Positions 1 to 64,000 of a stretch of DNA of 64,000 nt are shown one piece after another. The notes under the pieces were generated by a model. It had not been told where the DNA came from and did no database searches. It saw nothing but the letters and a program-made list of their open reading frames with translations. Within the stretch, counting starts at the first letter, position 1. Each line of letters starts with the position of its first letter. The stretch is from Arthrobacter globiformis (GTDB taxonomy: Bacteria > Actinomycetota > Actinomycetes > Actinomycetales > Micrococcaceae): contig NZ_JAUSZX010000001.1 of NCBI RefSeq assembly GCF_030818015.1, positions 3,844,001-3,908,000 of the forward strand. The letters run 5' to 3'. The position numbers and the translations under genes were made by a program.

Positions 1-1079
1 GGCAGCGCCAGCGCAAGCGCCAGAGTGGCCAGCCCGCGCATGCCGCACCACGTCAGGATCAGCACCTCCTTGGCGGACGTCGGCTGCAGCAGGTTCGTGC
101 GGTGGCGGGCGGACAGGGCCAGCAGGCCCAGCCAGCCGAACCGCACGGCGAAGACCAGTACGCAGACCACGGCGGCGGTGCCCGCCATGCCCAGGATGCC
201 GGCCCCTTCCGCCCGGACCACGTCCTGGATCTCGAGCCCCACGAGCCCAAACGCAAGCCCCGTCACCAGCAGCTCCACCACGTCCCAAAAGGCCGTCCGG
301 GTCACCCGCTCGGCGGCGTCCTGCGGCCGGGCGTGCCGCTGCATCTCCAGGGCGGTGACCACGACGGCGATCACACCGGAGGCGTGGAATTCCTCCGCGA
401 GGATGTAGGCGGCAAACGGCACCACCAGCGTCACGGCGCTGCGGGCCACCATGGACGCCACAAGCCGGGTGATCAGCGACGTCAGCCAGCCCATGGCAAT
501 GCCGACCACGACGGCAAGTGCCGCCCCTACCACGAACTTGAGGACGACGTCGGGCCCTATCCTGGTGCCACCGACAGCGGCGGCAACAGCTGCCTGGAAG
601 ATGACAATGGCGGCGGCGTCGTTGAAGAGCCCTTCGCTTTGCAGCACCGTGATCAGGCGCCGCGGCATGTGCACGCGGCCGGCAACGGACTCCACCGCAA
701 CAGGGTCCGGCGGTGCCACCATGGCTCCGAGCGCGATGGCGGCCGGGATGCCGATCCCCGGAATCATGATCCACGCGGCGCCTGCGACAACGGCGGTGGA
801 GATGACCACCAGGGCCACGGCGAGCATGATGAGCGTGCGCCACCGGACCCGGAAGACGGCCCAGGAGCTCCGCTGCGCGGTGGCGAACAGCAGCGGCGGG
901 AGGAAGATCGGCAGGATCAGCTCCGGCGGAATCTCGATGTCCGGGAAGCCCGGGATGAACGTCAGCGCCACGGCCAGGAGCAGCATTAGGACCGGATAGG
1001 GCAGCCGCAGCCGGTCCCCGAGGCCCACGGCGACCACGGTGGCGAGCAGGAGGCCGATGATGAGTGCCAGCTGGTCCAT
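1..1079 (-). CDS. Na+/H+ antiporter, CPA1/NhaP type (3' end outside window)
   Basis: Integral membrane cation:proton exchanger. About 359 residues are visible from ATG at 1079; the frame is open to the window edge, so the C-terminus is missing. The sequence is a run of hydrophobic helices. A conserved antiporter core is visible: VAPPDPVAVES near residue 115, with the aspartate typical of the family's ion-binding helix, and EGLFNDAAAI near residue 150, which matches the family's E-x-x-x-ND signature. Known family role: pH and sodium homeostasis. The gene lies downstream of, and on the same strand as, the reductase gene at 1288-1947, separated by a hairpin element at 1190-1250. The family call is firm; substrate (Na+ or K+) is not decidable. 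Confidence 0.85.
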   Translation of the reverse strand, partial: MDQLALIIGLLLATVVAVGLGDRLRLPYPVLMLLLAVALTFIPGFPDIEIPPELILPIFLPPLLFATAQRSSWAVFRVRWRTLIMLAVALVVISTAVVAGAAWIMIPGIGIPAAIALGAMVAPPDPVAVESVAGRVHMPRRLITVLQSEGLFNDAAAIVIFQAAVAAAVGGTRIGPDVVLKFVVGAALAVVVGIAMGWLTSLITRLVASMVARSAVTLVVPFAAYILAEEFHASGVIAVVVTALEMQRHARPQDAAERVTRTAFWDVVELLVTGLAFGLVGLEIQDVVRAEGAGILGMAGTAAVVCVLVFAVRFGWLGLLALSARHRTNLLQPTSAKEVLILTWCGMRGLATLALALAL

Positions 1080-1189
1080 GTGCCCACTTTCCCCGAGTGC
1101 GCCACGCCTCGGACGGAGGGCGGCCGTTGCCTTTCAACCCTACCGGGAACACCGCGGCCCTACTCCTGCCCAACGCCGCCCGGACCGGG

Positions 1190-1250
1190 GCGAACGTACA
1201 CTTGCGGCCCTAAACGAACCCTCTTTTTGGGGCCCCAAGTGTACGTTCGC
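1190..1250. repeat. Dispersed palindromic element, family A copy 1
   Basis: Inverted repeat. A 15-bp perfect outer stem (1190-1204 with 1236-1250) continues after one mismatch with 5 more pairs (1206-1210 with 1230-1234), leaving a T-rich loop. Its arm GCGAACGTACACTTG closely resembles the arm of the element at 24289-24344. It sits between two minus-strand genes and could end transcription from 1288-1947. Confidence 0.85.
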
Positions 1251-1287
1251 GCTGTGCTGTTGTTCTCGTCGGGCTTCGGCTGCAGGG

Positions 1288-1947
1288 CTACTGCAGGCCG
1301 GCCAGCGCGGCCGCCACCGGCTGCGTGCCGTCGCGGAATTCGATGGTCCGGCCGACAGTATCCGGCAGGTCAAGCACCGCGGCGGCAACGATAGCCACGT
1401 TGGCTCGCGAGGTCTGCGTGCCGGAACTGGCGTCTTCGGGGCTCACGTCGATCAGCCCGTTTCCCGGCCCTTCGGTCAGCGACCCCGGACCCAGGATGGT
1501 CCATTCGAGGTTGGTGCCGCGGAGGTACTCGTCGGCGGCGGCCTTGGCCTCGGCGTACGCGTGGAAACTGTGCCCCTCGGGAACCCCGTGGTCCGGGCCC
1601 GCCCCAAAGTAGGACACCATCACATAGCGCCCGACGCCGGCCTCCGCGGCCGCGTCCATGGAACGGATGGCGGCGTCGCGGTCCACCGCATACGTGCGGG
1701 CCGGGTCCCCTCCCCCGGCGCCGGCTGACCAGACCACCGCGTCGTGGTTCCCGAGCGCGGCGGCGACGTCCGCCGTCGTCGACTTTTCAACGTCAAGGAC
1801 CGACGGCGACGCGCCGGTGGCGGCGACATCCGCCGCATGGTCCGGGTTACGGATGAAGGACGTGACGCTGTGCCCCTGTTCCGTGAGGAGGGCGGACAGT
1901 TGCAGGGCCACCTTGCCGTGGCCACCGATGATTGCGATGCGGGTCAT
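1288..1947 (-). CDS. NAD(P)-binding oxidoreductase, NmrA/atypical SDR type
   Basis: 219-residue Rossmann-fold protein. The N-terminal strand is followed by the nucleotide-binding glycine motif GGHGKVA (residues 8-14), and a Y131-x3-K135 pair fits the SDR active site. The length (about 220) matches the short NAD(H)-binding family often annotated as NAD-dependent epimerase or sugar epimerase, YwnB/YtfG-like. No substrate can be read from the sequence. Cytoplasmic, no signal or membrane segment. It is the upstream neighbour of the antiporter, with the family A hairpin between them, so the two are probably separate transcripts. Confidence 0.8.
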   Translation of the reverse strand: MTRIAIIGGHGKVALQLSALLTEQGHSVTSFIRNPDHAADVAATGASPSVLDVEKSTTADVAAALGNHDAVVWSAGAGGGDPARTYAVDRDAAIRSMDAAAEAGVGRYVMVSYFGAGPDHGVPEGHSFHAYAEAKAAADEYLRGTNLEWTILGPGSLTEGPGNGLIDVSPEDASSGTQTSRANVAIVAAAVLDLPDTVGRTIEFRDGTQPVAAALAGLQ

Positions 1948-2008
1948 GTCCCCATTGTGTCCCAGGCGCGGTGCCCGCCGCAGGCCGGCACTCCCTCATC
2001 CGGACCGG

Positions 2009-2572
2009 TCACGCTGTCCGGTTGGCGTAGCGGAGGAAGACAGTGCCGTTGCCGAACCGCTTCTCCTCCAGCAACTCAAGCCGGAGGCGGACGTCGTCCG
2101 GGAGGAAGCGCTTGCCGGCGCCGACCGCCACGGGCGAGAGGAACATCTGGAACTCGTCCACCAGCCCCGCCCGGATGGCTGCCGCGGCAAGTTCGGCGCC
2201 GCCCACGGCCAGGTCCCGGCTAGCGTCGGCCTTGAGCCGTCCGACGGCATCGGCGCTGAACTCCCGCTCGATCCGGGTCCGGGCGGTGGTCACATCCTCC
2301 AACGAGCGGGAGAAGACCACCTTGTCCGCCGCCTTCCAGAGGTCGGCGAAGTCGCGGATGTAACCGGGGATCTCGCCGAAGTCCTCCGGATGCTCCCAGA
2401 CGGCCATCACTTCGTACATCCTGCGGCCGAGCAGGTACGTCCCCGCCGACCGCTGAAGCTCGTTGACGAAGGAATGCACCTCGGCGTCCGGCTCGGCCCA
2501 GTCGAAGTTGCCGTCCCGGTCCGCGATGTAGCCGTCGAGGGACATGAGTCCCGAGTAGATCAGTCTGGCCAT
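2009..2572 (-). CDS. Dihydrofolate reductase family protein (RibD C-terminal fold)
   Basis: 187 residues from ATG at 2572. This start is preferred over an in-frame ATG 48 nt upstream because AGGAG lies 5-6 nt before it and the family motif begins right after it (MARLIYSGLMSLDGYIA). Visible signatures: the N-terminal S-x-DGYIA motif, YLLGRRMYEVM near residue 55, and a GGAEL motif near 123. These occur in the YyaP/YwjB type of DHFR-like proteins rather than in FolA. Probably an NADPH-dependent reductase of unknown substrate. It is monocistronic; the nearest genes are 61 nt and more away. Confidence 0.8.
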   Translation of the reverse strand: MARLIYSGLMSLDGYIADRDGNFDWAEPDAEVHSFVNELQRSAGTYLLGRRMYEVMAVWEHPEDFGEIPGYIRDFADLWKAADKVVFSRSLEDVTTARTRIEREFSADAVGRLKADASRDLAVGGAELAAAAIRAGLVDEFQMFLSPVAVGAGKRFLPDDVRLRLELLEEKRFGNGTVFLRYANRTA

Positions 2573-2784
2573 GCCGGCTCCTGTTGTCCGTTGCGGTGTG
2601 CAGTCCGACCTTAGGTTCATGGCGCCCGGATGACAACGGTTCCGCTGGTTCCGGAGCCATCCGCAGCGTTGCCACAGGATTCCATCAGGACCTGATCAAG
2701 GATCCGGTTCTCCCCTATTCCGGCTGGCATGCTGGTTGACACATCAAGCAATTCATACTGTTTCAGGAATCATCAGGGGGAATC

Positions 2785-3546
2785 ATGCCGCTAGGCACGT
2801 TCAATCACACAGGCCCGTCGAACCACACCGGCCCGTTCAAATCGGCCCGACGCCGGGTGGTGGCCATCACTGCGTCCGTCAGGTCCGGCCTTTGGGCCCG
2901 GTCGCTGTCCGCGACCGCCGTGGCCGCCGGCCTGCTGCTCACCGGGCTGGCAGTCCCCGCCGAGGCTGCCACCTACTATTCCGCGCCGCTGCGGACCGCC
3001 GCCCGTGCCCTCACGGTGGCCGCGGAGAACAATGCCGGCTACGACCGGACCCGCTACTTCGGCACCTGGCTGGACACCAACCGTGACTGCCAGAACACCC
3101 GGGCCGAGGTCCTGCTGCAGGAGGCGAAGGCCACCGCGACGTACACCACCGCGCGCCGGTGCACCGTGCGCACGGCCCGCTGGGTGACCAGGTGGGACAA
3201 CCGCACGCACACCCTGGCGTCGGCCGTGGAGATCGACCACACGGTTCCCGTCCATGAGGCGTGGGGCTCGGGCGCCCGCTACTGGTCGCAGGCGCGCCGG
3301 GTGGCGTTCTACAACGACCTCGGCGACGGTCGGTCCCTGAACGCGCAGACGGCGGCACTGAACTCCGCCAAGCAAGCCCGGGGTCCAGAGGCATGGATGC
3401 CGCCGGCGAACCGCTGCGAGTACATCGGCAACTGGATCGCGGTGAAGATCCGGTGGGGCCTGCGGGTGGACAGCGCCGAGAAGGCCGCCCTGATCCGCTG
3501 GGCAGACTCGTGCCCGAACGTGCGCATCAGCGTCACCCGCGCGTAG
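2785..3546 (+). CDS. Secreted HNH nuclease (DUF1524/GmrSD C-terminal type)
   Basis: 253 residues from ATG 2785, with GGGGG 4-8 nt upstream. A positively charged N-terminus, a hydrophobic stretch (about residues 43-58) and AEA-A at 59-62 form a signal peptide, so the mature protein is exported. The nuclease core is EIDHTVPVHEAW (near residue 150) followed by LNAQTAALNSAK and GPEAWMPP; the DH, N and second N/H positions fit the HNH betabeta-alpha metal motif. Secreted DUF1524 proteins of about 200-250 residues are common in actinobacteria and are presumed to be extracellular DNases. A TTGACA hexamer at 2736-2741 may be its -35 box. Three near-copies of CCGCAGGCAAATAG follow the stop. Confidence 0.85.
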   Translation: MPLGTFNHTGPSNHTGPFKSARRRVVAITASVRSGLWARSLSATAVAAGLLLTGLAVPAEAATYYSAPLRTAARALTVAAENNAGYDRTRYFGTWLDTNRDCQNTRAEVLLQEAKATATYTTARRCTVRTARWVTRWDNRTHTLASAVEIDHTVPVHEAWGSGARYWSQARRVAFYNDLGDGRSLNAQTAALNSAKQARGPEAWMPPANRCEYIGNWIAVKIRWGLRVDSAEKAALIRWADSCPNVRISVTRA

Positions 3547-3606
3547 GCCTCCGGGGAGCCCCGCAGGCAAATAGACGCCGCAGGCAAATAGCCCCCGCAG
3601 CCAAAT

Positions 3607-3643
3607 AGCCCCGCACCGCCGCAAAGGCAGTGCGGGGCTTTTC
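3607..3643 (+). terminator. Intrinsic terminator of the HNH nuclease gene
   Basis: A 10-bp GC-rich stem, AGCCCCGCAC (3607-3616) with GTGCGGGGCT (3630-3639), followed by TTT. It lies 60 nt after the nuclease stop. Confidence 0.85.
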
Positions 3644-3706
3644 GTAATTACGACGCCGGTTCCCCCAAAGTGCCCCACGACGGCTCGGGCCGGATGAGCC
3701 ATGGCC

Positions 3707-3748
3707 CAAAAACAAAAGCAGGCCAGGGGCTGATTGCCTCTGGCCTGC
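3707..3748 (-). terminator. Intrinsic terminator of tRNA-Met
   Basis: On the minus strand, 9 nt after the tRNA 3' end. A 12-bp stem with one G.U pair (3718-3729 with 3737-3748) is followed by a T-rich tract (3707-3717). Confidence 0.85.
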
Positions 3749-3756
3749 AGATTCTG

Positions 3757-3830
3757 TAGCGGTGGGGAGGCTCGATCTCCCGACCTCACGATTATGAGTC
3801 GTGCGCTCTAACCAACTGAGCTACACCGCC
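3757..3830 (-). tRNA. tRNA-Met(CAT)
   Basis: 74 nt; cloverleaf read on the minus strand. The 7-bp acceptor ends in a G1.U72 wobble; the D-arm is normal; the anticodon loop is CTCATAA (CAT); the T-stem is GGGAG/CTCCC with loop ATCGAGC. No CCA is encoded. The D-arm and acceptor resemble actinobacterial elongator Met; lysidine-modified Ile2 has the same anticodon and is less likely. The T-loop has A at position 54 instead of T. Confidence 0.92.
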
Positions 3831-3834
3831 ACGA

Positions 3835-3880
3835 ATGAGAAAAACCTGTGTCAAGCCGGTCAAGACCGCCTTGACACAGG
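3835..3880 (-). terminator. Intrinsic terminator between tRNA-Thr and tRNA-Met
   Basis: A perfect 11-bp stem (3845-3855 with 3870-3880) is followed on the minus strand by TTTTT. It should end transcription of tRNA-Thr, so the two adjacent tRNAs are separate transcription units. Confidence 0.85.
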
Positions 3881-3891
3881 CCCTCATTCCG

Positions 3892-3963
3892 AGCCCCCCA
3901 CCGGAATCGATCCGGTGACCTCGTTCTTACCAAGAACGCGCTCTACCACTGAGCTAGGGGGGC
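3892..3963 (-). tRNA. tRNA-Thr(GGT)
   Basis: 72 nt on the minus strand. The acceptor is GCCCCCC/GGGGGGC with discriminator U; the anticodon loop has GGT; the T-stem is ACCGG/CCGGT with loop ATCGATT, again A54 instead of T54. CCA is not encoded. Confidence 0.93.
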
Positions 3964-4149
3964 AACGAGTAAATACTCTACCCGAAGATTTCGCACTCAA
4001 CAAATCGGCGGCGGAACGGGGTTCTCCAGGGTCAAAAACCCCGGAAATACAGGCTTGGAGCGGGCTGCAGGCCCCTGTTGGATGCCGCTGCAGGACCTTC
4101 AGGACGCGGATGTGACGAAGCGAACACACCGCCAGGTAGAACGACCTTA

Positions 4150-4187
4150 AATAGGAACAGGCCGGCATCAGCCGGCCTGTTTCTATT
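4150..4187 (-). terminator. Terminator of the DEAD-box helicase gene
   Basis: An 11-bp perfect core stem (4156-4166 with 4171-4181), loop ATCA, extended to about 17 bp by AT-rich pairs and one G.U. It lies 56 nt after the helicase stop, and A/T flanks on both sides allow action in both directions. Confidence 0.75.
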
Positions 4188-4242
4188 CGGATGCGGAATT
4201 CACCGCAGCGTCATCATCACGCGGTTCGTCGCGATGAGGTGA

Positions 4243-6372
4243 CTACCACTTGCCCTTGCGGTTGAAGTCGCGGTGGCCGCCCTCGTTGCCGTGGCGGGGC
4301 TTGCGTGCGCCATCACCGTGACCGCCGAAGCGGGAGTCGCTCGACTGACCCCGGTCGCCGCCAAAGCCGCGCTCGGAACGCTCGCTGTACGAGCGGCCGC
4401 CGCGGTCAGCGGAGGAACGCTCGCCGTCGTTCTTGCGGAACTCCTTCTTGAAGCCCCCGCCGCCCTTGAAGTTGCCGCCGCGGTCGCCGCCACGGTTGCC
4501 CTGGTAGCTGCCACGGTCACCGGAAGGCTTGCGGCCGGAGTCCAGCTCGAGGTGGATCAGCTCGCCGCCGATCCGCGTGCGGGACAGGGCCTTCAGCTGA
4601 TCGGGGCTCAGGTCGGCCGGGAGCTCCACGAGCGAGTGGTCCGAGCGGATGTCAATGCCGCCGATCTGCGACGACGAAATGCCGCCTTCGTTGGCGATGG
4701 CGCCCACGATGGAACCCGGCATGACGCGCTGGCGCCGTCCGACGGCGATCCGGTACGTGGCGTTGCCCTCGGTCAGCGTGCGGGTCGGGCCGCGGGAGCC
4801 GAAGCCGTCCTTGGACCGTTCGCGCTTCTGGTACTCCGGAGCAGCAGGCAGTTCCTTGACCAGCAGCGGCTGGCCGCCTTGCGCCATCACAGCCAGTGCC
4901 GCAGCGATTTCTGCTGCCGGCACGTTGTGCTCTTCCTCGTAAGACGCGATCAGGTCACGGAATGCCGCCACGTCTTCGGACTCGAGCGTCTCAGTGATGC
5001 GCTCGGCGAACTTGCCCAGACGCAGCGTGTTGACGGTCTCAGCGGTGGGCAGGTGCATCTGCTCTACAGGCTGGCGCGTGGCCTTCTCAATGGAACGCAG
5101 CAAGTACTTCTCGCGCGGAGTCATGAACAGGATCGCATCGCCGGATCGGCCGGCACGGCCGGTGCGGCCGATGCGGTGCACGTAAGACTCGGTGTCGTGC
5201 GGGATGTCGTAGTTGACCACGTGGCTGATGCGCTCGACGTCCAGGCCGCGGGCGGCGACGTCGGTGGCAACCAGGATGTCGATGCGACCTTCCTTGAGCG
5301 CGTCAACGGTACGTTCGCGCTGCTGCTGCGGGATGTCGCCGTTGATGGCGGCAGCCTGGAAGCCGCGGGCGCGCAGCTTGTCGGCGAGGTCCTCGGTGGC
5401 CATTTTGGTGCGGACGAACGCGATGACGCCGTCGAACTCTTCGACCTCGAGGATGCGGGTCATGGCATCGAGCTTGTGCGGGCCCATAACCTGCAGGTAG
5501 CGCTGACGGGTGTTCGCGCCGGTGGTGGTCTTGGACTTCACCGAGATCTCGGCCGGGTTGTTCAGGTACTGCTTGGACATCCGGCGGATCTGGCTCGGCA
5601 TGGTGGCGGAGAACAGTGCCACCTGGCGGTCCGACGGGGTCTGCTGGAAGATCTGCTCCACGTCTTCGGCGAAGCCCATGCGGAGCATTTCGTCGGCCTC
5701 GTCCAGCACCAGGTACTGCAGTTCGGAGAGATCCAGGGAGCCCTTGGCAATGTGGTCGATCACTCGGCCGGGAGTACCGACGACAACCTGTGCACCGCGG
5801 CGCAGGCCGGCGAGCTGGGGGCCGTAGGCGGAGCCGCCGTAGACGGGGAGGACGGTGAAGTCATCGATGTGCTTGGCGTACGAGGTGAAGGCCTCGGCAA
5901 CCTGGAGCGCGAGCTCGCGGGTTGGGGCGAGAACCAGGGCCTGCGTCTTGCGGGACGGGCCGTTGAGGTCGTGGAGCTCGGCCAGGCGGGACAGTGCCGG
6001 TACTGCGAATGCTGCAGTCTTACCGGTGCCGGTCTGGGCGAGGCCCACGACGTCGCGGCCTTCAAGCAGCAGCGGGATGGTTGCTGCCTGGATCGGGGAA
6101 GGCTTTTCGTAGCCGACGTCCTGCAGGGCGGCCAGCACGCGGCCGTCGATGCCGAGATCGGCGAACTTCACGCCTTCTTCATCGTCTTCATCGGCCTTGG
6201 CAGCGGGGGCCTCAGCGGCGGGGGCTGCGGCCTCGGCGGGCTCGGCTGCAGGAGCGTCGGCGGGGGCTGCGGCCACGGCGGGCTCGGCTGCAGGGACAGC
6301 AGCCTCGGTGAATTCAACGTTGGCGGTTTCGGCGGCAGCCGTCTCGTTGGCGTTGTCGTGATTTTCGGGCAT
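4243..6372 (-). CDS. DEAD-box ATP-dependent RNA helicase, CsdA/DeaD type
   Basis: 709 residues from ATG 6372 (MPENHDN). In-frame ATGs lie 21 and 87 nt upstream but have no better ribosome site; GAGG lies 11-15 nt before the chosen start. Layout: an acidic Ala/Pro/Glu-rich N-terminal tail (about 1-65); Q motif (FADLG...PIQ); Walker A AQTGTGKT near 117; DEAD near 220; SAT near 250; HRIGRTGRAGR near 395; a DbpA-like RNA-binding domain (about 560-625); and an Arg/Gly-rich, low-complexity tail to the end. This matches the long actinobacterial cold-shock and ribosome-biogenesis DEAD proteins that unwind structured RNA. The 500-nt upstream gap may hold a long leader, as is common for cold-induced helicases. 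Confidence 0.93.
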   Translation of the reverse strand: MPENHDNANETAAAETANVEFTEAAVPAAEPAVAAAPADAPAAEPAEAAAPAAEAPAAKADEDDEEGVKFADLGIDGRVLAALQDVGYEKPSPIQAATIPLLLEGRDVVGLAQTGTGKTAAFAVPALSRLAELHDLNGPSRKTQALVLAPTRELALQVAEAFTSYAKHIDDFTVLPVYGGSAYGPQLAGLRRGAQVVVGTPGRVIDHIAKGSLDLSELQYLVLDEADEMLRMGFAEDVEQIFQQTPSDRQVALFSATMPSQIRRMSKQYLNNPAEISVKSKTTTGANTRQRYLQVMGPHKLDAMTRILEVEEFDGVIAFVRTKMATEDLADKLRARGFQAAAINGDIPQQQRERTVDALKEGRIDILVATDVAARGLDVERISHVVNYDIPHDTESYVHRIGRTGRAGRSGDAILFMTPREKYLLRSIEKATRQPVEQMHLPTAETVNTLRLGKFAERITETLESEDVAAFRDLIASYEEEHNVPAAEIAAALAVMAQGGQPLLVKELPAAPEYQKRERSKDGFGSRGPTRTLTEGNATYRIAVGRRQRVMPGSIVGAIANEGGISSSQIGGIDIRSDHSLVELPADLSPDQLKALSRTRIGGELIHLELDSGRKPSGDRGSYQGNRGGDRGGNFKGGGGFKKEFRKNDGERSSADRGGRSYSERSERGFGGDRGQSSDSRFGGHGDGARKPRHGNEGGHRDFNRKGKW

Positions 6373-6878
6373 AGGTAAATATTCCTCATCCATAGGGGGC
6401 CAGGCGGCACAACCCGAGGTGAGCGGAGCCGCAGTACATGTGCCGTGGGCGCCGGGCATACATTGACCGGCCGGTCACGTAGAAGTCCGGCGCTTTCGCA
6501 ATCCCGTGGCAGGACTTCGCACTGCATCTCTTGGCTGCTATCCCAGCAGTCTGTACAGCGTTTTCTTCAGCCGGCTCTCCCTATGAAAATGCCCGCATCA
6601 CATTTGCGGGCCCCAACACTTGCCAGTCCTGCCTCAAGAATTGGGCAGGAATAAGGGATTTCCGGAGTGGGGGATGTTTCAAGTGTAAAGCATGCCGCCG
6701 CCCGCAAGCTAACCGGGGCTGCGGCAGGGGCGGTGACCTTGCGCACACGCGGCAATTCTGCACCGGTTTCTGCGTCCGGGCGCGCCCTGCCCGGTCGCCA
6801 AATCAGGGGCACCCCCGGTGCAGGCTGCCTATAGCGGCGCAGAAATGGGGGACTCGCGGCCGCACTACACACGGGCTG
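6373..6878. other. 506-bp gap between MOSC gene and helicase
   Basis: No credible coding frame on either strand. It lies upstream of the helicase and downstream of the MOSC gene, both on the minus strand. A short palindrome ACCGGCCGGT occurs near 6467. Most likely it is the helicase promoter and a long 5' leader. Confidence 0.5.
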
Positions 6879-7532
6879 CTAGCGGCCCAAGCGGTGGAGC
6901 ATCTTCTCAAATCGCTCGTGGTACTCCGGCTGCAGGCGGATTTCGCCGTCGGCCTCGGCGTCGCGCAAGGCCTCGATGGCATCGACGTCGGGCTCGCTGA
7001 ACCAGCGGCCGATGGTCACGCCATGCTTGGGCACGAAGAGGCGGTGGATGTGGTCGCCTGCCTGCACTGTGCCGGTCTTGATGACACGCAGGTAGGCGCC
7101 CACCCGGCCCGCCTCCGTGAAGCGCTTGACCCACTGAGTCTCCCCCATGCGCCGCTGGAAGGTTGCGCAGGGCACGCGCGGGGAGGTGACCTCAACCTCG
7201 ACGTCCAAGCCGATCCGCCAGCGTTCGCCAATTACGGCACCGGTGGTCTCGATCCCTGCCACGCGCAGGTTCTCACCGAAGATCCCGGGCGGCAGTTCGC
7301 GCTGCAGTTCACCGATCCAGTAGTCGGCGTCGGTCTGGGAATAGGCGTACAGTGCCTGGTCCTCTCCCCCGTGGTGGATGCGGCTGGCCTGGATGTCACC
7401 GTGCAGGCCCAGCTTGTGCACCTTCACGGGCCCATCCACGGGGCGCTTGTCGATGGCGGTAACGCCGACGCTTCCTTCGTCCGGAAGGAGCTGGTGGACC
7501 CGGCAAACGGCAAGAAGAGTGGCTGTGTGCAT
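6879..7532 (-). CDS. MOSC domain-containing protein (YiiM type)
   Basis: 217 residues from ATG 7532. MOSC domains bind molybdenum cofactor or carry sulfur through a conserved cysteine. Visible family features are LGLHGDIQASRIHHGGEDQA (about 41-60), PPGIFGENLRVAG (about 81-93) and the cysteine in RVPCATFQRRMGE (about 117-129). A C-terminal helical extension matches the 3-alpha domain of YiiM-like proteins, which in E. coli help reduce N-hydroxylated compounds. Cytoplasmic and monocistronic. Confidence 0.88.
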   Translation of the reverse strand: MHTATLLAVCRVHQLLPDEGSVGVTAIDKRPVDGPVKVHKLGLHGDIQASRIHHGGEDQALYAYSQTDADYWIGELQRELPPGIFGENLRVAGIETTGAVIGERWRIGLDVEVEVTSPRVPCATFQRRMGETQWVKRFTEAGRVGAYLRVIKTGTVQAGDHIHRLFVPKHGVTIGRWFSEPDVDAIEALRDAEADGEIRLQPEYHERFEKMLHRLGR

Positions 7533-7703
7533 GGCATTAGTCTAGGTTCTCGGCCTGACCAGCGCCTTTGGTGTTTCCGCCCGGGTTGTTTTCCGATAAT
7601 TTATTCACCTCGCGACCGTCCCAGCCACTAGGCTTGCTGGAGTATTTCACTGGCAGTCGGGCAGCTGCTTCATCGGCAGTGACCGGCACAGGTAGGCAAC
7701 AGC

Positions 7704-8408
7704 ATGGAGCAGCAAGGGGAAACCATGGACCCGGAGAAAGACCCGCGCAAGGACGCTGACGGGGACCGGGGCGATGGCGCGCCTGGCGGCGGTCCGGCCA
7801 AGCCGCCGCCCTGGCAGGTGCCCAAACCGGAACTCCACCCCGAGCTGCTGACCCCCGGCACGCCGGGAGAGGAAGGCCGGGGAAAGCCAGGCAGCGGAAA
7901 GCCCCACACGGAAACCCCGGGCAAGGCAACCCCGGGAGAAGGAAACCAGAAGCAAACAGGCTTCCCCCAGCCCAGCCCCGTCTTCGATCCGTTCGCGCGT
8001 GACCGCGAGCGCGATGCGGCAGCTCGGAAGAAGCGGTCGCAGCGCCGCACGGTAGTGGTGGGCCTCGGCGTCACAGCGCTTCTGGCCGGCACCATCACGG
8101 CGATCGTGGCCAGCAACGAGCAGGACCCCGACTACGCCCAGGTCTGCTTCAACGAGGAAACCGGCGAGCGCGTCGAGGACACCCAGTGCAACAGCTCGGC
8201 CGGGCGCGGCGGGGCCTTGTATGCCTGGTACTTCTATGCGCGCGGGGCCAGCGTTCCGGGCATCGGCCAGAACAGGACGGCCTATCCGAACTTCACCAGG
8301 ACGGTGCCGCAGGGGGCCAAGACGTCCACGGGCTACAGCAGCAAAGGCGGCACGGTCAGCAGGGGCGGCTTCGGCAGCAGCTCCAAAGGCGGAAGCACGG
8401 GAGGCTAG
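7704..8408 (+). CDS. YgiB-like (DUF1190-like) membrane protein, first gene of a YgiBC-type operon
   Basis: 234 residues from ATG 7704; an ATG seven codons downstream is an alternative. The N-terminal 100 residues are Pro/Gly/Lys-rich and disordered. One transmembrane helix lies near 116-133 (VVVGLGVTALLAGTITAIVA), followed by an outward domain with two cysteines (CFNEETGERVEDTQC) and a Gly/Ser-rich tail ending GGFGSSSKGG. Position before a glutathionylspermidine-synthase-like gene, the two cysteines and the GGFG tail recall E. coli YgiB (DUF1190), which precedes ygiC. The homology is inferred from pattern and context only. Function unknown. Confidence 0.7.
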   Translation: MEQQGETMDPEKDPRKDADGDRGDGAPGGGPAKPPPWQVPKPELHPELLTPGTPGEEGRGKPGSGKPHTETPGKATPGEGNQKQTGFPQPSPVFDPFARDRERDAAARKKRSQRRTVVVGLGVTALLAGTITAIVASNEQDPDYAQVCFNEETGERVEDTQCNSSAGRGGALYAWYFYARGASVPGIGQNRTAYPNFTRTVPQGAKTSTGYSSKGGTVSRGGFGSSSKGGSTGG

Positions 8409-8410
8409 GC

Positions 8411-9631
8411 GTGAAGCGGTTACTCTCGGAGCCCCGGCCGGACTGGAAGCAGAAGATTGAAGAACAGGGCCTGGTGTTTTCCACCACCACCCTGCCCGGC
8501 GGCAAGAAGATCGAGTACTGGAACGAGGCGGCCTACTACGAATTCACCATGGACGAGGTGGAGGCGCTGGAGGTCACCGCCGAGGACATGCACAGGATGT
8601 GTTTGGAGGCCGCGAAGTTCCTGGCCACGGGTGCGATGGGCCCCATCGGCATCGGCCCTCAGGCGCTGGAACTGGCCGCCGAGTCGCTGCAGGCCGGGGA
8701 CCAGGACATCTACGGCCGCTTTGACTTCATCTATGACGGCCAGGGCGGTGCCGCCAAGATGCTCGAGTACAACGCGGACACTCCCACCGGCCTCATCGAG
8801 GCGGCAGTGGCCCAGTGGTTCTGGCTGCAGGACGTCTTCCCGGAGAAGGACCAGTGGAACGGGATCCACGAGGCACTGATCCGGCAGTGGAAGAAGCTCC
8901 AGTACCGCACGGGGATGAGCACCCTGCACGTGGCCCACTCCGAGGCCGAGGAGTCAGGCGAGGACTGGATGACGGCCGCCTATATGCGGGACGTGGCCAG
9001 CCAGGCCGGGTGGACCACCATCGGCATCAACATGTCGGACATCGGCTGGGACCCCAACCTGAACCGCTTCGTGGACATGGACAACTTCATGATCAGCACC
9101 ATCTTCAAGCTCTACCCCTGGGAGCTGATGATGAAGGAGCCATTCGGCCACCGCCTGCTGCAGCGCTCGCACAATCCCCGCTGGGTGGAGCCGGCCTGGA
9201 AAATGCTGCTGTCCAACAAGGCGCTCCTAGCGGCCCTGTGGCACCTCTACCCGAACCACCCGAACCTGCTCCCGGCCTATCTCAATGATCCGGGGCCGCT
9301 GCGGGAGTGGGTGGCCAAGCCGCTGCACGGCCGCGAAGGCGACAACATCCGGATCCACGCGGAGGGCATCAGCCTGGAGAAGCCGGGCGGATACGGCCGC
9401 GAGGGCTGGTGTTACCAGCAGTACCATTCCCTCCCCGACTTCGACGGCAACCATCCGGTTCTGGGCCTGTGGGTGGTGGACGGCGAATCGGTGGGCTGCG
9501 GCATCCGCGAATCCGACGGGCCGGTCACCGACTATTTCTGCCGCTTCGTCCCGAACACCATTGACGCGCCGGCGCCGCTGAGCGTCCAGGCGGCCCAGGC
9601 CAACGCGAACAAGGCAGGTATTGCGCTATGA
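8411..9631 (+). CDS. Glutathionylspermidine synthase family ATP-grasp ligase (YgiC type)
   Basis: 406 residues from GTG 8411, only 2 nt after the upstream stop, with GGGAGG 7-8 nt ahead. The family joins an amine to a peptide carboxylate with ATP (C-terminal domain of E. coli Gsp; stand-alone YgiC/YjfC lack the amidase). Visible signatures: the start RLLSEPRPDW, the active-site stretch GRFDFIYDGQG...KMLEYNADTPT (about 105-125), and the C-terminal SLEKPGGYGREG and GCGIRESDGPVTDYFCRFVP. The length fits the stand-alone synthetase. Micrococcaceae do not use glutathione, so the true substrate is probably different. Coupled to the YgiB-like gene and a permease. Confidence 0.9.
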   Translation: MKRLLSEPRPDWKQKIEEQGLVFSTTTLPGGKKIEYWNEAAYYEFTMDEVEALEVTAEDMHRMCLEAAKFLATGAMGPIGIGPQALELAAESLQAGDQDIYGRFDFIYDGQGGAAKMLEYNADTPTGLIEAAVAQWFWLQDVFPEKDQWNGIHEALIRQWKKLQYRTGMSTLHVAHSEAEESGEDWMTAAYMRDVASQAGWTTIGINMSDIGWDPNLNRFVDMDNFMISTIFKLYPWELMMKEPFGHRLLQRSHNPRWVEPAWKMLLSNKALLAALWHLYPNHPNLLPAYLNDPGPLREWVAKPLHGREGDNIRIHAEGISLEKPGGYGREGWCYQQYHSLPDFDGNHPVLGLWVVDGESVGCGIRESDGPVTDYFCRFVPNTIDAPAPLSVQAAQANANKAGIAL

Positions 9632-9644
9632 GAACAGGTACCCA

Positions 9645-11168
9645 ATGAGAACCCGAACGACGACGGCGGCCGGCGGCGCCGGGGGCCAGCCCGGCAGTGC
9701 CGTCCCCGGCAAAGGACTCCGCGCCGGGATCCTGGACCTTGGCGACTCCGTGATGCTGGGCCTCGCCTCCACCGCCCCGGTGTACTCCCTGGCCGCGACG
9801 CTGGGCCTGATCGTGGCCGTCAACGGGAACTACACCCCGCTGATCCTGGTCCTGGGCTTCATTCCCGTGCTGTTCATCGCCTACGCGTTCCGCGAGCTCA
9901 ACAGCGCCATGCCGGACTGCGGCACCACCTTCATCTGGGCCCGCCGCGCCTTCGGCCCGTGGGCGGGATGGCTGGGCGGCTGGGGCGTGGCCCTGGCCGG
10001 CGTCGTGGTCCTGGCGAACCTGGCGCAGGTGGCAGGCCAGTACCTCTGGCTCCTCGTCGGCGACGGGTCCCTGGCGGGGAACAAGGCGGTGGTGACCGCC
10101 ACCGGCGTCGTTTTCATCGCCTTCATGACCCTCGTCAACTACCGCGGGATCCGGCTGGGTGAGCACGTCCAGCGGACCCTGACCTACGTCCAGTACATCT
10201 CACTGGGCATCTTCGCCGTGGCCATCATTGCCAGGATCGCGGGCCTCACCGGCGGGGCGCCGGCGGGCCAGCCCTTCGACGTTGAATGGTTCAACGCGGC
10301 CGGGGCGTTCGCCGATCCCGGCGCGGTGGTCCACGGCATCCTGCTGGCCCTGTTCATCTACTGGGGCTGGGACACGTGCCTGGCGGTGAACGAGGAGACC
10401 GAGAATCCGGCCACCACCCCGGGCCGCGGGGCGGTGATCTCCGCATTCGTGCTGGTTGCCATCTATGTCTCGGTGGCGCTGCTGGTGATGATGTACGCGT
10501 CCGTGGGGACGGAAGGAATCGGGCTGGCCAACGCCGACAACCAGGACGACGTGTTCCTGGCGATGAAGGACGTGGTGCTGGGTCCGTGGGGCTGGCTGAT
10601 TGTCGTGGCGGTGCTGGCATCCGTGCTGTCCTCCACCCAGACCACCATCCTTCCCACCGCCCGCGGCACCCTGTCCATGGGCGTGCACCGGGCACTGCCG
10701 CCGAAGTTCGGGGAAGTCCACGAGCGGAACCAGACCCCCGGCTTCTCCACCCAGGTGATGGGCGCCGCGGCCATCGTGTACTACGTGGCCATGAGCTTCC
10801 TCAGCGAGAACCTGCTGTCCGATTCCATCAGTTCCATCAGCCTGTTCATCGCCTTCTACTACGCCCTCACCGGTTTTGCCTGCGCCTGGTACTTCCGGGA
10901 CACCCTGCGTGAGTCCGCGCGCAACCTGTGGTTCCGCGGAATCCTTCCGCTGCTCGGGGCGCTGCTGCTGACCGCGGCGTTCTTCGTCTCGGCGGCGCAG
11001 ATGTGGGATCCGGCCTACGGGAACACGCAGATCTTCGGCGTCGGCGGGGCCTTTGTCAGCGGCGTGGTGCTGCTGGCCCTGGGCGTGGTGCTGGCCGCGG
11101 TCTGCCGGTTCCTGCCGTCAACCCGCGAGTACTTCCTGGGCGGAACGAGGGTTCCTGCGGACCGGTGA
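9645..11168 (+). CDS. APC-superfamily amino acid/polyamine permease
   Basis: 507 residues from ATG 9645, 13 nt after the ligase stop; an in-frame TTG at 9621 overlaps the ligase and is less likely. About 12 transmembrane helices. The first helix region has GDSVMLGLASTAPVYSLAAT, an APC-type unwound helix with small residues, and NEETENPATTPGRGAVIS (about 250) is the cytoplasmic loop motif of this family. It closes an operon with the YgiB-like and Gsp-like genes, so it may import the amine or amino acid used by the ligase (inference). Third of three coupled genes. Confidence 0.88.
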   Translation: MRTRTTTAAGGAGGQPGSAVPGKGLRAGILDLGDSVMLGLASTAPVYSLAATLGLIVAVNGNYTPLILVLGFIPVLFIAYAFRELNSAMPDCGTTFIWARRAFGPWAGWLGGWGVALAGVVVLANLAQVAGQYLWLLVGDGSLAGNKAVVTATGVVFIAFMTLVNYRGIRLGEHVQRTLTYVQYISLGIFAVAIIARIAGLTGGAPAGQPFDVEWFNAAGAFADPGAVVHGILLALFIYWGWDTCLAVNEETENPATTPGRGAVISAFVLVAIYVSVALLVMMYASVGTEGIGLANADNQDDVFLAMKDVVLGPWGWLIVVAVLASVLSSTQTTILPTARGTLSMGVHRALPPKFGEVHERNQTPGFSTQVMGAAAIVYYVAMSFLSENLLSDSISSISLFIAFYYALTGFACAWYFRDTLRESARNLWFRGILPLLGALLLTAAFFVSAAQMWDPAYGNTQIFGVGGAFVSGVVLLALGVVLAAVCRFLPSTREYFLGGTRVPADR

Positions 11169-11242
11169 GAAGCGGCCGGTAGACCGCGGCGCGGGACGGC
11201 CAATGTCGCGGTACGGGATCACTGGGCACGTAGGATGCTGCA

Positions 11243-12463
11243 ATGAGCAATGACGCCCTTGATCCTGCGGAGGCTTCGGCCGAGTACGGTCTCCCGGACC
11301 CTTCGGATGTCCTGGCCCTGGATTCCCTGCTGACCCCCGATGAGCTGGCCCTGCGGCAGCGGATCCGGGACTTCACCGACCAGCAGATCCGCCCAGACAT
11401 CGCCGACTGGTACGAGCAGGGCGTCTTCCCTCTGCACCTGCCCGCGCAGCTGGGTGAGCTGGGCGTCCTGGGCATGCATTTGGAGGGCTACGGCTGCCCC
11501 GGCCGGTCCGCCGTCGAGTACGGTCTGGCTGCCATGGAGCTGGAGGCCGGCGACTCCGGAATCCGCACGTTCGTCTCGGTCCAGGGGTCACTGGCGATGA
11601 GCGCCATCCACAAATGGGGCTCGGAGGACCAGAAACAGGAGTGGCTCCCCCGGATGGCCGCCGGCGAGGTGATCGGCTGTTTCGCGCTGACCGAGCCGAC
11701 GGCGGGCTCGGACCCGTCGTCGATGACCACCGCCGCACGGCAGGACGGGACCGGCGAGGACGCCGGCTGGGTCCTGGACGGCGCGAAGCGCTGGATCGGG
11801 CTCGCCTCCGTCGCCGACGTCCTGGTGGTCTGGGCAAGGACCGACGACGGCGTCCGCGGCTTTCTCGTGCCTGCCGGCACGGCGGGCGTCACCGCCACGC
11901 CGATCGGGCGGAAACTGTCCATGCGCGCGTCGATCCAGTGCGATGTGACGTTCGACGGCGTCCGGCTGGGTCCGGAGGCGCTGCTGCCGGGTGCCCGGGG
12001 ACTGAGCGGCCCGTTCAGCTGCCTCAACGAAGCACGGTACGGCATCGCGTGGGGTGCCATGGGCGCGGCCCGTGATTCCTATGAGGCGGCGCTGCAGTAT
12101 TCGCTGGAGCGCCTGCAGTTCGGGAAGCCGCTGGCCGGCTACCAGCTGACGCAGGAGAAGCTCGTCAACATGCTGATCGAGGTCCAGAAGGGCACCATGC
12201 TCGCCCTGCACCTGGGCCGGCTCAAGGACTCCGGCCGGCTCCGCCCGGAGCAGATCTCGCTGGCCAAGCTGAACAACGTCCGCGAGGCGATCAAGGTGGC
12301 GCGGGAAGCCCGGACCATCCTGGGCGGCAACGGCATCACGCTCGACTATGCGCCCCTGCGGCACGCCGCCAACCTCGAGTCGGTGCGGACTTACGAAGGA
12401 ACGGACGAGGTGCACACCCTGATCCTCGGCCAGCACATCACCGGCCTGCCGGCGTTCCGGTGA
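11243..12463 (+). CDS. Acyl-CoA dehydrogenase, glutaryl-CoA dehydrogenase-like
   Basis: 406-residue flavoenzyme that oxidises an acyl-CoA and passes electrons to ETF. The FAD/substrate motif CFALTEPTAGSDPSS (about 150-164) and GAKRWIG are present. The catalytic-base region is YEGTDEVHTLILG near residue 386-398; the glutamate after Y and the TL-ILG context match glutaryl-CoA dehydrogenases closely. GCDH both dehydrogenates and decarboxylates glutaryl-CoA in lysine and tryptophan breakdown. No other pathway gene is adjacent. ATG 11243 is the only sensible start. Confidence 0.88.
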   Translation: MSNDALDPAEASAEYGLPDPSDVLALDSLLTPDELALRQRIRDFTDQQIRPDIADWYEQGVFPLHLPAQLGELGVLGMHLEGYGCPGRSAVEYGLAAMELEAGDSGIRTFVSVQGSLAMSAIHKWGSEDQKQEWLPRMAAGEVIGCFALTEPTAGSDPSSMTTAARQDGTGEDAGWVLDGAKRWIGLASVADVLVVWARTDDGVRGFLVPAGTAGVTATPIGRKLSMRASIQCDVTFDGVRLGPEALLPGARGLSGPFSCLNEARYGIAWGAMGAARDSYEAALQYSLERLQFGKPLAGYQLTQEKLVNMLIEVQKGTMLALHLGRLKDSGRLRPEQISLAKLNNVREAIKVAREARTILGGNGITLDYAPLRHAANLESVRTYEGTDEVHTLILGQHITGLPAFR

Positions 12464-12513
12464 GCCCAACGTTCAGCTCTCGCCGGGCCGCATTGCCGGA
12501 GCATACTGGGCAC

Positions 12514-14178
12514 ATGGCCGACGCTGACGATTTCCTGGCCTTGGGAAGGACCGGGGAACATCGAGTGGACAGGAGTGCCGGTGCCTGGTTCTTGAGTGGC
12601 GCTGAGCGGGGGAATGCGGCCGCCGACGTGCACGCGGGCGGTGCCGAATCGCCGTCCTGGTCGGAGGGCAACCTCGTGCGGCCCCTGATTCATGGGGCGG
12701 CCTACTTCGCCCGGCTGCATGAGGAGCTGTCGGCCCTGCATGCGGGAGACCGTGTGTGGTTCACCGACTGGCGTGGCGATTCCGACGAGCGGCTGACGGC
12801 GGACGGACCGACCATCGGTGAGTTGTTGACGCGGTTAGCCCGAGCGGGAGTGGAAGTGCGCGGCCTGATTTGGCGATCCCACGGGGAGCGCGTGTCGGCC
12901 CCGATGAGTGGCCGGTCCAACGAGCTCCTCAGCCGCCAGATCAACGACGCGGGCGGGGAGGTGCTGTTGGATCAGCGCGTGCGCCTCTTCGGCTGCCATC
13001 ACCAAAAATTGGTCGTCATCCGCCGGCGTGACGACCCCTCGCGGGACGTCGCATTCGTGGGCGGGATCGACCTTTCCCACAGCCGTCGGGACGATGCCGA
13101 TCACGCGGGGGACCCGCAGGCGGTGGCCATGGATTCCCGGTACGGGAAACGACCACCATGGCACGATGCCGCGCTCGAACTGCGTGGCCCGGTTGTGGCA
13201 GATGTGCTGGCATTATTCGCCGAACGGTGGAATGACCCCCATCCCCTGGACCGCCGCACACCCTACCGGATGCTGCTGCAACGCCTGGCCGATATGCCAC
13301 GGCACCCCGAACCGCTCCCCGCCACTGCGCCGCCCCCACCGCCTGCGGGACCGCACGCCGTGCAGCTGCTGCGCACCTACGGCATGAAGCATCCGCCGTT
13401 CCCGTTCGCACCTAATGGTGAGCGGAGCATTGCCCGGGCCTACACGAAAGCCTTCGCCCGGGCCCGCTCACTGATCTACATCGAGGACCAGTACCTGTGG
13501 TCGGCAGAGGTCGCAGCCGGAATCGCAGCGGCCCTCGAACGCAACCCCGAGTTGAACGTGATCGCCGTCGTCCCCCGCTACCCGGACTCTGACGGTATTC
13601 TCGCAGGGCCACCCAAGCGGGTCGGGCAAATGCGCGCGATCAGCATGATGCGCCGAGTTGCACCCGACAGAGTTGGGGTGTTTGACCTGGAAAACAGCGC
13701 CGGGACTCCGATCTATGTCCATGCCAAGATCTGCATCATCGACGACATCTGGTTCACCTGCGGATCGGACAACTTCAACCGTCGATCCTGGACCACTGAC
13801 AGCGAGCTCACCTGCGCCGTGATCGACACCACTGCCAGTCACTGGGAACCGCCCGGCGCAGACTCGGGCCCCGGCGCTTCCCGACCATTGGCCTACGGGC
13901 TGCGGCTCCAACTCTGGGCTGAACACCTGGGTCTGGACCAGAATGACCCTCAGCTAGGCGCCCCGGCGGCCGGGCTCAAACTGTGGAACGCCGCCGCCGA
14001 TGCCCTGGACCATTGGCACAAAACCGGCCGCCGCTCGCCACGTCCCAAGGGACATGTGCGGCACCACATTCCAGAACCCGTGCCGCCCCTTCAGCGTCTC
14101 TGGGCGGACGCTGCAAACCGCCTTGTAGTGGACCCGGACGGCCGCCCCCGCCGGATGCGCGGCACTACCCCGTTCTAG
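12514..14178 (+). CDS. Phospholipase D-like protein with two HKD regions
   Basis: 554 residues from ATG 12514; an earlier in-frame start would fuse unrelated sequence. PLD-superfamily phosphodiesterase or phosphatidyltransferase. The second catalytic motif is canonical: VHAKICIID with a following GSDNFN (about 402-418). The first, HHQKLVVI near 161, has the H-x-K but an RRR insertion before the Asp, followed by FVGGIDLSHSRRDD; this irregular form is usual in a group of actinobacterial PLD-like proteins. No signal peptide is visible, so it probably acts at the inner face of the membrane. Substrate unknown. Confidence 0.85.
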   Translation: MADADDFLALGRTGEHRVDRSAGAWFLSGAERGNAAADVHAGGAESPSWSEGNLVRPLIHGAAYFARLHEELSALHAGDRVWFTDWRGDSDERLTADGPTIGELLTRLARAGVEVRGLIWRSHGERVSAPMSGRSNELLSRQINDAGGEVLLDQRVRLFGCHHQKLVVIRRRDDPSRDVAFVGGIDLSHSRRDDADHAGDPQAVAMDSRYGKRPPWHDAALELRGPVVADVLALFAERWNDPHPLDRRTPYRMLLQRLADMPRHPEPLPATAPPPPPAGPHAVQLLRTYGMKHPPFPFAPNGERSIARAYTKAFARARSLIYIEDQYLWSAEVAAGIAAALERNPELNVIAVVPRYPDSDGILAGPPKRVGQMRAISMMRRVAPDRVGVFDLENSAGTPIYVHAKICIIDDIWFTCGSDNFNRRSWTTDSELTCAVIDTTASHWEPPGADSGPGASRPLAYGLRLQLWAEHLGLDQNDPQLGAPAAGLKLWNAAADALDHWHKTGRRSPRPKGHVRHHIPEPVPPLQRLWADAANRLVVDPDGRPRRMRGTTPF

Positions 14179-14224
14179 GTACTAGAAGCAGCGCTGCCCC
14201 TCAGCGGCTCTGCCGCCAAAAGCG

Positions 14225-14968
14225 TTAAGCAGAAAACCCGCCGTCGGCCTTAATGAGCTGCCCTGACACCCAGCGACCTGCCGGGGACAGCAGGAAAGCC
14301 ACCGTTCCCGCCACGTCGGCGGGGGTGCCCAGCCTGCCGCCGGGCTGGTGCAAGGCCAGCCGTTCGCGGGTCTCGTCATCCATCCAGCCGGTGTCCACGG
14401 GTCCGGGATTCAGCACATTGGCGCTGATGCCCAGCGGTCCGAGCTCACGGGCTGCGGCGATCACGATCCGGTCGAGCGCCCCCTTGGACGCACCGTACGG
14501 AAGGTTGAACGCTGTGTGGTCACTGGTCAGCGCGACGATCGCGCCGCCGTCGCCCGTTGCCTGCTGCGCGAAGGCGCGGATCAGCTGCCAGCTGGCCCGG
14601 GTGTTCACGGCGAAATGGCGCTCAAAGCTTTCGAGGGTGGTGTCCAGAAGGCCCGAGTCGACGGATTCGGCGTGGCTGAGCACCATCCCGTGGAGCGTTC
14701 CTGCCTGCGCGGCCACCTCTGCCATTAGCCGGTCCACGGCACCCGGGTCCTGAAAGTTGGCGGGCAGCGCCACCACCTTGGAGCCGATGGCCTCCAGTTC
14801 GGCGGTGAGCCGGCCGACGTCGTCCGGCCGGATTCCCCAGGGCATGCGGGCGTCGTAGTCCTGCCAGTAGGTCAGCACCAGGTCCCAGCCGTCGGTGGCC
14901 AGGTGTCGGGCGATCCCCGCCCCGATTCCGGCGAGCCGGCCGACTCCGGTGACCAGTGCGCTGCTCAT
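14225..14968 (-). CDS. SDR family oxidoreductase
   Basis: 247 residues from ATG 14968, overlapping the upstream GT87 stop by ATGA, so the two are translationally coupled. Classical SDR pattern: TGVGRLAGIGAGIA cofactor loop at the N-terminus, a serine in VALTSDH, YGASKGALD with the Y-x3-K active site (about 152-160), and LNPGPVDTGWMDDE near 190. FabG-like length; probably NADPH-dependent. The usual NNAG motif is replaced by LSHAESVD, an atypical feature. Substrate not readable. Confidence 0.85.
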   Translation of the reverse strand: MSSALVTGVGRLAGIGAGIARHLATDGWDLVLTYWQDYDARMPWGIRPDDVGRLTAELEAIGSKVVALPANFQDPGAVDRLMAEVAAQAGTLHGMVLSHAESVDSGLLDTTLESFERHFAVNTRASWQLIRAFAQQATGDGGAIVALTSDHTAFNLPYGASKGALDRIVIAAARELGPLGISANVLNPGPVDTGWMDDETRERLALHQPGGRLGTPADVAGTVAFLLSPAGRWVSGQLIKADGGFSA

Positions 14969-16341
14969 TCCGCCAGCTCCGCCACGGCATCGCGCCGGAG
15001 GACAACGAGCCAGCACACCATGATGGCAAGCGCGCAGAACACCCCGGCGCTGGACGCCATGATCCACGGCACCGGCGTCTGAAGGTCAAGGTTTTCGGCG
15101 CCCAGGGCTGTGCCGATGGTCTTCGGCGAGAACAGGAACACCACCGCGGACACGCCCAGGACGGCGCCCATTCCCCATCGCAAGAGCCGGTGCCGCTGCG
15201 GAGTTTCGCGCAGCGTCCAGGCGAACGCCGGAAGCACTGCCGCCATCCAGACCCAGTGGTGCGACCAAGAGACGGGGCTGACCAGCAGCATGGTGAGGGC
15301 GGTGGCGGAAATGGCCACCACCCTGGAGCCCTGGCTGCTGGCGGTCCTGATGACGGCCGCGCCCAGACCCACAACGAGCACGCTCAGGAGCAGCCAGGGC
15401 ACGTTCACGGCGTCCGCCGGAACCCCGAAGTGCAGCAAGGCGCCCTTGATGGAGAGATTGTCCACGTAACCGGCGCCGCCGATCCGGGACGTGTCGGGAA
15501 GTATCTCCAGCCAGAAGCTGAGGGATTCGGCCGGGCGGAGCACCCAGCCGAGCAGCACGGTGAAGGCAAAGCCGGCGCCCATGTTCAGCAGTCCGCGCCA
15601 GTCCTTGCGCACCAGGAAATACAGGCCGAAGGCCAGGGGCGTGAGCTTGATGCCGGCCGCCACTCCCACCAGGAAGCCGCTACCGGGAACGCCGTTCCGC
15701 CAGTGCGGGCTGCGGGACAGCAGGTCCGCCGCCATCAGCCCGAGCAGCAGGATGTTGATCTGACCGAAGACCAGGGTTTCACGCCATGGCCCCAGATTCA
15801 GGACAGCCAGGAAAAGCACAACGGCACCGAGCCGGTTGAGCGCGGACCGGAAGGTCAGGGTGGCAAAGGTGCTGCGCCAGCCGGGCTTGCTGTTCCAGTA
15901 GCGGACTCCGAGTGCGGCCACCCAAGCCGCCACAGCCACGCCGGCGGCGTTGAACAGCAGCAGAGCGGTGGTCTGCGGCAGTTTGGCGAGCAGGCTGAAG
16001 AGCAGCGCTGCGAACGGCGGGTAAGTGAAGGGCAATTCCGGCCCGCCTGCCCAATTCACCGTGGGTTGGTAGAGGCCCGACGTCGCCAGGCCGGCGTCGT
16101 TGAGGATCCTGCCGCCGTACCAGTAGACGCTGAAGTCCAGGCCCTTGTCGCCCCAGGCGTCCAGCCGGGACGCGACGAAGACGGCGGCGGCGAGCACGGC
16201 CAGAAGGACAACCAGTTCGAGGCCGGCGAGGGCGGGCCAGCGGCCGCGGAGCCGCAGGCCCCAAGCCAGCCGCGGTTCCGCTGACTGATCGGGCCGGCCG
16301 GCGGGTCTTTCATCCATTGTTCGGGCAGTAAGCAGTGCCAT
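14965..16341 (-). CDS. GT87 family membrane glycosyltransferase (DUF2029), copy 1
   Basis: 458 residues from ATG 16341 (GGGGA about 8 nt ahead; ATG 16317 is an alternative). A polytopic C-type glycosyltransferase with about 10 helices that uses a polyprenyl-phosphate sugar donor, as do mycobacterial alpha-mannosyltransferases of the cell envelope. The first external loop has DFSVYWYGG with the acidic residue expected for catalysis, then FTYPPFAALLF; VDNLSIKG and SPVSWSHHWVW follow. It shares all these motifs with the protein at 18495-19820, so the two are paralogues. Coupled with the SDR gene downstream. Confidence 0.88.
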   Translation of the reverse strand: MALLTARTMDERPAGRPDQSAEPRLAWGLRLRGRWPALAGLELVVLLAVLAAAVFVASRLDAWGDKGLDFSVYWYGGRILNDAGLATSGLYQPTVNWAGGPELPFTYPPFAALLFSLLAKLPQTTALLLFNAAGVAVAAWVAALGVRYWNSKPGWRSTFATLTFRSALNRLGAVVLFLAVLNLGPWRETLVFGQINILLLGLMAADLLSRSPHWRNGVPGSGFLVGVAAGIKLTPLAFGLYFLVRKDWRGLLNMGAGFAFTVLLGWVLRPAESLSFWLEILPDTSRIGGAGYVDNLSIKGALLHFGVPADAVNVPWLLLSVLVVGLGAAVIRTASSQGSRVVAISATALTMLLVSPVSWSHHWVWMAAVLPAFAWTLRETPQRHRLLRWGMGAVLGVSAVVFLFSPKTIGTALGAENLDLQTPVPWIMASSAGVFCALAIMVCWLVVLRRDAVAELAE

Positions 16342-16429
16342 TCAGTGTTCCCCGCTGTCGTCCGGCAATGTGCGCCTCCGGGACGCGTAGCGCGTTCTGC
16401 CGCAAGAGCCGCGCCCGAGGGCGCCCCGC

Positions 16430-17917
16430 TCAGTCTACTGAAGCAACTGCCACCGCTACGGGCTTGCGTCGTCCGGCGTCTTTGCGGATGGTGGCGCTGA
16501 TGACGGCGGCGATGGTGCACATCGCGGCGGCTCCCAGCCAGGCATACGTGTAGTGGCCGGTGGCGTCCCGGATGGCCCCGGCGGCCAGGGCGGCTGCGGC
16601 GGCGCCCAGCTGGTGCGCCGCGAACACCCAGCCGAACACCACGCTGCCGTCGGCGCCGAACACCTGGCGGCAGATCGCGGCGGTGGGCGGAACCGTGGCC
16701 ACCCAGTCGAGGCCGTAGATCACGACGAACACGATCATGCTGGGCTGGACCGACGAGCCCAGCAACAGTGGGAGCACCAGGAGCCCGATCCCGCGGAACT
16801 GGTAGTACACGGCCAGCAGGATCCGCGGGTTGAACCGGTCGGTCAGCCAGCCGGAGGCGATGGTGCCCAGGATGTCGAAGATCCCGACGACGGCGAGCAG
16901 GCCGGCGGCGGTGGTTTCGGGCATGCCGTGGTCGTGGGCCGACGGGATGAAGTGGGTGCCGATCAGCCCGTTCGTCGTGGCGCCGCAGATGGCGAACCCG
17001 GCGGCGAGCGCCCAAAACGTGCGGTTCCTGCTGGCACGCCTGAACACCTGCAGTGCCCGGACGGCGGCGTTGCGGCGGGGTTCCGCCGCCGCCTCGTCGG
17101 CGGCGTTCCCGCGGTCGGTGTTCCCGCCGCCGGTCCCGTTCGCGGCCCCGGCAGGGGCCACAGCCGTCGTTCCTTCGCCCGCACCGGACGGTTCCTCGGC
17201 GCCGTAAGGCAACGCCCCGACGTCGGCCGGTGAGTTTTTCAGGAACTTCAGCACCAGCGGAACCACGGCCAGCGCGCCGGCGGCGATGAGCAGCGAGGCC
17301 TGGCGCCAGCCCGGATCCTGGGCGAGCATCGCGATGAACGGCAGGAAGACCAGCTGCCCGGCGGCGCTGCCGGCCGTCAGGATGCCGATCACCAGGCCCC
17401 GGCTCTTGGTGAACCAGGTGTTGGCGATAGTGGCCGCGAACACCAGGGCCATGGAACCGGTGCCCAGTCCGATAAGCAGGCCCCAAGTGAGGAGGATCTG
17501 CCAGGACTGGTTGACGAGCACAGTCAGGGCGCTGCCGGCGCCGATCAGCCCGAGGGCGACGGCGGTGACGGCCCGGATGCCGAACCGTTCCATGAGGGCC
17601 GCGGCGAACGGAGCCGTCAGCCCGAACAGCACGAGGTTGATGCTTACAGCGGACGACAGCACCGTGGTGGACCAGCCAAACTCCTGCTGCAGCGGAACCA
17701 TCAGAACACCGGGCGCGGCACGGAACCCGGCGGCACCCACGAGCGCCAGGAACGCCACCGCCGCCACGGCCCATGCCGGATGCAGGCGCCGCCGTTTCTT
17801 CGGCCCCTCTTCCGGGGTTTTCGCCCCCTGCTCTGGGGTTCTTGTACTCGTATCGTCCTCTAAGCCTTCAGGGCGCGAAATCTGTACAAAAACTCCGGTG
17901 TCCTCGGGTGTGGTCAT
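16430..17917 (-). CDS. MFS transporter
   Basis: 495 residues from ATG 17917, overlapping the HxlR stop by ATGA. Twelve predicted helices with a long acidic, Gly/Ala-rich central cytoplasmic loop (about 220-270) and a charged N-terminal tail. The second half begins NRTFWALAAGFAICG, and the pattern resembles monocarboxylate/oxalate-formate-type MFS members. Its operon partner is an HxlR regulator, which suggests control by a small reactive or toxic compound. Substrate unknown. Confidence 0.85.
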   Translation of the reverse strand: MTTPEDTGVFVQISRPEGLEDDTSTRTPEQGAKTPEEGPKKRRRLHPAWAVAAVAFLALVGAAGFRAAPGVLMVPLQQEFGWSTTVLSSAVSINLVLFGLTAPFAAALMERFGIRAVTAVALGLIGAGSALTVLVNQSWQILLTWGLLIGLGTGSMALVFAATIANTWFTKSRGLVIGILTAGSAAGQLVFLPFIAMLAQDPGWRQASLLIAAGALAVVPLVLKFLKNSPADVGALPYGAEEPSGAGEGTTAVAPAGAANGTGGGNTDRGNAADEAAAEPRRNAAVRALQVFRRASRNRTFWALAAGFAICGATTNGLIGTHFIPSAHDHGMPETTAAGLLAVVGIFDILGTIASGWLTDRFNPRILLAVYYQFRGIGLLVLPLLLGSSVQPSMIVFVVIYGLDWVATVPPTAAICRQVFGADGSVVFGWVFAAHQLGAAAAALAAGAIRDATGHYTYAWLGAAAMCTIAAVISATIRKDAGRRKPVAVAVASVD

Positions 17918-18462
17918 GCGGCTGTTCCTTCGTCTCCGCCGCCTTGAACGCGGTTGGTCGGTTTGTCGGGTCGCTGTCGGGCAGTTGCCAGCGGGAGCGG
18001 TGCGCTGCTCCGGGTCAGGCTGTGCCAGCGGGTGTTCTCCGCGGTGAGCCGTTCACCGCATTCCGTGCAGGTGTCAGCCGACGCCGTGCGCTGCCCGCAG
18101 GTGGCGTGGACGACGTACATATGGGCCAGCTCCGACGGCGCCTGCAAATGCTTTTCGGACCAGATGACGACTGCGTTGAGCACCGGCAGGGCGTCCTCGC
18201 CTTTTGCGGTGAGGACGTATTCCTGGCGGGTGCGGCCGCCGTCGTCGTAGGGCTGTTTTGCCAGCAGGCCGGACTCCACCAGGAAGGCAAGCCGCCGGGT
18301 GAGGACCGAGTCAGCCACCTGGAGGCGCGTTTTCATCGCGTCGAAGCGGCCGTTGCCGAAGAAGACCTCGCGGAGGACCAGCATGCCCCAAGGGTCACCG
18401 AAAATGTCCAGGCCGCGGGCCATGCTGCAGTTGCGCTGGGACCAGTCGGAGCGGAGAGCCAT
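17914..18462 (-). CDS. HxlR-type winged-helix transcriptional regulator
   Basis: 182 residues from ATG 18462; longer upstream frames would be unrelated. HxlR signature: CSMARGLDIFGDPWGMLVLR, then RFDAMKTRL and VLTRRLAFLVESGLL (recognition helix), DGGRTRQEYVLTAKG (wing). About 60 C-terminal residues beyond the usual HxlR length carry two Cys pairs (C-G-x and C-x2-C-G), a possible zinc site. The first gene of a two-gene operon with the MFS transporter, which it presumably controls. Confidence 0.9.
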   Translation of the reverse strand: MALRSDWSQRNCSMARGLDIFGDPWGMLVLREVFFGNGRFDAMKTRLQVADSVLTRRLAFLVESGLLAKQPYDDGGRTRQEYVLTAKGEDALPVLNAVVIWSEKHLQAPSELAHMYVVHATCGQRTASADTCTECGERLTAENTRWHSLTRSSAPLPLATARQRPDKPTNRVQGGGDEGTAA

Positions 18463-18494
18463 GTTGCGACCATAGCTGACTTTCTTGAAGAAAG

Positions 18495-19820
18495 CTAGGC
18501 GCTCTGGAGACGGATCCCTGTACGTGAGGGCCGGTACGCGGCGGCCCAGTACACCAGGAGGGCCACGCCGCACAGCACACCCAGGCTGGAGACCATCAGC
18601 GGCCACTGCGTCCGCGGGTTCACGCCCCACACCTCGGCCCCGGCGGCCATCGCGAGGTCCTTGGGCGCAAGGTAGAAGGCCACGGCGGAGGCCGCCACCA
18701 CCAGCCAGCCGGCCAGCCGCATCAGGCCCGTCCGGGAGGGAACGCGGTGCATGGCGAAGGCCATGGACGGCAGTGCCACCGCGATCCATACCCAGTGATG
18801 GGACCACGAGACCGGGCTGACCAGGAGCATGAGCACCGCTGTCGCGGACACCGCCACGAAGTTTTCCTCAACGGCCACCGCCCACCGGATCACCAGCGCA
18901 GTGAGTGCGGCCAGGGCGAGCGCGAGCACCAGCCAGAGCAGGCTGGTGAATCCCGAGTCCGGCAGTCCGAGGTGGAGCAGCAGCCCCTTCAGGGACAGGT
19001 TGTCCACGTACCCCGGATCGCCGATACGCCCGGTGTTGGGCAGGATTTTGGTCCAGAACGTCACGGACGCCTGCGGCAGGGCGGCCCAGGCCACGGCGAT
19101 GGAGCCGAGGAAACCGGCCGCCATCCAGCCCAGGGCCTTGAAGTCGCGGCGCACCAGGAAGTAGAGGCCAAACGCGAGCGGTGTCAGCTTGATGCCGGCA
19201 GCGACCCCGATCAGAAGGCCGGCAGGCCAGCGGATCTCACCCGCCCGGGATTTTCCGTGCAGCGCGAAGTCGGCCAGGATCAGGCCCATCAGGATGATGT
19301 TGATCTGCCCGAACACGAAGGTGTCCCGCCACGGCCCCAGCAGCACGATGGCCCCGGTCCCGGCTAGCGCCACGGTCCGGAACCGCCAGTCCGCAAAAGC
19401 GTCGCGCCAGCGGGTCAGCCCGAAGTAGTGCCGGCCAAGCCAGGCGGAAACCACCGCGGCCCCGCCCAGCGCGGCCCAGATGAAGAGCTGCCCGCTTTGG
19501 CCCAGGCTCATACTGGCCAGGCCGGCGAACAGCAGCGCGGCAAACGGCGGATAGGTGAACGGCAGCCCGTCCCGGGGCGCGTACAGCTCGCTGATGCCGG
19601 CCTCGCCGGACTGCAGCACCTTGGTGCCGCCGTAGTAGTAGACCTCGAAGTCGTTCATGACCGGGGCATACTCGGCGTACAGCCACATCAAAGCGAGGAC
19701 GACGGCGGCAGCACCGCCGGCCGTCGCCAGCCAGCCGAGGACGGCCCGGCGGGCTTTACCCGGACTCCCGGTTTCCTGCCGGGCGCCGGCGCCTTCCTGC
19801 GTCTGCGGGGAGGCCGTCAC
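18495..19820 (-). CDS. GT87 family membrane glycosyltransferase (DUF2029), copy 2
   Basis: 441 residues from ATG 19820, overlapping the metB stop by ATGA. Same layout as copy 1: DFEVYYYGG, FTYPPFAALLF, WRDTFVFGQINI, VDNLSLKG and SPVSWSHHWVWI. Polytopic, with the active site presumed on the outer face of the membrane, using a lipid-linked sugar. Copies 1 and 2 flank the MFS/HxlR pair on the same strand, which suggests an old tandem duplication later split. The coupling to metB looks accidental in function. Confidence 0.88.
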   Translation of the reverse strand: MTASPQTQEGAGARQETGSPGKARRAVLGWLATAGGAAAVVLALMWLYAEYAPVMNDFEVYYYGGTKVLQSGEAGISELYAPRDGLPFTYPPFAALLFAGLASMSLGQSGQLFIWAALGGAAVVSAWLGRHYFGLTRWRDAFADWRFRTVALAGTGAIVLLGPWRDTFVFGQINIILMGLILADFALHGKSRAGEIRWPAGLLIGVAAGIKLTPLAFGLYFLVRRDFKALGWMAAGFLGSIAVAWAALPQASVTFWTKILPNTGRIGDPGYVDNLSLKGLLLHLGLPDSGFTSLLWLVLALALAALTALVIRWAVAVEENFVAVSATAVLMLLVSPVSWSHHWVWIAVALPSMAFAMHRVPSRTGLMRLAGWLVVAASAVAFYLAPKDLAMAAGAEVWGVNPRTQWPLMVSSLGVLCGVALLVYWAAAYRPSRTGIRLQSA

Positions 19821-20980
19821 TGGATGTGCGTGAAGGCTTGCTCAAGGTCGGCGATGAGGTCCTCGACGTCCTCGATGCCGCAGGAGAGCCGGATCAGGTT
19901 CACGGGGACGGCCAGTTCGGTGCCCTTGACCGAGGCGTGGGTCATCTCGGAGGGGTAGTTCATCAGCGATTCGATGCCGCCGAGCGATTCCGCCAGGGTG
20001 AAGACCGACGTCGATTCGGCCACCTTGCGTGCAGCGGCCTCGCCGCCCTTGAACTGCACCGAGATCATGCCGCCAAACTTCTTCATCTGCTTCTTGGCCA
20101 GCTCGTGGCCGGGGTGCGAGGGCAGGCCCGGGTACAGGACCGCTTCCACCTCGGGGCGTTCCAGGAGCCATTCGGCCACGGCCTGGGCGTTGTCGCTGTG
20201 CCGGTCCATGCGCACGCCCAGGGTCTTGAGCCCGCGCGTGGTGAGGAAGGCGTCCATCGGGCCGGAAACGGCGCCAACGGCGAACTGCACAAAGCCGATC
20301 TTCTCGGCCAGGCCGGCGTCATTGACCACGATCGCACCGCCCACCACGTCGGAGTGGCCGCCGATGTACTTGGTGGTGGAGTGGACCACGACGTCGGCAC
20401 CCAGGTCGAGCGGGGTCTGCAGGTAGGGCGACGCGAAGGTGTTGTCGACGATCAGGAGGGCCCCGGCGTCGTGCGCCACCTTGGCGAGTGCCGCGATGTC
20501 CGTGATCTTCATCATCGGGTTGGACGGTGTCTCCACCCAGACGAAGCGGGTCTTGTTGGCGGCAACCGCAGCCTGAACGGCATCGAGATCCGACATGTCC
20601 ACGGGGGTGTTGCCGATCCCCCACTCGCCCAGCACGCGGCTGATCAGCCGGTAAGTTCCGCCGTAGGCGTCGTTGCCGAGAACGATGTGGTCCCCGGGCC
20701 GCATCAGGGCGCGGATGAGCGAGTCCTCGGCCGCGAGTCCCGAGCTGAAGGAGTAGGCGTGGGTGCCGCCCTCGAGCGCCGCGAGCTGTTCCTGCAGGGC
20801 GTCACGGGTCGGGTTGCCGCCGCGGCCGTATTCGTAGCCGTCCCGCAGCCCGCCGATGCCGTCCTGGGCATATGTCGAGCTGAAGTGCAGGGGCGGAACA
20901 ACGGCGCCGGTCCGTGGCTCGAAAGCCTGGCCGGCGTGCACGGCGCGGGTGTTGAATCCTTGGTTCTCAGAGACAGACAT
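19817..20980 (-). CDS. metB: Cystathionine gamma-synthase
   Basis: 387 residues from ATG 20980, with GAAAGGAAACTT just upstream. PLP enzyme of the Cys/Met metabolism family: O-acylhomoserine plus cysteine to cystathionine, and replacement reactions in reverse transsulfuration. Visible signatures: FNTRAVHAGQ, YEYGRGGNPTRDALQ, and the PLP lysine in VVHSTTKYIGGHSDV (about K206). The neighbour upstream is cystathionine beta-synthase, on the same strand 72 nt away. It could function instead as cystathionine gamma-lyase; with CBS beside it, either direction of transsulfuration is possible. Confidence 0.9.
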   Translation of the reverse strand: MSVSENQGFNTRAVHAGQAFEPRTGAVVPPLHFSSTYAQDGIGGLRDGYEYGRGGNPTRDALQEQLAALEGGTHAYSFSSGLAAEDSLIRALMRPGDHIVLGNDAYGGTYRLISRVLGEWGIGNTPVDMSDLDAVQAAVAANKTRFVWVETPSNPMMKITDIAALAKVAHDAGALLIVDNTFASPYLQTPLDLGADVVVHSTTKYIGGHSDVVGGAIVVNDAGLAEKIGFVQFAVGAVSGPMDAFLTTRGLKTLGVRMDRHSDNAQAVAEWLLERPEVEAVLYPGLPSHPGHELAKKQMKKFGGMISVQFKGGEAAARKVAESTSVFTLAESLGGIESLMNYPSEMTHASVKGTELAVPVNLIRLSCGIEDVEDLIADLEQAFTHIQ

Positions 20981-21010
20981 AAGTTTCCTTTCGGCTTGAA
21001 ACCGCTGATC

Positions 21011-21042
21011 GAGCGTGTCGGGATCCAGCTTCCGACAGGCTC
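21011..21042. repeat. Hairpin repeat between CBS and metB
   Basis: An 11-bp inverted repeat with one mismatch (21011-21021 with 21032-21042). The right arm reads GGTTGAGCCTGTCGG on the minus strand, like short repeats scattered in Micrococcales intergenic regions (from memory, not searched). It may reduce read-through from CBS into metB. Confidence 0.65.
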
Positions 21043-21052
21043 AACCACCGGG

Positions 21053-22438
21053 TCAGTTGCTGAGGTAGGCGAGGAGGTCGTGGCGGGTCAGGATGCCTAT
21101 GGGAGCGCCAACGAACGTCACCATCACAGTGTCGACGTCGGAGAGCAGTTCGCGGGCTGCCGAGATCGTTTCGAGCGAGCCGATCACCGGCAGCTTCTCC
21201 CCCATGTGCTCGGCGATCTTGTCCGTCAGCTTGGCCTCGCCGCGGAACAGCTTGGCGGTCAGGGTCCGTTCGTCCACGGCGCCGAGCACTTCGCCCATCA
21301 CCACGGGCGGTTCCTGCGAGAGGACCGGGATGTGGCTGACGCCGAACTCGTTCATGATGTTGATGACGTCGCGGACGGTTTCGTTCGGATGGATATGCAC
21401 CAGGTCCGGCAGTTCGCCCGTCTTGGACTTGATGACTTCGCCCACGGAGGTCTCCTCGCCGCCGGAAAGGAAGCCGTAGGAGCGCATCCACTGGTCGTTG
21501 AAGATCTTGGCGAGGTAGCCGCGGCCGGAGTCGGGCAGGATCACCACCACCACTGCGTCCTCGGGGAGGTCCCGCGCGGTCCGCAGGGCTGCCACCACGG
21601 CCATTCCCGAGGAGCCGCCCACCAGCAGGCCCTCCTCGCGGGCAAGCCGCCGGGTCATCGCGAAGGAATCGGCGTCGCTCACCGCGAGGACGTGGTCCGG
21701 GACCGACTTGTCGTAGTTGGCGGGCCACATGTCCTCGCCTACGCCCTCCACGAAGTAGGGTCGCCCGGTGCCGCCTGAGTAGACAGAGCCTTCGGGATCG
21801 GCCCCGATGATCCTGACCCGGCCGCCGTCGGACTCCGGACGGTCCGCCGACACCTCCTTAAGGTAGCGGCCGGTGCCAGTGATGGTGCCGCCGGTGCCGG
21901 CGCCGATGACGCAGTGCGTCACCTTGCCGTCGGTGTCCCGCCAGATCTCGGGGCCGGTGGTCTCATAGTGACTCAGCGGCGCCGCGGGGTTGGAGAACTG
22001 GTCCGGCTTGTACGCGCCGGGGATCTCGGTGACCAGGCGGTCGGACACGCCGTAGTAGCTCTGCGGGCTGTCAGGTTCGACGGCGGTGGGCGTCACCACC
22101 ACTTCCGCGCCGTAGGCCTCCAAGACGGCGCGTTTGTCCTCGCCCACCTTGTCCGGTACCACGAAGATGCACTTGTAGCCCTTTTGCTGCGCCACCAGGG
22201 CAAGGCCCACGCCGGTGTTCCCGGAGGTGGGCTCGATGATGGTGCCACCGGGCTTGAGCTTGCCGTCGCGCTCGGCTTCCTCGACCATCTTCGCCGCGAT
22301 GCGGTCCTTGATGGATCCGCCGGGGTTCACGTATTCCAGCTTCACGAGGACGGTGGCCTTGATGCCCTCGGTGACGTGGTTGAGCTTGATGAGCGGGGTG
22401 TTGCCGATGAGGTCCAGGACAGACTGGGCGTACTTCAT
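21053..22438 (-). CDS. Cystathionine beta-synthase
   Basis: 461 residues from ATG 22438; the frame extends further upstream but the family starts at MKYAQSVLDLIGNTPL. PLP fold-type II enzyme joining serine (or O-acetylserine) and homocysteine. The PLP lysine is in NPGGSIKDRIA (about K44), the SGNTG phosphate loop near 71, and GTGGTITGTG near 180. Residues about 340-461 hold two CBS repeats (QEPPVVMGEVLG; GAPIGILTRHDLLAYL), giving the full-length regulated type. It is upstream of metB on the same strand; together they form a transsulfuration unit. Confidence 0.92.
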   Translation of the reverse strand: MKYAQSVLDLIGNTPLIKLNHVTEGIKATVLVKLEYVNPGGSIKDRIAAKMVEEAERDGKLKPGGTIIEPTSGNTGVGLALVAQQKGYKCIFVVPDKVGEDKRAVLEAYGAEVVVTPTAVEPDSPQSYYGVSDRLVTEIPGAYKPDQFSNPAAPLSHYETTGPEIWRDTDGKVTHCVIGAGTGGTITGTGRYLKEVSADRPESDGGRVRIIGADPEGSVYSGGTGRPYFVEGVGEDMWPANYDKSVPDHVLAVSDADSFAMTRRLAREEGLLVGGSSGMAVVAALRTARDLPEDAVVVVILPDSGRGYLAKIFNDQWMRSYGFLSGGEETSVGEVIKSKTGELPDLVHIHPNETVRDVINIMNEFGVSHIPVLSQEPPVVMGEVLGAVDERTLTAKLFRGEAKLTDKIAEHMGEKLPVIGSLETISAARELLSDVDTVMVTFVGAPIGILTRHDLLAYLSN

Positions 22439-22689
22439 GGGTACCAACTTACCGTCTTGGACCGAGGGACCTGCGCGGGCACGCGCCGTCCCGGCGGCCA
22501 TGCCTAGCCAAGGACCGAGCCGGCAGGGCAAGCCGGCTACGGCACCCGGGACCGGGCGCCGCATCAGTGTCGTTGAAAGGAACCGTGCCTTGGACTGGAC
22601 CCTCTAAGTGGTTGTGCTGCGAGGGGTAGCCCGGGCCGGCGTCCGGCGGGCCGCGCCTGGGTCTGCCGGCAGCGGCCTCAGTCGGCCGG

Positions 22690-22722
22690 GCTGGACTCAG
22701 CCGACCGAGCTGGACTCAGCCG
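22690..22722. repeat. Short direct repeat overlapping the VOC stop
   Basis: Two copies of GCTGGACTCAGCCG (22690-22703 and 22709-22722); the second copy overlaps the end of the VOC gene. Probably a local slippage duplication. Confidence 0.7.
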
Positions 22723-23120
22723 GAAGCACCGCCGGAATCAGCGGGGAGGTTCTCCCAGAGCCCCAGGATGTTGCCCTCGGTGTCCTTGAAGTACGCGTAG
22801 TGGCCCATGCCCGGGATGGTGTCCTTGGGCTTCACTACGGAACCGCCCAGCTGCTCTACCGTCCGCAGGGTGGCATCAATGTCTTCTACGTCCACGGTGA
22901 TGACGGGCGTGGTCAGCTCCCCTTCCCGGGCCATCATGCCGCCGTTGATGGCGCCCGGCTCCGTGGGCCTGCCCGTCTTCTCGTCCATCGGCGTGGTGAT
23001 CACCACGTTGTAGTCCATCTCCGGCATGGGGTCGATCCGCCAGCCGAGGGCCTGATTGTAGAAGTTTCTCGCCCGGTCCTGGTCGTCCGCGGGGATTTCA
23101 AAATGCACCACTCCACCCAT
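22716..23120 (-). CDS. VOC (glyoxalase/bleomycin-resistance fold) protein
   Basis: 134 residues from ATG 23120, with AGGTG 7 nt upstream; a start three codons earlier is also possible. One vicinal-oxygen-chelate unit pair: HFEIPADDQDRARNFYNQALGW, ..., GHYAYFKDTEGNILGLWE. The final E of the GNxxGLWE motif and the N-terminal H are typical metal-ligand positions. Members of this PhnB/YdhR-like group are usually of unknown substrate. Monocistronic. Confidence 0.88.
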   Translation of the reverse strand: MGGVVHFEIPADDQDRARNFYNQALGWRIDPMPEMDYNVVITTPMDEKTGRPTEPGAINGGMMAREGELTTPVITVDVEDIDATLRTVEQLGGSVVKPKDTIPGMGHYAYFKDTEGNILGLWENLPADSGGASG

Positions 23121-23272
23121 TGCGATCACCTACAACTCGAAGGAAGGGACACGGCGGACCCGCGCCACACTCGGGATTCTAGACCTGGGCACAGTCCCCG
23201 GTAAGGGCCTGGCGAAACCCTCCCGGCGGGACCGGCGGCAGGTTTGTCGGCCCGGCGTGGGACGATGTTTGT

Positions 23273-24274
23273 ATGACCATTGCTGACGCCCCCGCCCGGC
23301 TGGCAGCCGCGGCGGATGCGTCCCTCAGATGGCATCCGGGCGGCCCGTATGACCTACACCGCACCCTGGGCATCCTGATGCGCGGCAACGGTGACCCCTC
23401 CTTCTCCTCCCTGCCGGACGGGCTGTGGATGGCGTTCACGACGCCGGAGGGACCGGTAACGCTGCGGCTCACCGTGGATGGTCCGGCGGGATCCGGACCG
23501 GACGGCAACGGCGGCCCCTACGTCGATGCCCAGGCCTGGGGCCCCGGCTCGGGCGCTGCCCTCGCAGGCGTTCCCCGGCTCCTTGGCGCCGGTGACGACT
23601 GGTCGCCGTTCGACGAGCCTTCGTTCTCCACGACGCTCCCCCATATGGTCCGTGAAGCCCGACGCCGGAACCCCGGCGTCCGACTCCCGTCCACCGGGCG
23701 GATGGTTGACTCCCTCGTGCCCACCATTTTGGAGCAGAAGGTCACCGTCATCGAGGCGCGGCGGGGTTTCCGTTACCTCATGTACCGCCACGGAACGCCC
23801 GCCCCCGGCACCGGTACCATCGCACCTCCCGGGCTGCTGGTCCGGCCCACCGCTGAGGGGTGGCTCGGCATTCCGTCCTGGGAGTGGCACAAGGCGGGCG
23901 TCGGCCCACAGCGGTCGGCGACCGTCATGCGCGCCCTGCGCTCCGCCGTCGCGCTTGAACGCCTGGCTTCCCTCCCGGCAGCGGAGGCAGCCGCCAACAT
24001 GCAGACCATCCCGGGAATAGGCGTGTGGACGGCCGCTGAAGTGGTGCAGCGGACGCACGGCTGTCCCGACTCCATCGCGGTGGGTGATTACCATCTGGCC
24101 GCATACGTTGGCGCGGCGCTGACCGGACGGCGGACGGACGACGCCGGCATGCTGGCCCTGCTGGAACCGTGGGCGGGACACCGGCAGCGGGTGGTTCGCA
24201 TGCTCGGTCTCAGCGGCTTCCGGAAACCCACCTTCGGTCCGCGGATGACCATCCAGGACCACCGCAGCCACTGA
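23273..24274 (+). CDS. DNA-3-methyladenine glycosylase II-type (AlkA) base-excision enzyme
   Basis: 333 residues from ATG 23273. HhH-GPD superfamily: TIPGIGVWTAAEVVQRTHG (about 243-261) is the helix-hairpin-helix, followed by the catalytic aspartate in IAVGDYHLAAYVG (about 269). The N-terminal 120 residues form the AlkA/OGG-like domain. It removes alkylated bases such as 3-methyladenine. No Ada-type regulator is nearby. The gene ends 14 nt before the family A palindrome, which separates it from the convergent ligase gene. Confidence 0.88.
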   Translation: MTIADAPARLAAAADASLRWHPGGPYDLHRTLGILMRGNGDPSFSSLPDGLWMAFTTPEGPVTLRLTVDGPAGSGPDGNGGPYVDAQAWGPGSGAALAGVPRLLGAGDDWSPFDEPSFSTTLPHMVREARRRNPGVRLPSTGRMVDSLVPTILEQKVTVIEARRGFRYLMYRHGTPAPGTGTIAPPGLLVRPTAEGWLGIPSWEWHKAGVGPQRSATVMRALRSAVALERLASLPAAEAAANMQTIPGIGVWTAAEVVQRTHGCPDSIAVGDYHLAAYVGAALTGRRTDDAGMLALLEPWAGHRQRVVRMLGLSGFRKPTFGPRMTIQDHRSH

Positions 24275-24288
24275 CCCGCCACAGACCA

Positions 24289-24344
24289 AGCGCGAACGGA
24301 CACTTATGCCCCTCTTTCCGGGGCCACAAGTGTCCGTTCGCGCT
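24289..24344. repeat. Dispersed palindromic element, family A copy 2
   Basis: A 17-bp perfect outer stem (24289-24305 with 24328-24344) plus an inner GCCCC/GGGGC stem (24308-24312 with 24320-24324) and a CTTT-containing loop. Arms match copy 1 at 1190-1250 apart from a few changes. It lies exactly between two convergent genes and touches the ligase stop codon, so it is likely a bidirectional terminator. Confidence 0.85.
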
Positions 24345-26017
24345 CAGAGGCCCAGCCGGGCGACGGCTTCCTCGCGCATCTCAACCTTGCGGACCTTCCC
24401 GGACACGGTCATGGGGAAGCTGTCGCGCACGTCGACGTAGCGGGGCACCTTGTAGTGAGCCAGCTTGCCCCGGCAGAACTCGGCCACCGCCGCCGCGTCC
24501 AGAGGTTCGGCCCCGGGCTTGAGGATGATGCAGGCCATGAGCTCCTCGCCGTATCTTGCATCGGGCACCCCGATCACCTGCACATCCTGGATGGACGGAT
24601 GCGTGTAGAGGAACTCCTCGATCTCGCGCGGGTAGATGTTCTCGCCGCCGCGGATCACCATGTCCTTCATTCGGCCCTCGATCACCACGTACCCGTCGTC
24701 GTCCATGCGTGCCAGGTCGCCAGTGTGCATCCAGCCGTCCGCGTCGATGGCCTCGGCAGTCTTGTCCGGCTGGTTCCAGTACCCCTGCATGACTGCGTAG
24801 CCGCGGGTGCATAGTTCACCGATCTCGCCGCGCTCCAGAACTTCCCCTGCCAGGTCGACGATCTTGCTTTCCAGCCGCGGCATGGTCCGTCCCACGGTTT
24901 CCGTCCGCTGCTGCAGCGTGTCCCCGGCGCGGGTCATGGTGGACACCGGCGACGTCTCGGTCATGCCGTAGCAGATGGCCACATCCTTCATGTTCATCTC
25001 GGAAATCACCCGGTTCATCACCTCGATGGGGCACAGCGAACCGGCCATCACCCCGGTGCGAAGCGTGGAGAGGTCGTACGAGGCGAAGTCGGGCAGCGCG
25101 AGCTCGGCGATGAACATGGTGGGAACCCCGTACAGGGAGGTGCCGCCGAAATCCTGCACCGCCTCCAGCGCGGCGGCCGGCGTGAACCCGCGTCCCGGGA
25201 TGATCGTCGCGGCACCGTGGCTCAGCGCGTTCAGGTTGCCGATCACCATCCCGAAGCAGTGGTAGAACGGCACCGGAATCACCACCCGGTCATGCTCCGT
25301 ATAGCCCAGCAGCTCGCCGATGGAGTACCCGTTGTTGAGGATGTTGTGGTGCGTCAGCGTGGCGCCCTTGGGGAAGCCCGTGGTTCCCGACGTGTACTGC
25401 AGATTGATCGGATCGTGCGGATCGAGGGCCGCCATGCGGGCCCTCAGTTCGGAATGCCCGACGGCGTCCGCCCGCTTGAGCAGCTCAGCGTACGTGAGCT
25501 CCTGCTCACCCAAGGGGACGCCGGCGTCGAGCCCTTCTAATTCGAAGTCGGGCAGGAACACGAGCTCACGGAGGTCCGGGCAACCGGTGAGCGCCTGGCG
25601 TGCCATCCCCACGTAGTCGCTGTTCCGGTCCGACGGCGCCGTGACCAGCATCCGCATGCCGTTCTGTTTCACCACGAACTCCAGCTCGTGGCTGCGGTAG
25701 GACGGATTCACATTGACCAGGACCGCCCCGATCTTCGCCGTGGCATACTGCAGGATGGTCCATTCCGCGCAGTTCGGACTCCAGATGCCGATCCGCTCAC
25801 CCTTCGCGACGCCCAGGGCGAGGAGACCGCGGGCGAGGCGGTCGACGTCGTCGTTCAGTTTGGTGTAGCTCCATCGGCGGGCGTCCGCCCCCGGCACGGC
25901 GGCAGCCTCGATCAGCGCATCGTGCAGGGGGAACTGCGCCACCACGCGCTCAAAGTTCTCGCCGATGGTCTCCTCGAGCAGGGGGACGTCCGCGTCCCCG
26001 GCGGTGTAAGCGCGCAT
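24344..26017 (-). CDS. AMP-binding acyl-CoA ligase (fatty-acyl-CoA synthetase type)
   Basis: 557 residues from ATG 26017. ANL-family enzyme that adenylates a carboxylate and transfers it to CoA. Core motifs are visible: YTSGTTGFPKGA (about 210), YGMTETSPVS (about 355), GWMHTGDLARMDDDGY (about 435), GRMKDMVIRGGENIYP (about 453) and the C-terminal catalytic lysine in MTVSGKVRK. The sequence resembles medium-chain FadK/FadD-like ligases. It could feed beta-oxidation; no other genes of the pathway are adjacent. The substrate chain length is not decidable. Confidence 0.9.
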   Translation of the reverse strand: MRAYTAGDADVPLLEETIGENFERVVAQFPLHDALIEAAAVPGADARRWSYTKLNDDVDRLARGLLALGVAKGERIGIWSPNCAEWTILQYATAKIGAVLVNVNPSYRSHELEFVVKQNGMRMLVTAPSDRNSDYVGMARQALTGCPDLRELVFLPDFELEGLDAGVPLGEQELTYAELLKRADAVGHSELRARMAALDPHDPINLQYTSGTTGFPKGATLTHHNILNNGYSIGELLGYTEHDRVVIPVPFYHCFGMVIGNLNALSHGAATIIPGRGFTPAAALEAVQDFGGTSLYGVPTMFIAELALPDFASYDLSTLRTGVMAGSLCPIEVMNRVISEMNMKDVAICYGMTETSPVSTMTRAGDTLQQRTETVGRTMPRLESKIVDLAGEVLERGEIGELCTRGYAVMQGYWNQPDKTAEAIDADGWMHTGDLARMDDDGYVVIEGRMKDMVIRGGENIYPREIEEFLYTHPSIQDVQVIGVPDARYGEELMACIILKPGAEPLDAAAVAEFCRGKLAHYKVPRYVDVRDSFPMTVSGKVRKVEMREEAVARLGL

Positions 26018-26120
26018 GATGGCACGCTATCAAGCAGCCCGGTGCAAGAGAAGCAATACGGCCGGCCCGTTTGGCGTGACCGGTCCGGGCGCACTCACGC
26101 CGGCCGGTATTGTGAAATCC

Positions 26121-26399
26121 ATGAGTGCACCCATCGACCTGCAGGCCACGTTCATCCCCAACGACGGCGAGTTCTTCCGCGTGAAGCTCGCCCTGGAAAT
26201 CGCCATTGACGAGGTAGTCAACGAGCCCGGCTGCATCCGGTACGAGCTCACCGAGGCGACGGAGGAGAAGCTGGTCCTGACCGAGCGGTGGGAGTCCGAA
26301 GAGGCCCTCGACGCGCACTCCAAAGGCATTGCGCTGCAGGACCTGAATGAATCCCTCAGCGCCCTCCTGGCCGAACCCGTCCAGGTGGAACGCCTCTAG
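26121..26399 (+). CDS. Small antibiotic-biosynthesis-monooxygenase (ABM) domain protein
   Basis: 92 residues from ATG 26121. One ferredoxin-like ABM unit: F..N.G....VK.AL at the start, EPGCIRYELTEA (about 35-46), LTERWESEEALDAHSKG (about 53-69). This is the YgiN/quinol monooxygenase-like type, which acts as a dimer without cofactor; many are simply quinone or unknown-substrate enzymes. It reads divergently from the ligase, about 100 nt away. Confidence 0.85.
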   Translation: MSAPIDLQATFIPNDGEFFRVKLALEIAIDEVVNEPGCIRYELTEATEEKLVLTERWESEEALDAHSKGIALQDLNESLSALLAEPVQVERL

Positions 26400-26429
26400 G
26401 TCCCCCTTTACAAAAGCAACTCCCCTTAC

Positions 26430-26503
26430 AAAGCAACGCGGGGGTCACTTCGCGCCCAAATAACCTCGGTTCATTGGGTGCGAAGTGACCCCCGCGTTGC
26501 TTT
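26430..26503. repeat. Long palindromic element, family B (bidirectional terminator-like)
   Basis: 23-bp perfect arms (26430-26452 with 26481-26503) that continue inward for 7 more pairs, including one G.U, giving a stem of about 30 bp with a loop of about 14 nt. AAA and TTT runs flank it. It lies between the convergent ABM and thioredoxin genes. The arm AGCAACGCGGGGGTCACTTC differs from family A. Confidence 0.9.
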
Positions 26504-26514
26504 TTGGGTAAGGG

Positions 26515-26949
26515 CTAAAACTCGGGGATCTGCGAGCCGTCCTGGGGTCCGGAGCCCTTGTTGCTATTGCCCGCGGCTGCGGCGGCCTCGGCCTGGGAGC
26601 GGGCCACATGGGCGTGGACTTCCTCCATGTCGAGGGCCTTGACGGCGTCAATGACCTGCTCGAGCTGCGGGGCGCCCAGCGCACCCGGCTGTGAGAAGAC
26701 CAGCACCTTCTCGCGGAACGCCATCAGCGTGGGGATCGAGGAGATGCCCGCCTCCGCTGCCAGCTGCTGCTCCGCTTCCGTGTCCACCTTCGCAAAGACG
26801 ACGTCCGGGTGCTTTTCCGACACCGCGGAGTACGTGGGAGCGAACTGGCGGCAGGGGCCACACCATTCGGCCCAGAAGTCCACTAGGACAATGTCGTTGC
26901 CCTCGATGGTCGATGCGAACTGTTCACCTGTGATGTCAACGGTAGCCAT
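26515..26949 (-). CDS. Thioredoxin
   Basis: 144 residues from ATG 26949. Thiol-disulfide oxidoreductase; VDFWAEWCGPCRQF holds the WCGPC active site (C30, C33), and the cis-proline region is ISSIPTLMAF (about 73-82). The thioredoxin fold ends near residue 108; an Ala/Gln-rich tail of about 35 residues is an addition relative to standard thioredoxins. The sequence resembles the Trx C type of actinobacteria. Transcribed divergently from the LysM gene, with a 374-bp gap that shows no coding potential. Confidence 0.92.
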   Translation of the reverse strand: MATVDITGEQFASTIEGNDIVLVDFWAEWCGPCRQFAPTYSAVSEKHPDVVFAKVDTEAEQQLAAEAGISSIPTLMAFREKVLVFSQPGALGAPQLEQVIDAVKALDMEEVHAHVARSQAEAAAAAGNSNKGSGPQDGSQIPEF

Positions 26950-27323
26950 GGTTCAACCGTACGCGAGCCATGTCCGTAAGTCCCGCGCGATAGCGCCTTG
27001 TTCGCTCCCCGCGTCACCGGGAATATTCTGCCGGCCGTGCGCCGCTCAGGCCCGGCCGCTCGCGCAGCAATGTGCCATATGGGGGAAACAAGTGCCCGCT
27101 CCCAGAAAAACAGGTATTCCCTACTCGTGCAGCACCCGTGTGGTGCTTCCTACACTCGAATCAGGCTGGGGCCGGCACGTTCGCGGGCGTGCGCCACTCA
27201 TGAATAGCGGTCATGCGCCCCACATGCCGTGCTCCGCCCCGTGGGCCCGAGCGCCTCCTGTATCTGCGCGTCACCGTCCGCCGCGCATCCGGACACCGCC
27301 TGCGCACGAATCAAGGGCCCGCC

Positions 27324-28418
27324 ATGAACCATCAGGAGACGCCAGATCCCCAGATCACCTCTGGCCAGGACAGCGACCCGGAAGCGGAAAGCTTCGTCAG
27401 GCCAAGCCGGGGCAGGCATGGACCGCTGGCCAGAAGGCCCGCTGCCCGGGTGTTGCTCATATCCGCAGCGGTGTCCGCTGCCGTGCTGGCGGCGGGGGCG
27501 GGCGTCAGCGCGCTGGTGGCGTCCGACGGCGGGAGCCCGGCTGCCGCCGTCGGCCAACCGGCCGCCGTCGGCCAACCGGCCGCCGTCGGCCAACCGGCCG
27601 TCGTCGGCCAACCGGCGCCCGCCGAACCACCGGCGCCCGCGACTTCGTCCACGTCGGCCGCACCGAACGCCAGCGCGCCGGCCACGGCGGTAGCGGCAGC
27701 CCCCGCCACAACAGCGCAAGCAAAAGCACCTTCGAAGGCAGCTGCCAAGCCGCTAACGAAGGCGACCGCCAAGCCACCAAAGGCGACAGTGAAGGCACCC
27801 GTGAAAACTGCAACCGTCCACAAGGTTGCGCCGGCTCCTGCACCCAAGCCCACCACCTACCGGGTGGTTGCCGGCGACACGGTCAGTTCCATCGCGGCGC
27901 GCTTCAATGTCAGTACCGGCGGTGTGCTGACAGCCAACGGCCTTGGACCCGGCTCCATCATTGTTCCGGGCCAGATGCTCAAGCTCAGCGGCCCCGCAGT
28001 GTCCGCACCGGCACCGGCACAAGCTCCCGCTATGGCCCCGGCGCCCGCACCGGTTCCTGCACCGGCACCGGCTCCTGCACCGGCTCCTGCGGTGCGGACC
28101 ATCTATGTGGCTGGCGCCGGCGGCCAGGCGATGGTGGACAGCTGCATCGGACCCATCCACTTCACGCCCACCGACGGATACTCGCTCTTCATCACCGAGC
28201 ACGACTTCTGTGGCGGCTGGGCCCGGTTCTCAGGAATCAGCGTCGGTGAGCGCGTCGACATTCCGGGCTACGGCTCGTACCGGGTCTCGGCCCGGAGCCA
28301 GGTACCGAACCCCGGCACCACCAACGACGTCGCTGCGGTGTTCGGCGGCTTCCCCCGGGCAGTCCTGCAAACCTGCATTCCGGGCACCACCCAGATGCTT
28401 GTCATTGCGCTGAACTGA
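27324..28418 (+). CDS. Membrane-anchored LysM protein with a sortase-like C-terminal domain
   Basis: 364 residues from ATG 27324; the longer frame upstream has no family support. Layout: charged N-terminus; one transmembrane segment about 41-66 (LLISAAVSAAVLAAGAGVSA); Ala/Pro repeats including AVGQPA four times; a Lys/Ala/Pro linker; LysM domain about 178-220 (TYRVVAGDTVSSIAARFN...VPGQML); a second Pro/Ala linker; and a C-terminal domain of about 100 residues. In the last domain, ITEHDFCGGW and AVLQTCIPG resemble the sortase His and the TLxTC Cys motif, but the sortase Arg position after the Cys appears to be missing. LysM binds peptidoglycan, so it probably sits in the cell wall. The sortase relation is inference. 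Confidence 0.8.
   Translation: MNHQETPDPQITSGQDSDPEAESFVRPSRGRHGPLARRPAARVLLISAAVSAAVLAAGAGVSALVASDGGSPAAAVGQPAAVGQPAAVGQPAVVGQPAPAEPPAPATSSTSAAPNASAPATAVAAAPATTAQAKAPSKAAAKPLTKATAKPPKATVKAPVKTATVHKVAPAPAPKPTTYRVVAGDTVSSIAARFNVSTGGVLTANGLGPGSIIVPGQMLKLSGPAVSAPAPAQAPAMAPAPAPVPAPAPAPAPAPAVRTIYVAGAGGQAMVDSCIGPIHFTPTDGYSLFITEHDFCGGWARFSGISVGERVDIPGYGSYRVSARSQVPNPGTTNDVAAVFGGFPRAVLQTCIPGTTQMLVIALN
27546..27617. repeat. 18-bp tandem repeat within the LysM gene
   Basis: Four near-identical 18-bp units (core GTCGGCCAACCGGCC) encode AVGQPA repeats in the extracytoplasmic linker. Length variation between strains is likely. Confidence 0.85.
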
Positions 28419-28444
28419 CCGGACTACCGAAACAGAGCACAAAG

Positions 28445-28478
28445 CCCGGCCGGGACCACCACGGAAATCCCGGCCGGG
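28445..28478. terminator. Possible terminator after the LysM gene
   Basis: Two copies of the palindrome CCCGGCCGGG (28445-28454 and 28469-28478) can pair into a strong hairpin 27 nt after the LysM stop. There is no clear T-tract. Confidence 0.5.
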
Positions 28479-28517
28479 AACGGGACCGCCCGCACGGGCG
28501 TCCGTAAGATCGTGGCC

Positions 28518-28664
28518 ATGACGCAGCGACGCTATCGGGACCTCGCCGAATGGCCCCTGATGGGGACGGCCATTGTGTTCCTGGCGGCGGACGTTGGCCG
28601 AGGGGATCTACACTATGTGCGCTGCTTTCACCTCGAATCGCACGCTAACCGGCGACACCGATAG
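28518..28664 (+). pseudogene. 5' fragment of a potassium-channel-like gene
   Basis: ATG 28518 opens a 48-codon frame. The first 24 residues (MTQRRYRDLAEWPLMGTAIV and four more) look like the start of an ion-channel family protein of Arthrobacter (cytoplasmic RWRxLxEWPL, then the first helix). After about 28590 the frame turns into unrelated, hydrophilic sequence and stops. The break point marks a deletion or insertion scar about 1.1 kb left of the island. The identification is from memory of the family and is uncertain. Confidence 0.45.
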
Positions 28665-28748
28665 AGCCGGGTTGGCAGCTGCTCTCGCCCAAGGGTCACT
28701 GCATGAGTAGAGTGTGCCCCACAGCGCATTTCGGATATTGGGGGGACC

Positions 28749-29390
28749 GTGAAACTCCTACTCGCACCGCTTGTTCTTATCATGCTCACCACCGGCTGCT
28801 CCGCGCCCACCAACCCGCCGACCGGCGGTACGCCCGCGGGCAGTGAGATCGCCTCTCCTGAGGCCACGCCCACCGTACTGCCGGTCGCGAAATTTGAACT
28901 CAAAACGCAGTCTGGAGCGAAGATCGAGTTCGAACTTCCCACACCAGTAACAGAACCTGCACTGGCAAAGCTTGAGGCCTACCGGAAGAAGACCGGCGGC
29001 AAGCCGGTGACGTACGTCGTTGCGGATGTGGATAACCGCAACGGCACAGAGGTGGTGAACATGTCCCAGATCAACGCATTCGATAGGGAAGGCCGTGAGT
29101 ACACCTTCAGCGCCGTCCGGCAGGCCATCGAAATGTGGAAACCGACTTACCGTAACGATTTTGAATATAAAGCGCCGGACGGCCGGGTCCTGGACCACGC
29201 GACGGGCAGCGCTTTGAACGACGAGGGGTCCGAGTTGTACAACGCCAACCTGAATGACGCTGGAGTTGCCGGACGAGCGAAGATCATCCTTGCTTCCACT
29301 GACGTTGACCTGCCCACCGAGTTCACAAGAGTCTCCGTGCAGCCTTCAAAAGAAGGGTCGGGTGAAGACGCCATCCCCGTTCAGGGATAG
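28749..29390 (+). CDS. Lipoprotein of unknown function
   Basis: 213 residues from ATG 28749 (the preceding GGGGGACCGTG is a weak ribosome site). A signal peptide with lipobox LTTGC (Cys about residue 17) indicates a lipid-anchored, extracytoplasmic protein. The following Pro/Thr/Gly-rich spacer leads to a domain of about 150 residues with YVVADVDNRNGTEVVNMSQI and EFTRVSV, a beta-rich pattern as in DUF4352-like immunoglobulin-fold lipoproteins. It lies between the channel scar and the old tRNA-Tyr 3' end. Confidence 0.75.
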   Translation: MKLLLAPLVLIMLTTGCSAPTNPPTGGTPAGSEIASPEATPTVLPVAKFELKTQSGAKIEFELPTPVTEPALAKLEAYRKKTGGKPVTYVVADVDNRNGTEVVNMSQINAFDREGREYTFSAVRQAIEMWKPTYRNDFEYKAPDGRVLDHATGSALNDEGSELYNANLNDAGVAGRAKIILASTDVDLPTEFTRVSVQPSKEGSGEDAIPVQG

Positions 29391-29635
29391 GCGGCCACCA
29401 GCCCCAGGTAGCCCGCCCGATAGATCGATGAAGTGTCTGGAATGTGGGGCAAGCCGCTCGGGTGAACGCCCTGTCGTGAGCCGCCTCGTGGAACTGGAGG
29501 CGTTCCTTGGCTGGTTGATGGGCACCCCGAGCCAGGGAGGGAGTGCTTCGTTCCTGCACGGCCCTGACGCACCCGGGATCTACACACGTTTTGTCCTATA
29601 TCCCACAGGTGCGATCACCGGGCATGACGGGCATG
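29391..29635. other. Non-coding remnant left of the island
   Basis: Several short frames exist on both strands, but none has both a convincing start and protein-like composition. The minus frame ending near 29381 (last residues IYRAGYLGLVAAYP) may be the tail of a lost gene. Confidence 0.35.
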
Positions 29636-29678
29636 AAAAAAGCCCCTCCGGAACCTCGTAAGAGATCCCGGAAGGGCT
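29636..29678 (-). terminator. Original tRNA-Tyr terminator, now stranded at the left island edge
   Basis: On the minus strand, AGCCCTTCCGG pairs with CCGGAGGGGCT (29668-29678 with 29641-29651, one G.U), followed by a run of six T (29636-29641). It lies 23 nt beyond the tRNA-Tyr 3' fragment in the direction of tRNA transcription, which fits a tRNA terminator cut off from its gene by island insertion. Confidence 0.85.
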
Positions 29679-29700
29679 AAATTCCTTGCCATTACTGGCT

Positions 29701-29753
29701 GGTGGCAGATGAGGGATTCGAACCCCCGTAGGCGTTGCCAGCTGATTTACAGT
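29701..29753 (-). repeat. attL: 3' part of tRNA-Tyr (53-bp direct repeat)
   Basis: Identical over 53 bp to 58577-58629. It covers the 3' part of tRNA-Tyr from the anticodon loop through the variable arm, T-arm and acceptor 3' strand. The 5' half is absent, so it is not a functional tRNA. It marks the left end of the island. Confidence 0.95.
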
Positions 29754-30230
29754 TACAGTGCCCGGGTTTTGACCACTGCCACTCAATGATGTCTAGTTCT
29801 GTCGTTGCAGCCCAGAGGCGCTTGACAGTCCATTCGGTGGTACTTCAAACCGGCTCGTGATCATGAGTGTGTCTACACTTTGTCCACACTGCGACGGCTT
29901 GTCCCGACATTCATGCGCAGTTGTTCCGCTCAGGAACGAGACACGGATGCCGATAAGATTATGAGGACCCGCGGGGACCACCCAAGGGTCAACGTTGGGT
30001 CGTGGGGACGTCCCGGTACGGAATCAACGCCGTTGCTGCGGCACCATACATGGCCGACAGACCAGCCCCTCTTGCACTCTTGTTTGGGCAGGATGTAGCC
30101 CCCCTCTGGTTTCGCCCTATGGGAGGGGCTTCCGGGCCGGAGAGCGAGCCTAACGACAGCGGCTAATCAACTTGCGCTGGACTGGATCGCCTAACCTAAG
30201 GAGACAGGAGCACCAGCCAAAGGAGCGGCA
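29754..30230. other. 477-bp gap at the left island end
   Basis: No convincing gene. It should contain the promoter of the restriction-modification operon and the integrase-binding arm of the attachment site. No strong repeats were recognised by eye. Confidence 0.5.
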
Positions 30231-30878
30231 ATGAGTCTCAAAGAGGCAGAGAGTTTGGTCAAGTCCAAGCAACGGGTCGCCGACCACGGCGAGGTATTCA
30301 CTCCTGCGTGGATGGTCGAGGACATGCTGAGGCTCGTAAAGGATGAATCCGAGCGGATCGACGCCAGAGTCTTGGAGCCAGCCTGCGGCTCGGGTAACTT
30401 CCTGATACCGGTCCTGCTGCATAAGCTCATTACGGTGCAAGCCAAGCACGCTAAGAGCCAGTTCGAGAAGCGCCACTATGCTCTCTTCTCGCTGATGTGC
30501 ACGTATGGAATAGAGCTCTTGCCCGATAACGCTCAGGACTGTCGCGACAACCTTGCTGCGGTTTTCAATAGTTACCTTGGTGTTGAGGCAGACAACGAAT
30601 GGGCGCTTGCCGCCCGCTGGGTGCTGGCCGCCAACATCGTCCAGGGCGACGCGCTAAGTATGACTCTTCCCAACGGCCAACCCATCACATTCCCTGAGTG
30701 GGGTTATCTCGGGAAGGGCAAGTACCAACGTCGAGACTTCCGATACGCAGATCTGACCCAACGAGCATCATTCGAGGGCACCCTCTTCGGCGAGGTTGCC
30801 GAAGAGGACCTCTTCACGCCGACACGAACCCACCCAACGATGAATGTCCATCAACTCGCCGAACAGGCCACCGCGTGA
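30231..30878 (+). CDS. SAM-dependent DNA methyltransferase-like protein, small subunit
   Basis: 215 residues from ATG 30231, with AAGGAG 5 nt ahead. It has the region before motif I (HGEVFTPAWMVEDML, residues 19-33) and SAM motif I VLEPACGSGNFL (about 47-58) of N6-adenine methyltransferases of type I and type IIG systems. I see no (N/D/S)PP(Y/F) catalytic motif IV. The C-terminal WGYLGKGKYQRRDF region is of unknown role. It may be a SAM-binding subunit that works with the next gene, which has NPPY but a degenerate motif I. Stop overlaps the next start (GTGA). Confidence 0.75.
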   Translation: MSLKEAESLVKSKQRVADHGEVFTPAWMVEDMLRLVKDESERIDARVLEPACGSGNFLIPVLLHKLITVQAKHAKSQFEKRHYALFSLMCTYGIELLPDNAQDCRDNLAAVFNSYLGVEADNEWALAARWVLAANIVQGDALSMTLPNGQPITFPEWGYLGKGKYQRRDFRYADLTQRASFEGTLFGEVAEEDLFTPTRTHPTMNVHQLAEQATA

Positions 30879-32536
30879 GCAAGGCGCACCTGGTACTGCA
30901 ATCCCACAACCCCGATGTCCTTACCTGCATCGCCAATCTCTCCAACGACGAGGTCTTCACGCCGCCGGAGATGGCCAACAGGATGCTCGACATGCTTGCG
31001 ACGGCTTGGTCGGAGGCGCATGGCGGCGCCGACCTCTGGGCTGACCCAACGGCGACCTTCCTTGACCCGTTCACAAAGTCCGGCGTCTTCCTTCGCGAGA
31101 TCGTCCGCCGTTTGACCGATGGGCTGGACCCCACGATCCCAGACCTCAACGAGCGCGTAGATCACATTCTTACGCGGCAGGTCTACGGCATCGCCATCAC
31201 CGAGTTGACGGGCTACCTCGCGCGGCGAAGCGTCTACTGCTCCAGATATGCCAACGGCCCGCACTCGGTAGCGAAGTCCTTTACTACCGAGGACGGCAAC
31301 ATCTGGTTCCAACGCACCGAGCACACCTGGGGCGGCGGCAAACGCGAATCCCCGAGGGATCCGCTTAGCGGTGACGAGAAGAGCGTCGACACCACACGTA
31401 AATGCATCTACTGCGGAGCCAACGAAAAAGACTACGAGCGTGGCGCCGAGTTGGAGACCCACGCCTACGCCCTCATCCACACAAACGACGTCAAAGCTCG
31501 CACCGCCGAGCTGTTCGGAGAAGACATGCAGTTCGACGTGATCATCGGGAACCCCCCCTACCAGCTCAGCGACGGCGGCCACGGCTCCTCGGCAGCGCCG
31601 ATCTACCAGATGTTCGTCGAGAAAGCCCTCGAGCTTGATCCGCGCTTCGCGGTCTTTGTCACCCCCTCCCGCTGGTTCGCCGGTGGCAAGGGCCTCGATG
31701 AATACCGCAGGAAGATGCTGGGCGATCGCCGAATCCAGAGCATCGTGGACTACCCCAAGCTCTACGAGGCCTTCCCCGGGGTGAAGATCCGCGGCGGCGT
31801 CTCCTACTTCCTCTGGGACCGCGACCACGACGGCCCCTGCACCATCCAGACAATGTGGGACGGACAGCTCATCGGCGAACCTGTCGCCCGCGACCTCGAC
31901 ACCTATGACGTCCTAGTGCGCCGCAACGAAGCCGTCCCGATCCTCGACAAAGTCCATGCCAAGTGCGAACCCACTCTCGATGCTCGGGTCTCGAGCCAAA
32001 AGCCATTCGGGTTGCGCACGTTCGTACACGGTCAAGAGACGCGCTTGGGCCTAAAGGACCCTGTCCAGCTCTTTGGATCGCGGAAGGTGACTTGGATCGA
32101 CCGCTCGGATATCCCGGTGAACGATGGGTGGATCGATGAGTGGAAGGTCCTCATGACTCGAGTCCAGGGAACGAGCGCCGCGGTCGAGACGAAGTTCCTC
32201 TCGAAGCCCATCATCGCCGGACCTGGCACCGCGTGCACCGAGAGCTACCTCGTTGCAGGACACTTTGGGTCCGAGACCGAGGCGAAGCGCTACGCCTTGT
32301 ACTTGCGGACTCGTTTCGTACGGTTCCTGGTGTCGTTGCGGAAGTCCACGCAGGACGCTCCGAGGAACGTGTACGCGTTTGTGCCGGATGTTTCGTTGGA
32401 TCGGGAGTGGAGCGATGCGTCACTCTACAAGCGCTACGGTCTCACTCAGGACGAGATCGCATTCATCGAGTCTCAGGTCGCTGCGCATGATGGCGACCTG
32501 TTTGATGCCGACCATGATGCTGGCGACGATGACTAA
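30875..32536 (+). CDS. Eco57I-like DNA N6-adenine methyltransferase
   Basis: 553 residues from GTG 30875, inside the previous stop (GTGA overlap). It has a second copy of the EVFTPPEMANRML element (about 26-38) and a motif I-like DPFTKSGVF (about 64-72) in which the usual GSG is KSG. Catalytic motif IV is GNPPY at about 225-229. A CIYC pair lies near 177. The C-terminal half (about 290-553) is a probable target-recognition and specificity region. Adenine N6 methylation of DNA is the expected reaction. The last 8 nt overlap the helicase gene. Confidence 0.8.
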   Translation: MSKAHLVLQSHNPDVLTCIANLSNDEVFTPPEMANRMLDMLATAWSEAHGGADLWADPTATFLDPFTKSGVFLREIVRRLTDGLDPTIPDLNERVDHILTRQVYGIAITELTGYLARRSVYCSRYANGPHSVAKSFTTEDGNIWFQRTEHTWGGGKRESPRDPLSGDEKSVDTTRKCIYCGANEKDYERGAELETHAYALIHTNDVKARTAELFGEDMQFDVIIGNPPYQLSDGGHGSSAAPIYQMFVEKALELDPRFAVFVTPSRWFAGGKGLDEYRRKMLGDRRIQSIVDYPKLYEAFPGVKIRGGVSYFLWDRDHDGPCTIQTMWDGQLIGEPVARDLDTYDVLVRRNEAVPILDKVHAKCEPTLDARVSSQKPFGLRTFVHGQETRLGLKDPVQLFGSRKVTWIDRSDIPVNDGWIDEWKVLMTRVQGTSAAVETKFLSKPIIAGPGTACTESYLVAGHFGSETEAKRYALYLRTRFVRFLVSLRKSTQDAPRNVYAFVPDVSLDREWSDASLYKRYGLTQDEIAFIESQVAAHDGDLFDADHDAGDDD

Positions 32537-35123
32537 GAGCATTGACGAGCTGTTGCCGGTGAAACCGACGGCTCGGCTGAGGATTTACACGTGGTCGCCC
32601 CTCCACCCCCCGGCTGACTACACCGGACTGATCAAAATTGGTCAGACCACAAAGTCTGACGTGAACGAGCGGATTCGCGAGTCCCAAGGGCAGATGCAGC
32701 ACCCCTACGTCTTGCACGCTGATGTGCTCGCTGAGCGCGAGGATGGTTCACTCTTCCGCGACAGCGACGTACGCCAGCGTCTCATTGACAAGGGGTTCGC
32801 CAATCCCAGGTTGGGCTCCTCTCGGGAATGGGTGCGTTGCTCACCTGCGGACGTGCTGACTGCCATCTCTGAGCTGCGCACCGGTGTGGCAGTGACCGGC
32901 ACCCATCACGAGACCTTCATAATGCGGCCCGAACAGGTACGTGCCGTCGAGAAGACCTACAGCTACTACCGCGAGATCTGGAACGAGAACCCCGACGCCG
33001 TGCCGCGTTTCCTCTGGAATGCGAAGATGCGTTTCGGCAAGACTTTTGCCTCTTACCACCTCGCAAAAAAGCTCCAGGCTCGCCGGGTGCTCGTACTGAC
33101 CTTCAAGCCCGCCGTGGCAGATGCTTGGAAGGGCGATCTCGAAACGCATGCCGACTTCGACGGCTGGCAGTACCTATCTACATCGACCTTTCATGGCTTC
33201 GAATCGGCGGACTCAGGCCGTCCCCTGGTGTACTTTGGGTCGTTCCAGGATTTGTTGGGACGTGACAATCAAACCGGTGCCATCAAGGCTAAGAACGAGT
33301 GGCTGCATGCCACCAACTGGGATCTTGTGATATTCGACGAGTACCACTTCGGCGCCTGGCGAGATAGCGCAAAAGAGCTCTTCGAGGGCGAGGACGCGAC
33401 GGTCGCCAAGAAGGAGCTTGCAGCCCTGAGCCAGGATGCGCTGGCAACGTTCGACGAGGAACTCGATGAGCTCGGCAACGCCGAAGACGACTTTCTCCCC
33501 ATCACAACACGCGCATACCTCTACCTCTCGGGGACCCCGTTCAAGGCGCTGGCGACTGGGGAGTTCATCGAGGAACAGATCTTCAACTGGACCTATACGG
33601 ACGAGCAGCGTGCCAAGGTTGAGTACGCCGAAGCCCATCCCGCGGAGTGGAACCCCTACGGTGCGTTACCGGAGATGCGTCTGCTTACCTACCAGATGCC
33701 CGACGAAATCGTCGCCGTTGCGAACCAGGGAGAGTTTGACGAGTTCGACCTCAACGCATTCTTCGAAGCCGAGGGATCGGGCGCCGCAGCGGAGTTCAAG
33801 CACAAGAGCGACGTGCAGAAGTGGCTCGACATCATCCGCGGCTCGTACTTGCCCACCCAGGTCGACGCCATGCACTTAAGTAGTCGTCCTCCGTTCCCGT
33901 ACTCCGACGCGCGCTTGTTGCCATATCTTCAGCACTCGTTCTGGTTCTTGCCCAACGTTGCCGCCTGTGAGGCGATGGCCAACCTTCTGGCCGAGCGACA
34001 GAATGTCTTTTGGCACGACTACGAGGTACTCACAGTGGCGGGGCCTCATGCCGGTATCGGTTTGGCAGCACTTCCACCTGTTCGCGAGGCCATCGGGGAC
34101 GGTCATGCTACTAAGACGATCACACTCTCGTGCGGCAAGCTGACCACCGGCGTCACAGTAAAGCAGTGGTCCTCGATCCTCATGTTACGCAGCCTCAACT
34201 CTCCAGAGACCTACTTCCAGGCAGCCTTTCGAGTGCAGTCCCCATGGTCCATCAAGAATCCAAACGGTGACGATCCCAGCGAAGAAGTGGTCCTGAAACC
34301 AGCATGTTTCGTCTTCGACTTCGCTCCCACCCGAGCCCTACGTCAGATCTCCGACTACGGTTACGGACTGACTCCGGATGCCATCAACCCTGAGCATGCT
34401 GTCGCGGAACTCGTCAGCTTTCTGCCCGTATTGGCCTACGACGGCTCCAACATGACCCAGGTCGATGCCGGAGGGATCCTCGACATTGCCATGGCCGGGA
34501 CGTCGGCGACCCTATTGGCACGCAAATGGGAGTCCGCAGTCCTCGTTAACGTCGACAACGAGACGCTTCGCAAGATCATGAATAGTGAGGCAGCCATGGA
34601 AGCCGTTATGAACATCGAAGGTTTCCGTGCTCTGGGAAGCTCAATCTTCGAAACAGTCGTAAACAAGAGCGAGTCGGTCAACAGCACGAAGAAAGAGCAC
34701 GGCGACGCACTTACTCCCACGAAGAAGAAGGAGCTCAGTGCCGAGGAAAAGGACTACAAGTCCAAGAGAAAACAGATTCAAGAGAAGCTGATCAAATTCG
34801 CAACACGGATCCCAGCATTTATGTATCTCACGGACTACCGCGAGAACACCCTTCGCGACGTAATCACCAAGCTGGAGCCCGAGCTGTTCAAAGCCGTCAC
34901 TGGCCTCACGGTCGATGACTTCCATCTGCTTGTTTCACTAGGTGTCTTCAACGCAACTCATATGAACCAAGCAGTCTTCGCTTTCCGTCGCTATGAAGAC
35001 GCATCCCTGTCCTATACCGGCATCGAGTCCCACCAGGGACTGCGGCGGTTCGGGCTTTACGACACAGTGGTAGAGGTGAAGATGGAACACGATCGCCGAG
35101 AAGCGCTTCCGTCGGCATCATGA
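32529..35123 (+). CDS. GIY-YIG-like nuclease fused to a DEAD/DEAH-type helicase (restriction subunit candidate)
   Basis: 864 residues from ATG 32529, overlapping the methyltransferase stop by 8 nt; an in-frame ATG at 32514 or 32517 is possible. N-terminus: DYTGLIKIGQTTKSDVNERI (about 30-50) fits a T5orf172/GIY-YIG nuclease unit. Superfamily 2 helicase core: RFGKTFASYHLAK (about 166, motif I), FDEYHFGAW (about 269, motif II), YLSGTPFKAL (about 331, motif III), ETYFQAAFRVQSPW (about 560, motif VI region). A charged Lys/Glu region near 720-750 and an alpha-helical tail follow. ATP-driven DNA translocation with cleavage is the expected role in this restriction operon. Confidence 0.8.
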   Translation: MTKSIDELLPVKPTARLRIYTWSPLHPPADYTGLIKIGQTTKSDVNERIRESQGQMQHPYVLHADVLAEREDGSLFRDSDVRQRLIDKGFANPRLGSSREWVRCSPADVLTAISELRTGVAVTGTHHETFIMRPEQVRAVEKTYSYYREIWNENPDAVPRFLWNAKMRFGKTFASYHLAKKLQARRVLVLTFKPAVADAWKGDLETHADFDGWQYLSTSTFHGFESADSGRPLVYFGSFQDLLGRDNQTGAIKAKNEWLHATNWDLVIFDEYHFGAWRDSAKELFEGEDATVAKKELAALSQDALATFDEELDELGNAEDDFLPITTRAYLYLSGTPFKALATGEFIEEQIFNWTYTDEQRAKVEYAEAHPAEWNPYGALPEMRLLTYQMPDEIVAVANQGEFDEFDLNAFFEAEGSGAAAEFKHKSDVQKWLDIIRGSYLPTQVDAMHLSSRPPFPYSDARLLPYLQHSFWFLPNVAACEAMANLLAERQNVFWHDYEVLTVAGPHAGIGLAALPPVREAIGDGHATKTITLSCGKLTTGVTVKQWSSILMLRSLNSPETYFQAAFRVQSPWSIKNPNGDDPSEEVVLKPACFVFDFAPTRALRQISDYGYGLTPDAINPEHAVAELVSFLPVLAYDGSNMTQVDAGGILDIAMAGTSATLLARKWESAVLVNVDNETLRKIMNSEAAMEAVMNIEGFRALGSSIFETVVNKSESVNSTKKEHGDALTPTKKKELSAEEKDYKSKRKQIQEKLIKFATRIPAFMYLTDYRENTLRDVITKLEPELFKAVTGLTVDDFHLLVSLGVFNATHMNQAVFAFRRYEDASLSYTGIESHQGLRRFGLYDTVVEVKMEHDRREALPSAS

Positions 35124-35977
35124 CGACTTACACTTCGGCTGAGTTGGCCGCCCTAGCCGAGCACGTTCCCGTTGCCGCAGCGGACAAGGGACTGCTGTTC
35201 GTCGCGGATGCCGAATTCAAAAATGAGTCCGATGTGGTGCTTGGTGCAGCCACCGTTGCACTCGATGCTGCCCTGGCCATAGCCTTAGCCGTCCAAGCCC
35301 CCTTCGTCTCAGTTAGCGAAACCAGGTTCTGCGCAGAGCTGCTCCGTTCTGTGATGACAGACGAAGAGAGAAATGAGCTCCCGCGCAAGGTCGAGCGCAT
35401 CATAACTAAAGCCAGTTTTCATGAGGGCGACATCGAGGTTCTGACCCTGAAGTGGCCAGCGCAGGGGCTCATTTTCGAATGGACCGCCGGTGCAGATTGG
35501 CATGACGAGTTGTGGGACAAGCTCTCCGAAGCCACAGCAGAAGTGTCTCAGGAATCCAGCGAAGAGCTGGAAGAGGCACAAAAGGTACGCAACGAGCAGT
35601 TGCGCAAGTTCGAAGCCAAGCTCGCTGCATCCCGCGAATTCAGGGGCGCATCGGTACAAAAACGACGGGCGATCGCCGAGTCAATAGCCTTGACAATCTC
35701 TGACGACCTGGTGGACAGCTGGGGCTTTCGGATGGCCTATACCGAGGCTGGCAGGGTGGCCAAGAGAACTGCCTATGAGTACGAGCAAATATTCCCATCC
35801 CATTTCGCGGAGTTGGCCACGGAACTAGTTGAACGGCGAGACTGGCCAAGTTCCGGGACGGCAGGTGCTATGCGGGAGGCCACGCTGAAGTTTCTCATCG
35901 AGAAAGCAGACGGATATCGCCTCGGAACGGCCTTCATTGAGGAACTCATGCAGGCAGCACTGGGGCCTAAGCCCTGA
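35120..35977 (+). CDS. Unknown protein, fourth gene of the restriction-modification-like operon
   Basis: 285 residues from ATG 35120, overlapping the helicase stop (ATGA). Not recognised. It has an acidic N-terminal domain (VADAEFKNESDVVLGAATVA), a central Glu-rich helical segment (about 140-180, EESSEELEEAQKVRNEQLRK-like, possible coiled coil) and an alpha-helical C-terminus. No signal peptide or membrane segment. Translational coupling suggests it is part of the same complex, or regulates or protects it. Confidence 0.6.
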   Translation: MTTYTSAELAALAEHVPVAAADKGLLFVADAEFKNESDVVLGAATVALDAALAIALAVQAPFVSVSETRFCAELLRSVMTDEERNELPRKVERIITKASFHEGDIEVLTLKWPAQGLIFEWTAGADWHDELWDKLSEATAEVSQESSEELEEAQKVRNEQLRKFEAKLAASREFRGASVQKRRAIAESIALTISDDLVDSWGFRMAYTEAGRVAKRTAYEYEQIFPSHFAELATELVERRDWPSSGTAGAMREATLKFLIEKADGYRLGTAFIEELMQAALGPKP

Positions 35978-36001
35978 CCGGAACCTCACTCGGAAGCCCG
36001 G

Positions 36002-37291
36002 TTAATCGTCCGGACTTTCGGCCACGTCTTCCTCATGCTCATGTTCGTAGTTTCTGTCGGGCTCCCAGTCTTCCAGATCGAGAAGCGACAATTGCGGGTG
36101 GCTCCTGTTCGCAGCAGACCCAGGTTGTGGCATTCGTGTGCCGCTCGGTTCGAGTTTCGAGGGCTGGCCTTTTGGTGCAGCGCTCAGCGTCGGTGCAGCC
36201 GAGGGCTCTTCCCCCAGCAACGTTCGACGCGCATGGAATCGAAACTTAGGGTCGAGACCACAAATGTCGGTAATGAACCCGCAGACATCAGCCGCAAGCT
36301 TTGCTGCGATTGGGTCAAAGGTCCCCTGTTTGAGCGCCTGAGGGACTGGGCCAACGTCCGCAGCCGTAGCGAATGCGGTGGCCACTTCGATATATCGGAG
36401 AGAGGCTTGGAGGTGCTGCGGACGCTTGAGAAGCCGCGTAACCAATTCAAGCATTGGTCGATAATAAGAAGGCAGATGTCCCATTTCCTGTGTGCCTGCA
36501 GGACGCGCACGGTTTAGGAGAGCAGCTGTTACCCTTTTCTCTTCCAGTCCCGAAGGCCCACCAAAAAGATACTCCTGGACTGCCCTGTCGGGGTCGCCAA
36601 GAAAGCCCCCGCGAACGTATCCAGTAATACGCGTCAGACTCAGCAGGTAAAGCCAGCATAGATCAAGGACCACAGCCCGATGTGCTGGATCCCCTGGGTT
36701 AAGAAGTTTGCTAGCTTTGCTCATGTGGGCCGCAAGCTGCGTCGGATTTCTGTGAGACGCGTTCACCCAGTAATCGAACTGGCTGAAGTCGAGCAAATGA
36801 TTGAGTTTGCTGTTCAAACCGTTGAATGCACTGAGGTGGTTAGCCACGGCCCGGCGATCAAAAAGGACAGCGAGGCCCGCGGAATCACTATTGGGACTTG
36901 GATCGTGGATAGTTTGGAGTCTTTCAAGCTCAGGACTCGTGAGAATACCAATGCCAAGCCTTGCCGACAATTGCCTCGCAGCGTCAGTTACTTCGTGTTC
37001 TCGAACCAGATACGCATGGTCCGCCCCAAAGAAGTCAGCGACTCCCTTAACCCAAAACATGCGCGAGGTGCTGTCACGCCTGCTCGTCTTGCAATCGGCT
37101 ATGAGTGTGGTCAGGCGAACATCGGGTGAAATGGAGATTCCCAGGACGTCTAGATCGGTGAAAGATTGAGCGCCTCCGCGTTGGTTGGCGGCTTTGTGCC
37201 CTCGCAGCTCCACGTCCAAACGCGTTGACAATCCCATATCCCAAAAAAGGCGTCGAGTTCCCACCTTAAGCCCCAGATCAAGCTCAGACAC
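36002..37291 (-). CDS. PD-(D/E)XK nuclease-like protein
   Basis: 429 residues from GTG 37291, overlapping the upstream stop by one nucleotide (TAGTG), so it is translated with its partner. The N-terminal 80 residues carry a restriction-endonuclease-like pattern: E29, then FTDLDVLGI (D46/D48) and LIADCKTSRR (D66-C-K68), that is E...D...D-x-K as in the PD-(D/E)XK fold, in the order of strands expected. The rest is mainly alpha-helical; the last 90 residues are Pro/Ser/Ala-rich and acidic, with SLLDLEDWEPD near the end. No methyltransferase is linked. Possible defence nuclease; the call is from motif spacing alone. Confidence 0.6.
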   Translation of the reverse strand: MSELDLGLKVGTRRLFWDMGLSTRLDVELRGHKAANQRGGAQSFTDLDVLGISISPDVRLTTLIADCKTSRRDSTSRMFWVKGVADFFGADHAYLVREHEVTDAARQLSARLGIGILTSPELERLQTIHDPSPNSDSAGLAVLFDRRAVANHLSAFNGLNSKLNHLLDFSQFDYWVNASHRNPTQLAAHMSKASKLLNPGDPAHRAVVLDLCWLYLLSLTRITGYVRGGFLGDPDRAVQEYLFGGPSGLEEKRVTAALLNRARPAGTQEMGHLPSYYRPMLELVTRLLKRPQHLQASLRYIEVATAFATAADVGPVPQALKQGTFDPIAAKLAADVCGFITDICGLDPKFRFHARRTLLGEEPSAAPTLSAAPKGQPSKLEPSGTRMPQPGSAANRSHPQLSLLDLEDWEPDRNYEHEHEEDVAESPDD

Positions 37292-38745
37292 TATACAAAC
37301 CGTCCCATTGCTGCTTCGAATATTTGCGAGAAGTGCATCGGATCTTGCATCGCGCTCTCTCGGCTGCGGTACATCATTTGCATAGGGGCGACGTACGCAT
37401 TGCCAGCGTCCAAGGCACTCCGTGCGTCCTGATCGCTTACCCGCGTTTCAACGCCCTCTCCATGCGTTATTAGATCTCTAGCGAGAATCAGAGCGGCTCG
37501 GTTGTCTTCCGTATCAACAAAGCGCGGCACCTTCCAGTTACCGCCAGGCCTGCTATCCGGATCGAAAACTATGAGCCCACCACGATACATCAGGTTGTAC
37601 TGCCGCTCGTGGGAACTGTGCGGTGAGAGGAAGCCTCGGTTCTTGTCCAACAACTTGTTAATCACGGAGACAAGGGCACTCTGTGAGAGGTTGTTGTGGC
37701 CTCCGTCGTACTCCGCACAGCGCAGACAAGCAAGCACAGTCAATGCCTTGTCCAGAATGGCCTTGTGCGTGGTGAGCAGCCTCTTATCTGGCACGTAAGG
37801 CAGTGCAGCAAAGGCCTGGGTAGTGCCGCTTGGAAGCTGCACTGCCGGAGCCATTACCAACCCACGCGCAATGGCATCGGAAATCAGTGGATACTTTTCC
37901 TTGGAGATTGCCAGACCCTGATGCTTTCGAACAGCATCAAATTCATCACTCAGCTGACCACTACCGTGGTCATTGACGAGGTCGCTCAGGACTTCAGGAT
38001 TCTCGAAGCCAAAAAACGGCGAGTAGGCGATATCCCCGTCCCGAGTTTTCAAAACTTGGATCAGTCCGCCGCCTTTGGCCACCTCCATGACGTGCTTCAA
38101 ATCGGAGCGGTCCAGGCCGTACTTATTCTCGATGTCATCGACGGGCACAGGGGCCCCTGAGAGTCCATCAACGACTGTCAGCAGCTGCTGCTCAATATCG
38201 GTCGGCTGGCGCTCTTTCCAAGACTCCCCCAGGCGTTCGTAGAGGCTCTCGTAATAAGGCACATTCTCCGTGAACGAGGTGATCTTTCCGCCGGTCCGTT
38301 GTACGCCTTGAACAAAACCCACGTCTTCCAGTACCCGTATCACGGAATCGAAAGACAACATGTTTACGTCAAGCTGCGCGGCGGCCACAGTCATGAGGGC
38401 TTGGCCGTCCTGAATCACGTCACGGCCTCGTATTAGACCTGCAACGGTCGCGGCCATACCAACAGTGCGAGTGTCATTCAGGGGACCTAGGAGTGGGGAA
38501 TTCGGGTCGACGTTGCGAACTCCAGAATGAACATCCTGACACCTGAGCCCAAGATTGATACCCTCCACGCCAAATACCCCCATATGCTTCGCTGAGTGAG
38601 GCGTCACTGGCCCCTGCACTAAGTTATAGCAGCCTGCGAGCGGCGCGAGGCCCAAAAAAGCAATTAGCAGCGGTGCGTGACATTCGAAAGCTGGATCTGC
38701 AGACGGCCTGTTGGACCATGCCCCGTCTGAGTTGATCTCTGACAT
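37291..38745 (-). CDS. Unknown protein paired with the PD-(D/E)XK candidate
   Basis: 484 residues from ATG 38745 (a GTG at 38802 is in frame but weak). Not recognised. The N-terminal third has Cys residues (FECHAPLL, AGCYNLVQGPVT, GLRCQDVH) and a Gly-rich loop MGVFGVEGINLG. The middle (about 140-290) alternates helices in the manner of winged-helix repeats (FDSVIRVLEDVGFV; IENKYGLDRSDLKHVMEVA), so it may bind DNA. The C-terminus includes NLMYRGGLIVFDPD. It shares a 1-nt overlap with the nuclease candidate. The pair converges with the methyltransferase operon. Confidence 0.6.
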   Translation of the reverse strand: MSEINSDGAWSNRPSADPAFECHAPLLIAFLGLAPLAGCYNLVQGPVTPHSAKHMGVFGVEGINLGLRCQDVHSGVRNVDPNSPLLGPLNDTRTVGMAATVAGLIRGRDVIQDGQALMTVAAAQLDVNMLSFDSVIRVLEDVGFVQGVQRTGGKITSFTENVPYYESLYERLGESWKERQPTDIEQQLLTVVDGLSGAPVPVDDIENKYGLDRSDLKHVMEVAKGGGLIQVLKTRDGDIAYSPFFGFENPEVLSDLVNDHGSGQLSDEFDAVRKHQGLAISKEKYPLISDAIARGLVMAPAVQLPSGTTQAFAALPYVPDKRLLTTHKAILDKALTVLACLRCAEYDGGHNNLSQSALVSVINKLLDKNRGFLSPHSSHERQYNLMYRGGLIVFDPDSRPGGNWKVPRFVDTEDNRAALILARDLITHGEGVETRVSDQDARSALDAGNAYVAPMQMMYRSRESAMQDPMHFSQIFEAAMGRFV

Positions 38746-39643
38746 GATCACAGCCCGTGTGCGCGGGTGCGCTCTGCGGGTCAAGGATGCGGATGGTTCC
38801 ACGGAGCTAGTAGCGCTCTCCCTGGGTCCTGACGAGGGCGGAGCAATCGACCCTGGTAGGCGGGCCAGTCGTTCCCATTGTTCCTAGGGCTGAGCACCTG
38901 ATCTCTGTCTTCCACAGCGTGCAGTATTCCCGCCACCGCAACGCGTTCACCGGCTCGAACGGGCGCGAACCTGGGGAGGAATCTATCCGCCCAGGAAATA
39001 CTTGCCACCACAGACAGCGAGTGTCCCGCCCTGGACGGGAGCTAACCGCTTGGCGCTCTATCCATGAGGAAACAGCCATCTAAAAGGGGGAACTGAGAGT
39101 GTACAATCGTCTATGGAAACCCGGTCCACTCCCCCAGTGTTGACCGGGTTTCTTCGTGTGCCAGCACCCCCGTTAGGAACAACCCCGCCCTCCAGTCTTG
39201 GTCGAGCTGGGACTCGTGGACAGGACAACTACCCTGCACCTTGAAGGCTCGTGACGGCCTCCCATAGCCCCGCACGAAGCCTTCACGGCCTCCCTCACCC
39301 CAATCACTCACCAAGGCCTGCAAAGAAGTGCTCGTAGGCAATGACAATCCCTGACCCTGGTCGCCAAAGGCACTAAACTCGCCTAGAGCGCGGCCTCAAC
39401 AGCCGGTGAAAGGTATAACACCATCCTCTTCACCCCGGACTTTTGGTCGATCCCGCATGAACTCTGCTAAGGAAGGAACCAGTTGTCCTTAGCGGACCTT
39501 TGTCGCCCGTCCCCTGCGGGTTGCACAAGCTGAAGACTGCTCAAGAATCCGCAATTTGTCATCGGGGGTCTCCAGTTAGCTGAGGGCCATCGCATCCGAC
39601 TAGCAGAGTCGCATAACCTCGTGCTCCAGCAGCTCTTCTGTCC
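38746..39643. other. 898-bp gap with no supported gene
   Basis: Short frames occur on the minus strand (for example 39111-39347) but their composition is not protein-like. The gap holds a hairpin at 39116-39152. It must contain the promoter for the minus-strand pair at 36002-38745 and the end of the membrane protein transcript. Confidence 0.5.
39116..39152. terminator. Strong hairpin, possible terminator
   Basis: A perfect 11-bp stem GAAACCCGGTC (39116-39126) with GACCGGGTTTC (39142-39152). There is no long T-tract on either side. It could end minus-strand transcription coming from the membrane protein gene. Confidence 0.55.
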
Positions 39644-42013
39644 CTAGGCTTCCACCTCCACGGGAAAAAGCCAAAATGCACCAAGAACTGTGATTGCCAC
39701 CAGTGAGAATGCTAAGACATTCTGCATCGCCGTATGAGTACTAAGGGCACGTCCGCGTCGCTCCTCAGGAGTGCCTCCGTCATTTCGAAACGAATAGTCA
39801 GCTATGCGACCCCGGAGCGACTTTATTCTTATCCAATGACTCGCATGAGGGTGGAAATGAGCGGGAACCGCTAGCTTCATGTGGTCAAGATGACTGCCCA
39901 CATGGATGTCGTTGGTCTCCGTGAGCCAAACCAACGCCTTGCAATACAGAGCGAGGAACCCTACGTAGATCAGTCCAATGGCCACCCACCGGTGAAGATC
40001 CTCGCTCCTCTCCGGTATATGAGCACTAATAGTACGTGGCAGCCAGCATAGCAACATCCACATTGGCAGTAGCATGAGCGCGTTCTGTACAGCGTTCCCG
40101 AAACGTTCCGCTAAAGGTCGATTTGGTACCCCTGCCTCGCCATAAACAGTCGTCGTTGCGACGACTGTCAGGAGGCCTACAATCCCATAGCCGACCATAA
40201 GTGCAACAAACGACTGGACGACTGATACTGGCGCTATCGTAGTGCCGACGCCCATGGTTAAAGTCCAATACGCCACTGAGAAAATTCCCAAGGTTATGGA
40301 AGAGACCATTATTGTGGAGGTCATAGTCAATCGTTGAAGGCCAAGTCTCAGACCGTTGCTGAGCACGCATTCTCCCGCGAACAAAGCAACGCACGAACTC
40401 TGGAAGGCAGCCCACAAATCAAATATCTCGGCATGGGAAAAAACGTTGTAGACAAGAGCGCAGCCCGAAAAGGTCCAAATAGCTGCCGTCGCGATCTTCG
40501 TCCGTCTACTAAGTCCGATCTCAGTCTCTCCCAGCGATATTGAACGGGTTACCTGATGAATCAGGAATATGGGACCGACGACTACGAGCCCGGCTCCGAG
40601 CCAGAGGCCATGTGAGAGAGGTAGGTCTTGCTCATTTCCGCTCCACCCCACTGAGCGGGCAGTAAGGATGGTAAGGCCAAAAACTGAGCACATCGCGGCA
40701 ACAGTGCAGGCCGCCAGCCTCACCCGCAGCCACCAAGCGACAGGCTTCTGACGGGCAGTGTGCTTGGAACCATTCTCGAGGTACTCCTGCGACCACTCCA
40801 TTTTCACCAGGACTTGAGCATCTACTTGGCAGAGCTTGATGGTGGGACCGGCCAACAGTGTCGCGAGCAAAGCAAAGAACACGGACGTAGCAGCGTCATT
40901 AGTTCCGCTCACTTGCCGCAAGGGCAAGACACCCGCAGTGGCCAGCACAAACAGTATCGATATCGCAATCCACGGGTAATCCTTACCCGGCCGCCATTCG
41001 CCCCTGCGCCAACCCCGCACAATGAATACAAAAAGAAGAACGGCAAGCAGGAGACCTGCAAGGGGCAGCAGTTGATTCACCCTTCCTGCGCTGATGCTTG
41101 AAGAGCCGATCGGCAACAGCACGAATAGCGCCGGGATAGCAAGCAATTCAAGGGAAGCGGCGCCCTTACTAGGGTATTTATTGAAGACCCACGGCCTATC
41201 CCCGCTCCCGAGATTCAGTTCGGCCGTGAGGGCGACAGCGAGCCCGAAGGCAGCTGCCGACACCACAAAAAGTATGACCACAAGGTCTGGCGGCACAAGC
41301 ATTGACACAGCCATCAGTGCCAAGAACAGTATCCCGCCGACCAATGTCGGAAGCCCAGCCGCCACAATTTCGCCACGGGCAGCCCACACCAAAGCCGCCG
41401 TAACGAGTACCAACGCGGTAAGTAGGAACGCTAGAGAAGTCAGACCTGCCCTCGTCGTACCGACATTGATGCTGTCAAGACCGGCTGCTGCGCCAAACGC
41501 CAGCGACGATCCGATCACCCAAGCAAAGGCTCCTGAACGAAGAGCGCTCCTGCCGCTGATGGCAGTCGCAGACTCCTTGAAGGAGCGACGCAGCCGGTCG
41601 AAGAAGTCCCCCCAAAGCCACCCGAACGTCGCGCATGCGCCAACAAGGAAAGCGGCGTGCCAGCGTCCCGGCCAGTTTAGGTAGTGTGCACCGGGCATAG
41701 TCCAGTTGAGCCCCGGTGACGGATCGAGGAGCCATTGAACGATGACGGCCAAGCCTGCCACCCCTCCCATAATCCCGGCGCTTGCGCGAACGCGAAAATC
41801 AGCGGGCGCAGGAAGTCTGCCAATCAGCGTCACCAGTGAGGCAGCAAGCACTGGCAGAAAAAGGCCATCTCCCCATGTGGCACCTCGATAGTCAAGTAGA
41901 CCGGGAACCCCGTCCGCATGTCCTCCCGAAGACCAGAACCCCAGCATTACGCCAAACCCAAGAGCGGCAAGCAATCCGCCGCAGAACACTGGCTGCCATT
42001 TCTTCTTAACCAC
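39644..42013 (-). CDS. Large multi-pass membrane protein of unknown function
   Basis: 789 residues from GTG 42013, with GGTGGGGG just upstream. The protein is almost entirely hydrophobic helices (I estimate 16 to 20) with short loops; no recognised transporter, kinase or glycosyltransferase motif was found. A longer hydrophilic loop near 405-430 (EWSQEYLENGSKHTARQKP) and an Arg-rich loop near 735-755 probably lie in the cytoplasm. It stands alone between two defence-like modules on the island. Codon use is more AT-rich than in the flanks. Confidence 0.65.
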   Translation of the reverse strand: MVKKKWQPVFCGGLLAALGFGVMLGFWSSGGHADGVPGLLDYRGATWGDGLFLPVLAASLVTLIGRLPAPADFRVRASAGIMGGVAGLAVIVQWLLDPSPGLNWTMPGAHYLNWPGRWHAAFLVGACATFGWLWGDFFDRLRRSFKESATAISGRSALRSGAFAWVIGSSLAFGAAAGLDSINVGTTRAGLTSLAFLLTALVLVTAALVWAARGEIVAAGLPTLVGGILFLALMAVSMLVPPDLVVILFVVSAAAFGLAVALTAELNLGSGDRPWVFNKYPSKGAASLELLAIPALFVLLPIGSSSISAGRVNQLLPLAGLLLAVLLFVFIVRGWRRGEWRPGKDYPWIAISILFVLATAGVLPLRQVSGTNDAATSVFFALLATLLAGPTIKLCQVDAQVLVKMEWSQEYLENGSKHTARQKPVAWWLRVRLAACTVAAMCSVFGLTILTARSVGWSGNEQDLPLSHGLWLGAGLVVVGPIFLIHQVTRSISLGETEIGLSRRTKIATAAIWTFSGCALVYNVFSHAEIFDLWAAFQSSCVALFAGECVLSNGLRLGLQRLTMTSTIMVSSITLGIFSVAYWTLTMGVGTTIAPVSVVQSFVALMVGYGIVGLLTVVATTTVYGEAGVPNRPLAERFGNAVQNALMLLPMWMLLCWLPRTISAHIPERSEDLHRWVAIGLIYVGFLALYCKALVWLTETNDIHVGSHLDHMKLAVPAHFHPHASHWIRIKSLRGRIADYSFRNDGGTPEERRGRALSTHTAMQNVLAFSLVAITVLGAFWLFPVEVEA

Positions 42014-42421
42014 GTTCCCCCACCAAAAATAAAGGTTGTCTCCCGCCGCTCAGACCAGTATTCACCTGCATGGGTGAATCGGCAGGATTTCATAGCCGAG
42101 TCGCACCGACTAGTGTGAGGGAATGTGTCGACCCTTGTGGCCCTTTGAGCGCGGCAACGAAGACACGAAGTCGTTGCACCGTACCGTATGCTCGCTCGAG
42201 CTCGACAGCGAGGAGATTGCCCGTGATACACCTTGGCAGCTGCTTCCAAAGAACTTCAGCAAAAACGTAAAGAAGTCACGGTTGAATAGACCCCCGGGAA
42301 GGCTTGGAAGAGTCATTCGTGTAGCGTTTCCTTTCGAGCATCTTGATTCTCAGTGAGATACACCGGAAACGTTTGTCGAATTGGGACGCCCCCTAGGACG
42401 TCGATTCACAAGGAGATATAC
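42014..42421. other. 408-bp divergent gap between the membrane protein and the HNH gene
   Basis: It should carry the promoters of both neighbours. It also contains a possible small gene on the plus strand, listed separately. Confidence 0.45.
42123..42356 (+). CDS. Possible small protein (77 residues)
   Basis: ATG 42123 preceded immediately by GTGAGGGA. Composition is hydrophilic and protein-like in the middle (SLELDSEEIARDTPWQLLPK), but there is no family and the ribosome site is badly spaced. It ends 65 nt before the HNH gene. It could equally be chance. Confidence 0.3.
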   Translation: MCRPLWPFERGNEDTKSLHRTVCSLELDSEEIARDTPWQLLPKNFSKNVKKSRLNRPPGRLGRVIRVAFPFEHLDSQ

Positions 42422-43348
42422 ATGTCGAAGTTTTGGTGGGTGAACCAGGGAAGGAGCTTCGCGCGTGAGCTGGACATGGGCATTACATGGGCACCACTGC
42501 TGACCGAAAAGGGCCGAAAGCAGCACCACTGGGAGCGCATGGACCTGGCTCAGCCCGGAGACGTCGTGATGCACTACGCGGAAGGCCAAATTCGGGCTAT
42601 TAGCCGCGTCCTGGTTGGCTCGCATCCGGCTTCAAATCCGCACGCTGGCGGGGAGTGGATCCAGTCAGGCCGGGAACTGAAGCTTAGCTACGACGTCCTT
42701 GATGTTGCAGTGGCTCTTGAACGCCTGCCCCTGGAGTTACGGCGAAGCCATTCAGGGAATGGGTCGCCATTCGATCGATACGGCTCAGTTAACCTAGGGT
42801 ACTTTTTCGATCTGGCTGATGAAATCGGTGTCTGGATCATGGATACAGTCGGTCTTGTTGCCGGTCCGGAAGATAAACTCTATGACCTACCCCCGCATGG
42901 CGAAGCGCAGAACCATGAGACCGTGATTGTAGTTGGCCCAGACGGGGAAATCACTGTCAAGACCCGCGCCGAGCACCACCAGCTCAAGAGCCTTCTGTTC
43001 AAGGGAAAGAAGGAATCTGATTGTGCCCTCTGCGGGAGGACTCTCCCTGTCAGCTTGTTGATTACTGCGCATATCAAGCAGCGAGCCCAGTGTTCGAAGG
43101 AAGAGCGAGTAGACGAGCACGTCGTAATGGTTGCCTGCGCTCTCGGCTGCGATGCTCTTTACGAAAAGGGCTTTGTTAGCGTGAGCTCTGACGGCAAACT
43201 GATGGCTGGGCCGAAGGATGCAACGGCTCCGGCGCTGATCGAGCACCTTAGTAAGCTAGCTGGTAGGACCGTAGGCGACTTTGGACCTCATAACGCAAAA
43301 TACTATGCGTGGCACAGAGCTGTACATGCGAAAATTGGCGGGTTCTAG
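42422..43348 (+). CDS. EVE-like domain fused to an HNH endonuclease
   Basis: 308 residues from ATG 42422, with AAGGAG 7 nt upstream. The N-terminal half (FWWVNQGRSFARELDMGITW... PGDVVMHYAEGQIRAISRV) resembles EVE/PUA-like domains that recognise modified bases. The C-terminal HNH unit has C-x2-C (CALCGRTLP, about 201), AHIKQRAQC (about 215) and CALGCDALYEKG (about 240); the H, the Cys metal site and the final residues fit McrA-like HNH nucleases. Known families of this type are modification-dependent (type IV-like) restriction enzymes. Cytoplasmic. The following gene is on the same strand 70 nt away. Confidence 0.8.
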   Translation: MSKFWWVNQGRSFARELDMGITWAPLLTEKGRKQHHWERMDLAQPGDVVMHYAEGQIRAISRVLVGSHPASNPHAGGEWIQSGRELKLSYDVLDVAVALERLPLELRRSHSGNGSPFDRYGSVNLGYFFDLADEIGVWIMDTVGLVAGPEDKLYDLPPHGEAQNHETVIVVGPDGEITVKTRAEHHQLKSLLFKGKKESDCALCGRTLPVSLLITAHIKQRAQCSKEERVDEHVVMVACALGCDALYEKGFVSVSSDGKLMAGPKDATAPALIEHLSKLAGRTVGDFGPHNAKYYAWHRAVHAKIGGF

Positions 43349-43418
43349 TTAACTGCATTCCGAAGGAAGACTGCTGGGGTTCTCACATGTGGACCACAAA
43401 AGACGCTACTGTCCAGCC

Positions 43419-44141
43419 ATGAACGAGATGCTGACTGTTGGCGGACTGGAAGTTGAAATGAGCGCGGCCGAGAGCTGGGTGGCCCGATACGTGCGAACAA
43501 ACTCAGGGCTTTGGTCGTACCCCGCATACGACAGTTATCCAGGGTCTGGCACCCCGCAGTTAGCCGAGCAAGATCTTTTGGCGGTTGCTCTTCTGAATGC
43601 ACACCAAAAGCCAATCACCTCGTATTACACCCTGGTTGGGCTACTGCCGGAGCTCAACACCAGACTCACCGCGCTCGGCACTGCTCACTCCTTGGTGGAT
43701 GCAGACACAGACCAACTCAAGAACATCGCTAAACCGTTCGGGGTACTCGACGATCGCAAAACTCCCGAGGTCGGACTAACAAAACTTTCGAAGGTCTTGC
43801 ACCGCAAACGTCCCCACCTTCTCCCTCTTTACGACAGAAATATCAAGCACCTCGACTTCCAGGTTGGTCCCACCCCTCGCCTCTCCTTCGTGAAAGGCAG
43901 GAGCTGGGAGGGGTACGGGAAAGTCTGGATAGAAGCTGTGCAGCAGGATCTTCAAAGCCAGAGGGCAAAGTGGCGACATCTGGCAAGCCTCGCCACCGAT
44001 CCCGCCATTTCTCCCTTGCGGGCCCTTGATATCGTCGCCTGGGGCTTAGGCGAAACGCGTAACCCCCCGAAGGAGCTGATCGGCGCCCGCCCTATGCAGA
44101 GGCCTCACATGACTACTAATTCCTTAGGTTGGCCCGCTTAG
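43419..44141 (+). CDS. DUF6308-like protein
   Basis: 240 residues from ATG 43419; GTG 43389 is an in-frame alternative and neither has a good ribosome site. The sequence has the pattern LHRKRPHLLPLYDRNIK (about 126-142), which I associate with DUF6308, a family of unknown function; WRHLASL and LRALDIVAWGLGE follow. No membrane segment. It follows the EVE-HNH gene and may belong to the same unit. Confidence 0.6.
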   Translation: MNEMLTVGGLEVEMSAAESWVARYVRTNSGLWSYPAYDSYPGSGTPQLAEQDLLAVALLNAHQKPITSYYTLVGLLPELNTRLTALGTAHSLVDADTDQLKNIAKPFGVLDDRKTPEVGLTKLSKVLHRKRPHLLPLYDRNIKHLDFQVGPTPRLSFVKGRSWEGYGKVWIEAVQQDLQSQRAKWRHLASLATDPAISPLRALDIVAWGLGETRNPPKELIGARPMQRPHMTTNSLGWPA

Positions 44142-44349
44142 GAATACGCTGCAGGTACTCCCTAGCTAAAACCACTGGCGCCGAACAGGCCCAGCAGTTC
44201 AGGAGGGTGACGCTGGTGCTCCACACGGCGAAGAGCACAATAACGGCCGGAGCTTCCTCGCACTCATGGCTCACTACCAGAACTTAGGTGCCATCAATTT
44301 CAACAGCAACTAGCTTTGAATACGGTGCCTTTTTCAGCGCGCCTATCCC

Positions 44350-45069
44350 CTAGCCATATGTAACTGTCTCGCAACGCTCTTCATTCTCCGGGGGCGGCGT
44401 GAACCCTTCAGGCCACTCGGTCTCCTCGTCATAACAAATAGTTTCTCCACGATCACCCACAAGTTTCGCTCCGGCAAGGATGGATTGGTCCAGTTTGGCG
44501 CCGTCGAGACGGGCAAGCGTGAGATCAGCGTCGGTGAAGTTGACGTGTTGAAAGTAGGTTTTGCTCAAATCGGACGCGTGCAGGTTCGTACCCGACAAGT
44601 CGGTGTACGAGAAACTGGAACTTCGAAGGTTCGAATAGGACAGGTCCGAGGCAGAGAAGTCGGAGTCGCTCACCCGAACGTGCACCATTTTGGCTTCTTT
44701 GAGGTTTACTTTCGGGAGCTTCGCCCGACTGAAGACGGCGTCGTTAAGTAGTGCTTCCTCCATGTCAGCCCCTGCGAGCCCAAGTCCCGATAGATTCTGA
44801 TTCTCCAAGTCCATCTCTCGAAAAGGTCGAGGGGACGAGGGATCCGCAGAGGAACGTTCGCGAACAAAGCGTAGGTTTTCTAGCCGAGTTTCGTGACTGG
44901 ATCGTCTGTCGTCCAGTGCCGCCTGGAAAGCCAGCGACAGAAAGGCGACCAGCCCGGCTGAAGCGAGAGCAACCAGCGCGTCACGCTTCCAGCTACGTTT
45001 GTCACGTCTTATGTCTGTGCTAGGAGGACGGCTCGGTTTAGGCGGCACATACCGTTCAGCAACTTTCAT
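44350..45069 (-). CDS. Membrane-anchored pentapeptide-repeat protein
   Basis: 239 residues from ATG 45069. Basic N-terminus, one transmembrane helix (about 31-50, DALVALASAGLVAFLSLAFQ), a short linker, then about 20 pentapeptide repeats with the A(D/N)LXX pattern (DLENQNLSGLGLAGADMEEA, then SDSDFSASDLSYSNLRSSSF and so on) from about 86 to 210. These form a right-handed beta-helix and act as protein-interaction surfaces. Similar membrane forms are common in actinobacterial islands; function unknown. Monocistronic. Confidence 0.8.
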   Translation of the reverse strand: MKVAERYVPPKPSRPPSTDIRRDKRSWKRDALVALASAGLVAFLSLAFQAALDDRRSSHETRLENLRFVRERSSADPSSPRPFREMDLENQNLSGLGLAGADMEEALLNDAVFSRAKLPKVNLKEAKMVHVRVSDSDFSASDLSYSNLRSSSFSYTDLSGTNLHASDLSKTYFQHVNFTDADLTLARLDGAKLDQSILAGAKLVGDRGETICYDEETEWPEGFTPPPENEERCETVTYG

Positions 45070-45880
45070 TGTCAGAGATTACGACACCAAGAGTCCCTGA
45101 CCTGAGCACCGCGCTACTAGAATTTCGTCATCGACAGTCTCGACGATTAGGTCGCCCTACGAAGGGGTCCAACTCTGTCAGCCCCGGACGCTTGGATGTG
45201 GCTGATGAAGACGATGTGTAACTCGAGCAAGGTGGGACTTGTCCCCCGCCGCTAGACAATATCCTCCCGGTTCCCACCGTTGCCTAAAACAATAAATACG
45301 GCCAACCAAAGGAAACCAATAATAAGTCCCGACTGGGATCAACTCGGTCGGATTGCGATTGAAAACGTTGGACCAGGGGACGCTTCTCATGTGCTCGTTG
45401 ATTCCCCAGTAAGTGAAGCGGTCATCCGCGAGGGGTACTGGGCGAAGTTTCCGAGGGACTCCGCGCAGCCATTTATGGTAGATCCAGGAGCGTGGGTTGT
45501 TAGCGAAGATTTCTACCTCCGACTCTCTTGATACGACGAAGCCAACAAGAAGAACATAAGCATTCTTACTCCTCCTAACTAACCGTAGGCTCGGGCGCGT
45601 TCGATAGTTTGCAGAAGTGACTGCCGCAGGTGTTGGTATCGAAACTTGTACTTTGCGTGGCACAGAGGCCTGGATACAAGATCCGCGGCGTTGTGAGGAC
45701 CTGGCAAACGGTCGAAGGAGCGTCGCTCCGTGCAGAAAGCGCCCGCCGAACGACGTCAGTCGCGCACAAGACCGCCGCTCCGCGCCCAGCGGGCTTGGAA
45801 GGCTTCTGCCCTGGCGAAGGGCAGAATGAACAAAGACAGGAAATTGCATCCCGTCGGTAAATCTCTCTTTAGGAGCCCAG
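45070..45880. other. 811-bp gap with a probable gene remnant
   Basis: Upstream of the SEC-C gene and of the divergent pentapeptide gene. A long minus frame across 45178-46104 runs antisense into the SEC-C gene and is rejected. The only protein-like stretch is the plus-strand piece listed next. Confidence 0.4.
45280..45531 (+). pseudogene. Fragment of an unknown protein (83 codons)
   Basis: Frame from TTG 45280. The part LGRIAIENVGPGDASHVLVD and REGYWAKFPRDSAQPFMVDP looks like the C-terminal beta domain seen in membrane-linked actinobacterial proteins (the N-V-G-x-G-x-A pattern). There is no ribosome site and no N-terminal membrane part, so it is probably a decayed fragment. Confidence 0.35.
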
Positions 45881-47431
45881 GTGGACCCTCTCGCCCCTTT
45901 GGACAGGCAGGACCCCTGCTGGTGCGGCTCAGGCAAGACGTATCGTCTCTGCCACCGCAAATTGCAAAGCCCTCGTTCCCGACCGGGAGACCCAGTTCCG
46001 GAGGACGGCAGGGATTCGATCTGGATTAGCCCGAACTTGTCCATGCGGCCTTCCCTGCTAACAGAGCTGCTGTCAGCAGGCACTCCCATCATGGCACCAA
46101 GCACCGCCCCCGAGCCTAAGGCAGTTCGCTACAGCGAACTTGAAAGGCTTACTGCCCATGCAAAGCACGATGGAGAGGCTCTCTCCCCCCACGCCTTAGG
46201 ACGGCTGCTCGTAGAAGCGCTGACAGAACTTTCCAACGCTCCTGAGAACGACTCCGCAGCGTCCGACTCTCAATTGGAGGGCATCCTCAAACTGGCAGTG
46301 CTAACCCTGCAAACAGTGAATAGCCTGACGGAGAAGCCCAGCGAGCTCACGCTGCTATGGAATGACGAACTCGATGCCGATGTCTTTCTAAGCCGAACAC
46401 TGCTGCTCGCAGACCATGTCTTCGTTCCCGACTTACTTCTGAGCGCAGCGTCGAACGAGCCCACCAATCGCTCCCTCCGGGAAGCTGCACGTAAACTCCT
46501 CAAGCACAGGAACCTCTTGGCAGCGGGTTTGGTGATCCCCATACCGAACGGCGTTGCCCGAGCAGTCCATGGAGATAGCGTCAGAGAGCGAACCGCTCAA
46601 GATCTTTCGCAGCAAGACATTGTCGATTTCATCCGCACTCAACTCATCCTCGAGGGACCAACCGCCCGAGAGGTCATCTTCGCCACGGCCAAGGACGATC
46701 GCGAAGTGTTCGCCAAGATGTTTTTCCATGGGCGTATCGAGACTAACCGCACGGACAAGGCCGGGGGATTTGGGGTAACGATGCTCCACGCTTACGAACA
46801 CGACTATGACTACAGCTCCTGGATCCGCAAAGTAGAAAACGACGCAGTTTCTTACTACGCCCAACGCACCAACGAACGCCTGGTCTCCGCAGACCTCTTT
46901 GGCGCGCAATACGTATCAGCGTCCCCCTTTGAGGCCAGACTGCTACAACGCCGCACTGCTGTATTTACACGCCACCCGGCTCAAGCCGCGGTCTGGGCCG
47001 ATGTTCCCCTTCTGGGCGACCTCTCCAGCGCAGGACTGGCAGCACTACTACGGAACGAAGAGCCCATCGAGAACCTCCGCGCACAAGTTCGCACTGCCAT
47101 GGTGTCAGCCAAAGAACCTGGGCAAGACGTCTCTGCAATCTCTCAACTCACTCATGAGATCGAAAGCGCCTCACACACCCTAGAGAAACGAATCAAAACG
47201 AACCGACTTTATTCCGGATTTTTCCCGGCGGCGGCATCTCTGGGAGGGCTAATGGTCGCCTCCGCTGGGGAGCTACCTGGCATCCTCGGAGCCGCTCTCG
47301 GGGGTTTCGGGTCTCTCATGCCCTACCTGGGAACCCGAGTTGACTCGCGGCGTGACGCGTCCTATTTATACGTTGCAGCCCGAAAAATTCACAAAAAGGA
47401 GTCCAGGAAGAACGGCAAAGCGCGACGATAG
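45881..47431 (+). CDS. SEC-C zinc motif protein with C-terminal membrane segment
   Basis: 516 residues from GTG 45881, with AGGAG 5 nt ahead. The N-terminus has a SEC-C zinc-binding unit, CWCGSGKTYRLCH (residues 13-25; C-x-C-x8-C-H), otherwise found in SecA and in many small adaptor-like proteins. A long alpha-helical, acidic body follows. Near 445-485 are two Gly/Ala/Leu hydrophobic stretches (FFPAAASLGGLMVAS; LPGILGAALGGFGSL) that could form a hairpin in the membrane. The tail is basic. Function unknown; possibly a membrane-acting effector on the island. Confidence 0.65.
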   Translation: MDPLAPLDRQDPCWCGSGKTYRLCHRKLQSPRSRPGDPVPEDGRDSIWISPNLSMRPSLLTELLSAGTPIMAPSTAPEPKAVRYSELERLTAHAKHDGEALSPHALGRLLVEALTELSNAPENDSAASDSQLEGILKLAVLTLQTVNSLTEKPSELTLLWNDELDADVFLSRTLLLADHVFVPDLLLSAASNEPTNRSLREAARKLLKHRNLLAAGLVIPIPNGVARAVHGDSVRERTAQDLSQQDIVDFIRTQLILEGPTAREVIFATAKDDREVFAKMFFHGRIETNRTDKAGGFGVTMLHAYEHDYDYSSWIRKVENDAVSYYAQRTNERLVSADLFGAQYVSASPFEARLLQRRTAVFTRHPAQAAVWADVPLLGDLSSAGLAALLRNEEPIENLRAQVRTAMVSAKEPGQDVSAISQLTHEIESASHTLEKRIKTNRLYSGFFPAAASLGGLMVASAGELPGILGAALGGFGSLMPYLGTRVDSRRDASYLYVAARKIHKKESRKNGKARR

Positions 47432-47629
47432 TTACTCCTGGCAGTTTTCCGCACTTTTCACTTGCGACGATGCATAAACAATAAATTCAAGCAGAACGGT
47501 TGGTCAGCTGGGGTTCTAAAGACAACGACGCACTTTTGCGTGGACGAGTCATCGTGACCCATAAGTTTTGTTCTCCCCCTGAGGGGCATTGCACCTTTCT
47601 CACTTACGTCTGCCTGATAACCTTGGTAC

Positions 47630-47959
47630 ATGGCAAAGAAGACAGTAGTGCTGCTTGAGGATGACATCGACGGCTCGGAAGCGAGTCAAACGGTATTTTT
47701 CGCCCTCGACGGCTCCAATTACGAGATTGACCTGAATGACGGTCACGCGAATGAACTACGTGATGCTCTCAACCATTTTGCTAATGCTGGCCGGAGACTC
47801 TCCGGCGGCCGGGCTCGCCGCACCGACCGCAAGCCGTCACCCCAAGGAGGCCCTGACGTTAAAGCTGTTCGCCAATGGGCGGCTGATAATGGCATCCCGG
47901 TAAATACCCGAGGTCGCATCCCGGCTGAGGTCGTCGAGCAGTACGATGCGGCCCACTAA
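47630..47959 (+). CDS. Lsr2 family nucleoid-associated protein
   Basis: 109 residues from ATG 47630. Lsr2 is the actinobacterial H-NS analogue: an N-terminal dimerisation part (MAKKTVVLLEDDIDGSEA, then TVFFALDGSNYEIDL) and a C-terminal DNA-binding part with NTRGRIPAEVVEQY, the R-G-R hook that inserts into AT-rich minor grooves. It silences AT-rich foreign DNA. Being on the island, it may silence the island's own genes or the host's other islands. Followed by an excisionase-like HTH gene. Confidence 0.92.
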   Translation: MAKKTVVLLEDDIDGSEASQTVFFALDGSNYEIDLNDGHANELRDALNHFANAGRRLSGGRARRTDRKPSPQGGPDVKAVRQWAADNGIPVNTRGRIPAEVVEQYDAAH

Positions 47960-47988
47960 AGTGACTTCGAGCAGTTTGCGAGGGGCGA

Positions 47989-48048
47989 GTTCCGAAACTT
48001 TATGTGATTCGGACCCCGCCCCTTAACTGTGGTTCCGAAAGCTTTATG
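47989..48048. repeat. Direct repeat before the HTH gene
   Basis: GTTCCGAAA-CTTTATG (47989-48004) and GTTCCGAAAGCTTTATG (48032-48048) differ by one base. They lie between lsr2 and the HTH gene and may be binding sites. Confidence 0.55.
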
Positions 48049-48056
48049 GTTGTCAG

Positions 48057-48314
48057 GTGAGTGATGATGCGTTGCCGAAGCGTCCTAGGTTTTTGACTAT
48101 TTCGCAGGTTGCTGAGGAGCTGTGCGTTGGCCTGCCTACTGTTCGTCAGTTGTTGGAAACTGGGGAGTTGCGTGGTTTGCAGGTTGGGGGCCGGGGCTTG
48201 TGGCGTGTGGCTACTAAGGATCTTGAGGACTACATCGAGCGGGCTTACCTCATGACTGCTGAGCGCATAGCAACCGGCGCAGTGTCCGATAACGGACAGG
48301 TGCCCGACATTTGA
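48057..48314 (+). CDS. Excisionase-like/MerR-like HTH protein
   Basis: 85 residues from GTG 48057. A helix-turn-helix of the AlpA/excisionase type: LTISQVAEELCVGLPTVRQL with the wing ELRGLQVGGRGLWRVATKDL. Such small proteins bind attachment sites or control recombinase genes. It faces the serine recombinase module (48348-49439), which runs convergently, so it may serve that recombinase. Confidence 0.8.
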   Translation: MSDDALPKRPRFLTISQVAEELCVGLPTVRQLLETGELRGLQVGGRGLWRVATKDLEDYIERAYLMTAERIATGAVSDNGQVPDI

Positions 48315-48347
48315 TACAGCAAACCGACTCTGTCTGAGCTGTCTTAC

Positions 48348-48740
48348 CTACCTTATCGACGGAATAGCCAGCGGGGGCATCCACTGCCCTCCCCAGGGCA
48401 GCTTTGGGGCAGGTCCTCTGCGATGCGTGACCTCGGCGAACGGCACAGGAGTCGCTGAAGACGGTGTGCTCCCTGCCATGTGGCCAGCAACCTCGTCGCT
48501 ATTGATGGTCAGTTCTTCAATGGTTACTGCCATGATGTCGTCCACGTCATTGACGTCAGCGTTCCCCTCGAAGATCGTTCTACTTGTGCGACCATCCTGA
48601 TAGACCGCGCTCACAACTATGCTCTCCCCGTCCGGCGCGAGGGCAACCGCCAGTTGTTTGACGAATTTCGGGCGGCCTTCTAAATGGAAATAGTCGCGCA
48701 CCTGTTGCTCGATTTCTCTAACCACCCACCGCTTTGTCAA
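48348..48740 (-). CDS. Unknown protein coupled to the serine recombinase
   Basis: 130 residues if TTG 48740 is used; GTG 48725 is an alternative. It begins 3 nt after the recombinase stop. Not recognised: the N-terminal half is charged and alpha/beta-like (VVSAVYQDGRTSRTIFEGNA), then an acidic stretch with DVDDI, then a Pro-rich tail. The close spacing suggests it belongs with the recombinase. Confidence 0.5.
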   Translation of the reverse strand: MTKRWVVREIEQQVRDYFHLEGRPKFVKQLAVALAPDGESIVVSAVYQDGRTSRTIFEGNADVNDVDDIMAVTIEELTINSDEVAGHMAGSTPSSATPVPFAEVTHRRGPAPKLPWGGQWMPPLAIPSIR

Positions 48741-48743
48741 CGT

Positions 48744-49439
48744 TCAATCCGTTCTAGGCGCTGCTGTCCAGGTCTGATTATTAGCCCTGGAATCTATGAT
48801 TCTCTTGACTGTTGCGGCGTACCACCGAGCTCCGCCCTGAGCGGTCGGAACTCCTCGGTCGTTCAACTCCCTGGCGATACCGCTTAGGGACCGCCCGTGT
48901 CTGTGCAAGCTGACTATCTCATCGGAGACTCCTGTGGCAAGGCTACGAGGCCTGCCAAGCTTGACCCCTTCGGCTCTTCGCTGGGCCATTCCTTCGCGCG
49001 TGCGCGCGCCATTAAGTTCCCGCTCGTACTGTGCGGCAGAGGCTAATACGTTGCCCGTGAAGCGGCCTGCAGCGTCAGACGTGTCGATGTTGGGAGAAAG
49101 CAGGGCAAGACCCCAGCCTTTACGGCCAGCACGGTCAAGCAGCCCAGCGAAGTCAGACACAGAACGACTGACTCGGTCAAGTCTTACAGAAAGGAGGTAA
49201 TCAGCCTCGCCAGAATCCAATTTCGCCAGCGCCATTTGCAAACCTGGGCGCTTCAAACTTTTCGCACTGACTCCCTCGTCTGCGATGACTTCAACGTCCC
49301 AATTCCTGATAGCAGCTTCTGCCGTAAGTACGTTTTTCTGGGCTTCCAAGGAAGCGCCCTGTTCCGCCTGCTCTAGGGTAGATACTCGTATATACGCGAG
49401 TGCTAGGGGTTTCCTTTGACCGTCACGGGCCTTTTCCAC
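48744..49439 (-). CDS. Serine recombinase (resolvase/invertase family)
   Basis: 231 residues from GTG 49439. Catalytic domain of small serine recombinases: LALAYIRVSTLEQAEQG (Ser20), RPGLQMALAKLDSGEADYLL and VRLDRVSRSVSDFAGLL with the conserved arginines, then ARTREGMAQRRAEG and GRPRSLAT leading to a Hin-like HTH (SLSGIARELNDRGVPTAQGG...YAATVKRI). The size is that of a resolvase/invertase rather than a large integrase. No second copy of its crossover site was recognised by eye. Its promoter carries an inverted repeat. Confidence 0.9.
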   Translation of the reverse strand: MEKARDGQRKPLALAYIRVSTLEQAEQGASLEAQKNVLTAEAAIRNWDVEVIADEGVSAKSLKRPGLQMALAKLDSGEADYLLSVRLDRVSRSVSDFAGLLDRAGRKGWGLALLSPNIDTSDAAGRFTGNVLASAAQYERELNGARTREGMAQRRAEGVKLGRPRSLATGVSDEIVSLHRHGRSLSGIARELNDRGVPTAQGGARWYAATVKRIIDSRANNQTWTAAPRTD

Positions 49440-49446
49440 ACTTCAA

Positions 49447-49472
49447 TTATACCAATGGTTCCTTTGGTATAA
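49447..49472 (-). promoter_or_regulatory. Inverted-repeat operator upstream of the serine recombinase
   Basis: TTATACCAA (49447-49455) and TTGGTATAA (49464-49472) form a perfect 9-bp inverted repeat with an 8-nt centre, 7 nt upstream of the start codon. Each arm contains a TATA-like element. Likely an operator or a recombinase binding site. Confidence 0.7.
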
Positions 49473-49849
49473 AAGAAAATCAGCGCACCCCGCCCGCATT
49501 CAGTTTCTATCCCACCCTTCGGCAATGACCGGAATTAAGTAGGGCGCAGCGCTAGCGTCAATAGGAATCTGCCGGGGTTCTGCACACGCTAATCCCGGTG
49601 GGACTATGAGAGTAGCGCAGAGGCAACGTTTTAACAGTGGCGGCGCGCCAGCACTGATTGTGTGACTGGGACTGCGAAGGACACGATCCGCCAACACTGT
49701 CCTAGTTGCTTGCATCGACAGGAAGGAAAGGCGCCCTGTAAACTGCGGGCACAGTTGAATGAAAGGGTAGCAAGAAGTCTGTACGCGGCGGTCTAGACGC
49801 CGTATCTTTGCCTACAAGACTCGCGTAGAGGGCTCCTTAGGGGGAAACT
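49473..49849. other. 377-bp gap upstream of the protease gene
   Basis: No supported gene. It should contain the promoter of the protease/partner operon. A small palindrome (GGCGGTCTAGACGCC, near 49787) is the only structure seen. Confidence 0.4.
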
Positions 49850-51193
49850 GTGGATGAGGACTTTGTGCTGCTTGAGGGGGGAGTCAAAGTTGCCGAGATG
49901 ATGTTATCTAAGTACGACCGCGAAGAACGCGAATGGACTATTCCACAAGGGGGAGAATTCTGGGAAGCGGTCCGTTCCGCACGCATGCTAGACCGCTTTG
50001 GAGAGGGCTGTCGCATCGCCATCATTGACGGAGGTTTCGATGCCTCTTATCCGGCTATTGCAGACCAGCACCTCCAGTTCCCGACGCGGGAAGACCAACC
50101 AACGGCGCACGGCACCGTCGTCGCTCTCTTAGTGCATGAGATCGCTCCCCGTGCAGACCTCGACCTCTACCCATGCGCTATAGGGGGCAAACTGGAAGTT
50201 CGGCTCGTAGAAGAGGCAATTACCCAGTGCATAGCGGATGGAGTCGGCGTTATCAACCTGAGCCTTGGCAAGGGCATTTCGTTAGCCAAGGCGTGGAGGG
50301 ACACGGACGTAGACAGCCCCACTCCTGATATATCAGACATCGATGATTGGCGAAGACTGTTCAACATCCCCGATTCACCTGTGGGGCCTGCTGTGCGTGC
50401 AGCGCTGCAGTCGGGTGTCACGGTGATTGCCTCGGCCGGAAACCACAATGACTACGTATATATCCCGGCTGCAATGCCAGGCGTTGCCGCCGTGGGGTTT
50501 CAGATCGTTCAACGGGAGATCGTGGACCGTGTCGAAATCGCCGAATCCACGCCGCCGAGTTTCCTACAGTCGCTTGGCAGCGATTATCTTCTCGAACAGC
50601 CAGCAAACGTCCTGGGATCTAGCTTTGCTTGCCCTCTAATCGCTGGATTTGCCAGTTTGATGAAGGAACGGGAACTGCTTTCCCAGTATCTCCGTTGCGC
50701 CCGGCGGTCCGCTAACGCCAGCGCTGCCATGGCATGGCTTAGATCCCCGACCGTGAAGGACCTGGATTTCGTGCGATCCCTATTTCGGGATGCTCTGGAA
50801 AGCGCCCCACACTCTCACCACAAGGAAACAATTGACGACGTTTCGCCATGTCCAGAGTGTGCCCTTTTTGCGGCCCCAGCGTACATCGACTTCGGGTTGT
50901 TTCTCACGGAGACAGGTGACCTCGGCTTTGCCGAACAACTCTTGAAAACAGTTCGCGGTTTCGCTCCGACTAACTATCACGCGGCCGCCAATCTCGGAAT
51001 CACCTTTGCATGCAAAGCTGAAGCTGCAAAGGAGTCGAATGACATGGGGCGAACCAGGGATTACTTGCATCTCGCCATCGATAATATGCGAGATGCGGTA
51101 ACGCTCCGCCCGAACTATGCGCCGTATATGACGCGGCTTAACGAATTCTCCCGAGCTGAAGAAGACCCAATGCTCTGGTCTTTAGCTCCCTAA
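49850..51193 (+). CDS. Cytoplasmic S8 (subtilisin-like) serine protease
   Basis: 447 residues from GTG 49850, with AGGGGG 5 nt ahead. The catalytic triad is visible: D60 in IAIIDGGFDA, H87 in TAHGTVVA, the oxyanion Asn in IASAGNHND (about 197) and S258 in GSSFACPLIAG. There is no signal peptide and no propeptide, so it acts inside the cell, unlike most subtilases. A CPEC pair near 334 and a TPR-like helical repeat (about 345-430: FAEQLLKTVRGFAPTNYHAA... LHLAIDNMRDAVTLRPNY) follow. Its partner gene at 51220 is 26 nt away. The layout suits a conflict-system protease effector (inference). Confidence 0.85.
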   Translation: MDEDFVLLEGGVKVAEMMLSKYDREEREWTIPQGGEFWEAVRSARMLDRFGEGCRIAIIDGGFDASYPAIADQHLQFPTREDQPTAHGTVVALLVHEIAPRADLDLYPCAIGGKLEVRLVEEAITQCIADGVGVINLSLGKGISLAKAWRDTDVDSPTPDISDIDDWRRLFNIPDSPVGPAVRAALQSGVTVIASAGNHNDYVYIPAAMPGVAAVGFQIVQREIVDRVEIAESTPPSFLQSLGSDYLLEQPANVLGSSFACPLIAGFASLMKERELLSQYLRCARRSANASAAMAWLRSPTVKDLDFVRSLFRDALESAPHSHHKETIDDVSPCPECALFAAPAYIDFGLFLTETGDLGFAEQLLKTVRGFAPTNYHAAANLGITFACKAEAAKESNDMGRTRDYLHLAIDNMRDAVTLRPNYAPYMTRLNEFSRAEEDPMLWSLAP

Positions 51194-51219
51194 AGGAAAC
51201 AAAAGAAAGTGAGTGCGAA

Positions 51220-51705
51220 ATGAGTATTACTTCAATGAGGATCAAAGTCGAAGACGACGAGGACCTCGATGCCGCTCGCAAGGCAGCGGAAGCTACCGGC
51301 GTTTCACTGACGGAAGTCACGGCGGAGCCCACAGATGAGTTCGAGGAGCAGGTGGCGCCGATAATAGCAGTTCTTATTGGGGCTGGCGTCGTAGCAGGAG
51401 TAAAGATGGTTTTGCAATGGTGGGATCGTCGAAAAGGGGGGTTGGTGATCGACCTTCGTCCTGACGTCCCCGATATCTTCTACAGGGACAAGGATGTTCC
51501 CTACGGTTGGGTAGCGACGATACCTACTAAGGGCGGGAAGGTAACGGTCGATGTCAAAGATGATCCGGACGCGGCTGAAACCTGGATAAATAAGGTAATT
51601 GAAGCCGTCTTTAAAACAGTTGACCAAGTCACGAAAGCAGCTGAGTCCGTGCTTGGTGCCTCGAAGATCGTTGATGTGCAGGTAGCGAAGATTATCAGCC
51701 ACTAG
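51220..51705 (+). CDS. Small partner of the S8 protease, EACC1-like
   Basis: 161 residues from ATG 51220. Layout: acidic N-terminus; a Gly/Ala/Val helix (about 46-64, VAPIIAVLIGAGVVAGVKMV) ending in WWDRRKGG; then a beta-rich region (LVIDLRPDVPDIFYR; GKVTVDVKDDPD) and an amphipathic helix. This recalls the effector-associated constant component EACC1 (small proteins next to proteases and other effectors in actinobacterial conflict operons). The resemblance is by pattern, not by search. Confidence 0.55.
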   Translation: MSITSMRIKVEDDEDLDAARKAAEATGVSLTEVTAEPTDEFEEQVAPIIAVLIGAGVVAGVKMVLQWWDRRKGGLVIDLRPDVPDIFYRDKDVPYGWVATIPTKGGKVTVDVKDDPDAAETWINKVIEAVFKTVDQVTKAAESVLGASKIVDVQVAKIISH

Positions 51706-51713
51706 AATGAATG

Positions 51714-51735
51714 GCCGACGTCGATGGGCGTCGGC
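51714..51735 (+). terminator. Hairpin after the protease/partner operon
   Basis: GCCGACG (51714-51720) with CGTCGGC (51729-51735), 8 nt after the stop, followed by TATTCGTC. A weak terminator. Confidence 0.55.
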
Positions 51736-52532
51736 TATTCGTCATCATGGGACTAGCTTGTGTTGCCGTCCGGCCGACGATGCCATTGCTTGTCTCCAAG
51801 GTGGCCGGAGGTGATTAACCGAGTCAACCCCCTAATGTCTCGCAGTCGGCCTGCAGTTTGATGCACAAGTACCAACAAGCCCAGGCGTTGAAGCACATGG
51901 CAGAACCCGTCCCAGCCGAGAAATGGACGGGCATCAAGCCTCGCCCATGCGCCTGTCACGCATAAGCGTTGGACTCACCCTTCAAATCTTGCAAGTGCAC
52001 CTGTGGCCTGGTCTCCAGGCAGTTCCTTCCACGTAATGGCTGGGGGTTAGAGCAGCTACGATCACCAAGGGCAGATCCTCTCCTTTCCCCGTTCCCGCGA
52101 AGAAGTCGCAAGAACAACTACCGGCTAACAACCCGGTAGAACCAAAGGCTGCCGATCCAGATTTACAGAAGGTTCCGGGCCCCGAGCTGTTTGAAATGGC
52201 GGCAGCCTTCGTCGTCGCCGCTCTCTCCGATCACTACCTTGGAAGACCCATCACTTACCCACCTAAAACATCGGAAGTCCACGCAATCTCCAGAAAGATG
52301 CGGTAACCGTCCGCCGCCCCACTTGCCAGTGAATGCAGGCACAGGGAATGCCATGGAATCCGTCGAAAACAAGGACGCGCAAGCAATGGGTTCTGGGTTC
52401 AAGTCCAGCGGGTGTCTTGTTGGTCAGAGGTGGCCCGTGGGTAGCCGGCCGTCGGAGCCACTTGCATACAGAAAGGTGCGGGAATGGCGCGGTCGCGATC
52501 GAATTGCTGCACCTTCTCCAGCGTAAAGGCCG
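51736..52532. other. 797-bp gap with one disrupted small gene
   Basis: Mostly non-coding; the end of the converging phage-type operon lies to the right. A frameshifted plus-strand reading frame at 52036-52306 is listed separately. Confidence 0.4.
52036..52306 (+). pseudogene. Small frameshifted gene candidate (about 90 codons)
   Basis: The frame 52037-52306 is open and protein-like (for example VPGPELFEMAAAFVVAALSD and GRPITYPPKTSEVHAIS) but has no start codon at its 5' end. ATG 52036 in another frame reads M-A-G-G-stop through a run of five G (52042-52046); removing one G would join this ATG to the open frame. It is either a frameshifted gene or a sequencing error in the G run. No family recognised and no ribosome site. 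Confidence 0.4.
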
Positions 52533-52931
52533 TCAGAATCGCCGTCCCATATCCCGCGGTTCTTTCGTCCGCCATTCCTCATACGCCTTAAACCTTGCCC
52601 GATATTCCTCAACCAGTGCTATGTTGTGCTGGAACTTCTCAGGATCAATCTCGGCAGGGCCGATGAACCCATTGTCGTCTTCGAAGCCTGAACGGTTCAA
52701 TGGCTCGTAGCAGACGTCACAGGTGCCGTCGTCCGACCAAAGGGCGTCATCCCATCCGCATTCCACACCGGGTGCGCAGACGCACTCTGTGTATTTTGGG
52801 TGCGCCACGGTGCGAACCCTCACCGCATCCCAGTCAATTGAGCACGGTTCCTCCTCGAACGGCAGGGCGCATGGCTGTGTGGCATCGTCGTTCTCATAAG
52901 GCTTTGCTGCCTTCCCTATTGATGTGGCCAC
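52533..52931 (-). CDS. Small Cys-rich protein of the phage-type operon
   Basis: 132 residues from GTG 52931, with GAGGAGG 7 nt ahead. CVCAPGVEC and CDVCYEP (about 50-82) suggest a zinc-binding centre; the C-terminal part is helical (NIALVEEYRARFKAYEEW). Such small proteins are usual in actinophage early regions. Function unknown. Confidence 0.65.
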   Translation of the reverse strand: MATSIGKAAKPYENDDATQPCALPFEEEPCSIDWDAVRVRTVAHPKYTECVCAPGVECGWDDALWSDDGTCDVCYEPLNRSGFEDDNGFIGPAEIDPEKFQHNIALVEEYRARFKAYEEWRTKEPRDMGRRF

Positions 52932-53051
52932 CGCTGGTCCTCCTCGCGTACTTGGTCAGACAGCAGATATGCCAACTCACCGACAAGCAGTTCCACAAGC
53001 TCGGCCGAGCATGGTGCGCGGTTATCCGCTGCCTGTCCCTAAGCATCTGCA
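52932..53051 (-). other. Ambiguous coding stretch
   Basis: Three minus-strand frames compete. One ends CSAELVELLVGELAYLLSDQ and then stops inside the next gene's start; it looks protein-like but has only a GTG 26 codons from its end. Another (start ATG 53139) is long but rich in Cys, His and Trp. A frameshift here is possible. Confidence 0.3.
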
Positions 53052-53270
53052 TTAAGGAACAACGCGTTGAGGCGTGGCCTTGCAGGCTGGCACAGATGAG
53101 CACGTGCATATCCTTCCGCGCTTGAATGCGCTGCTGCATGCGCTCCGCTTTCCCATGGCTTTACTGGTGCCGTTAACGTCACTGACCATCATCGGTTCCT
53201 TAGTGCTGTCTATCATTGGTTCCTTACGTTTCACCCTGAGCTCAATGCCCAAGGGCTGCCGCAATCTCAC
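53052..53270 (-). CDS. Possible small protein of the phage-type operon
   Basis: 72 residues from GTG 53270, which overlaps the previous stop (53267) by 4 nt, as at the other junctions in this operon. The first 40 residues are plausible (IELRVKRKEPMIDSTKEP); the rest is Cys/Ser-rich and less so. The real product may shift frame. Confidence 0.35.
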   Translation of the reverse strand: MRLRQPLGIELRVKRKEPMIDSTKEPMMVSDVNGTSKAMGKRSACSSAFKRGRICTCSSVPACKATPQRVVP

Positions 53271-53494
53271 GCCTTGCTGCCCTTCACGAGAAGCAGATTC
53301 CTGCGGTAGCTGTACGTCCTGCCCGGCAGAGGGGTCGCGTCGATCTCAGGCGAGGTCTTATAAGCCAGCCAGGCCTCATCCCTCGTCCGAGACCAGCCCT
53401 CCAACATCCTGAACGCATCGCACTCGTCGCAGTACACTCCTGCGACGTTAGCCAGCCCAAGACAACCCAAGTTGGAACACGGAACGATCATCAA
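53267..53494 (-). CDS. Small zinc-ribbon-like protein
   Basis: 75 residues from ATG 53494, overlapping the replication-protein stop (ATGA). CSNLGCLGLANVAGVYCDEC (residues 6-25) holds two Cys pairs of zinc-ribbon spacing. Likely a small DNA- or protein-binding protein of the element's early operon. Confidence 0.65.
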   Translation of the reverse strand: MMIVPCSNLGCLGLANVAGVYCDECDAFRMLEGWSRTRDEAWLAYKTSPEIDATPLPGRTYSYRRNLLLVKGSKA

Positions 53495-54243
53495 AACTTT
53501 TGCCCCGGGTATGCCATCATCAGGACCTTGCGCGCTTGATTCTCAGTTTTCAACTGGGGAGACTCTGCCATCAACGCTTGAACCGTCGTGACGTTCTTTT
53601 CCTCGCAGAAATTCCGCCACTCAAGCCCGACCTCATCCGTGGGCCAGGCTGCAGGGTCGACTGCCAGATTTCTGCGATCACGACTTGAACTATCGGGCCC
53701 CTTAAAGCTTTCTGTCCTGAGCCTGTCCTGACCTGTCCTGTCCTGAGAATCAGCACGGATGTCAGCATGACCGTCAGCACGGATGTCAGCATGACCGTCA
53801 GCACGGATGTCAGCATCACCCTCAGCACGGATGTCAGCATGACGGGCTGCATTCGGAGTGGGGGCAAGCTGACAACCGCCAGGCAAGCAGAGCGAATGAT
53901 CCCCAGCATCATGCGAGCGCTGCCGCCGCTTGGCCTGTTTGTTGCTCTCGGTCCTATTGCGAACCCACGGAGGCGGGGCGTGATCTTCCTCCATACGATG
54001 GACGACGTAACCACCCTGATCATCGAAGAGGATGAGTCCAACATCAGTCAGCTGCTTAAGAGCTGCGTCTGGCTCGGTCACGTCAGAGCACCGCTTAGCG
54101 TCCACAGCCCGGATGTACCCATCAAAACGCTTGGTCCTGGAACAGAACTGGATCAAGCAGAGGTAATGCCACCGTGCTTCAAATGATAGGGCAGCGATTA
54201 CTGACTGCTCGGTCCATCCGTCATCCAGTCGAGTCCATGGCAT
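53491..54243 (-). CDS. Phage/ICE-type replication or helix-turn-helix protein
   Basis: 250 residues from ATG 54243. The start MPWTRLDDGWTEQ and a winged-helix-like N-terminus (about 1-90: FEARWHYLCLIQFCSRTKRF; LKQLTDVGLILFDD) are typical of replication-initiator or replisome-organiser proteins of actinophages and integrative elements. The centre has a repeated 8-residue unit (HADIRADG, four times) encoded by 24-bp tandem repeats. C-terminal helices end in QARKVLMMAYPGQKF. It is the main gene of a minus operon in which every junction overlaps by 1 or 4 nt. Confidence 0.7.
   Translation of the reverse strand: MPWTRLDDGWTEQSVIAALSFEARWHYLCLIQFCSRTKRFDGYIRAVDAKRCSDVTEPDAALKQLTDVGLILFDDQGGYVVHRMEEDHAPPPWVRNRTESNKQAKRRQRSHDAGDHSLCLPGGCQLAPTPNAARHADIRAEGDADIRADGHADIRADGHADIRADSQDRTGQDRLRTESFKGPDSSSRDRRNLAVDPAAWPTDEVGLEWRNFCEEKNVTTVQALMAESPQLKTENQARKVLMMAYPGQKF
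53751..53846. repeat. 24-bp tandem repeat within the replication-protein gene
   Basis: Four 24-bp units beginning CAGCACGGATGTCAGCAT at 53751, 53775, 53799 and 53823; the third and fourth have 2-3 changes. They encode the HADIRADG repeats. Iterated sites inside a replication gene could also be initiator-binding iterons. Confidence 0.85.
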
Positions 54244-54413
54244 TACAGCACCCGCTTACAGAGCAGTGAGTCGATTTTGCTCAACGGAACGGCCAGAACA
54301 TGCTCAACATGCCCCACTTCCATGCCACTTTGCCACGTTTCAAAGGCCTCGTAATCGTCCTGGACAGGAGTCGATGGAGGGCTGGCAGCGGAGATGATCC
54401 ACAACCTTTTCAC
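54243..54413 (-). CDS. Small protein of the element's early operon (56 residues)
   Basis: GTG 54413 overlaps the excisionase stop (GTGA) and its own TAA overlaps the replication-protein ATG by one nucleotide (TAATG). The product begins KRLWIISAASPPSTPVQDDY and ends LAVPLSKIDSLLCKRVL; it is protein-like and exactly fills the gap between two genes. No family recognised. The perfect fit of both junctions is the main evidence. Confidence 0.7.
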   Translation of the reverse strand: MKRLWIISAASPPSTPVQDDYEAFETWQSGMEVGHVEHVLAVPLSKIDSLLCKRVL

Positions 54414-54622
54414 GCCTTTGCGACCCGGGTCTCGCCCAGGAAGTCAAGAAGGTCAGCCCTGCTTACGCGGTACCTTTTGCCTACTTTGAGAACCCGAACG
54501 GGGAAGGTGCCATCCTGGAGCATGGAGTAAGCAGTGCTTCGCCCTATGCCAAGAATTGAACTCGCATCGGGTACAGCAGGCATGGTTATCGGCAATTCGT
54601 GAGGCGCAACTTGGGGGTCCAT
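54410..54622 (-). CDS. Excisionase-like HTH protein
   Basis: 70 residues from ATG 54622 (AGGA 6 nt upstream; an ATG two codons earlier is also possible). AlpA/Xis-type helix-turn-helix: SSILGIGRSTAYSMLQDG and VLKVGKRYRVSRADLLDFLG. It reads divergently from the XRE regulator and the integrase, the usual position for the directionality factor of a tyrosine integrase. First gene of the overlapping minus operon. Confidence 0.88.
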   Translation of the reverse strand: MDPQVAPHELPITMPAVPDASSILGIGRSTAYSMLQDGTFPVRVLKVGKRYRVSRADLLDFLGETRVAKA

Positions 54623-54713
54623 CCGCATTCCTTGCTGCTAGTGGTACCAGGACATAGCCAAATTCTACTCGCTTGTGCTTGTTTGACGCAGATAGTACGC
54701 GTATTGTGTTTCT
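54623..54713. promoter_or_regulatory. Divergent promoter region between xis-like and XRE genes
   Basis: 91 bp between two divergent starts. A TTGACG hexamer lies at 54683-54688 on the plus strand and a TAGAAT hexamer on the minus strand (near 54661-54666). The XRE start has no ribosome site and may be leaderless. The XRE protein probably binds here. Confidence 0.45.
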
Positions 54714-55460
54714 ATGACACAAAGGGTCTGGCAGATGCAGGTTGCTCGAAGAATCGGAGGGAACATAAAGACGGCCCGGGAGAGGTTGGGGAAGATGTCC
54801 GCTCAGAAGCTCGCAGACCTCTGCGCTGAAATTGGACACCCTATTCCCAGGGACGTCATCTCCAACCTCGAGAACGGCCGCAGAGCAACCGTTCCAATAA
54901 CCGACCTCATTGTTATCGCACAAGCCCTACATGTCCCGGCGCTAAGCCTTATTTTTGATCCCGCGGCGGCGGGCGAAGAAGTCGAAAGAGTTCCGGGCGC
55001 GAAGTGCTACCTCTGGGAGGCTTCCGACGATTTCGCCGGACATCGCAGCGCAGAGTTCAGTGGGGGTCGGACCTTTCATGAAGAGGCGTTCGCTACTTGG
55101 AAAAGGACAGAGGTCCTTCGCAGCCTGTCGAAGTGGGAGGCGGCAGCCTTCGAGTGCGTGTCCGACTCGGAAGCACTCAAGGAAGTGTGGGAAGAACAGT
55201 CTCGGATTGAAAAGCTTGCACAGAAGCGAGGCGTGGAGCCGTCATCCCTCGATCCTTGGGCGGATCAATACCAATCGGACGATGAGTATCAGGAGCAGAT
55301 CGGTGCTCTAGAAATAACGGCGAAAAGAGCACTTAACGCCATTCTTGACCACCGCCAAGAACTTCAGCGACTGCAGGTGAAGGTGTGGCCAATAACTGAC
55401 CTTTTACGTTCGCGTTATCAGGCTCTCCAAAGCGAAAGGAACAGAGGAGTAACGCAATGA
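54714..55460 (+). CDS. XRE family regulator coupled to the integrase
   Basis: 248 residues from ATG 54714. HTH: IKTARERLGKMSAQKLADLC and IPRDVISNLENGRRATVPIT (about 18-60), then a Glu-rich alpha-helical body with possible coiled coils (LKEVWEEQSRIEKLAQKRG; QELQRLQVKVWPITDLL). Its stop overlaps the integrase start (ATGA). Probably represses the divergent xis/replication operon and itself, as in integrative elements of actinobacteria. Confidence 0.85.
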   Translation: MTQRVWQMQVARRIGGNIKTARERLGKMSAQKLADLCAEIGHPIPRDVISNLENGRRATVPITDLIVIAQALHVPALSLIFDPAAAGEEVERVPGAKCYLWEASDDFAGHRSAEFSGGRTFHEEAFATWKRTEVLRSLSKWEAAAFECVSDSEALKEVWEEQSRIEKLAQKRGVEPSSLDPWADQYQSDDEYQEQIGALEITAKRALNAILDHRQELQRLQVKVWPITDLLRSRYQALQSERNRGVTQ

Positions 55461-56743
55461 ATGGCTCCGTATACAAGCGGTGCTCATGCCCGACAGCTGA
55501 CTTGCCCCTTGACCAACGAACAGGTAAGCGACGCCCGTGCTCCAAACAACACGGGTCTTGGTGGTTCCACACTCGCGGACCCGTTGACGCAGCCACTGGG
55601 AAGCCGAAGAGGATCTCACGCGGAGGATACCGGAATAAGCGGGATGCTGAAGTGGCGCTCGCAGAGGTGACAGCACAGATCAGGTCAGGGATCTGGACCG
55701 ATGACCACAGGGTGACAGTCTCCGCCTGGTTGGACGCTTGGCTGGTTCGAAAGCAAGCTAATGGCTTGAGGCCGGCCACTGTTCGCGTGTACCGCCAGCA
55801 CATAGACGACTACCTCAAACCATTCCTTGGGTCCATCCTACTCCGTGACCTGCGCCCCGGACACGTGGCCGACATGCTGGCTCGGCTGCAGACCAACCCT
55901 GGCACCGGCGGCCACAGCCTCTCCCCCAACACCCTCACACGGGTCCACGCGTGCCTTCGCTCAGCGCTGAGCACAGCCGTGAAGATGCGGCTGGTAGCTT
56001 TCAACGCTGCCCGCGACGTTGAACTTCCGAAGGTGACAAGGAAGCGTGTGAAGCCTTGGCAGCCTGCCGAGCTGGGAGCATTTCTGGACGCGGTGCAGAA
56101 CGACCGTCTGGGCGCCTTGTTCGAGACGGTGGCCGCGTCCGGGATGCGGCGAGGCGAGGCGTGCGGGCTCAGATGGGACGACCTTGACCCAGGAGCTGGT
56201 GTTATCACGGTTAGGCAGCAGTTGACCGAGCGGTCCGGTGACGACTCCGTCTGCCCGTTCTGCGGGCGCAACCACCAAGGGCTCGCGTTCGCCACTCCGA
56301 AAACCGACTCTGGTGAATACCGCAAGATCGAGTTGGATCAGGTGACCGCCGGGGTGCTGCTCCACCACCAGGTACAGCAGGGGCTGGAGAAGATGGCGTG
56401 GGGCGACGCGTACAGCGACCACGGGTTGGTGTTTTGCCGGGAGGACGGGAACCCGCTTTCTCCGAGTCACGTCACCGGCCTGTTTCATAAGCTCACCGAC
56501 GCGGTGCAACTCCCGGACGGGTTCAAGCTGCGCAGGGTGAGGCTGCATGACCTCCGCCACGGCCAGGCATCGCTGATGTTGGCTGCCGGAGTGGACATGA
56601 ACATCATCTCCAAGCGGCTTGGCCACGCCCGATCGTCGTTCACCGCCGATACTTACGCGCACATGCTGGACGGCGTGGGCAGGGACGCAGCTGAGAAAGC
56701 CGCATCGCTAATACCGCGACGCATTGTGGCCGGAAACAACTAG
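55457..56743 (+). CDS. int: Tyrosine recombinase integrase
   Basis: 428 residues from ATG 55457. An N-terminal arm-binding domain (GSWWFHTRGPVDAATGKPKR), a core-binding SAM-like domain (about 80-180), and a catalytic domain with R in ASGMRRGEACGLRW (about 228), HDLRHGQASLML (about 363), LGHARSS and the nucleophile Y in TADTYAHML (near 400). Cuts and joins at the 53-bp tRNA-Tyr core. A CPFC pair near 272 is an extra, found in some actinobacterial integrases. Only 1.8 kb from the right attachment site; it ends in a convergent 4-bp overlap with the next gene. Confidence 0.93.
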   Translation: MNGSVYKRCSCPTADLPLDQRTGKRRPCSKQHGSWWFHTRGPVDAATGKPKRISRGGYRNKRDAEVALAEVTAQIRSGIWTDDHRVTVSAWLDAWLVRKQANGLRPATVRVYRQHIDDYLKPFLGSILLRDLRPGHVADMLARLQTNPGTGGHSLSPNTLTRVHACLRSALSTAVKMRLVAFNAARDVELPKVTRKRVKPWQPAELGAFLDAVQNDRLGALFETVAASGMRRGEACGLRWDDLDPGAGVITVRQQLTERSGDDSVCPFCGRNHQGLAFATPKTDSGEYRKIELDQVTAGVLLHHQVQQGLEKMAWGDAYSDHGLVFCREDGNPLSPSHVTGLFHKLTDAVQLPDGFKLRRVRLHDLRHGQASLMLAAGVDMNIISKRLGHARSSFTADTYAHMLDGVGRDAAEKAASLIPRRIVAGNN

Positions 56744-57345
56744 AACGCCAACTCCGGCCGTTCGGGAGTAGCCGCCAAGTCACGAGTCTGAATTGCACCC
56801 TTCAGATAAGCCGCAGTACGAGCAGGAATGCCGCCCGCAGGACGATAGTTCCAATCATCAGAATCCTGAAACAACCACCGACATGCGACATCGGTGACTG
56901 ACGCGCCACGCAACTCGTTCGCGTACCACCGGGCAGCTTCCTTATTGTTGCTTGCCATTTCCCAGCGGAGTAAGAGAAGCAAGTGCTCGTCTAGTTGGCC
57001 CGACTCAAATTTTTCCGACGCTGCTACTAGAGCGGGCAGGAAGGCGCGCCAATCGACATGGGCTGCCTCAGCGCCAGTAAAACGTGCGGGCATCTCTAGG
57101 CTCGTAGAATCCTGCGGATTTGCCTCAGTCTGCGTAATGGACTTGCTGGCAGCAGCAAGGTAGTCCGATGCCCAAGATTCGAACTCAGCCACCGCAGACT
57201 TCAGCTCTAGAAAACCATCCTGAGCCGTCTTGGCTTTCTGCTGGGCCGTCAAGAGTGCTCGTCTTGCCTTCAGGTAGTTAGACAGCGCGAGCGCCAACAC
57301 CACAGCCGAAGTGAGCACCAGAAAAATCACGAGTGGAGCGTCCAT
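56740..57345 (-). CDS. Membrane-anchored coiled-coil protein of unknown function
   Basis: 201 residues from ATG 57345, with GGGGAGG 6 nt upstream. An N-terminal transmembrane helix (about 4-23, PLVIFLVLTSAVVLALALS), a coiled-coil-like basic stretch (about 24-70), then a mainly helical cytoplasmic domain (VDWRAFLPALVAASEKFESG; CRWLFQDSDDWNY). Not recognised. Last of three same-strand genes between the integrase and tRNA-Tyr. Confidence 0.65.
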   Translation of the reverse strand: MDAPLVIFLVLTSAVVLALALSNYLKARRALLTAQQKAKTAQDGFLELKSAVAEFESWASDYLAAASKSITQTEANPQDSTSLEMPARFTGAEAAHVDWRAFLPALVAASEKFESGQLDEHLLLLLRWEMASNNKEAARWYANELRGASVTDVACRWLFQDSDDWNYRPAGGIPARTAAYLKGAIQTRDLAATPERPELAF

Positions 57346-57360
57346 CTGCGTCCTCCCCTG

Positions 57361-57741
57361 CTACTTCAACTTCAAGATAATGTCGTCCAGCTTAACGTCC
57401 ATCGCTGTAGTTCTAGAGTCTATGGAAGTAGTTCTCGAGTCCATAGCTGTTGCCTTAACTTCCATGGCTGTGGTTCTAACGTCCATTGCTGCTGTCTTTG
57501 TTCCGATGTCGTTCAGATGCGTCGACAGGGCCTTCGTTACAGACCTAAGACTACTGCCAACATCCTTTGATACAGACTTCGACAGCTCAATGCTGGCATC
57601 CGCGGTCTTCGTGATGTTTTCGACAGTCTTATTTTGAGCCTTCCCGGCAAGGATGTTAGCTATAGCCGTCCCGAACGCCACAAGCCCGCTGATAACAGCT
57701 GCCCAGTCGGACCCGGTGAAGTGTTCTATATCAAAAATCAC
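57361..57741 (-). CDS. Small membrane protein with heptad repeats
   Basis: 126 residues from GTG 57741, overlapping the previous stop (GTGA). A hydrophobic segment lies at about 11-32 (DWAAVISGLVAFGTAIANIL), then a long helix with repeated TTAMDVK-like heptads (about 80-122), which should form a coiled coil. It looks like a membrane-tethered oligomerisation or spacer protein. No family recognised. Confidence 0.65.
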   Translation of the reverse strand: MIFDIEHFTGSDWAAVISGLVAFGTAIANILAGKAQNKTVENITKTADASIELSKSVSKDVGSSLRSVTKALSTHLNDIGTKTAAMDVRTTAMEVKATAMDSRTTSIDSRTTAMDVKLDDIILKLK

Positions 57742-58388
57742 GAAGCACTCTCTTCGCTGGACTCTCCCCGCTCAATGCCTTGCATGGCCCAGTCTGGGAT
57801 GGATGTCGAATCTAGTGTCTTTCTGATTCCCTGCGCTTGTGTAGCGATCTTTTCAAGGCGGTCGATGAGGCCTCTTACTGCCCGTACGGGGATCTGGAAA
57901 ACTACAGGCTCCACCCCTGCCATGGGCTCGTCGAAGTGCATTCTCGCTGTAATAAGGGGAGCAAGCTTCGTCCCGCCCTCGAAGTCCAGCACTCGCAAGT
58001 CGAGCGCAAGGCTCATTCCCTGAAAAATCGGAAGGAAGTGATCACGCTGGCGGATGCCGCTCAGCTGCTCATCTACAGCTGGATCTCCTTCGAGCAAAAG
58101 GCTCAAGTTTTCGATCTCAGCTTCAGTGAAGTCTTCGTCTGCCTGTCTGAGATCTTTCAGTACGTTCTCGCGGCCCTCTTTTTCAGCTGTGTCGTACGCC
58201 AGAGAAAAGGCGCTAACGATTCGTTTCCAGCTTGTCTCGGCTGGAAGGCGGACGCCTTCTGGTAACTCTTGCAGAGACTCGCCCATGCTCATCAGCAGGA
58301 GCTGGCGGTACTCCGGATCGATGCTTGCAGCTCCGCGGAGGGCGGCTGCAAACGAGGGTATCTCCAGCAGGTCTTTCAGTGCAGTCAT
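57738..58388 (-). CDS. Unknown soluble protein, first gene of the attR-proximal trio
   Basis: 216 residues from ATG 58388; the longer upstream frame has no support. GAGGAG lies about 11 nt ahead, a rather long spacing. Helical N-terminal half (ALKDLLEIPSFAAALRGAAS; FTEAEIENLSLLLEG) and a C-terminal half that is more alpha/beta (LALDLRVLDFEGGTKLAPLI; VVFQIPVRAVRGLIDRLEK). No catalytic motif seen. Its product is presumably made together with the two membrane proteins. Confidence 0.6.
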   Translation of the reverse strand: MTALKDLLEIPSFAAALRGAASIDPEYRQLLLMSMGESLQELPEGVRLPAETSWKRIVSAFSLAYDTAEKEGRENVLKDLRQADEDFTEAEIENLSLLLEGDPAVDEQLSGIRQRDHFLPIFQGMSLALDLRVLDFEGGTKLAPLITARMHFDEPMAGVEPVVFQIPVRAVRGLIDRLEKIATQAQGIRKTLDSTSIPDWAMQGIERGESSEESAS

Positions 58389-58527
58389 GTTGTAGCTAAC
58401 TCCTCGCGATCCGGTCCAGTGTTGCCCCGACGCTATCAAAGGGGGCGCCCCTCCTTGATAGGGGCAACAAGAATGTCAACGTTTTGTCTACAACCAAGGT
58501 GCAACGGATCACATGGCTTAACGTAAA

Positions 58528-58569
58528 AAACCCCGCCCTCCCTACGTATTCGCAGGTCAGGCGGGGTTT
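58528..58569 (-). terminator. Island-borne terminator of tRNA-Tyr
   Basis: A 10-bp stem, AAACCCCGCC (58528-58537) with GGCGGGGTTT (58560-58569); on the minus strand it is followed by a T-run and lies 9 nt beyond the tRNA 3' end. It is inside the island, so it replaces the original terminator at 29636-29678. Confidence 0.85.
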
Positions 58570-58576
58570 CCCCGTG

Positions 58577-58629
58577 GGTGGCAGATGAGGGATTCGAACC
58601 CCCGTAGGCGTTGCCAGCTGATTTACAGT
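58577..58629 (-). repeat. attR: 53-bp direct repeat within tRNA-Tyr
   Basis: Perfect copy of 29701-29753. It runs from the anticodon loop to 2 nt beyond the mature 3' end. The crossover therefore leaves an intact tRNA. Confidence 0.95.
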
Positions 58630-58660
58630 CAGCCCCCTTTGGCCGCTCGGGTAATCTGCC
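58579..58660 (-). tRNA. tRNA-Tyr(GTA)
   Basis: 82 nt, class II, on the minus strand. Acceptor GGCAGAT/ATCTGCC, anticodon stem GCTGA/TCAGC with loop CTGTAAA (GTA), a long variable arm, and T-arm GGGGG-TTCGAAT-CCCTC. No CCA is encoded. It is the integration site of the island; its 3' half comes from the element. Confidence 0.95.
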
Positions 58661-58778
58661 GAACTTCAAAAGAAGATCACCCCGGCCGGTGTTTCCATCA
58701 ACCGCGGGCAAGACAACCTTACAGAACTTCTGGCGAAGAATAAAATCGGGGATCTGCGGGCCGAAATTCCGCGGAAAA

Positions 58779-59033
58779 TCAGGCTTCGCCGAGGATCCGG
58801 CCGGCAAGCTTGGCCTCGAACCGCAGCGCCTGCTCCTCGGTGATCTGATTGAGCTGCACTGCCCGCTGGAGATCCGCCTGCACTCCCTCAAGCCGGGTCG
58901 AGGCGTCAGCGACAGGGCTGAGAATGATGGATGCCGCCACGGCAGCGGCGGCCACGGATGAGGCGGCGGTGGCGATGGTTCCGGCGGCTGCGGCGGTGGA
59001 CTTGGTGACGTAGCGGACGGCCTTATGGGACAT
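58779..59033 (-). CDS. Small Ala-rich protein of unknown function
   Basis: 84 residues from ATG 59033, with AAGGA 6 nt ahead; longer upstream frames are not supported. An Ala/Ser/Thr-rich, weakly hydrophobic centre (about 18-42, AAAGTIATAASSVAAAAVAA) is followed by a charged helix (VQADLQRAVQLNQITEEQAL). Possibly membrane-linked. It lies in the chromosomal flank, upstream of and divergent from YajQ. Confidence 0.6.
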   Translation of the reverse strand: MSHKAVRYVTKSTAAAAGTIATAASSVAAAAVAASIILSPVADASTRLEGVQADLQRAVQLNQITEEQALRFEAKLAGRILGEA

Positions 59034-59231
59034 TGCTTTCCTTCCGAGCGGCTTCCAACTGCTACAACTCTGGGCGCCGAAACTTCGTTCCCGCCATGAC
59101 TTGGCTATGAGTGAACTGTGAATGCCGCCCACCTTCACATCCTTGCCATCCGTACTACGCTGGAATCCAGATGTCCACACCCTGCCCGGAGCCCCACCGC
59201 CGGGCAACGCATGCACCAGCAAAGGAGAGTC

Positions 59232-59723
59232 ATGGCAGGCGAGTCCACATTCGACGTCGTAAGCAAGGTAGACAAGCAGGAGGTGGCCAACGCGCTGAAC
59301 CAGGCGCAGAAGGAAATCGCCCAGCGGTATGACTTCAAGGGCGTCGGTGCCGAGGTCGACTTCAGCGGCGAAAAGATCCTGATGAAGGCGAACTCAGAGG
59401 AGCGCGTCCTGGCCGTCCTTGACGTGCTGCAGTCCAAGCTCATCCGCCGCGGCATCTCGCTCAAGTCCCTGGACACCGGCGAGCCCTACGCGTCCGGCAA
59501 GGAATTCCGGCTGGAGGCCTCCATCAAGGAAGGCATCGCACAGGACCTCGCCAAGAAGATCAACAAGCTCATCCGCGACGAAGCCCCGAAATCCGTCAAG
59601 TCCCAGATCCAGGGCGACGAACTCCGCGTCACGTCCAAGTCCCGCGACGACCTGCAGGCCACCATGGCCCTGCTGAAGGACTTCGACGAGGCAGACCTTC
59701 AGTTCGTCAACTTCCGCAGCTAG
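59232..59723 (+). CDS. yajQ: YajQ family nucleotide-binding protein (DUF520/UPF0234)
   Basis: 163 residues from ATG 59232, with AAAGGAG 4-5 nt ahead. Family hallmarks: ESTFDVVSKVDKQEVANALN, ALNQAQKEIAQRYDFKG, the KSKIQG-like KSVKSQIQGDELRVTSKSRDD and a C-terminal LQFVNFR. YajQ proteins bind nucleotides; some bind cyclic di-GMP or act in RNA or membrane-protein processes. The exact role in actinobacteria is not established. Confidence 0.93.
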   Translation: MAGESTFDVVSKVDKQEVANALNQAQKEIAQRYDFKGVGAEVDFSGEKILMKANSEERVLAVLDVLQSKLIRRGISLKSLDTGEPYASGKEFRLEASIKEGIAQDLAKKINKLIRDEAPKSVKSQIQGDELRVTSKSRDDLQATMALLKDFDEADLQFVNFRS

Positions 59724-59736
59724 GAAACTGCAACGT

Positions 59737-59770
59737 GGCCGGGGACACACCACTTCGCGTGTCCCCGGCC
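59737..59770 (+). terminator. Terminator after yajQ
   Basis: A 12-bp perfect stem, GGCCGGGGACAC (59737-59748) with GTGTCCCCGGCC (59759-59770), 13 nt after the stop; followed by CGTTTG. Confidence 0.8.
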
Positions 59771-59822
59771 CGTTTGCGCGTCCCGGAACAGTGGATCCGG
59801 GCATGCGACGAAAGGACAGGAC

Positions 59823-60332
59823 ATGAAGTTCGCGGTCACCCCTGAGCCGTGGGACGCCGAGGACGGAGCGAGGCTCCGCAGCATGCAGCGGGCCGAACTG
59901 GATGCCCGCTACGGCAGCGACGACCACGAGCCGGGTTCCGTGCCCAGCGCCGAGGACATCACCGTGTTCCTTGTGGCCCGGAACCACGAGGGGACAGCCG
60001 TTGCCTGCGGCGCCCTGCGCCGGCTGGACGCCGGATCCGCGGAAATCAAGAGGATGTTCGTGCTGCCCAACCACCGCGGAAGCGGAGCCGCCACGGCGGT
60101 TTTGCGGAGCCTGGAAGCCGAGGCCGCCCGTCTGGGCCTGAGCGAGCTCAAGCTGGAAACCGGTACGGCCCAGCCCGACGCCATCCGCTTCTACAAGCGC
60201 GAGGGCTACCGCCTGATCGACAACTTCGGCCCGTACGCGGGCGAGCCGCTGTCCGTCTGCTACGCCCGCTCACTGGCGCCGGCGGCAGCAGATCCTTCAG
60301 CGGCGGAAAGTACGACGGCGGCCGTCAGCTGA
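59823..60332 (+). CDS. GNAT family N-acetyltransferase
   Basis: 169 residues from ATG 59823. Acetyl-CoA-binding motif A is KRMFVLPNHRGSGAATAVLR (the R-G-x-G-x-A loop near 82-87), followed by LKLETGTAQPDAIRFYKREG (motif B) and YAGEPLSVCY. Typical small-molecule or protein-amine acetyltransferase; substrate unknown. The 3' end overlaps the convergent htpX by 8 nt. Confidence 0.9.
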   Translation: MKFAVTPEPWDAEDGARLRSMQRAELDARYGSDDHEPGSVPSAEDITVFLVARNHEGTAVACGALRRLDAGSAEIKRMFVLPNHRGSGAATAVLRSLEAEAARLGLSELKLETGTAQPDAIRFYKREGYRLIDNFGPYAGEPLSVCYARSLAPAAADPSAAESTTAAVS

Positions 60333-61206
60333 GCGGCCCGCCCGCCATCCGCTCCAGGCGGCTGATGCGGTCCTGCATTGGCGGGTGCGTCGCGAAGAGC
60401 TTGCTGAGCCCGCCGCCGCGGAACGGGTTGGCGATCATCAGGTGCGAGGCGTTGACCAGCCGCTGGTCCTGCGGCAGCGGCGCGGCCTGGACGCCCTGGT
60501 GGATCTTGCGCAGGGCGGAGGCGAGCGCCAGCGGATCGCCGGTGAGCTGCGAACCGTCCTCGTCGGCGTCGTACTCCCGGGTGCGCGAGATGGCCACCTG
60601 GATCAGGGACGCTGCCAGCGGTGCCAGCAGCGCCATGGCGATGAGGGCCAGCGGGTTCGAATTGCGCCTGTCCCCGCCGCCAAAGAACAGCAGCATCTGC
60701 CCCACCGAGGTGATGACGCCGGCCACCGCCGCGGCCACGGACGAGGTCAGGATGTCGCGGTTGTAGACGTGCATGAGCTCGTGGCCGAGGACACCCCGCA
60801 GTTCCCGCGGGGTGAGGAGCTGCAGGATCCCCTCGGTGCAGCAGACGGCTGCGTTCTGCGGGTTCCGCCCGGTGGCGAAGGCGTTGGGAGCCATGGTGGG
60901 TGAGACGTAAATCCGCGGCATTGGCTGGTTGGCGCGGGCGGACAGCTCCCGGACCATCTGGTACAGCTGCGGTGCCTGGGCTTCGGAGACGGGGTAGGCC
61001 TGCATGGACCGGAGCGCGATCTTGTCGCTGTTCCAGTAGCCGTAGGCCGTGGTCCCCAGGCCGATCAGCGCCATGACCAGGATCGGGGCCGAGCTCCGGG
61101 TATTGGCGGCAATGAGGGCGCCGAGGCCCAGCAGGATCGCCCACAGCACGCCGAACAGCGCCGCCGTTTTCAGCCCGTTGTGGTGATTGTGCAATTTTTC
61201 CTCCAC
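60325..61206 (-). CDS. htpX: HtpX-type zinc metalloprotease
   Basis: 293 residues from ATG 61206. Membrane-bound M48 peptidase: two N-terminal transmembrane helices (about 13-45), zinc motif GHELMHVYN (HELMH about 141-145), two further helices around 155-200, and the third ligand region SRTREYDADEDG with a Glu. It degrades misfolded membrane proteins in the cytoplasmic membrane. Full length for the family. Monocistronic. Confidence 0.93.
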   Translation of the reverse strand: MEEKLHNHHNGLKTAALFGVLWAILLGLGALIAANTRSSAPILVMALIGLGTTAYGYWNSDKIALRSMQAYPVSEAQAPQLYQMVRELSARANQPMPRIYVSPTMAPNAFATGRNPQNAAVCCTEGILQLLTPRELRGVLGHELMHVYNRDILTSSVAAAVAGVITSVGQMLLFFGGGDRRNSNPLALIAMALLAPLAASLIQVAISRTREYDADEDGSQLTGDPLALASALRKIHQGVQAAPLPQDQRLVNASHLMIANPFRGGGLSKLFATHPPMQDRISRLERMAGGPLS

Positions 61207-61234
61207 AGCTCAGAAGTCGGAACCGGCACCGCCG

Positions 61235-62506
61235 CTACGGAACGGGATTCCGCGCGTCGTACTTCAGGAAGCCGGATTGCCACCGCGCCACCGTCCAGGC
61301 CACGACGATGCAAAGGAGGCCGCCGAGCAGCAGGACCCAGCCCTCACTAAGAATTTTAGTGCCGGCGCCTGCCAGCATGTCGCCCAGCCGCGGCCCTCCC
61401 GCGACCACCACAATGAAGACTCCCTGCAGCCGGCCGCGAAGGTGGTCCGGGGTCGCGGCCTGCAGGATGGTGGTGCGGAAGACGGCACTCACCGAGTCCG
61501 CGATGCCCGCCAGGCCGCAACATATTGCCGCCGGAACCAGCCAGAAAGTGACGCCGCCGGAGCCGGACCGCCCGGCCAGGACCACCACGAGGCCGAACGC
61601 CGCAAAAGAAGCGCCCCAGCCCATAACCGACCAGGCCACCGCACTCCCCTGCCGCTGCACCGCGCCAAGCGGCCCGGAAAAGAGGCCGGCGAGGAAAGCC
61701 CCCACCGCCACGGACGCCAGCAGGATGCCCACGGTGGTTTCCCCGCCGCCGATCATGAGGGCGCCGATGGCCGGCAGCAGTGCACGCGGCTGGGCGAGGA
61801 TCATCGCGATGAGGTCGAGGATGAACGTCATCCGCAGGTTGGGCCGCGTGCCCAGGAACCGGAAGCCCTCCACGACGGACCGCATCCCGGCCCGGCCCGC
61901 CTCCTTACCGGGCGGCATGGGAGGAAGCTTCAGCAGGGCCCAGAAGGCAAAGACGAAGCTGACAACATCCAGCGTGTACGTCCACCCGAAGCCGATGCTG
62001 GCCACCAGGACACCGGCGAGCAGCGGCCCCGCCGTCATGGACAGCCCGAACGTCACCATGTTCAGTGCGTTGGCGGCCGGCAGGAGCTCCTTCCGCAACA
62101 GCGCGGGAATGATGGCGCTGCGGGCAGGCTGGTTGATCGCCTGGGCACCGCTTTGCACGGCCACGAGGGCGTACAGCAGCCATACATTGCCCACCTGCAG
62201 CCAGGCCTGGAGGGCGAGCCCGCCCGTGGTCAGCCACAGCACTGCGGACGACAGAAGCGCCACCGTCCGGCGGTCATGGGAGTCGGCGATGGACCCGCCC
62301 AGCAGGCCGCCCAGCACCAGCGGCACCAGGGCAAAGATACTCAGCAGCCCGACGTACAGGCTGTCCTGGGTGAGCCGGTATACCTCCAGGCCCACCGCCA
62401 CGAGGGTGAGCTGGCTGCCCACATTGGAGACCGCCGACCCCAGCCAAAGCCGCCGGAAATCCGGGCTCTCGCGCAGCGGAGTGATGTCAGCCAGAAGTTT
62501 TCCCAC
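61235..62506 (-). CDS. MFS transporter (DHA3-like efflux type)
   Basis: 423 residues from ATG 62506. Twelve predicted helices; the loop-2/3 signature GGLLGGSIADSHDRR (about 67-81) is the MFS motif A. An in-family QSGAQAINQPARSAIIPALL follows near 118, typical of DHA3 drug exporters and Enterobactin-exporter-like proteins. Substrate unknown. Divergent from the fur gene, with which it shares a 76-bp promoter region; it might therefore be iron- or peroxide-regulated. Confidence 0.88.
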   Translation of the reverse strand: MGKLLADITPLRESPDFRRLWLGSAVSNVGSQLTLVAVGLEVYRLTQDSLYVGLLSIFALVPLVLGGLLGGSIADSHDRRTVALLSSAVLWLTTGGLALQAWLQVGNVWLLYALVAVQSGAQAINQPARSAIIPALLRKELLPAANALNMVTFGLSMTAGPLLAGVLVASIGFGWTYTLDVVSFVFAFWALLKLPPMPPGKEAGRAGMRSVVEGFRFLGTRPNLRMTFILDLIAMILAQPRALLPAIGALMIGGGETTVGILLASVAVGAFLAGLFSGPLGAVQRQGSAVAWSVMGWGASFAAFGLVVVLAGRSGSGGVTFWLVPAAICCGLAGIADSVSAVFRTTILQAATPDHLRGRLQGVFIVVVAGGPRLGDMLAGAGTKILSEGWVLLLGGLLCIVVAWTVARWQSGFLKYDARNPVP

Positions 62507-62543
62507 CCGGCAACTCTAGCCTCAGCGAAAACTTAGCCCTGCC

Positions 62544-62566
62544 TTATTGTGATCTAGTCAAAATAA
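62544..62566. promoter_or_regulatory. Fur-type operator upstream of furA
   Basis: A 23-bp AT-rich inverted repeat in a GC-rich genome: TTATTGTGA (62544-62552), centre TCTAG, TCAAAATAA (62558-62566), with one mismatch. It lies 16 nt before the furA ATG, in the divergent promoter region with the MFS gene. Autoregulation by FurA at such a site is known in mycobacteria and streptomycetes. Confidence 0.75.
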
Positions 62567-62582
62567 GTGTTTCAATAGTGTC

Positions 62583-63056
62583 ATGACCGATCACCTCGAA
62601 AGCCACGAAGCATGGGCCGCGGCCCTACGCGCCCACGGCCGACGGGTGACCAAGCAGCGTCTGGCGGTCCTGGCCGCCGTCGAGCATCACCCGCACTCCC
62701 CGGCGGAAAACATCCTTGCGGCTGCCCGCGAGGAACTGCCGGAACTGACGGCGCAGTCCGTGTATGTGGTGCTGGGTGATCTGACGGACCTGCACATGCT
62801 GCGCAGGTTCGAACCTCCGCACTCCCCTGCACTGTATGAGACGCGGGTGGGCGACAACCATCACCACGCGATCTGCATCAGCTGCGGGCGGGTTGAGGAC
62901 GTCGACTGTGCTGTCGGCCATGCCCCGTGCCTGACCCCGCACTGGAACGAGGATTCCCATCCCATGACCATCCAGATCGCGGATGTCATGTACCAGGGGA
63001 TCTGCGGCGAGTGCCAGCGGGCCCAAAAACTTCCTGCAAACGTAAATGACAAGTAG
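62583..63056 (+). CDS. furA: Fur family regulator of the catalase gene (FurA/CatR type)
   Basis: 157 residues from ATG 62583; no ribosome site is visible, so it may be leaderless. Winged-helix N-terminus (RVTKQRLAVLAAVEHHPHSP), VYVVLGDLTDL, the regulatory-metal region NHHHAICISCGRVEDVDC and a second Cys pair CGECQRAQ near the end (structural zinc). The gene order furA-catalase, 18 nt apart, is that of peroxide-sensing FurA proteins, which repress katG/katA until oxidised. Confidence 0.9.
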   Translation: MTDHLESHEAWAAALRAHGRRVTKQRLAVLAAVEHHPHSPAENILAAAREELPELTAQSVYVVLGDLTDLHMLRRFEPPHSPALYETRVGDNHHHAICISCGRVEDVDCAVGHAPCLTPHWNEDSHPMTIQIADVMYQGICGECQRAQKLPANVNDK

Positions 63057-63074
63057 CAAAGAAATAGGAGAACA

Positions 63075-64000
63075 ATGACTGCCATTTCGACGACCCAGTC
63101 GGGTGCCCCGGTTACGTCCGACGCCCACTCCAAGGCTGTCGGCGCTGACGGCGCGATCATCCTCACGGACCACTACCTGGTGGAGAAGCTCGCCCAGTTC
63201 AACCGCGAGCGGGTTCCGGAGCGTGTGGTGCACGCCAAGGGCGGCGGCGCGTTCGGCACGTTCAAGACCACCGAGGACATCTCCAAGTACACCAAGGCCG
63301 CGTTCCTGCAGCCCGGCGTCGAGACCGAGATGCTGATCCGTTTCTCCTCCGTTGCTGGCGAGAACGGCTCCCCCGACACCTGGCGTGACCCGCGCGGTTT
63401 CGCCGTGAAGTTCTACACCTCCGAGGGCAACTACGACCTCGTGGGCAACAACACCCCGGTGTTCTTCATCCGCGACGGCATCAAGTTCCCGGACTTCATC
63501 CACTCCCAGAAGCGCCTGCCCGGCACGCACCTGCGTGACGCCGACATGCAGTGGGACTTCTGGACCCTGTCCCCCGAGTCCGCGCACCAGGTCACCTGGC
63601 TGATGGGTGACCGCGGCCTGCCCGCGTCCTGGCGCGAAATGCAGGGCTACGGCTCGCACACCTACCAGTGGATCAACGCCGAAGGCGAGCGCTTCTGGGT
63701 CAAGTACCACTTCAAGTCCAACCAGGGCGTGAAGAACATCACCGGTGAAGAAGCCGAAGCCCTCGCCGGCTCGGACGCGGACTTCTACATCCGCGACCTG
63801 CACGAGAACATCGAAGCCGGCAACCTGCCCTCCTGGGACCTGCACGTTCAGGTCATGCCCTACGAGGACGCCAAGACCTACCGGTTCAACCCGTTCGACC
63901 TGACCAAGGTCTGGCCGCACGCGGACTACCCGCTGATCAAGGTCGGCACCATGGAACTGAACCGGAACCCGGAGAACTACTTCGCGCAGATCGAACAGGC
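63075..64000 (+). CDS. katA: Catalase, heme-dependent monofunctional (3' end outside window)
   Basis: ATG 63075, with AGGAG 5 nt ahead; 308 residues visible, frame open to the edge. Family signatures: [13 protein letters not shown] with the catalytic His (about residue 56), [20 protein letters not shown], the [11 protein letters not shown] motif with the second catalytic residue Asn, and [13 protein letters not shown] toward the edge. It breaks hydrogen peroxide into water and oxygen. Second gene of the furA operon and presumably derepressed by peroxide. The heme-ligand tyrosine region is beyond the window. Confidence 0.95.

Follow-up and report, generated by a model that had tools for sequence, protein, structure and literature searches.

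The stretch of DNA analyzed here (the window) is 64,000 nucleotides of the Arthrobacter globiformis genome, and it carries an intact tRNA-Tyr(gta) gene on the minus strand (58577-58660), called by both ARAGORN and Rfam. The 3' part of this gene, 53 bp at 58577-58629, recurs without a mismatch at 29701-29753, likewise on the minus strand, and the bases immediately outside the two copies differ (T/G on the left, T/C on the right), so that the repeat ends exactly at these coordinates. The left copy, which we call attL, is a 53-bp 3' fragment of tRNA-Tyr and is not called as a tRNA; the right copy, attR, lies within the intact gene. When the tRNA-Tyr sequence is used to query the whole genome (5.09 Mb in 3 contigs), it matches two places, both at the ends of the block, and a chance origin of the repeat is therefore excluded. 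GC content is 0.568 within the block, as against 0.671 and 0.656 in the left and right flanks within the window. An inverted repeat next to attR on the island side, immediately 3' of the tRNA, forms a GC-rich, terminator-like hairpin (58528-58569). A reading of this DNA from its sequence alone had proposed a 28.9-kb integrative element in tRNA-Tyr, bounded by perfect 53-bp attachment repeats. The identity and coordinates of the repeats are confirmed, and the element itself is supported by the repeat, the tRNA calls, the GC step, and the empty sites described below.

By homology, the right end of the block is a phage-type module, with an integrase and an XRE gene pointing one way, and an AlpA-like excisionase and a replication initiator pointing the other. 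The tyrosine integrase (55457-56743, plus strand) is full length (PF00589, E = 6e-20; phrog_1, E = 6e-73). The candidate XRE repressor precedes it (54714-55460, plus; PF01381, E = 8e-5, which is at the cut-off; phrog_8, E = 9e-7). On the minus strand are a candidate AlpA/HTH_17 excisionase of 72 residues (54410-54628; PF12728, E = 3e-11; PF05930, E = 6e-5) and a putative replication-initiation protein, rep, of mini-siphophage type (53491-54243; phrog_3926, E = 5e-8, and relatives in its family). A small cysteine-containing candidate reading frame without a Pfam match (53267-53494, minus) overlaps the end of rep, and DNA of another genome of the genus, G029, shares 69% identity with 53279-53666. 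A second such frame downstream of rep (52533-52931, minus), again without a Pfam match, is of uncertain coding status, and the region 51706-53490 holds little convincing coding sequence. Between the integrase and the tRNA there are three minus-strand frames without family matches (56740-57345, 57361-57741, and 57738-58439). The sequence-only reading had placed the integrase and XRE genes beside the tRNA, and the Pfam and PHROGs matches put them where it said. It had also placed an excisionase-like gene there. One is indeed present, and the candidate beside the integrase is the 72-residue frame, while an HTH protein of 85 residues further left (48057-48314, plus; PF12728, E = 3e-10; phrog_66 and phrog_2907) is a second candidate. 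Its statement that transfer and virion genes are absent stands to the extent that scans of the larger reading frames recognized none; as a description it was incomplete, having missed the phage-type excisionase and replication module.

The left part of the block opens with a four-gene restriction cassette on the plus strand (30231-35977). The first gene (30231-30878) encodes a small N6-methylase-like protein of 215 residues (PF02384, E = 2e-5). It might have been taken for a pseudogene, but this is ruled out by homologues of the same size on plasmid pCRULAC2 and in the genus genome G021. The second (30878-32536) is an Eco57I-type methylase (PF07669, E = 4e-35), whose longest frame opens at 30698, the start near 30878 being deduced from relatives. 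The third (32532-35123; longest frame from 32253, probable start near 32532) joins a MUG113 (GIY-YIG-like) domain, below its cut-off at PF13455, E = 9e-4, to a ResIII helicase (PF04851, E = 2e-5), and also matches a PADLOC IIG model (E = 1e-28). The fourth (35120-35977) encodes a 285-residue protein without a family match that has a relative in the G021 block. In Type IIG/ISP-like enzymes nuclease, helicase, and methylase share one polypeptide; here the helicase and methylase are separate genes, which match separate halves of the PADLOC model PDLC03626. Neither of these two proteins matched a solved structure. The cassette recurs in G021 as a single block at another place (window positions 30117-35967, 88.8% identical over 5.85 kb), with no tRNA gene in 40 kb of its surroundings. 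It is partly present in three further genomes (G062, G096, and G178), and three of its four genes are found on pCRULAC2 of Corynebacterium crudilactis at 67-78% protein identity, split there by a transposon region bearing two streptomycin-resistance genes. The cargo is therefore modular.

Next to the cassette, on the minus strand, are two adjoining genes (36002-38802). The first (37291-38583; longest frame to 38802, with the start near 38583 taken from relatives) encodes a predicted multi-winged-helix protein. Its structural model is moderate (pLDDT 64), and its fold matches are of multi-winged-helix type only, with TM scores by query below 0.2. Among 7995 candidates scored, 226 other relatives reach E ≤ 0.001, and the organism-named ones listed are actinomycetes. 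The gene is sparse; surveys of 248 genomes from the order and 396 from the phylum turned it up in two and three, respectively, this genome included in both counts. The second gene (36002-37291) encodes a predicted PD-(D/E)XK nuclease with a TDLDV...DCK motif and no family match in domain scans; its predicted nuclease residues are D46, D48, and K68. In an alignment of five sequences TDLDV is invariant, and the (D/E)xK motif is present in four, the fifth (L109) lacking the K. Its low-confidence model (pLDDT 58) weakly resembles the nuclease domains of Can2, Card1, and VC1899 over some 75-85 residues (E about 0.2-1). A profile comparison for the nuclease had an inflated E-value because one sequence (L104) stood in both profiles, and it was excluded from the evidence. 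DNA of the region 36000-42100 is matched in 3 of 149 other genomes of the genus, two of which (G082 and G005) match through the gene pair. The nuclease gene directly follows the winged-helix gene in all six genomes that have a clear winged-helix homologue. At three distant nuclease loci (G273, G287, and G021) a gene of similar size directly precedes the nuclease; tblastn finds no winged-helix relationship for it, and a comparison of profiles links it to the winged-helix proteins (probability 96%, E = 2.4e-9). One low-GC island of G021 holds both the distant pair and the restriction cassette, and with them a helicase and a DUF4238 protein, each of which has a PADLOC match. This neighborhood and the conserved adjacency support a defense role for the pair, short of proving it. 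The pair thus stands beside other defense genes in two separate islands, and neither it nor its relatives in G021, G287, and G474 match any model in the 2023 PADLOC-DB. It may possibly be new defense cargo.

The remaining cargo is more heterogeneous. An EVE-HNH endonuclease (42353-43348, plus) is homologous over both domains to VcaM4I, a solved member of that class (6yex_A, residues 26-322, E = 1.4e-24; PMC7897488), a likeness that covers this one gene of the island only. To its left is a 789-residue protein without a family match, which looks hydrophobic by eye and is probably a membrane protein (39644-42013, minus). To its right follow a DUF6308 protein (43389-44141, plus; PF19827, E = 3e-46), a pentapeptide-repeat protein (44350-45069, minus; PF00805, E = 9e-25), a 516-residue SEC-C motif protein (45881-47431, plus; PF02810, E = 3e-7), an Lsr2 nucleoid protein (47630-47959, plus; PF11774 and PF23359), a serine resolvase/invertase (48744-49439, minus; PF00239, E = 5e-35; phrog_125), and an S8 subtilase (49850-51193, plus; PF00082, E = 1e-12). 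The subtilase has a rare 161-residue neighbor without a family (51220-51705, plus), for which 14 other proteins were found among 247 candidates. A resemblance of this neighbor to EACC1-type partners was not upheld, as no Pfam family of this sort matched, even with E allowed up to 5. The block had been read as a defense or conflict island; homology bears this out for the restriction cassette and the EVE-HNH nuclease, and the other cargo belongs to it by association only. For the 789-residue, DUF6308, pentapeptide-repeat, SEC-C, and Lsr2 proteins, the resolvase, and the subtilase with its neighbor, a defense role is unproved.

DNA running rightwards from the tRNA is matched, in whole or in part, in all 59 genomes compared (this one, 36 of the genus, and 22 of the order). 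On the left, no more than 1.5 kb separates the flanking gene (27213-28418) from the tRNA at 16 of 29 loci in relatives, where the spacing ranges between about 0.13 and 1.14 kb. In the closest relative, G002 (90%), that gene is about 110 bp from the tRNA. The other 13 loci, where it was not found within 1.5 kb, weigh on the other side, and four of these were traced further: it is 1.6 kb away in G028, 3.9 kb in G036, and 4.0 kb in G021, while in G030 it lies beyond a 14.4-kb element. In G029, DNA resembling 29566-29700 is joined to that genome's own tRNA-Tyr, with no integrase match in the 1.5 kb beside the tRNA. Empty sites thus occur in relatives, for instance in G002 and G029, as expected of a tRNA-integrated genomic island, and the direct repeats, one of them in the tRNA 3' end, and the integrase fit the same class. 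No integrase above about 50% identity is found among 197 other sampled genomes of the genus; nine of them have relatives at E = 1e-60 or better, and the best, 50% identical, is at another place. Because the repeat lies in tRNA-Tyr, has two copies in the genome, and is matched by empty sites in relatives, and because the genus holds no close integrase, this is a site-specifically integrated element. The G030 element is a different one, flanked on both sides by the same 53 bp and encoding an integrase 35-40% identical to that of the island; at least two elements have therefore used tRNA-Tyr. One observation counts against the simplest picture. The stretch 58526-58576, 51 bp that adjoin attR on the island side, has matching DNA next to the tRNA in G036 and G028, where the surroundings look ordinary, with lipoprotein-like genes next and no integrase match, and this is unexpected for DNA that is purely element-borne.

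The replication initiator tells more about where the module comes from. Among 7998 candidates scored, rep has 40 relatives besides itself, and an alignment of 23 sequences was used to find 17 loci, eight in named genomes (Curtobacterium, Microbacterium, Tsukamurella, Agrococcus, and a Microbacteriaceae MAG) and nine in IMG/VR. An integrase match accompanies rep at 15 of the 17 and is divergent to it at 14; a match to the island's XRE protein is present at two only. The viral loci (L082-L090) belong to mini-siphophages of about 17 kb, six of the nine contigs measuring 15.6-17.5 kb. Like the island, these phages have an integrase divergent to a related replication protein; unlike the island, where none is recognized, seven of the nine loci carry terminase, portal, head, and tail genes. 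In L089, rep is followed by genes with matches to terminase, portal, major head, major tail, and tape-measure families, and homologues of at least two L089 genes are found at seven of the nine viral loci (L089 included) and at one of the eight genome loci. Rep alone and XRE alone give no match in viral contigs. Across the loci examined, the rep family is associated with phages and not with plasmids. From the content of the module and these loci it follows that the island has an early region in common with mini-siphophages and possible satellites. The block could be a decayed prophage, that is, a temperate phage that lost its virion genes and became immobile while the site gathered defense cassettes. 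Such an origin would suit the kinship of rep with phages in which it adjoins terminase, portal, and head genes, the lack of recognized virion genes here, and the sparse coding at 51706-53490. Yet the integrase, excisionase, XRE, and rep genes are all open, and the two att copies are identical although nothing evident constrains the left one, pointing to a recent insertion. We hold decay to be unlikely. Descent from an integrative conjugative element (AICE), with the transfer genes since lost, is a far weaker candidate and is considered very improbable. AICEs also combine a tRNA site with an integrase, an excisionase, and a rep gene, but no FtsK/TraB-type translocase is recognized among the reading frames scanned, and rep, from its phage-linked family, finds no counterpart in 72,556 plasmid records.

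A third alternative is a phage satellite of the PICI kind, induced by a helper, packaged in its virions, and carrying defense cargo against competing phages. In PICIs a repressor and integrase oppose an excisionase and rep, without structural genes, and by homology the island has the same layout and likewise no recognized structural genes. Rep is shared with the mini-siphophages, and in two genomes of the genus (G029 and G086) a relative of rep has a serine recombinase and a solitary HK97-type capsid gene in its vicinity. However, no packaging, capsid-remodeling, or hijack gene is recognized in Pfam and PHROGs scans (several frames being without a family), and at 28.9 kb the island is large, described phage satellites being typically smaller. 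No helper is matched either: among 50,697 phage records there is none for the right half by DNA or for rep by protein, and the phages of about 17 kb that share rep are, by size, poor helper candidates for a 28.9-kb element. The satellite reading is thus doubtful. A bolder version, which we offer as speculation, would make the island a satellite lineage descended from mini-siphophages that exchanged its virion genes for a defense arsenal, with the gene pair an undescribed two-gene anti-phage system whose winged-helix component would detect DNA or bring the nuclease to it.

The reading that we consider probable is that of a 28.9-kb genomic island whose own tyrosine integrase inserted it at the tRNA-Tyr 3' end, and which has a phage-type early module and defense-type cargo. 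The island is genuine and its insertion probably recent; it is an ordinary kind of element with a phage-derived backbone. On integration, the 53-bp copy of the tRNA end brought by the element would keep tRNA-Tyr whole, the other copy becoming attL. Loss of repression would lead to excision as a 28,876-bp circle and to replication, by analogy with phage switches of this type. Since int, xis, and rep are open, the element most likely excises and replicates itself, and since no conjugation or virion genes are recognized, it most likely spreads with outside help. Movement between cells might use helper phage particles, generalized transduction, or a conjugative element acting in trans, while the nuclease and restriction cargo would shield the host and hence the element. 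Many islands have an integrase but lack transfer genes, and their means of movement is often obscure; here, rep ties the island to the mini-siphophages, so mobilization is testable.

Several known systems can be set beside this genomic island. With tRNA-integrated defense islands it shares the site, the direct repeats, the integrase at the tRNA end, and a modular restriction cargo, the difference being that a phage-type replication initiator and excisionase here adjoin the integrase. Hitcher genetic elements are described as a class that moves with the transfer means of others (PMC11389934). As far as the part of that account drawn on here goes, the island has in common with hitchers, PICIs, and other satellites an integrase, no recognized transfer machinery of its own, control by repressor, excisionase, and rep, and anti-phage cargo; it differs in its size and in the lack of a recognized packaging-hijack gene or a matched helper. 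The Streptomyces satellites MulchRoom and MiniFlayer share the concept of an actinobacterial satellite and, in the part of their description used here (PMC10690885), have encapsidation genes and lack replication genes, which is the reverse of the island.

Some smaller features of the locus deserve mention. The left-flank gene lies 1.27 kb from attL here, whereas in G002 about 110 bp separate it from the tRNA, and the scar of an older element had been suspected at 28434-29700. This was not upheld, given the range of spacing among the 16 loci and the DNA like 29566-29700 at the tRNA of G029. The lipoprotein frame within this interval (28749-29390) has no real relative in the loci examined, with one weak match (L084). 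A swap of the tRNA terminator by the element is likewise not claimed in general, the inner hairpin being matched beside the tRNA of G036 and G028 as well. In G030 the usual terminator lies outside attL and another hairpin stands at the tRNA, and in G006 the usual terminator is displaced by about 400 bp.

At the tRNA-Tyr site, a different element is found in the relative genome G030 (locus L093, 1686-16062), with a 53-bp repeat identical to that of the island. In this element the usual tRNA terminator lies outside attL, and the tRNA is adjoined by another hairpin. A hairpin located just inside the island's attR (58526-58576) is similar to one adjoining tRNA-Tyr in G036 and G028, and no integrase was seen at these two tRNA-Tyr loci. 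Immediately to the left of attL, the 103 bp at 29433-29535 have copies 78-83% identical in G006, G008, G023, and G028, and are perhaps a fragment of a mobile element.

The island's restriction cassette (30231-35977, + strand) recurs in a low-GC island of G021 (L121, 278-17534), which also contains a distant relative of the winged-helix/nuclease pair, as well as a helicase resembling PDC-S71 and a DUF4238 protein. DNA in that island matches the island's second excisionase-like HTH protein (48057-48314, + strand) at 55%. Further copies of the winged-helix/nuclease pair (37291-38583 and 36002-37291, - strand) exist within the genus, at 63-64% protein identity in G082 (L127) and 51-54% in G005 (L128).

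Relatives of the island's replication-initiation protein, Rep (53491-54243, - strand), lie close to an integrase in loci L080 and L081. The genes that follow, judged by eye, look arsenic/metal-related or ArsR-type and not virion-like; the rep module may also carry other cargo. In two compact regions (G029, L091 4711-13461; G086, L092 6808-13211), a rep relative accompanies a serine recombinase and a lone HK97-type capsid gene. Neither region holds homologues of the mini-phage query genes, and both are possible capsid-bearing satellites; that of G029 also encodes an MmeI-type restriction enzyme.
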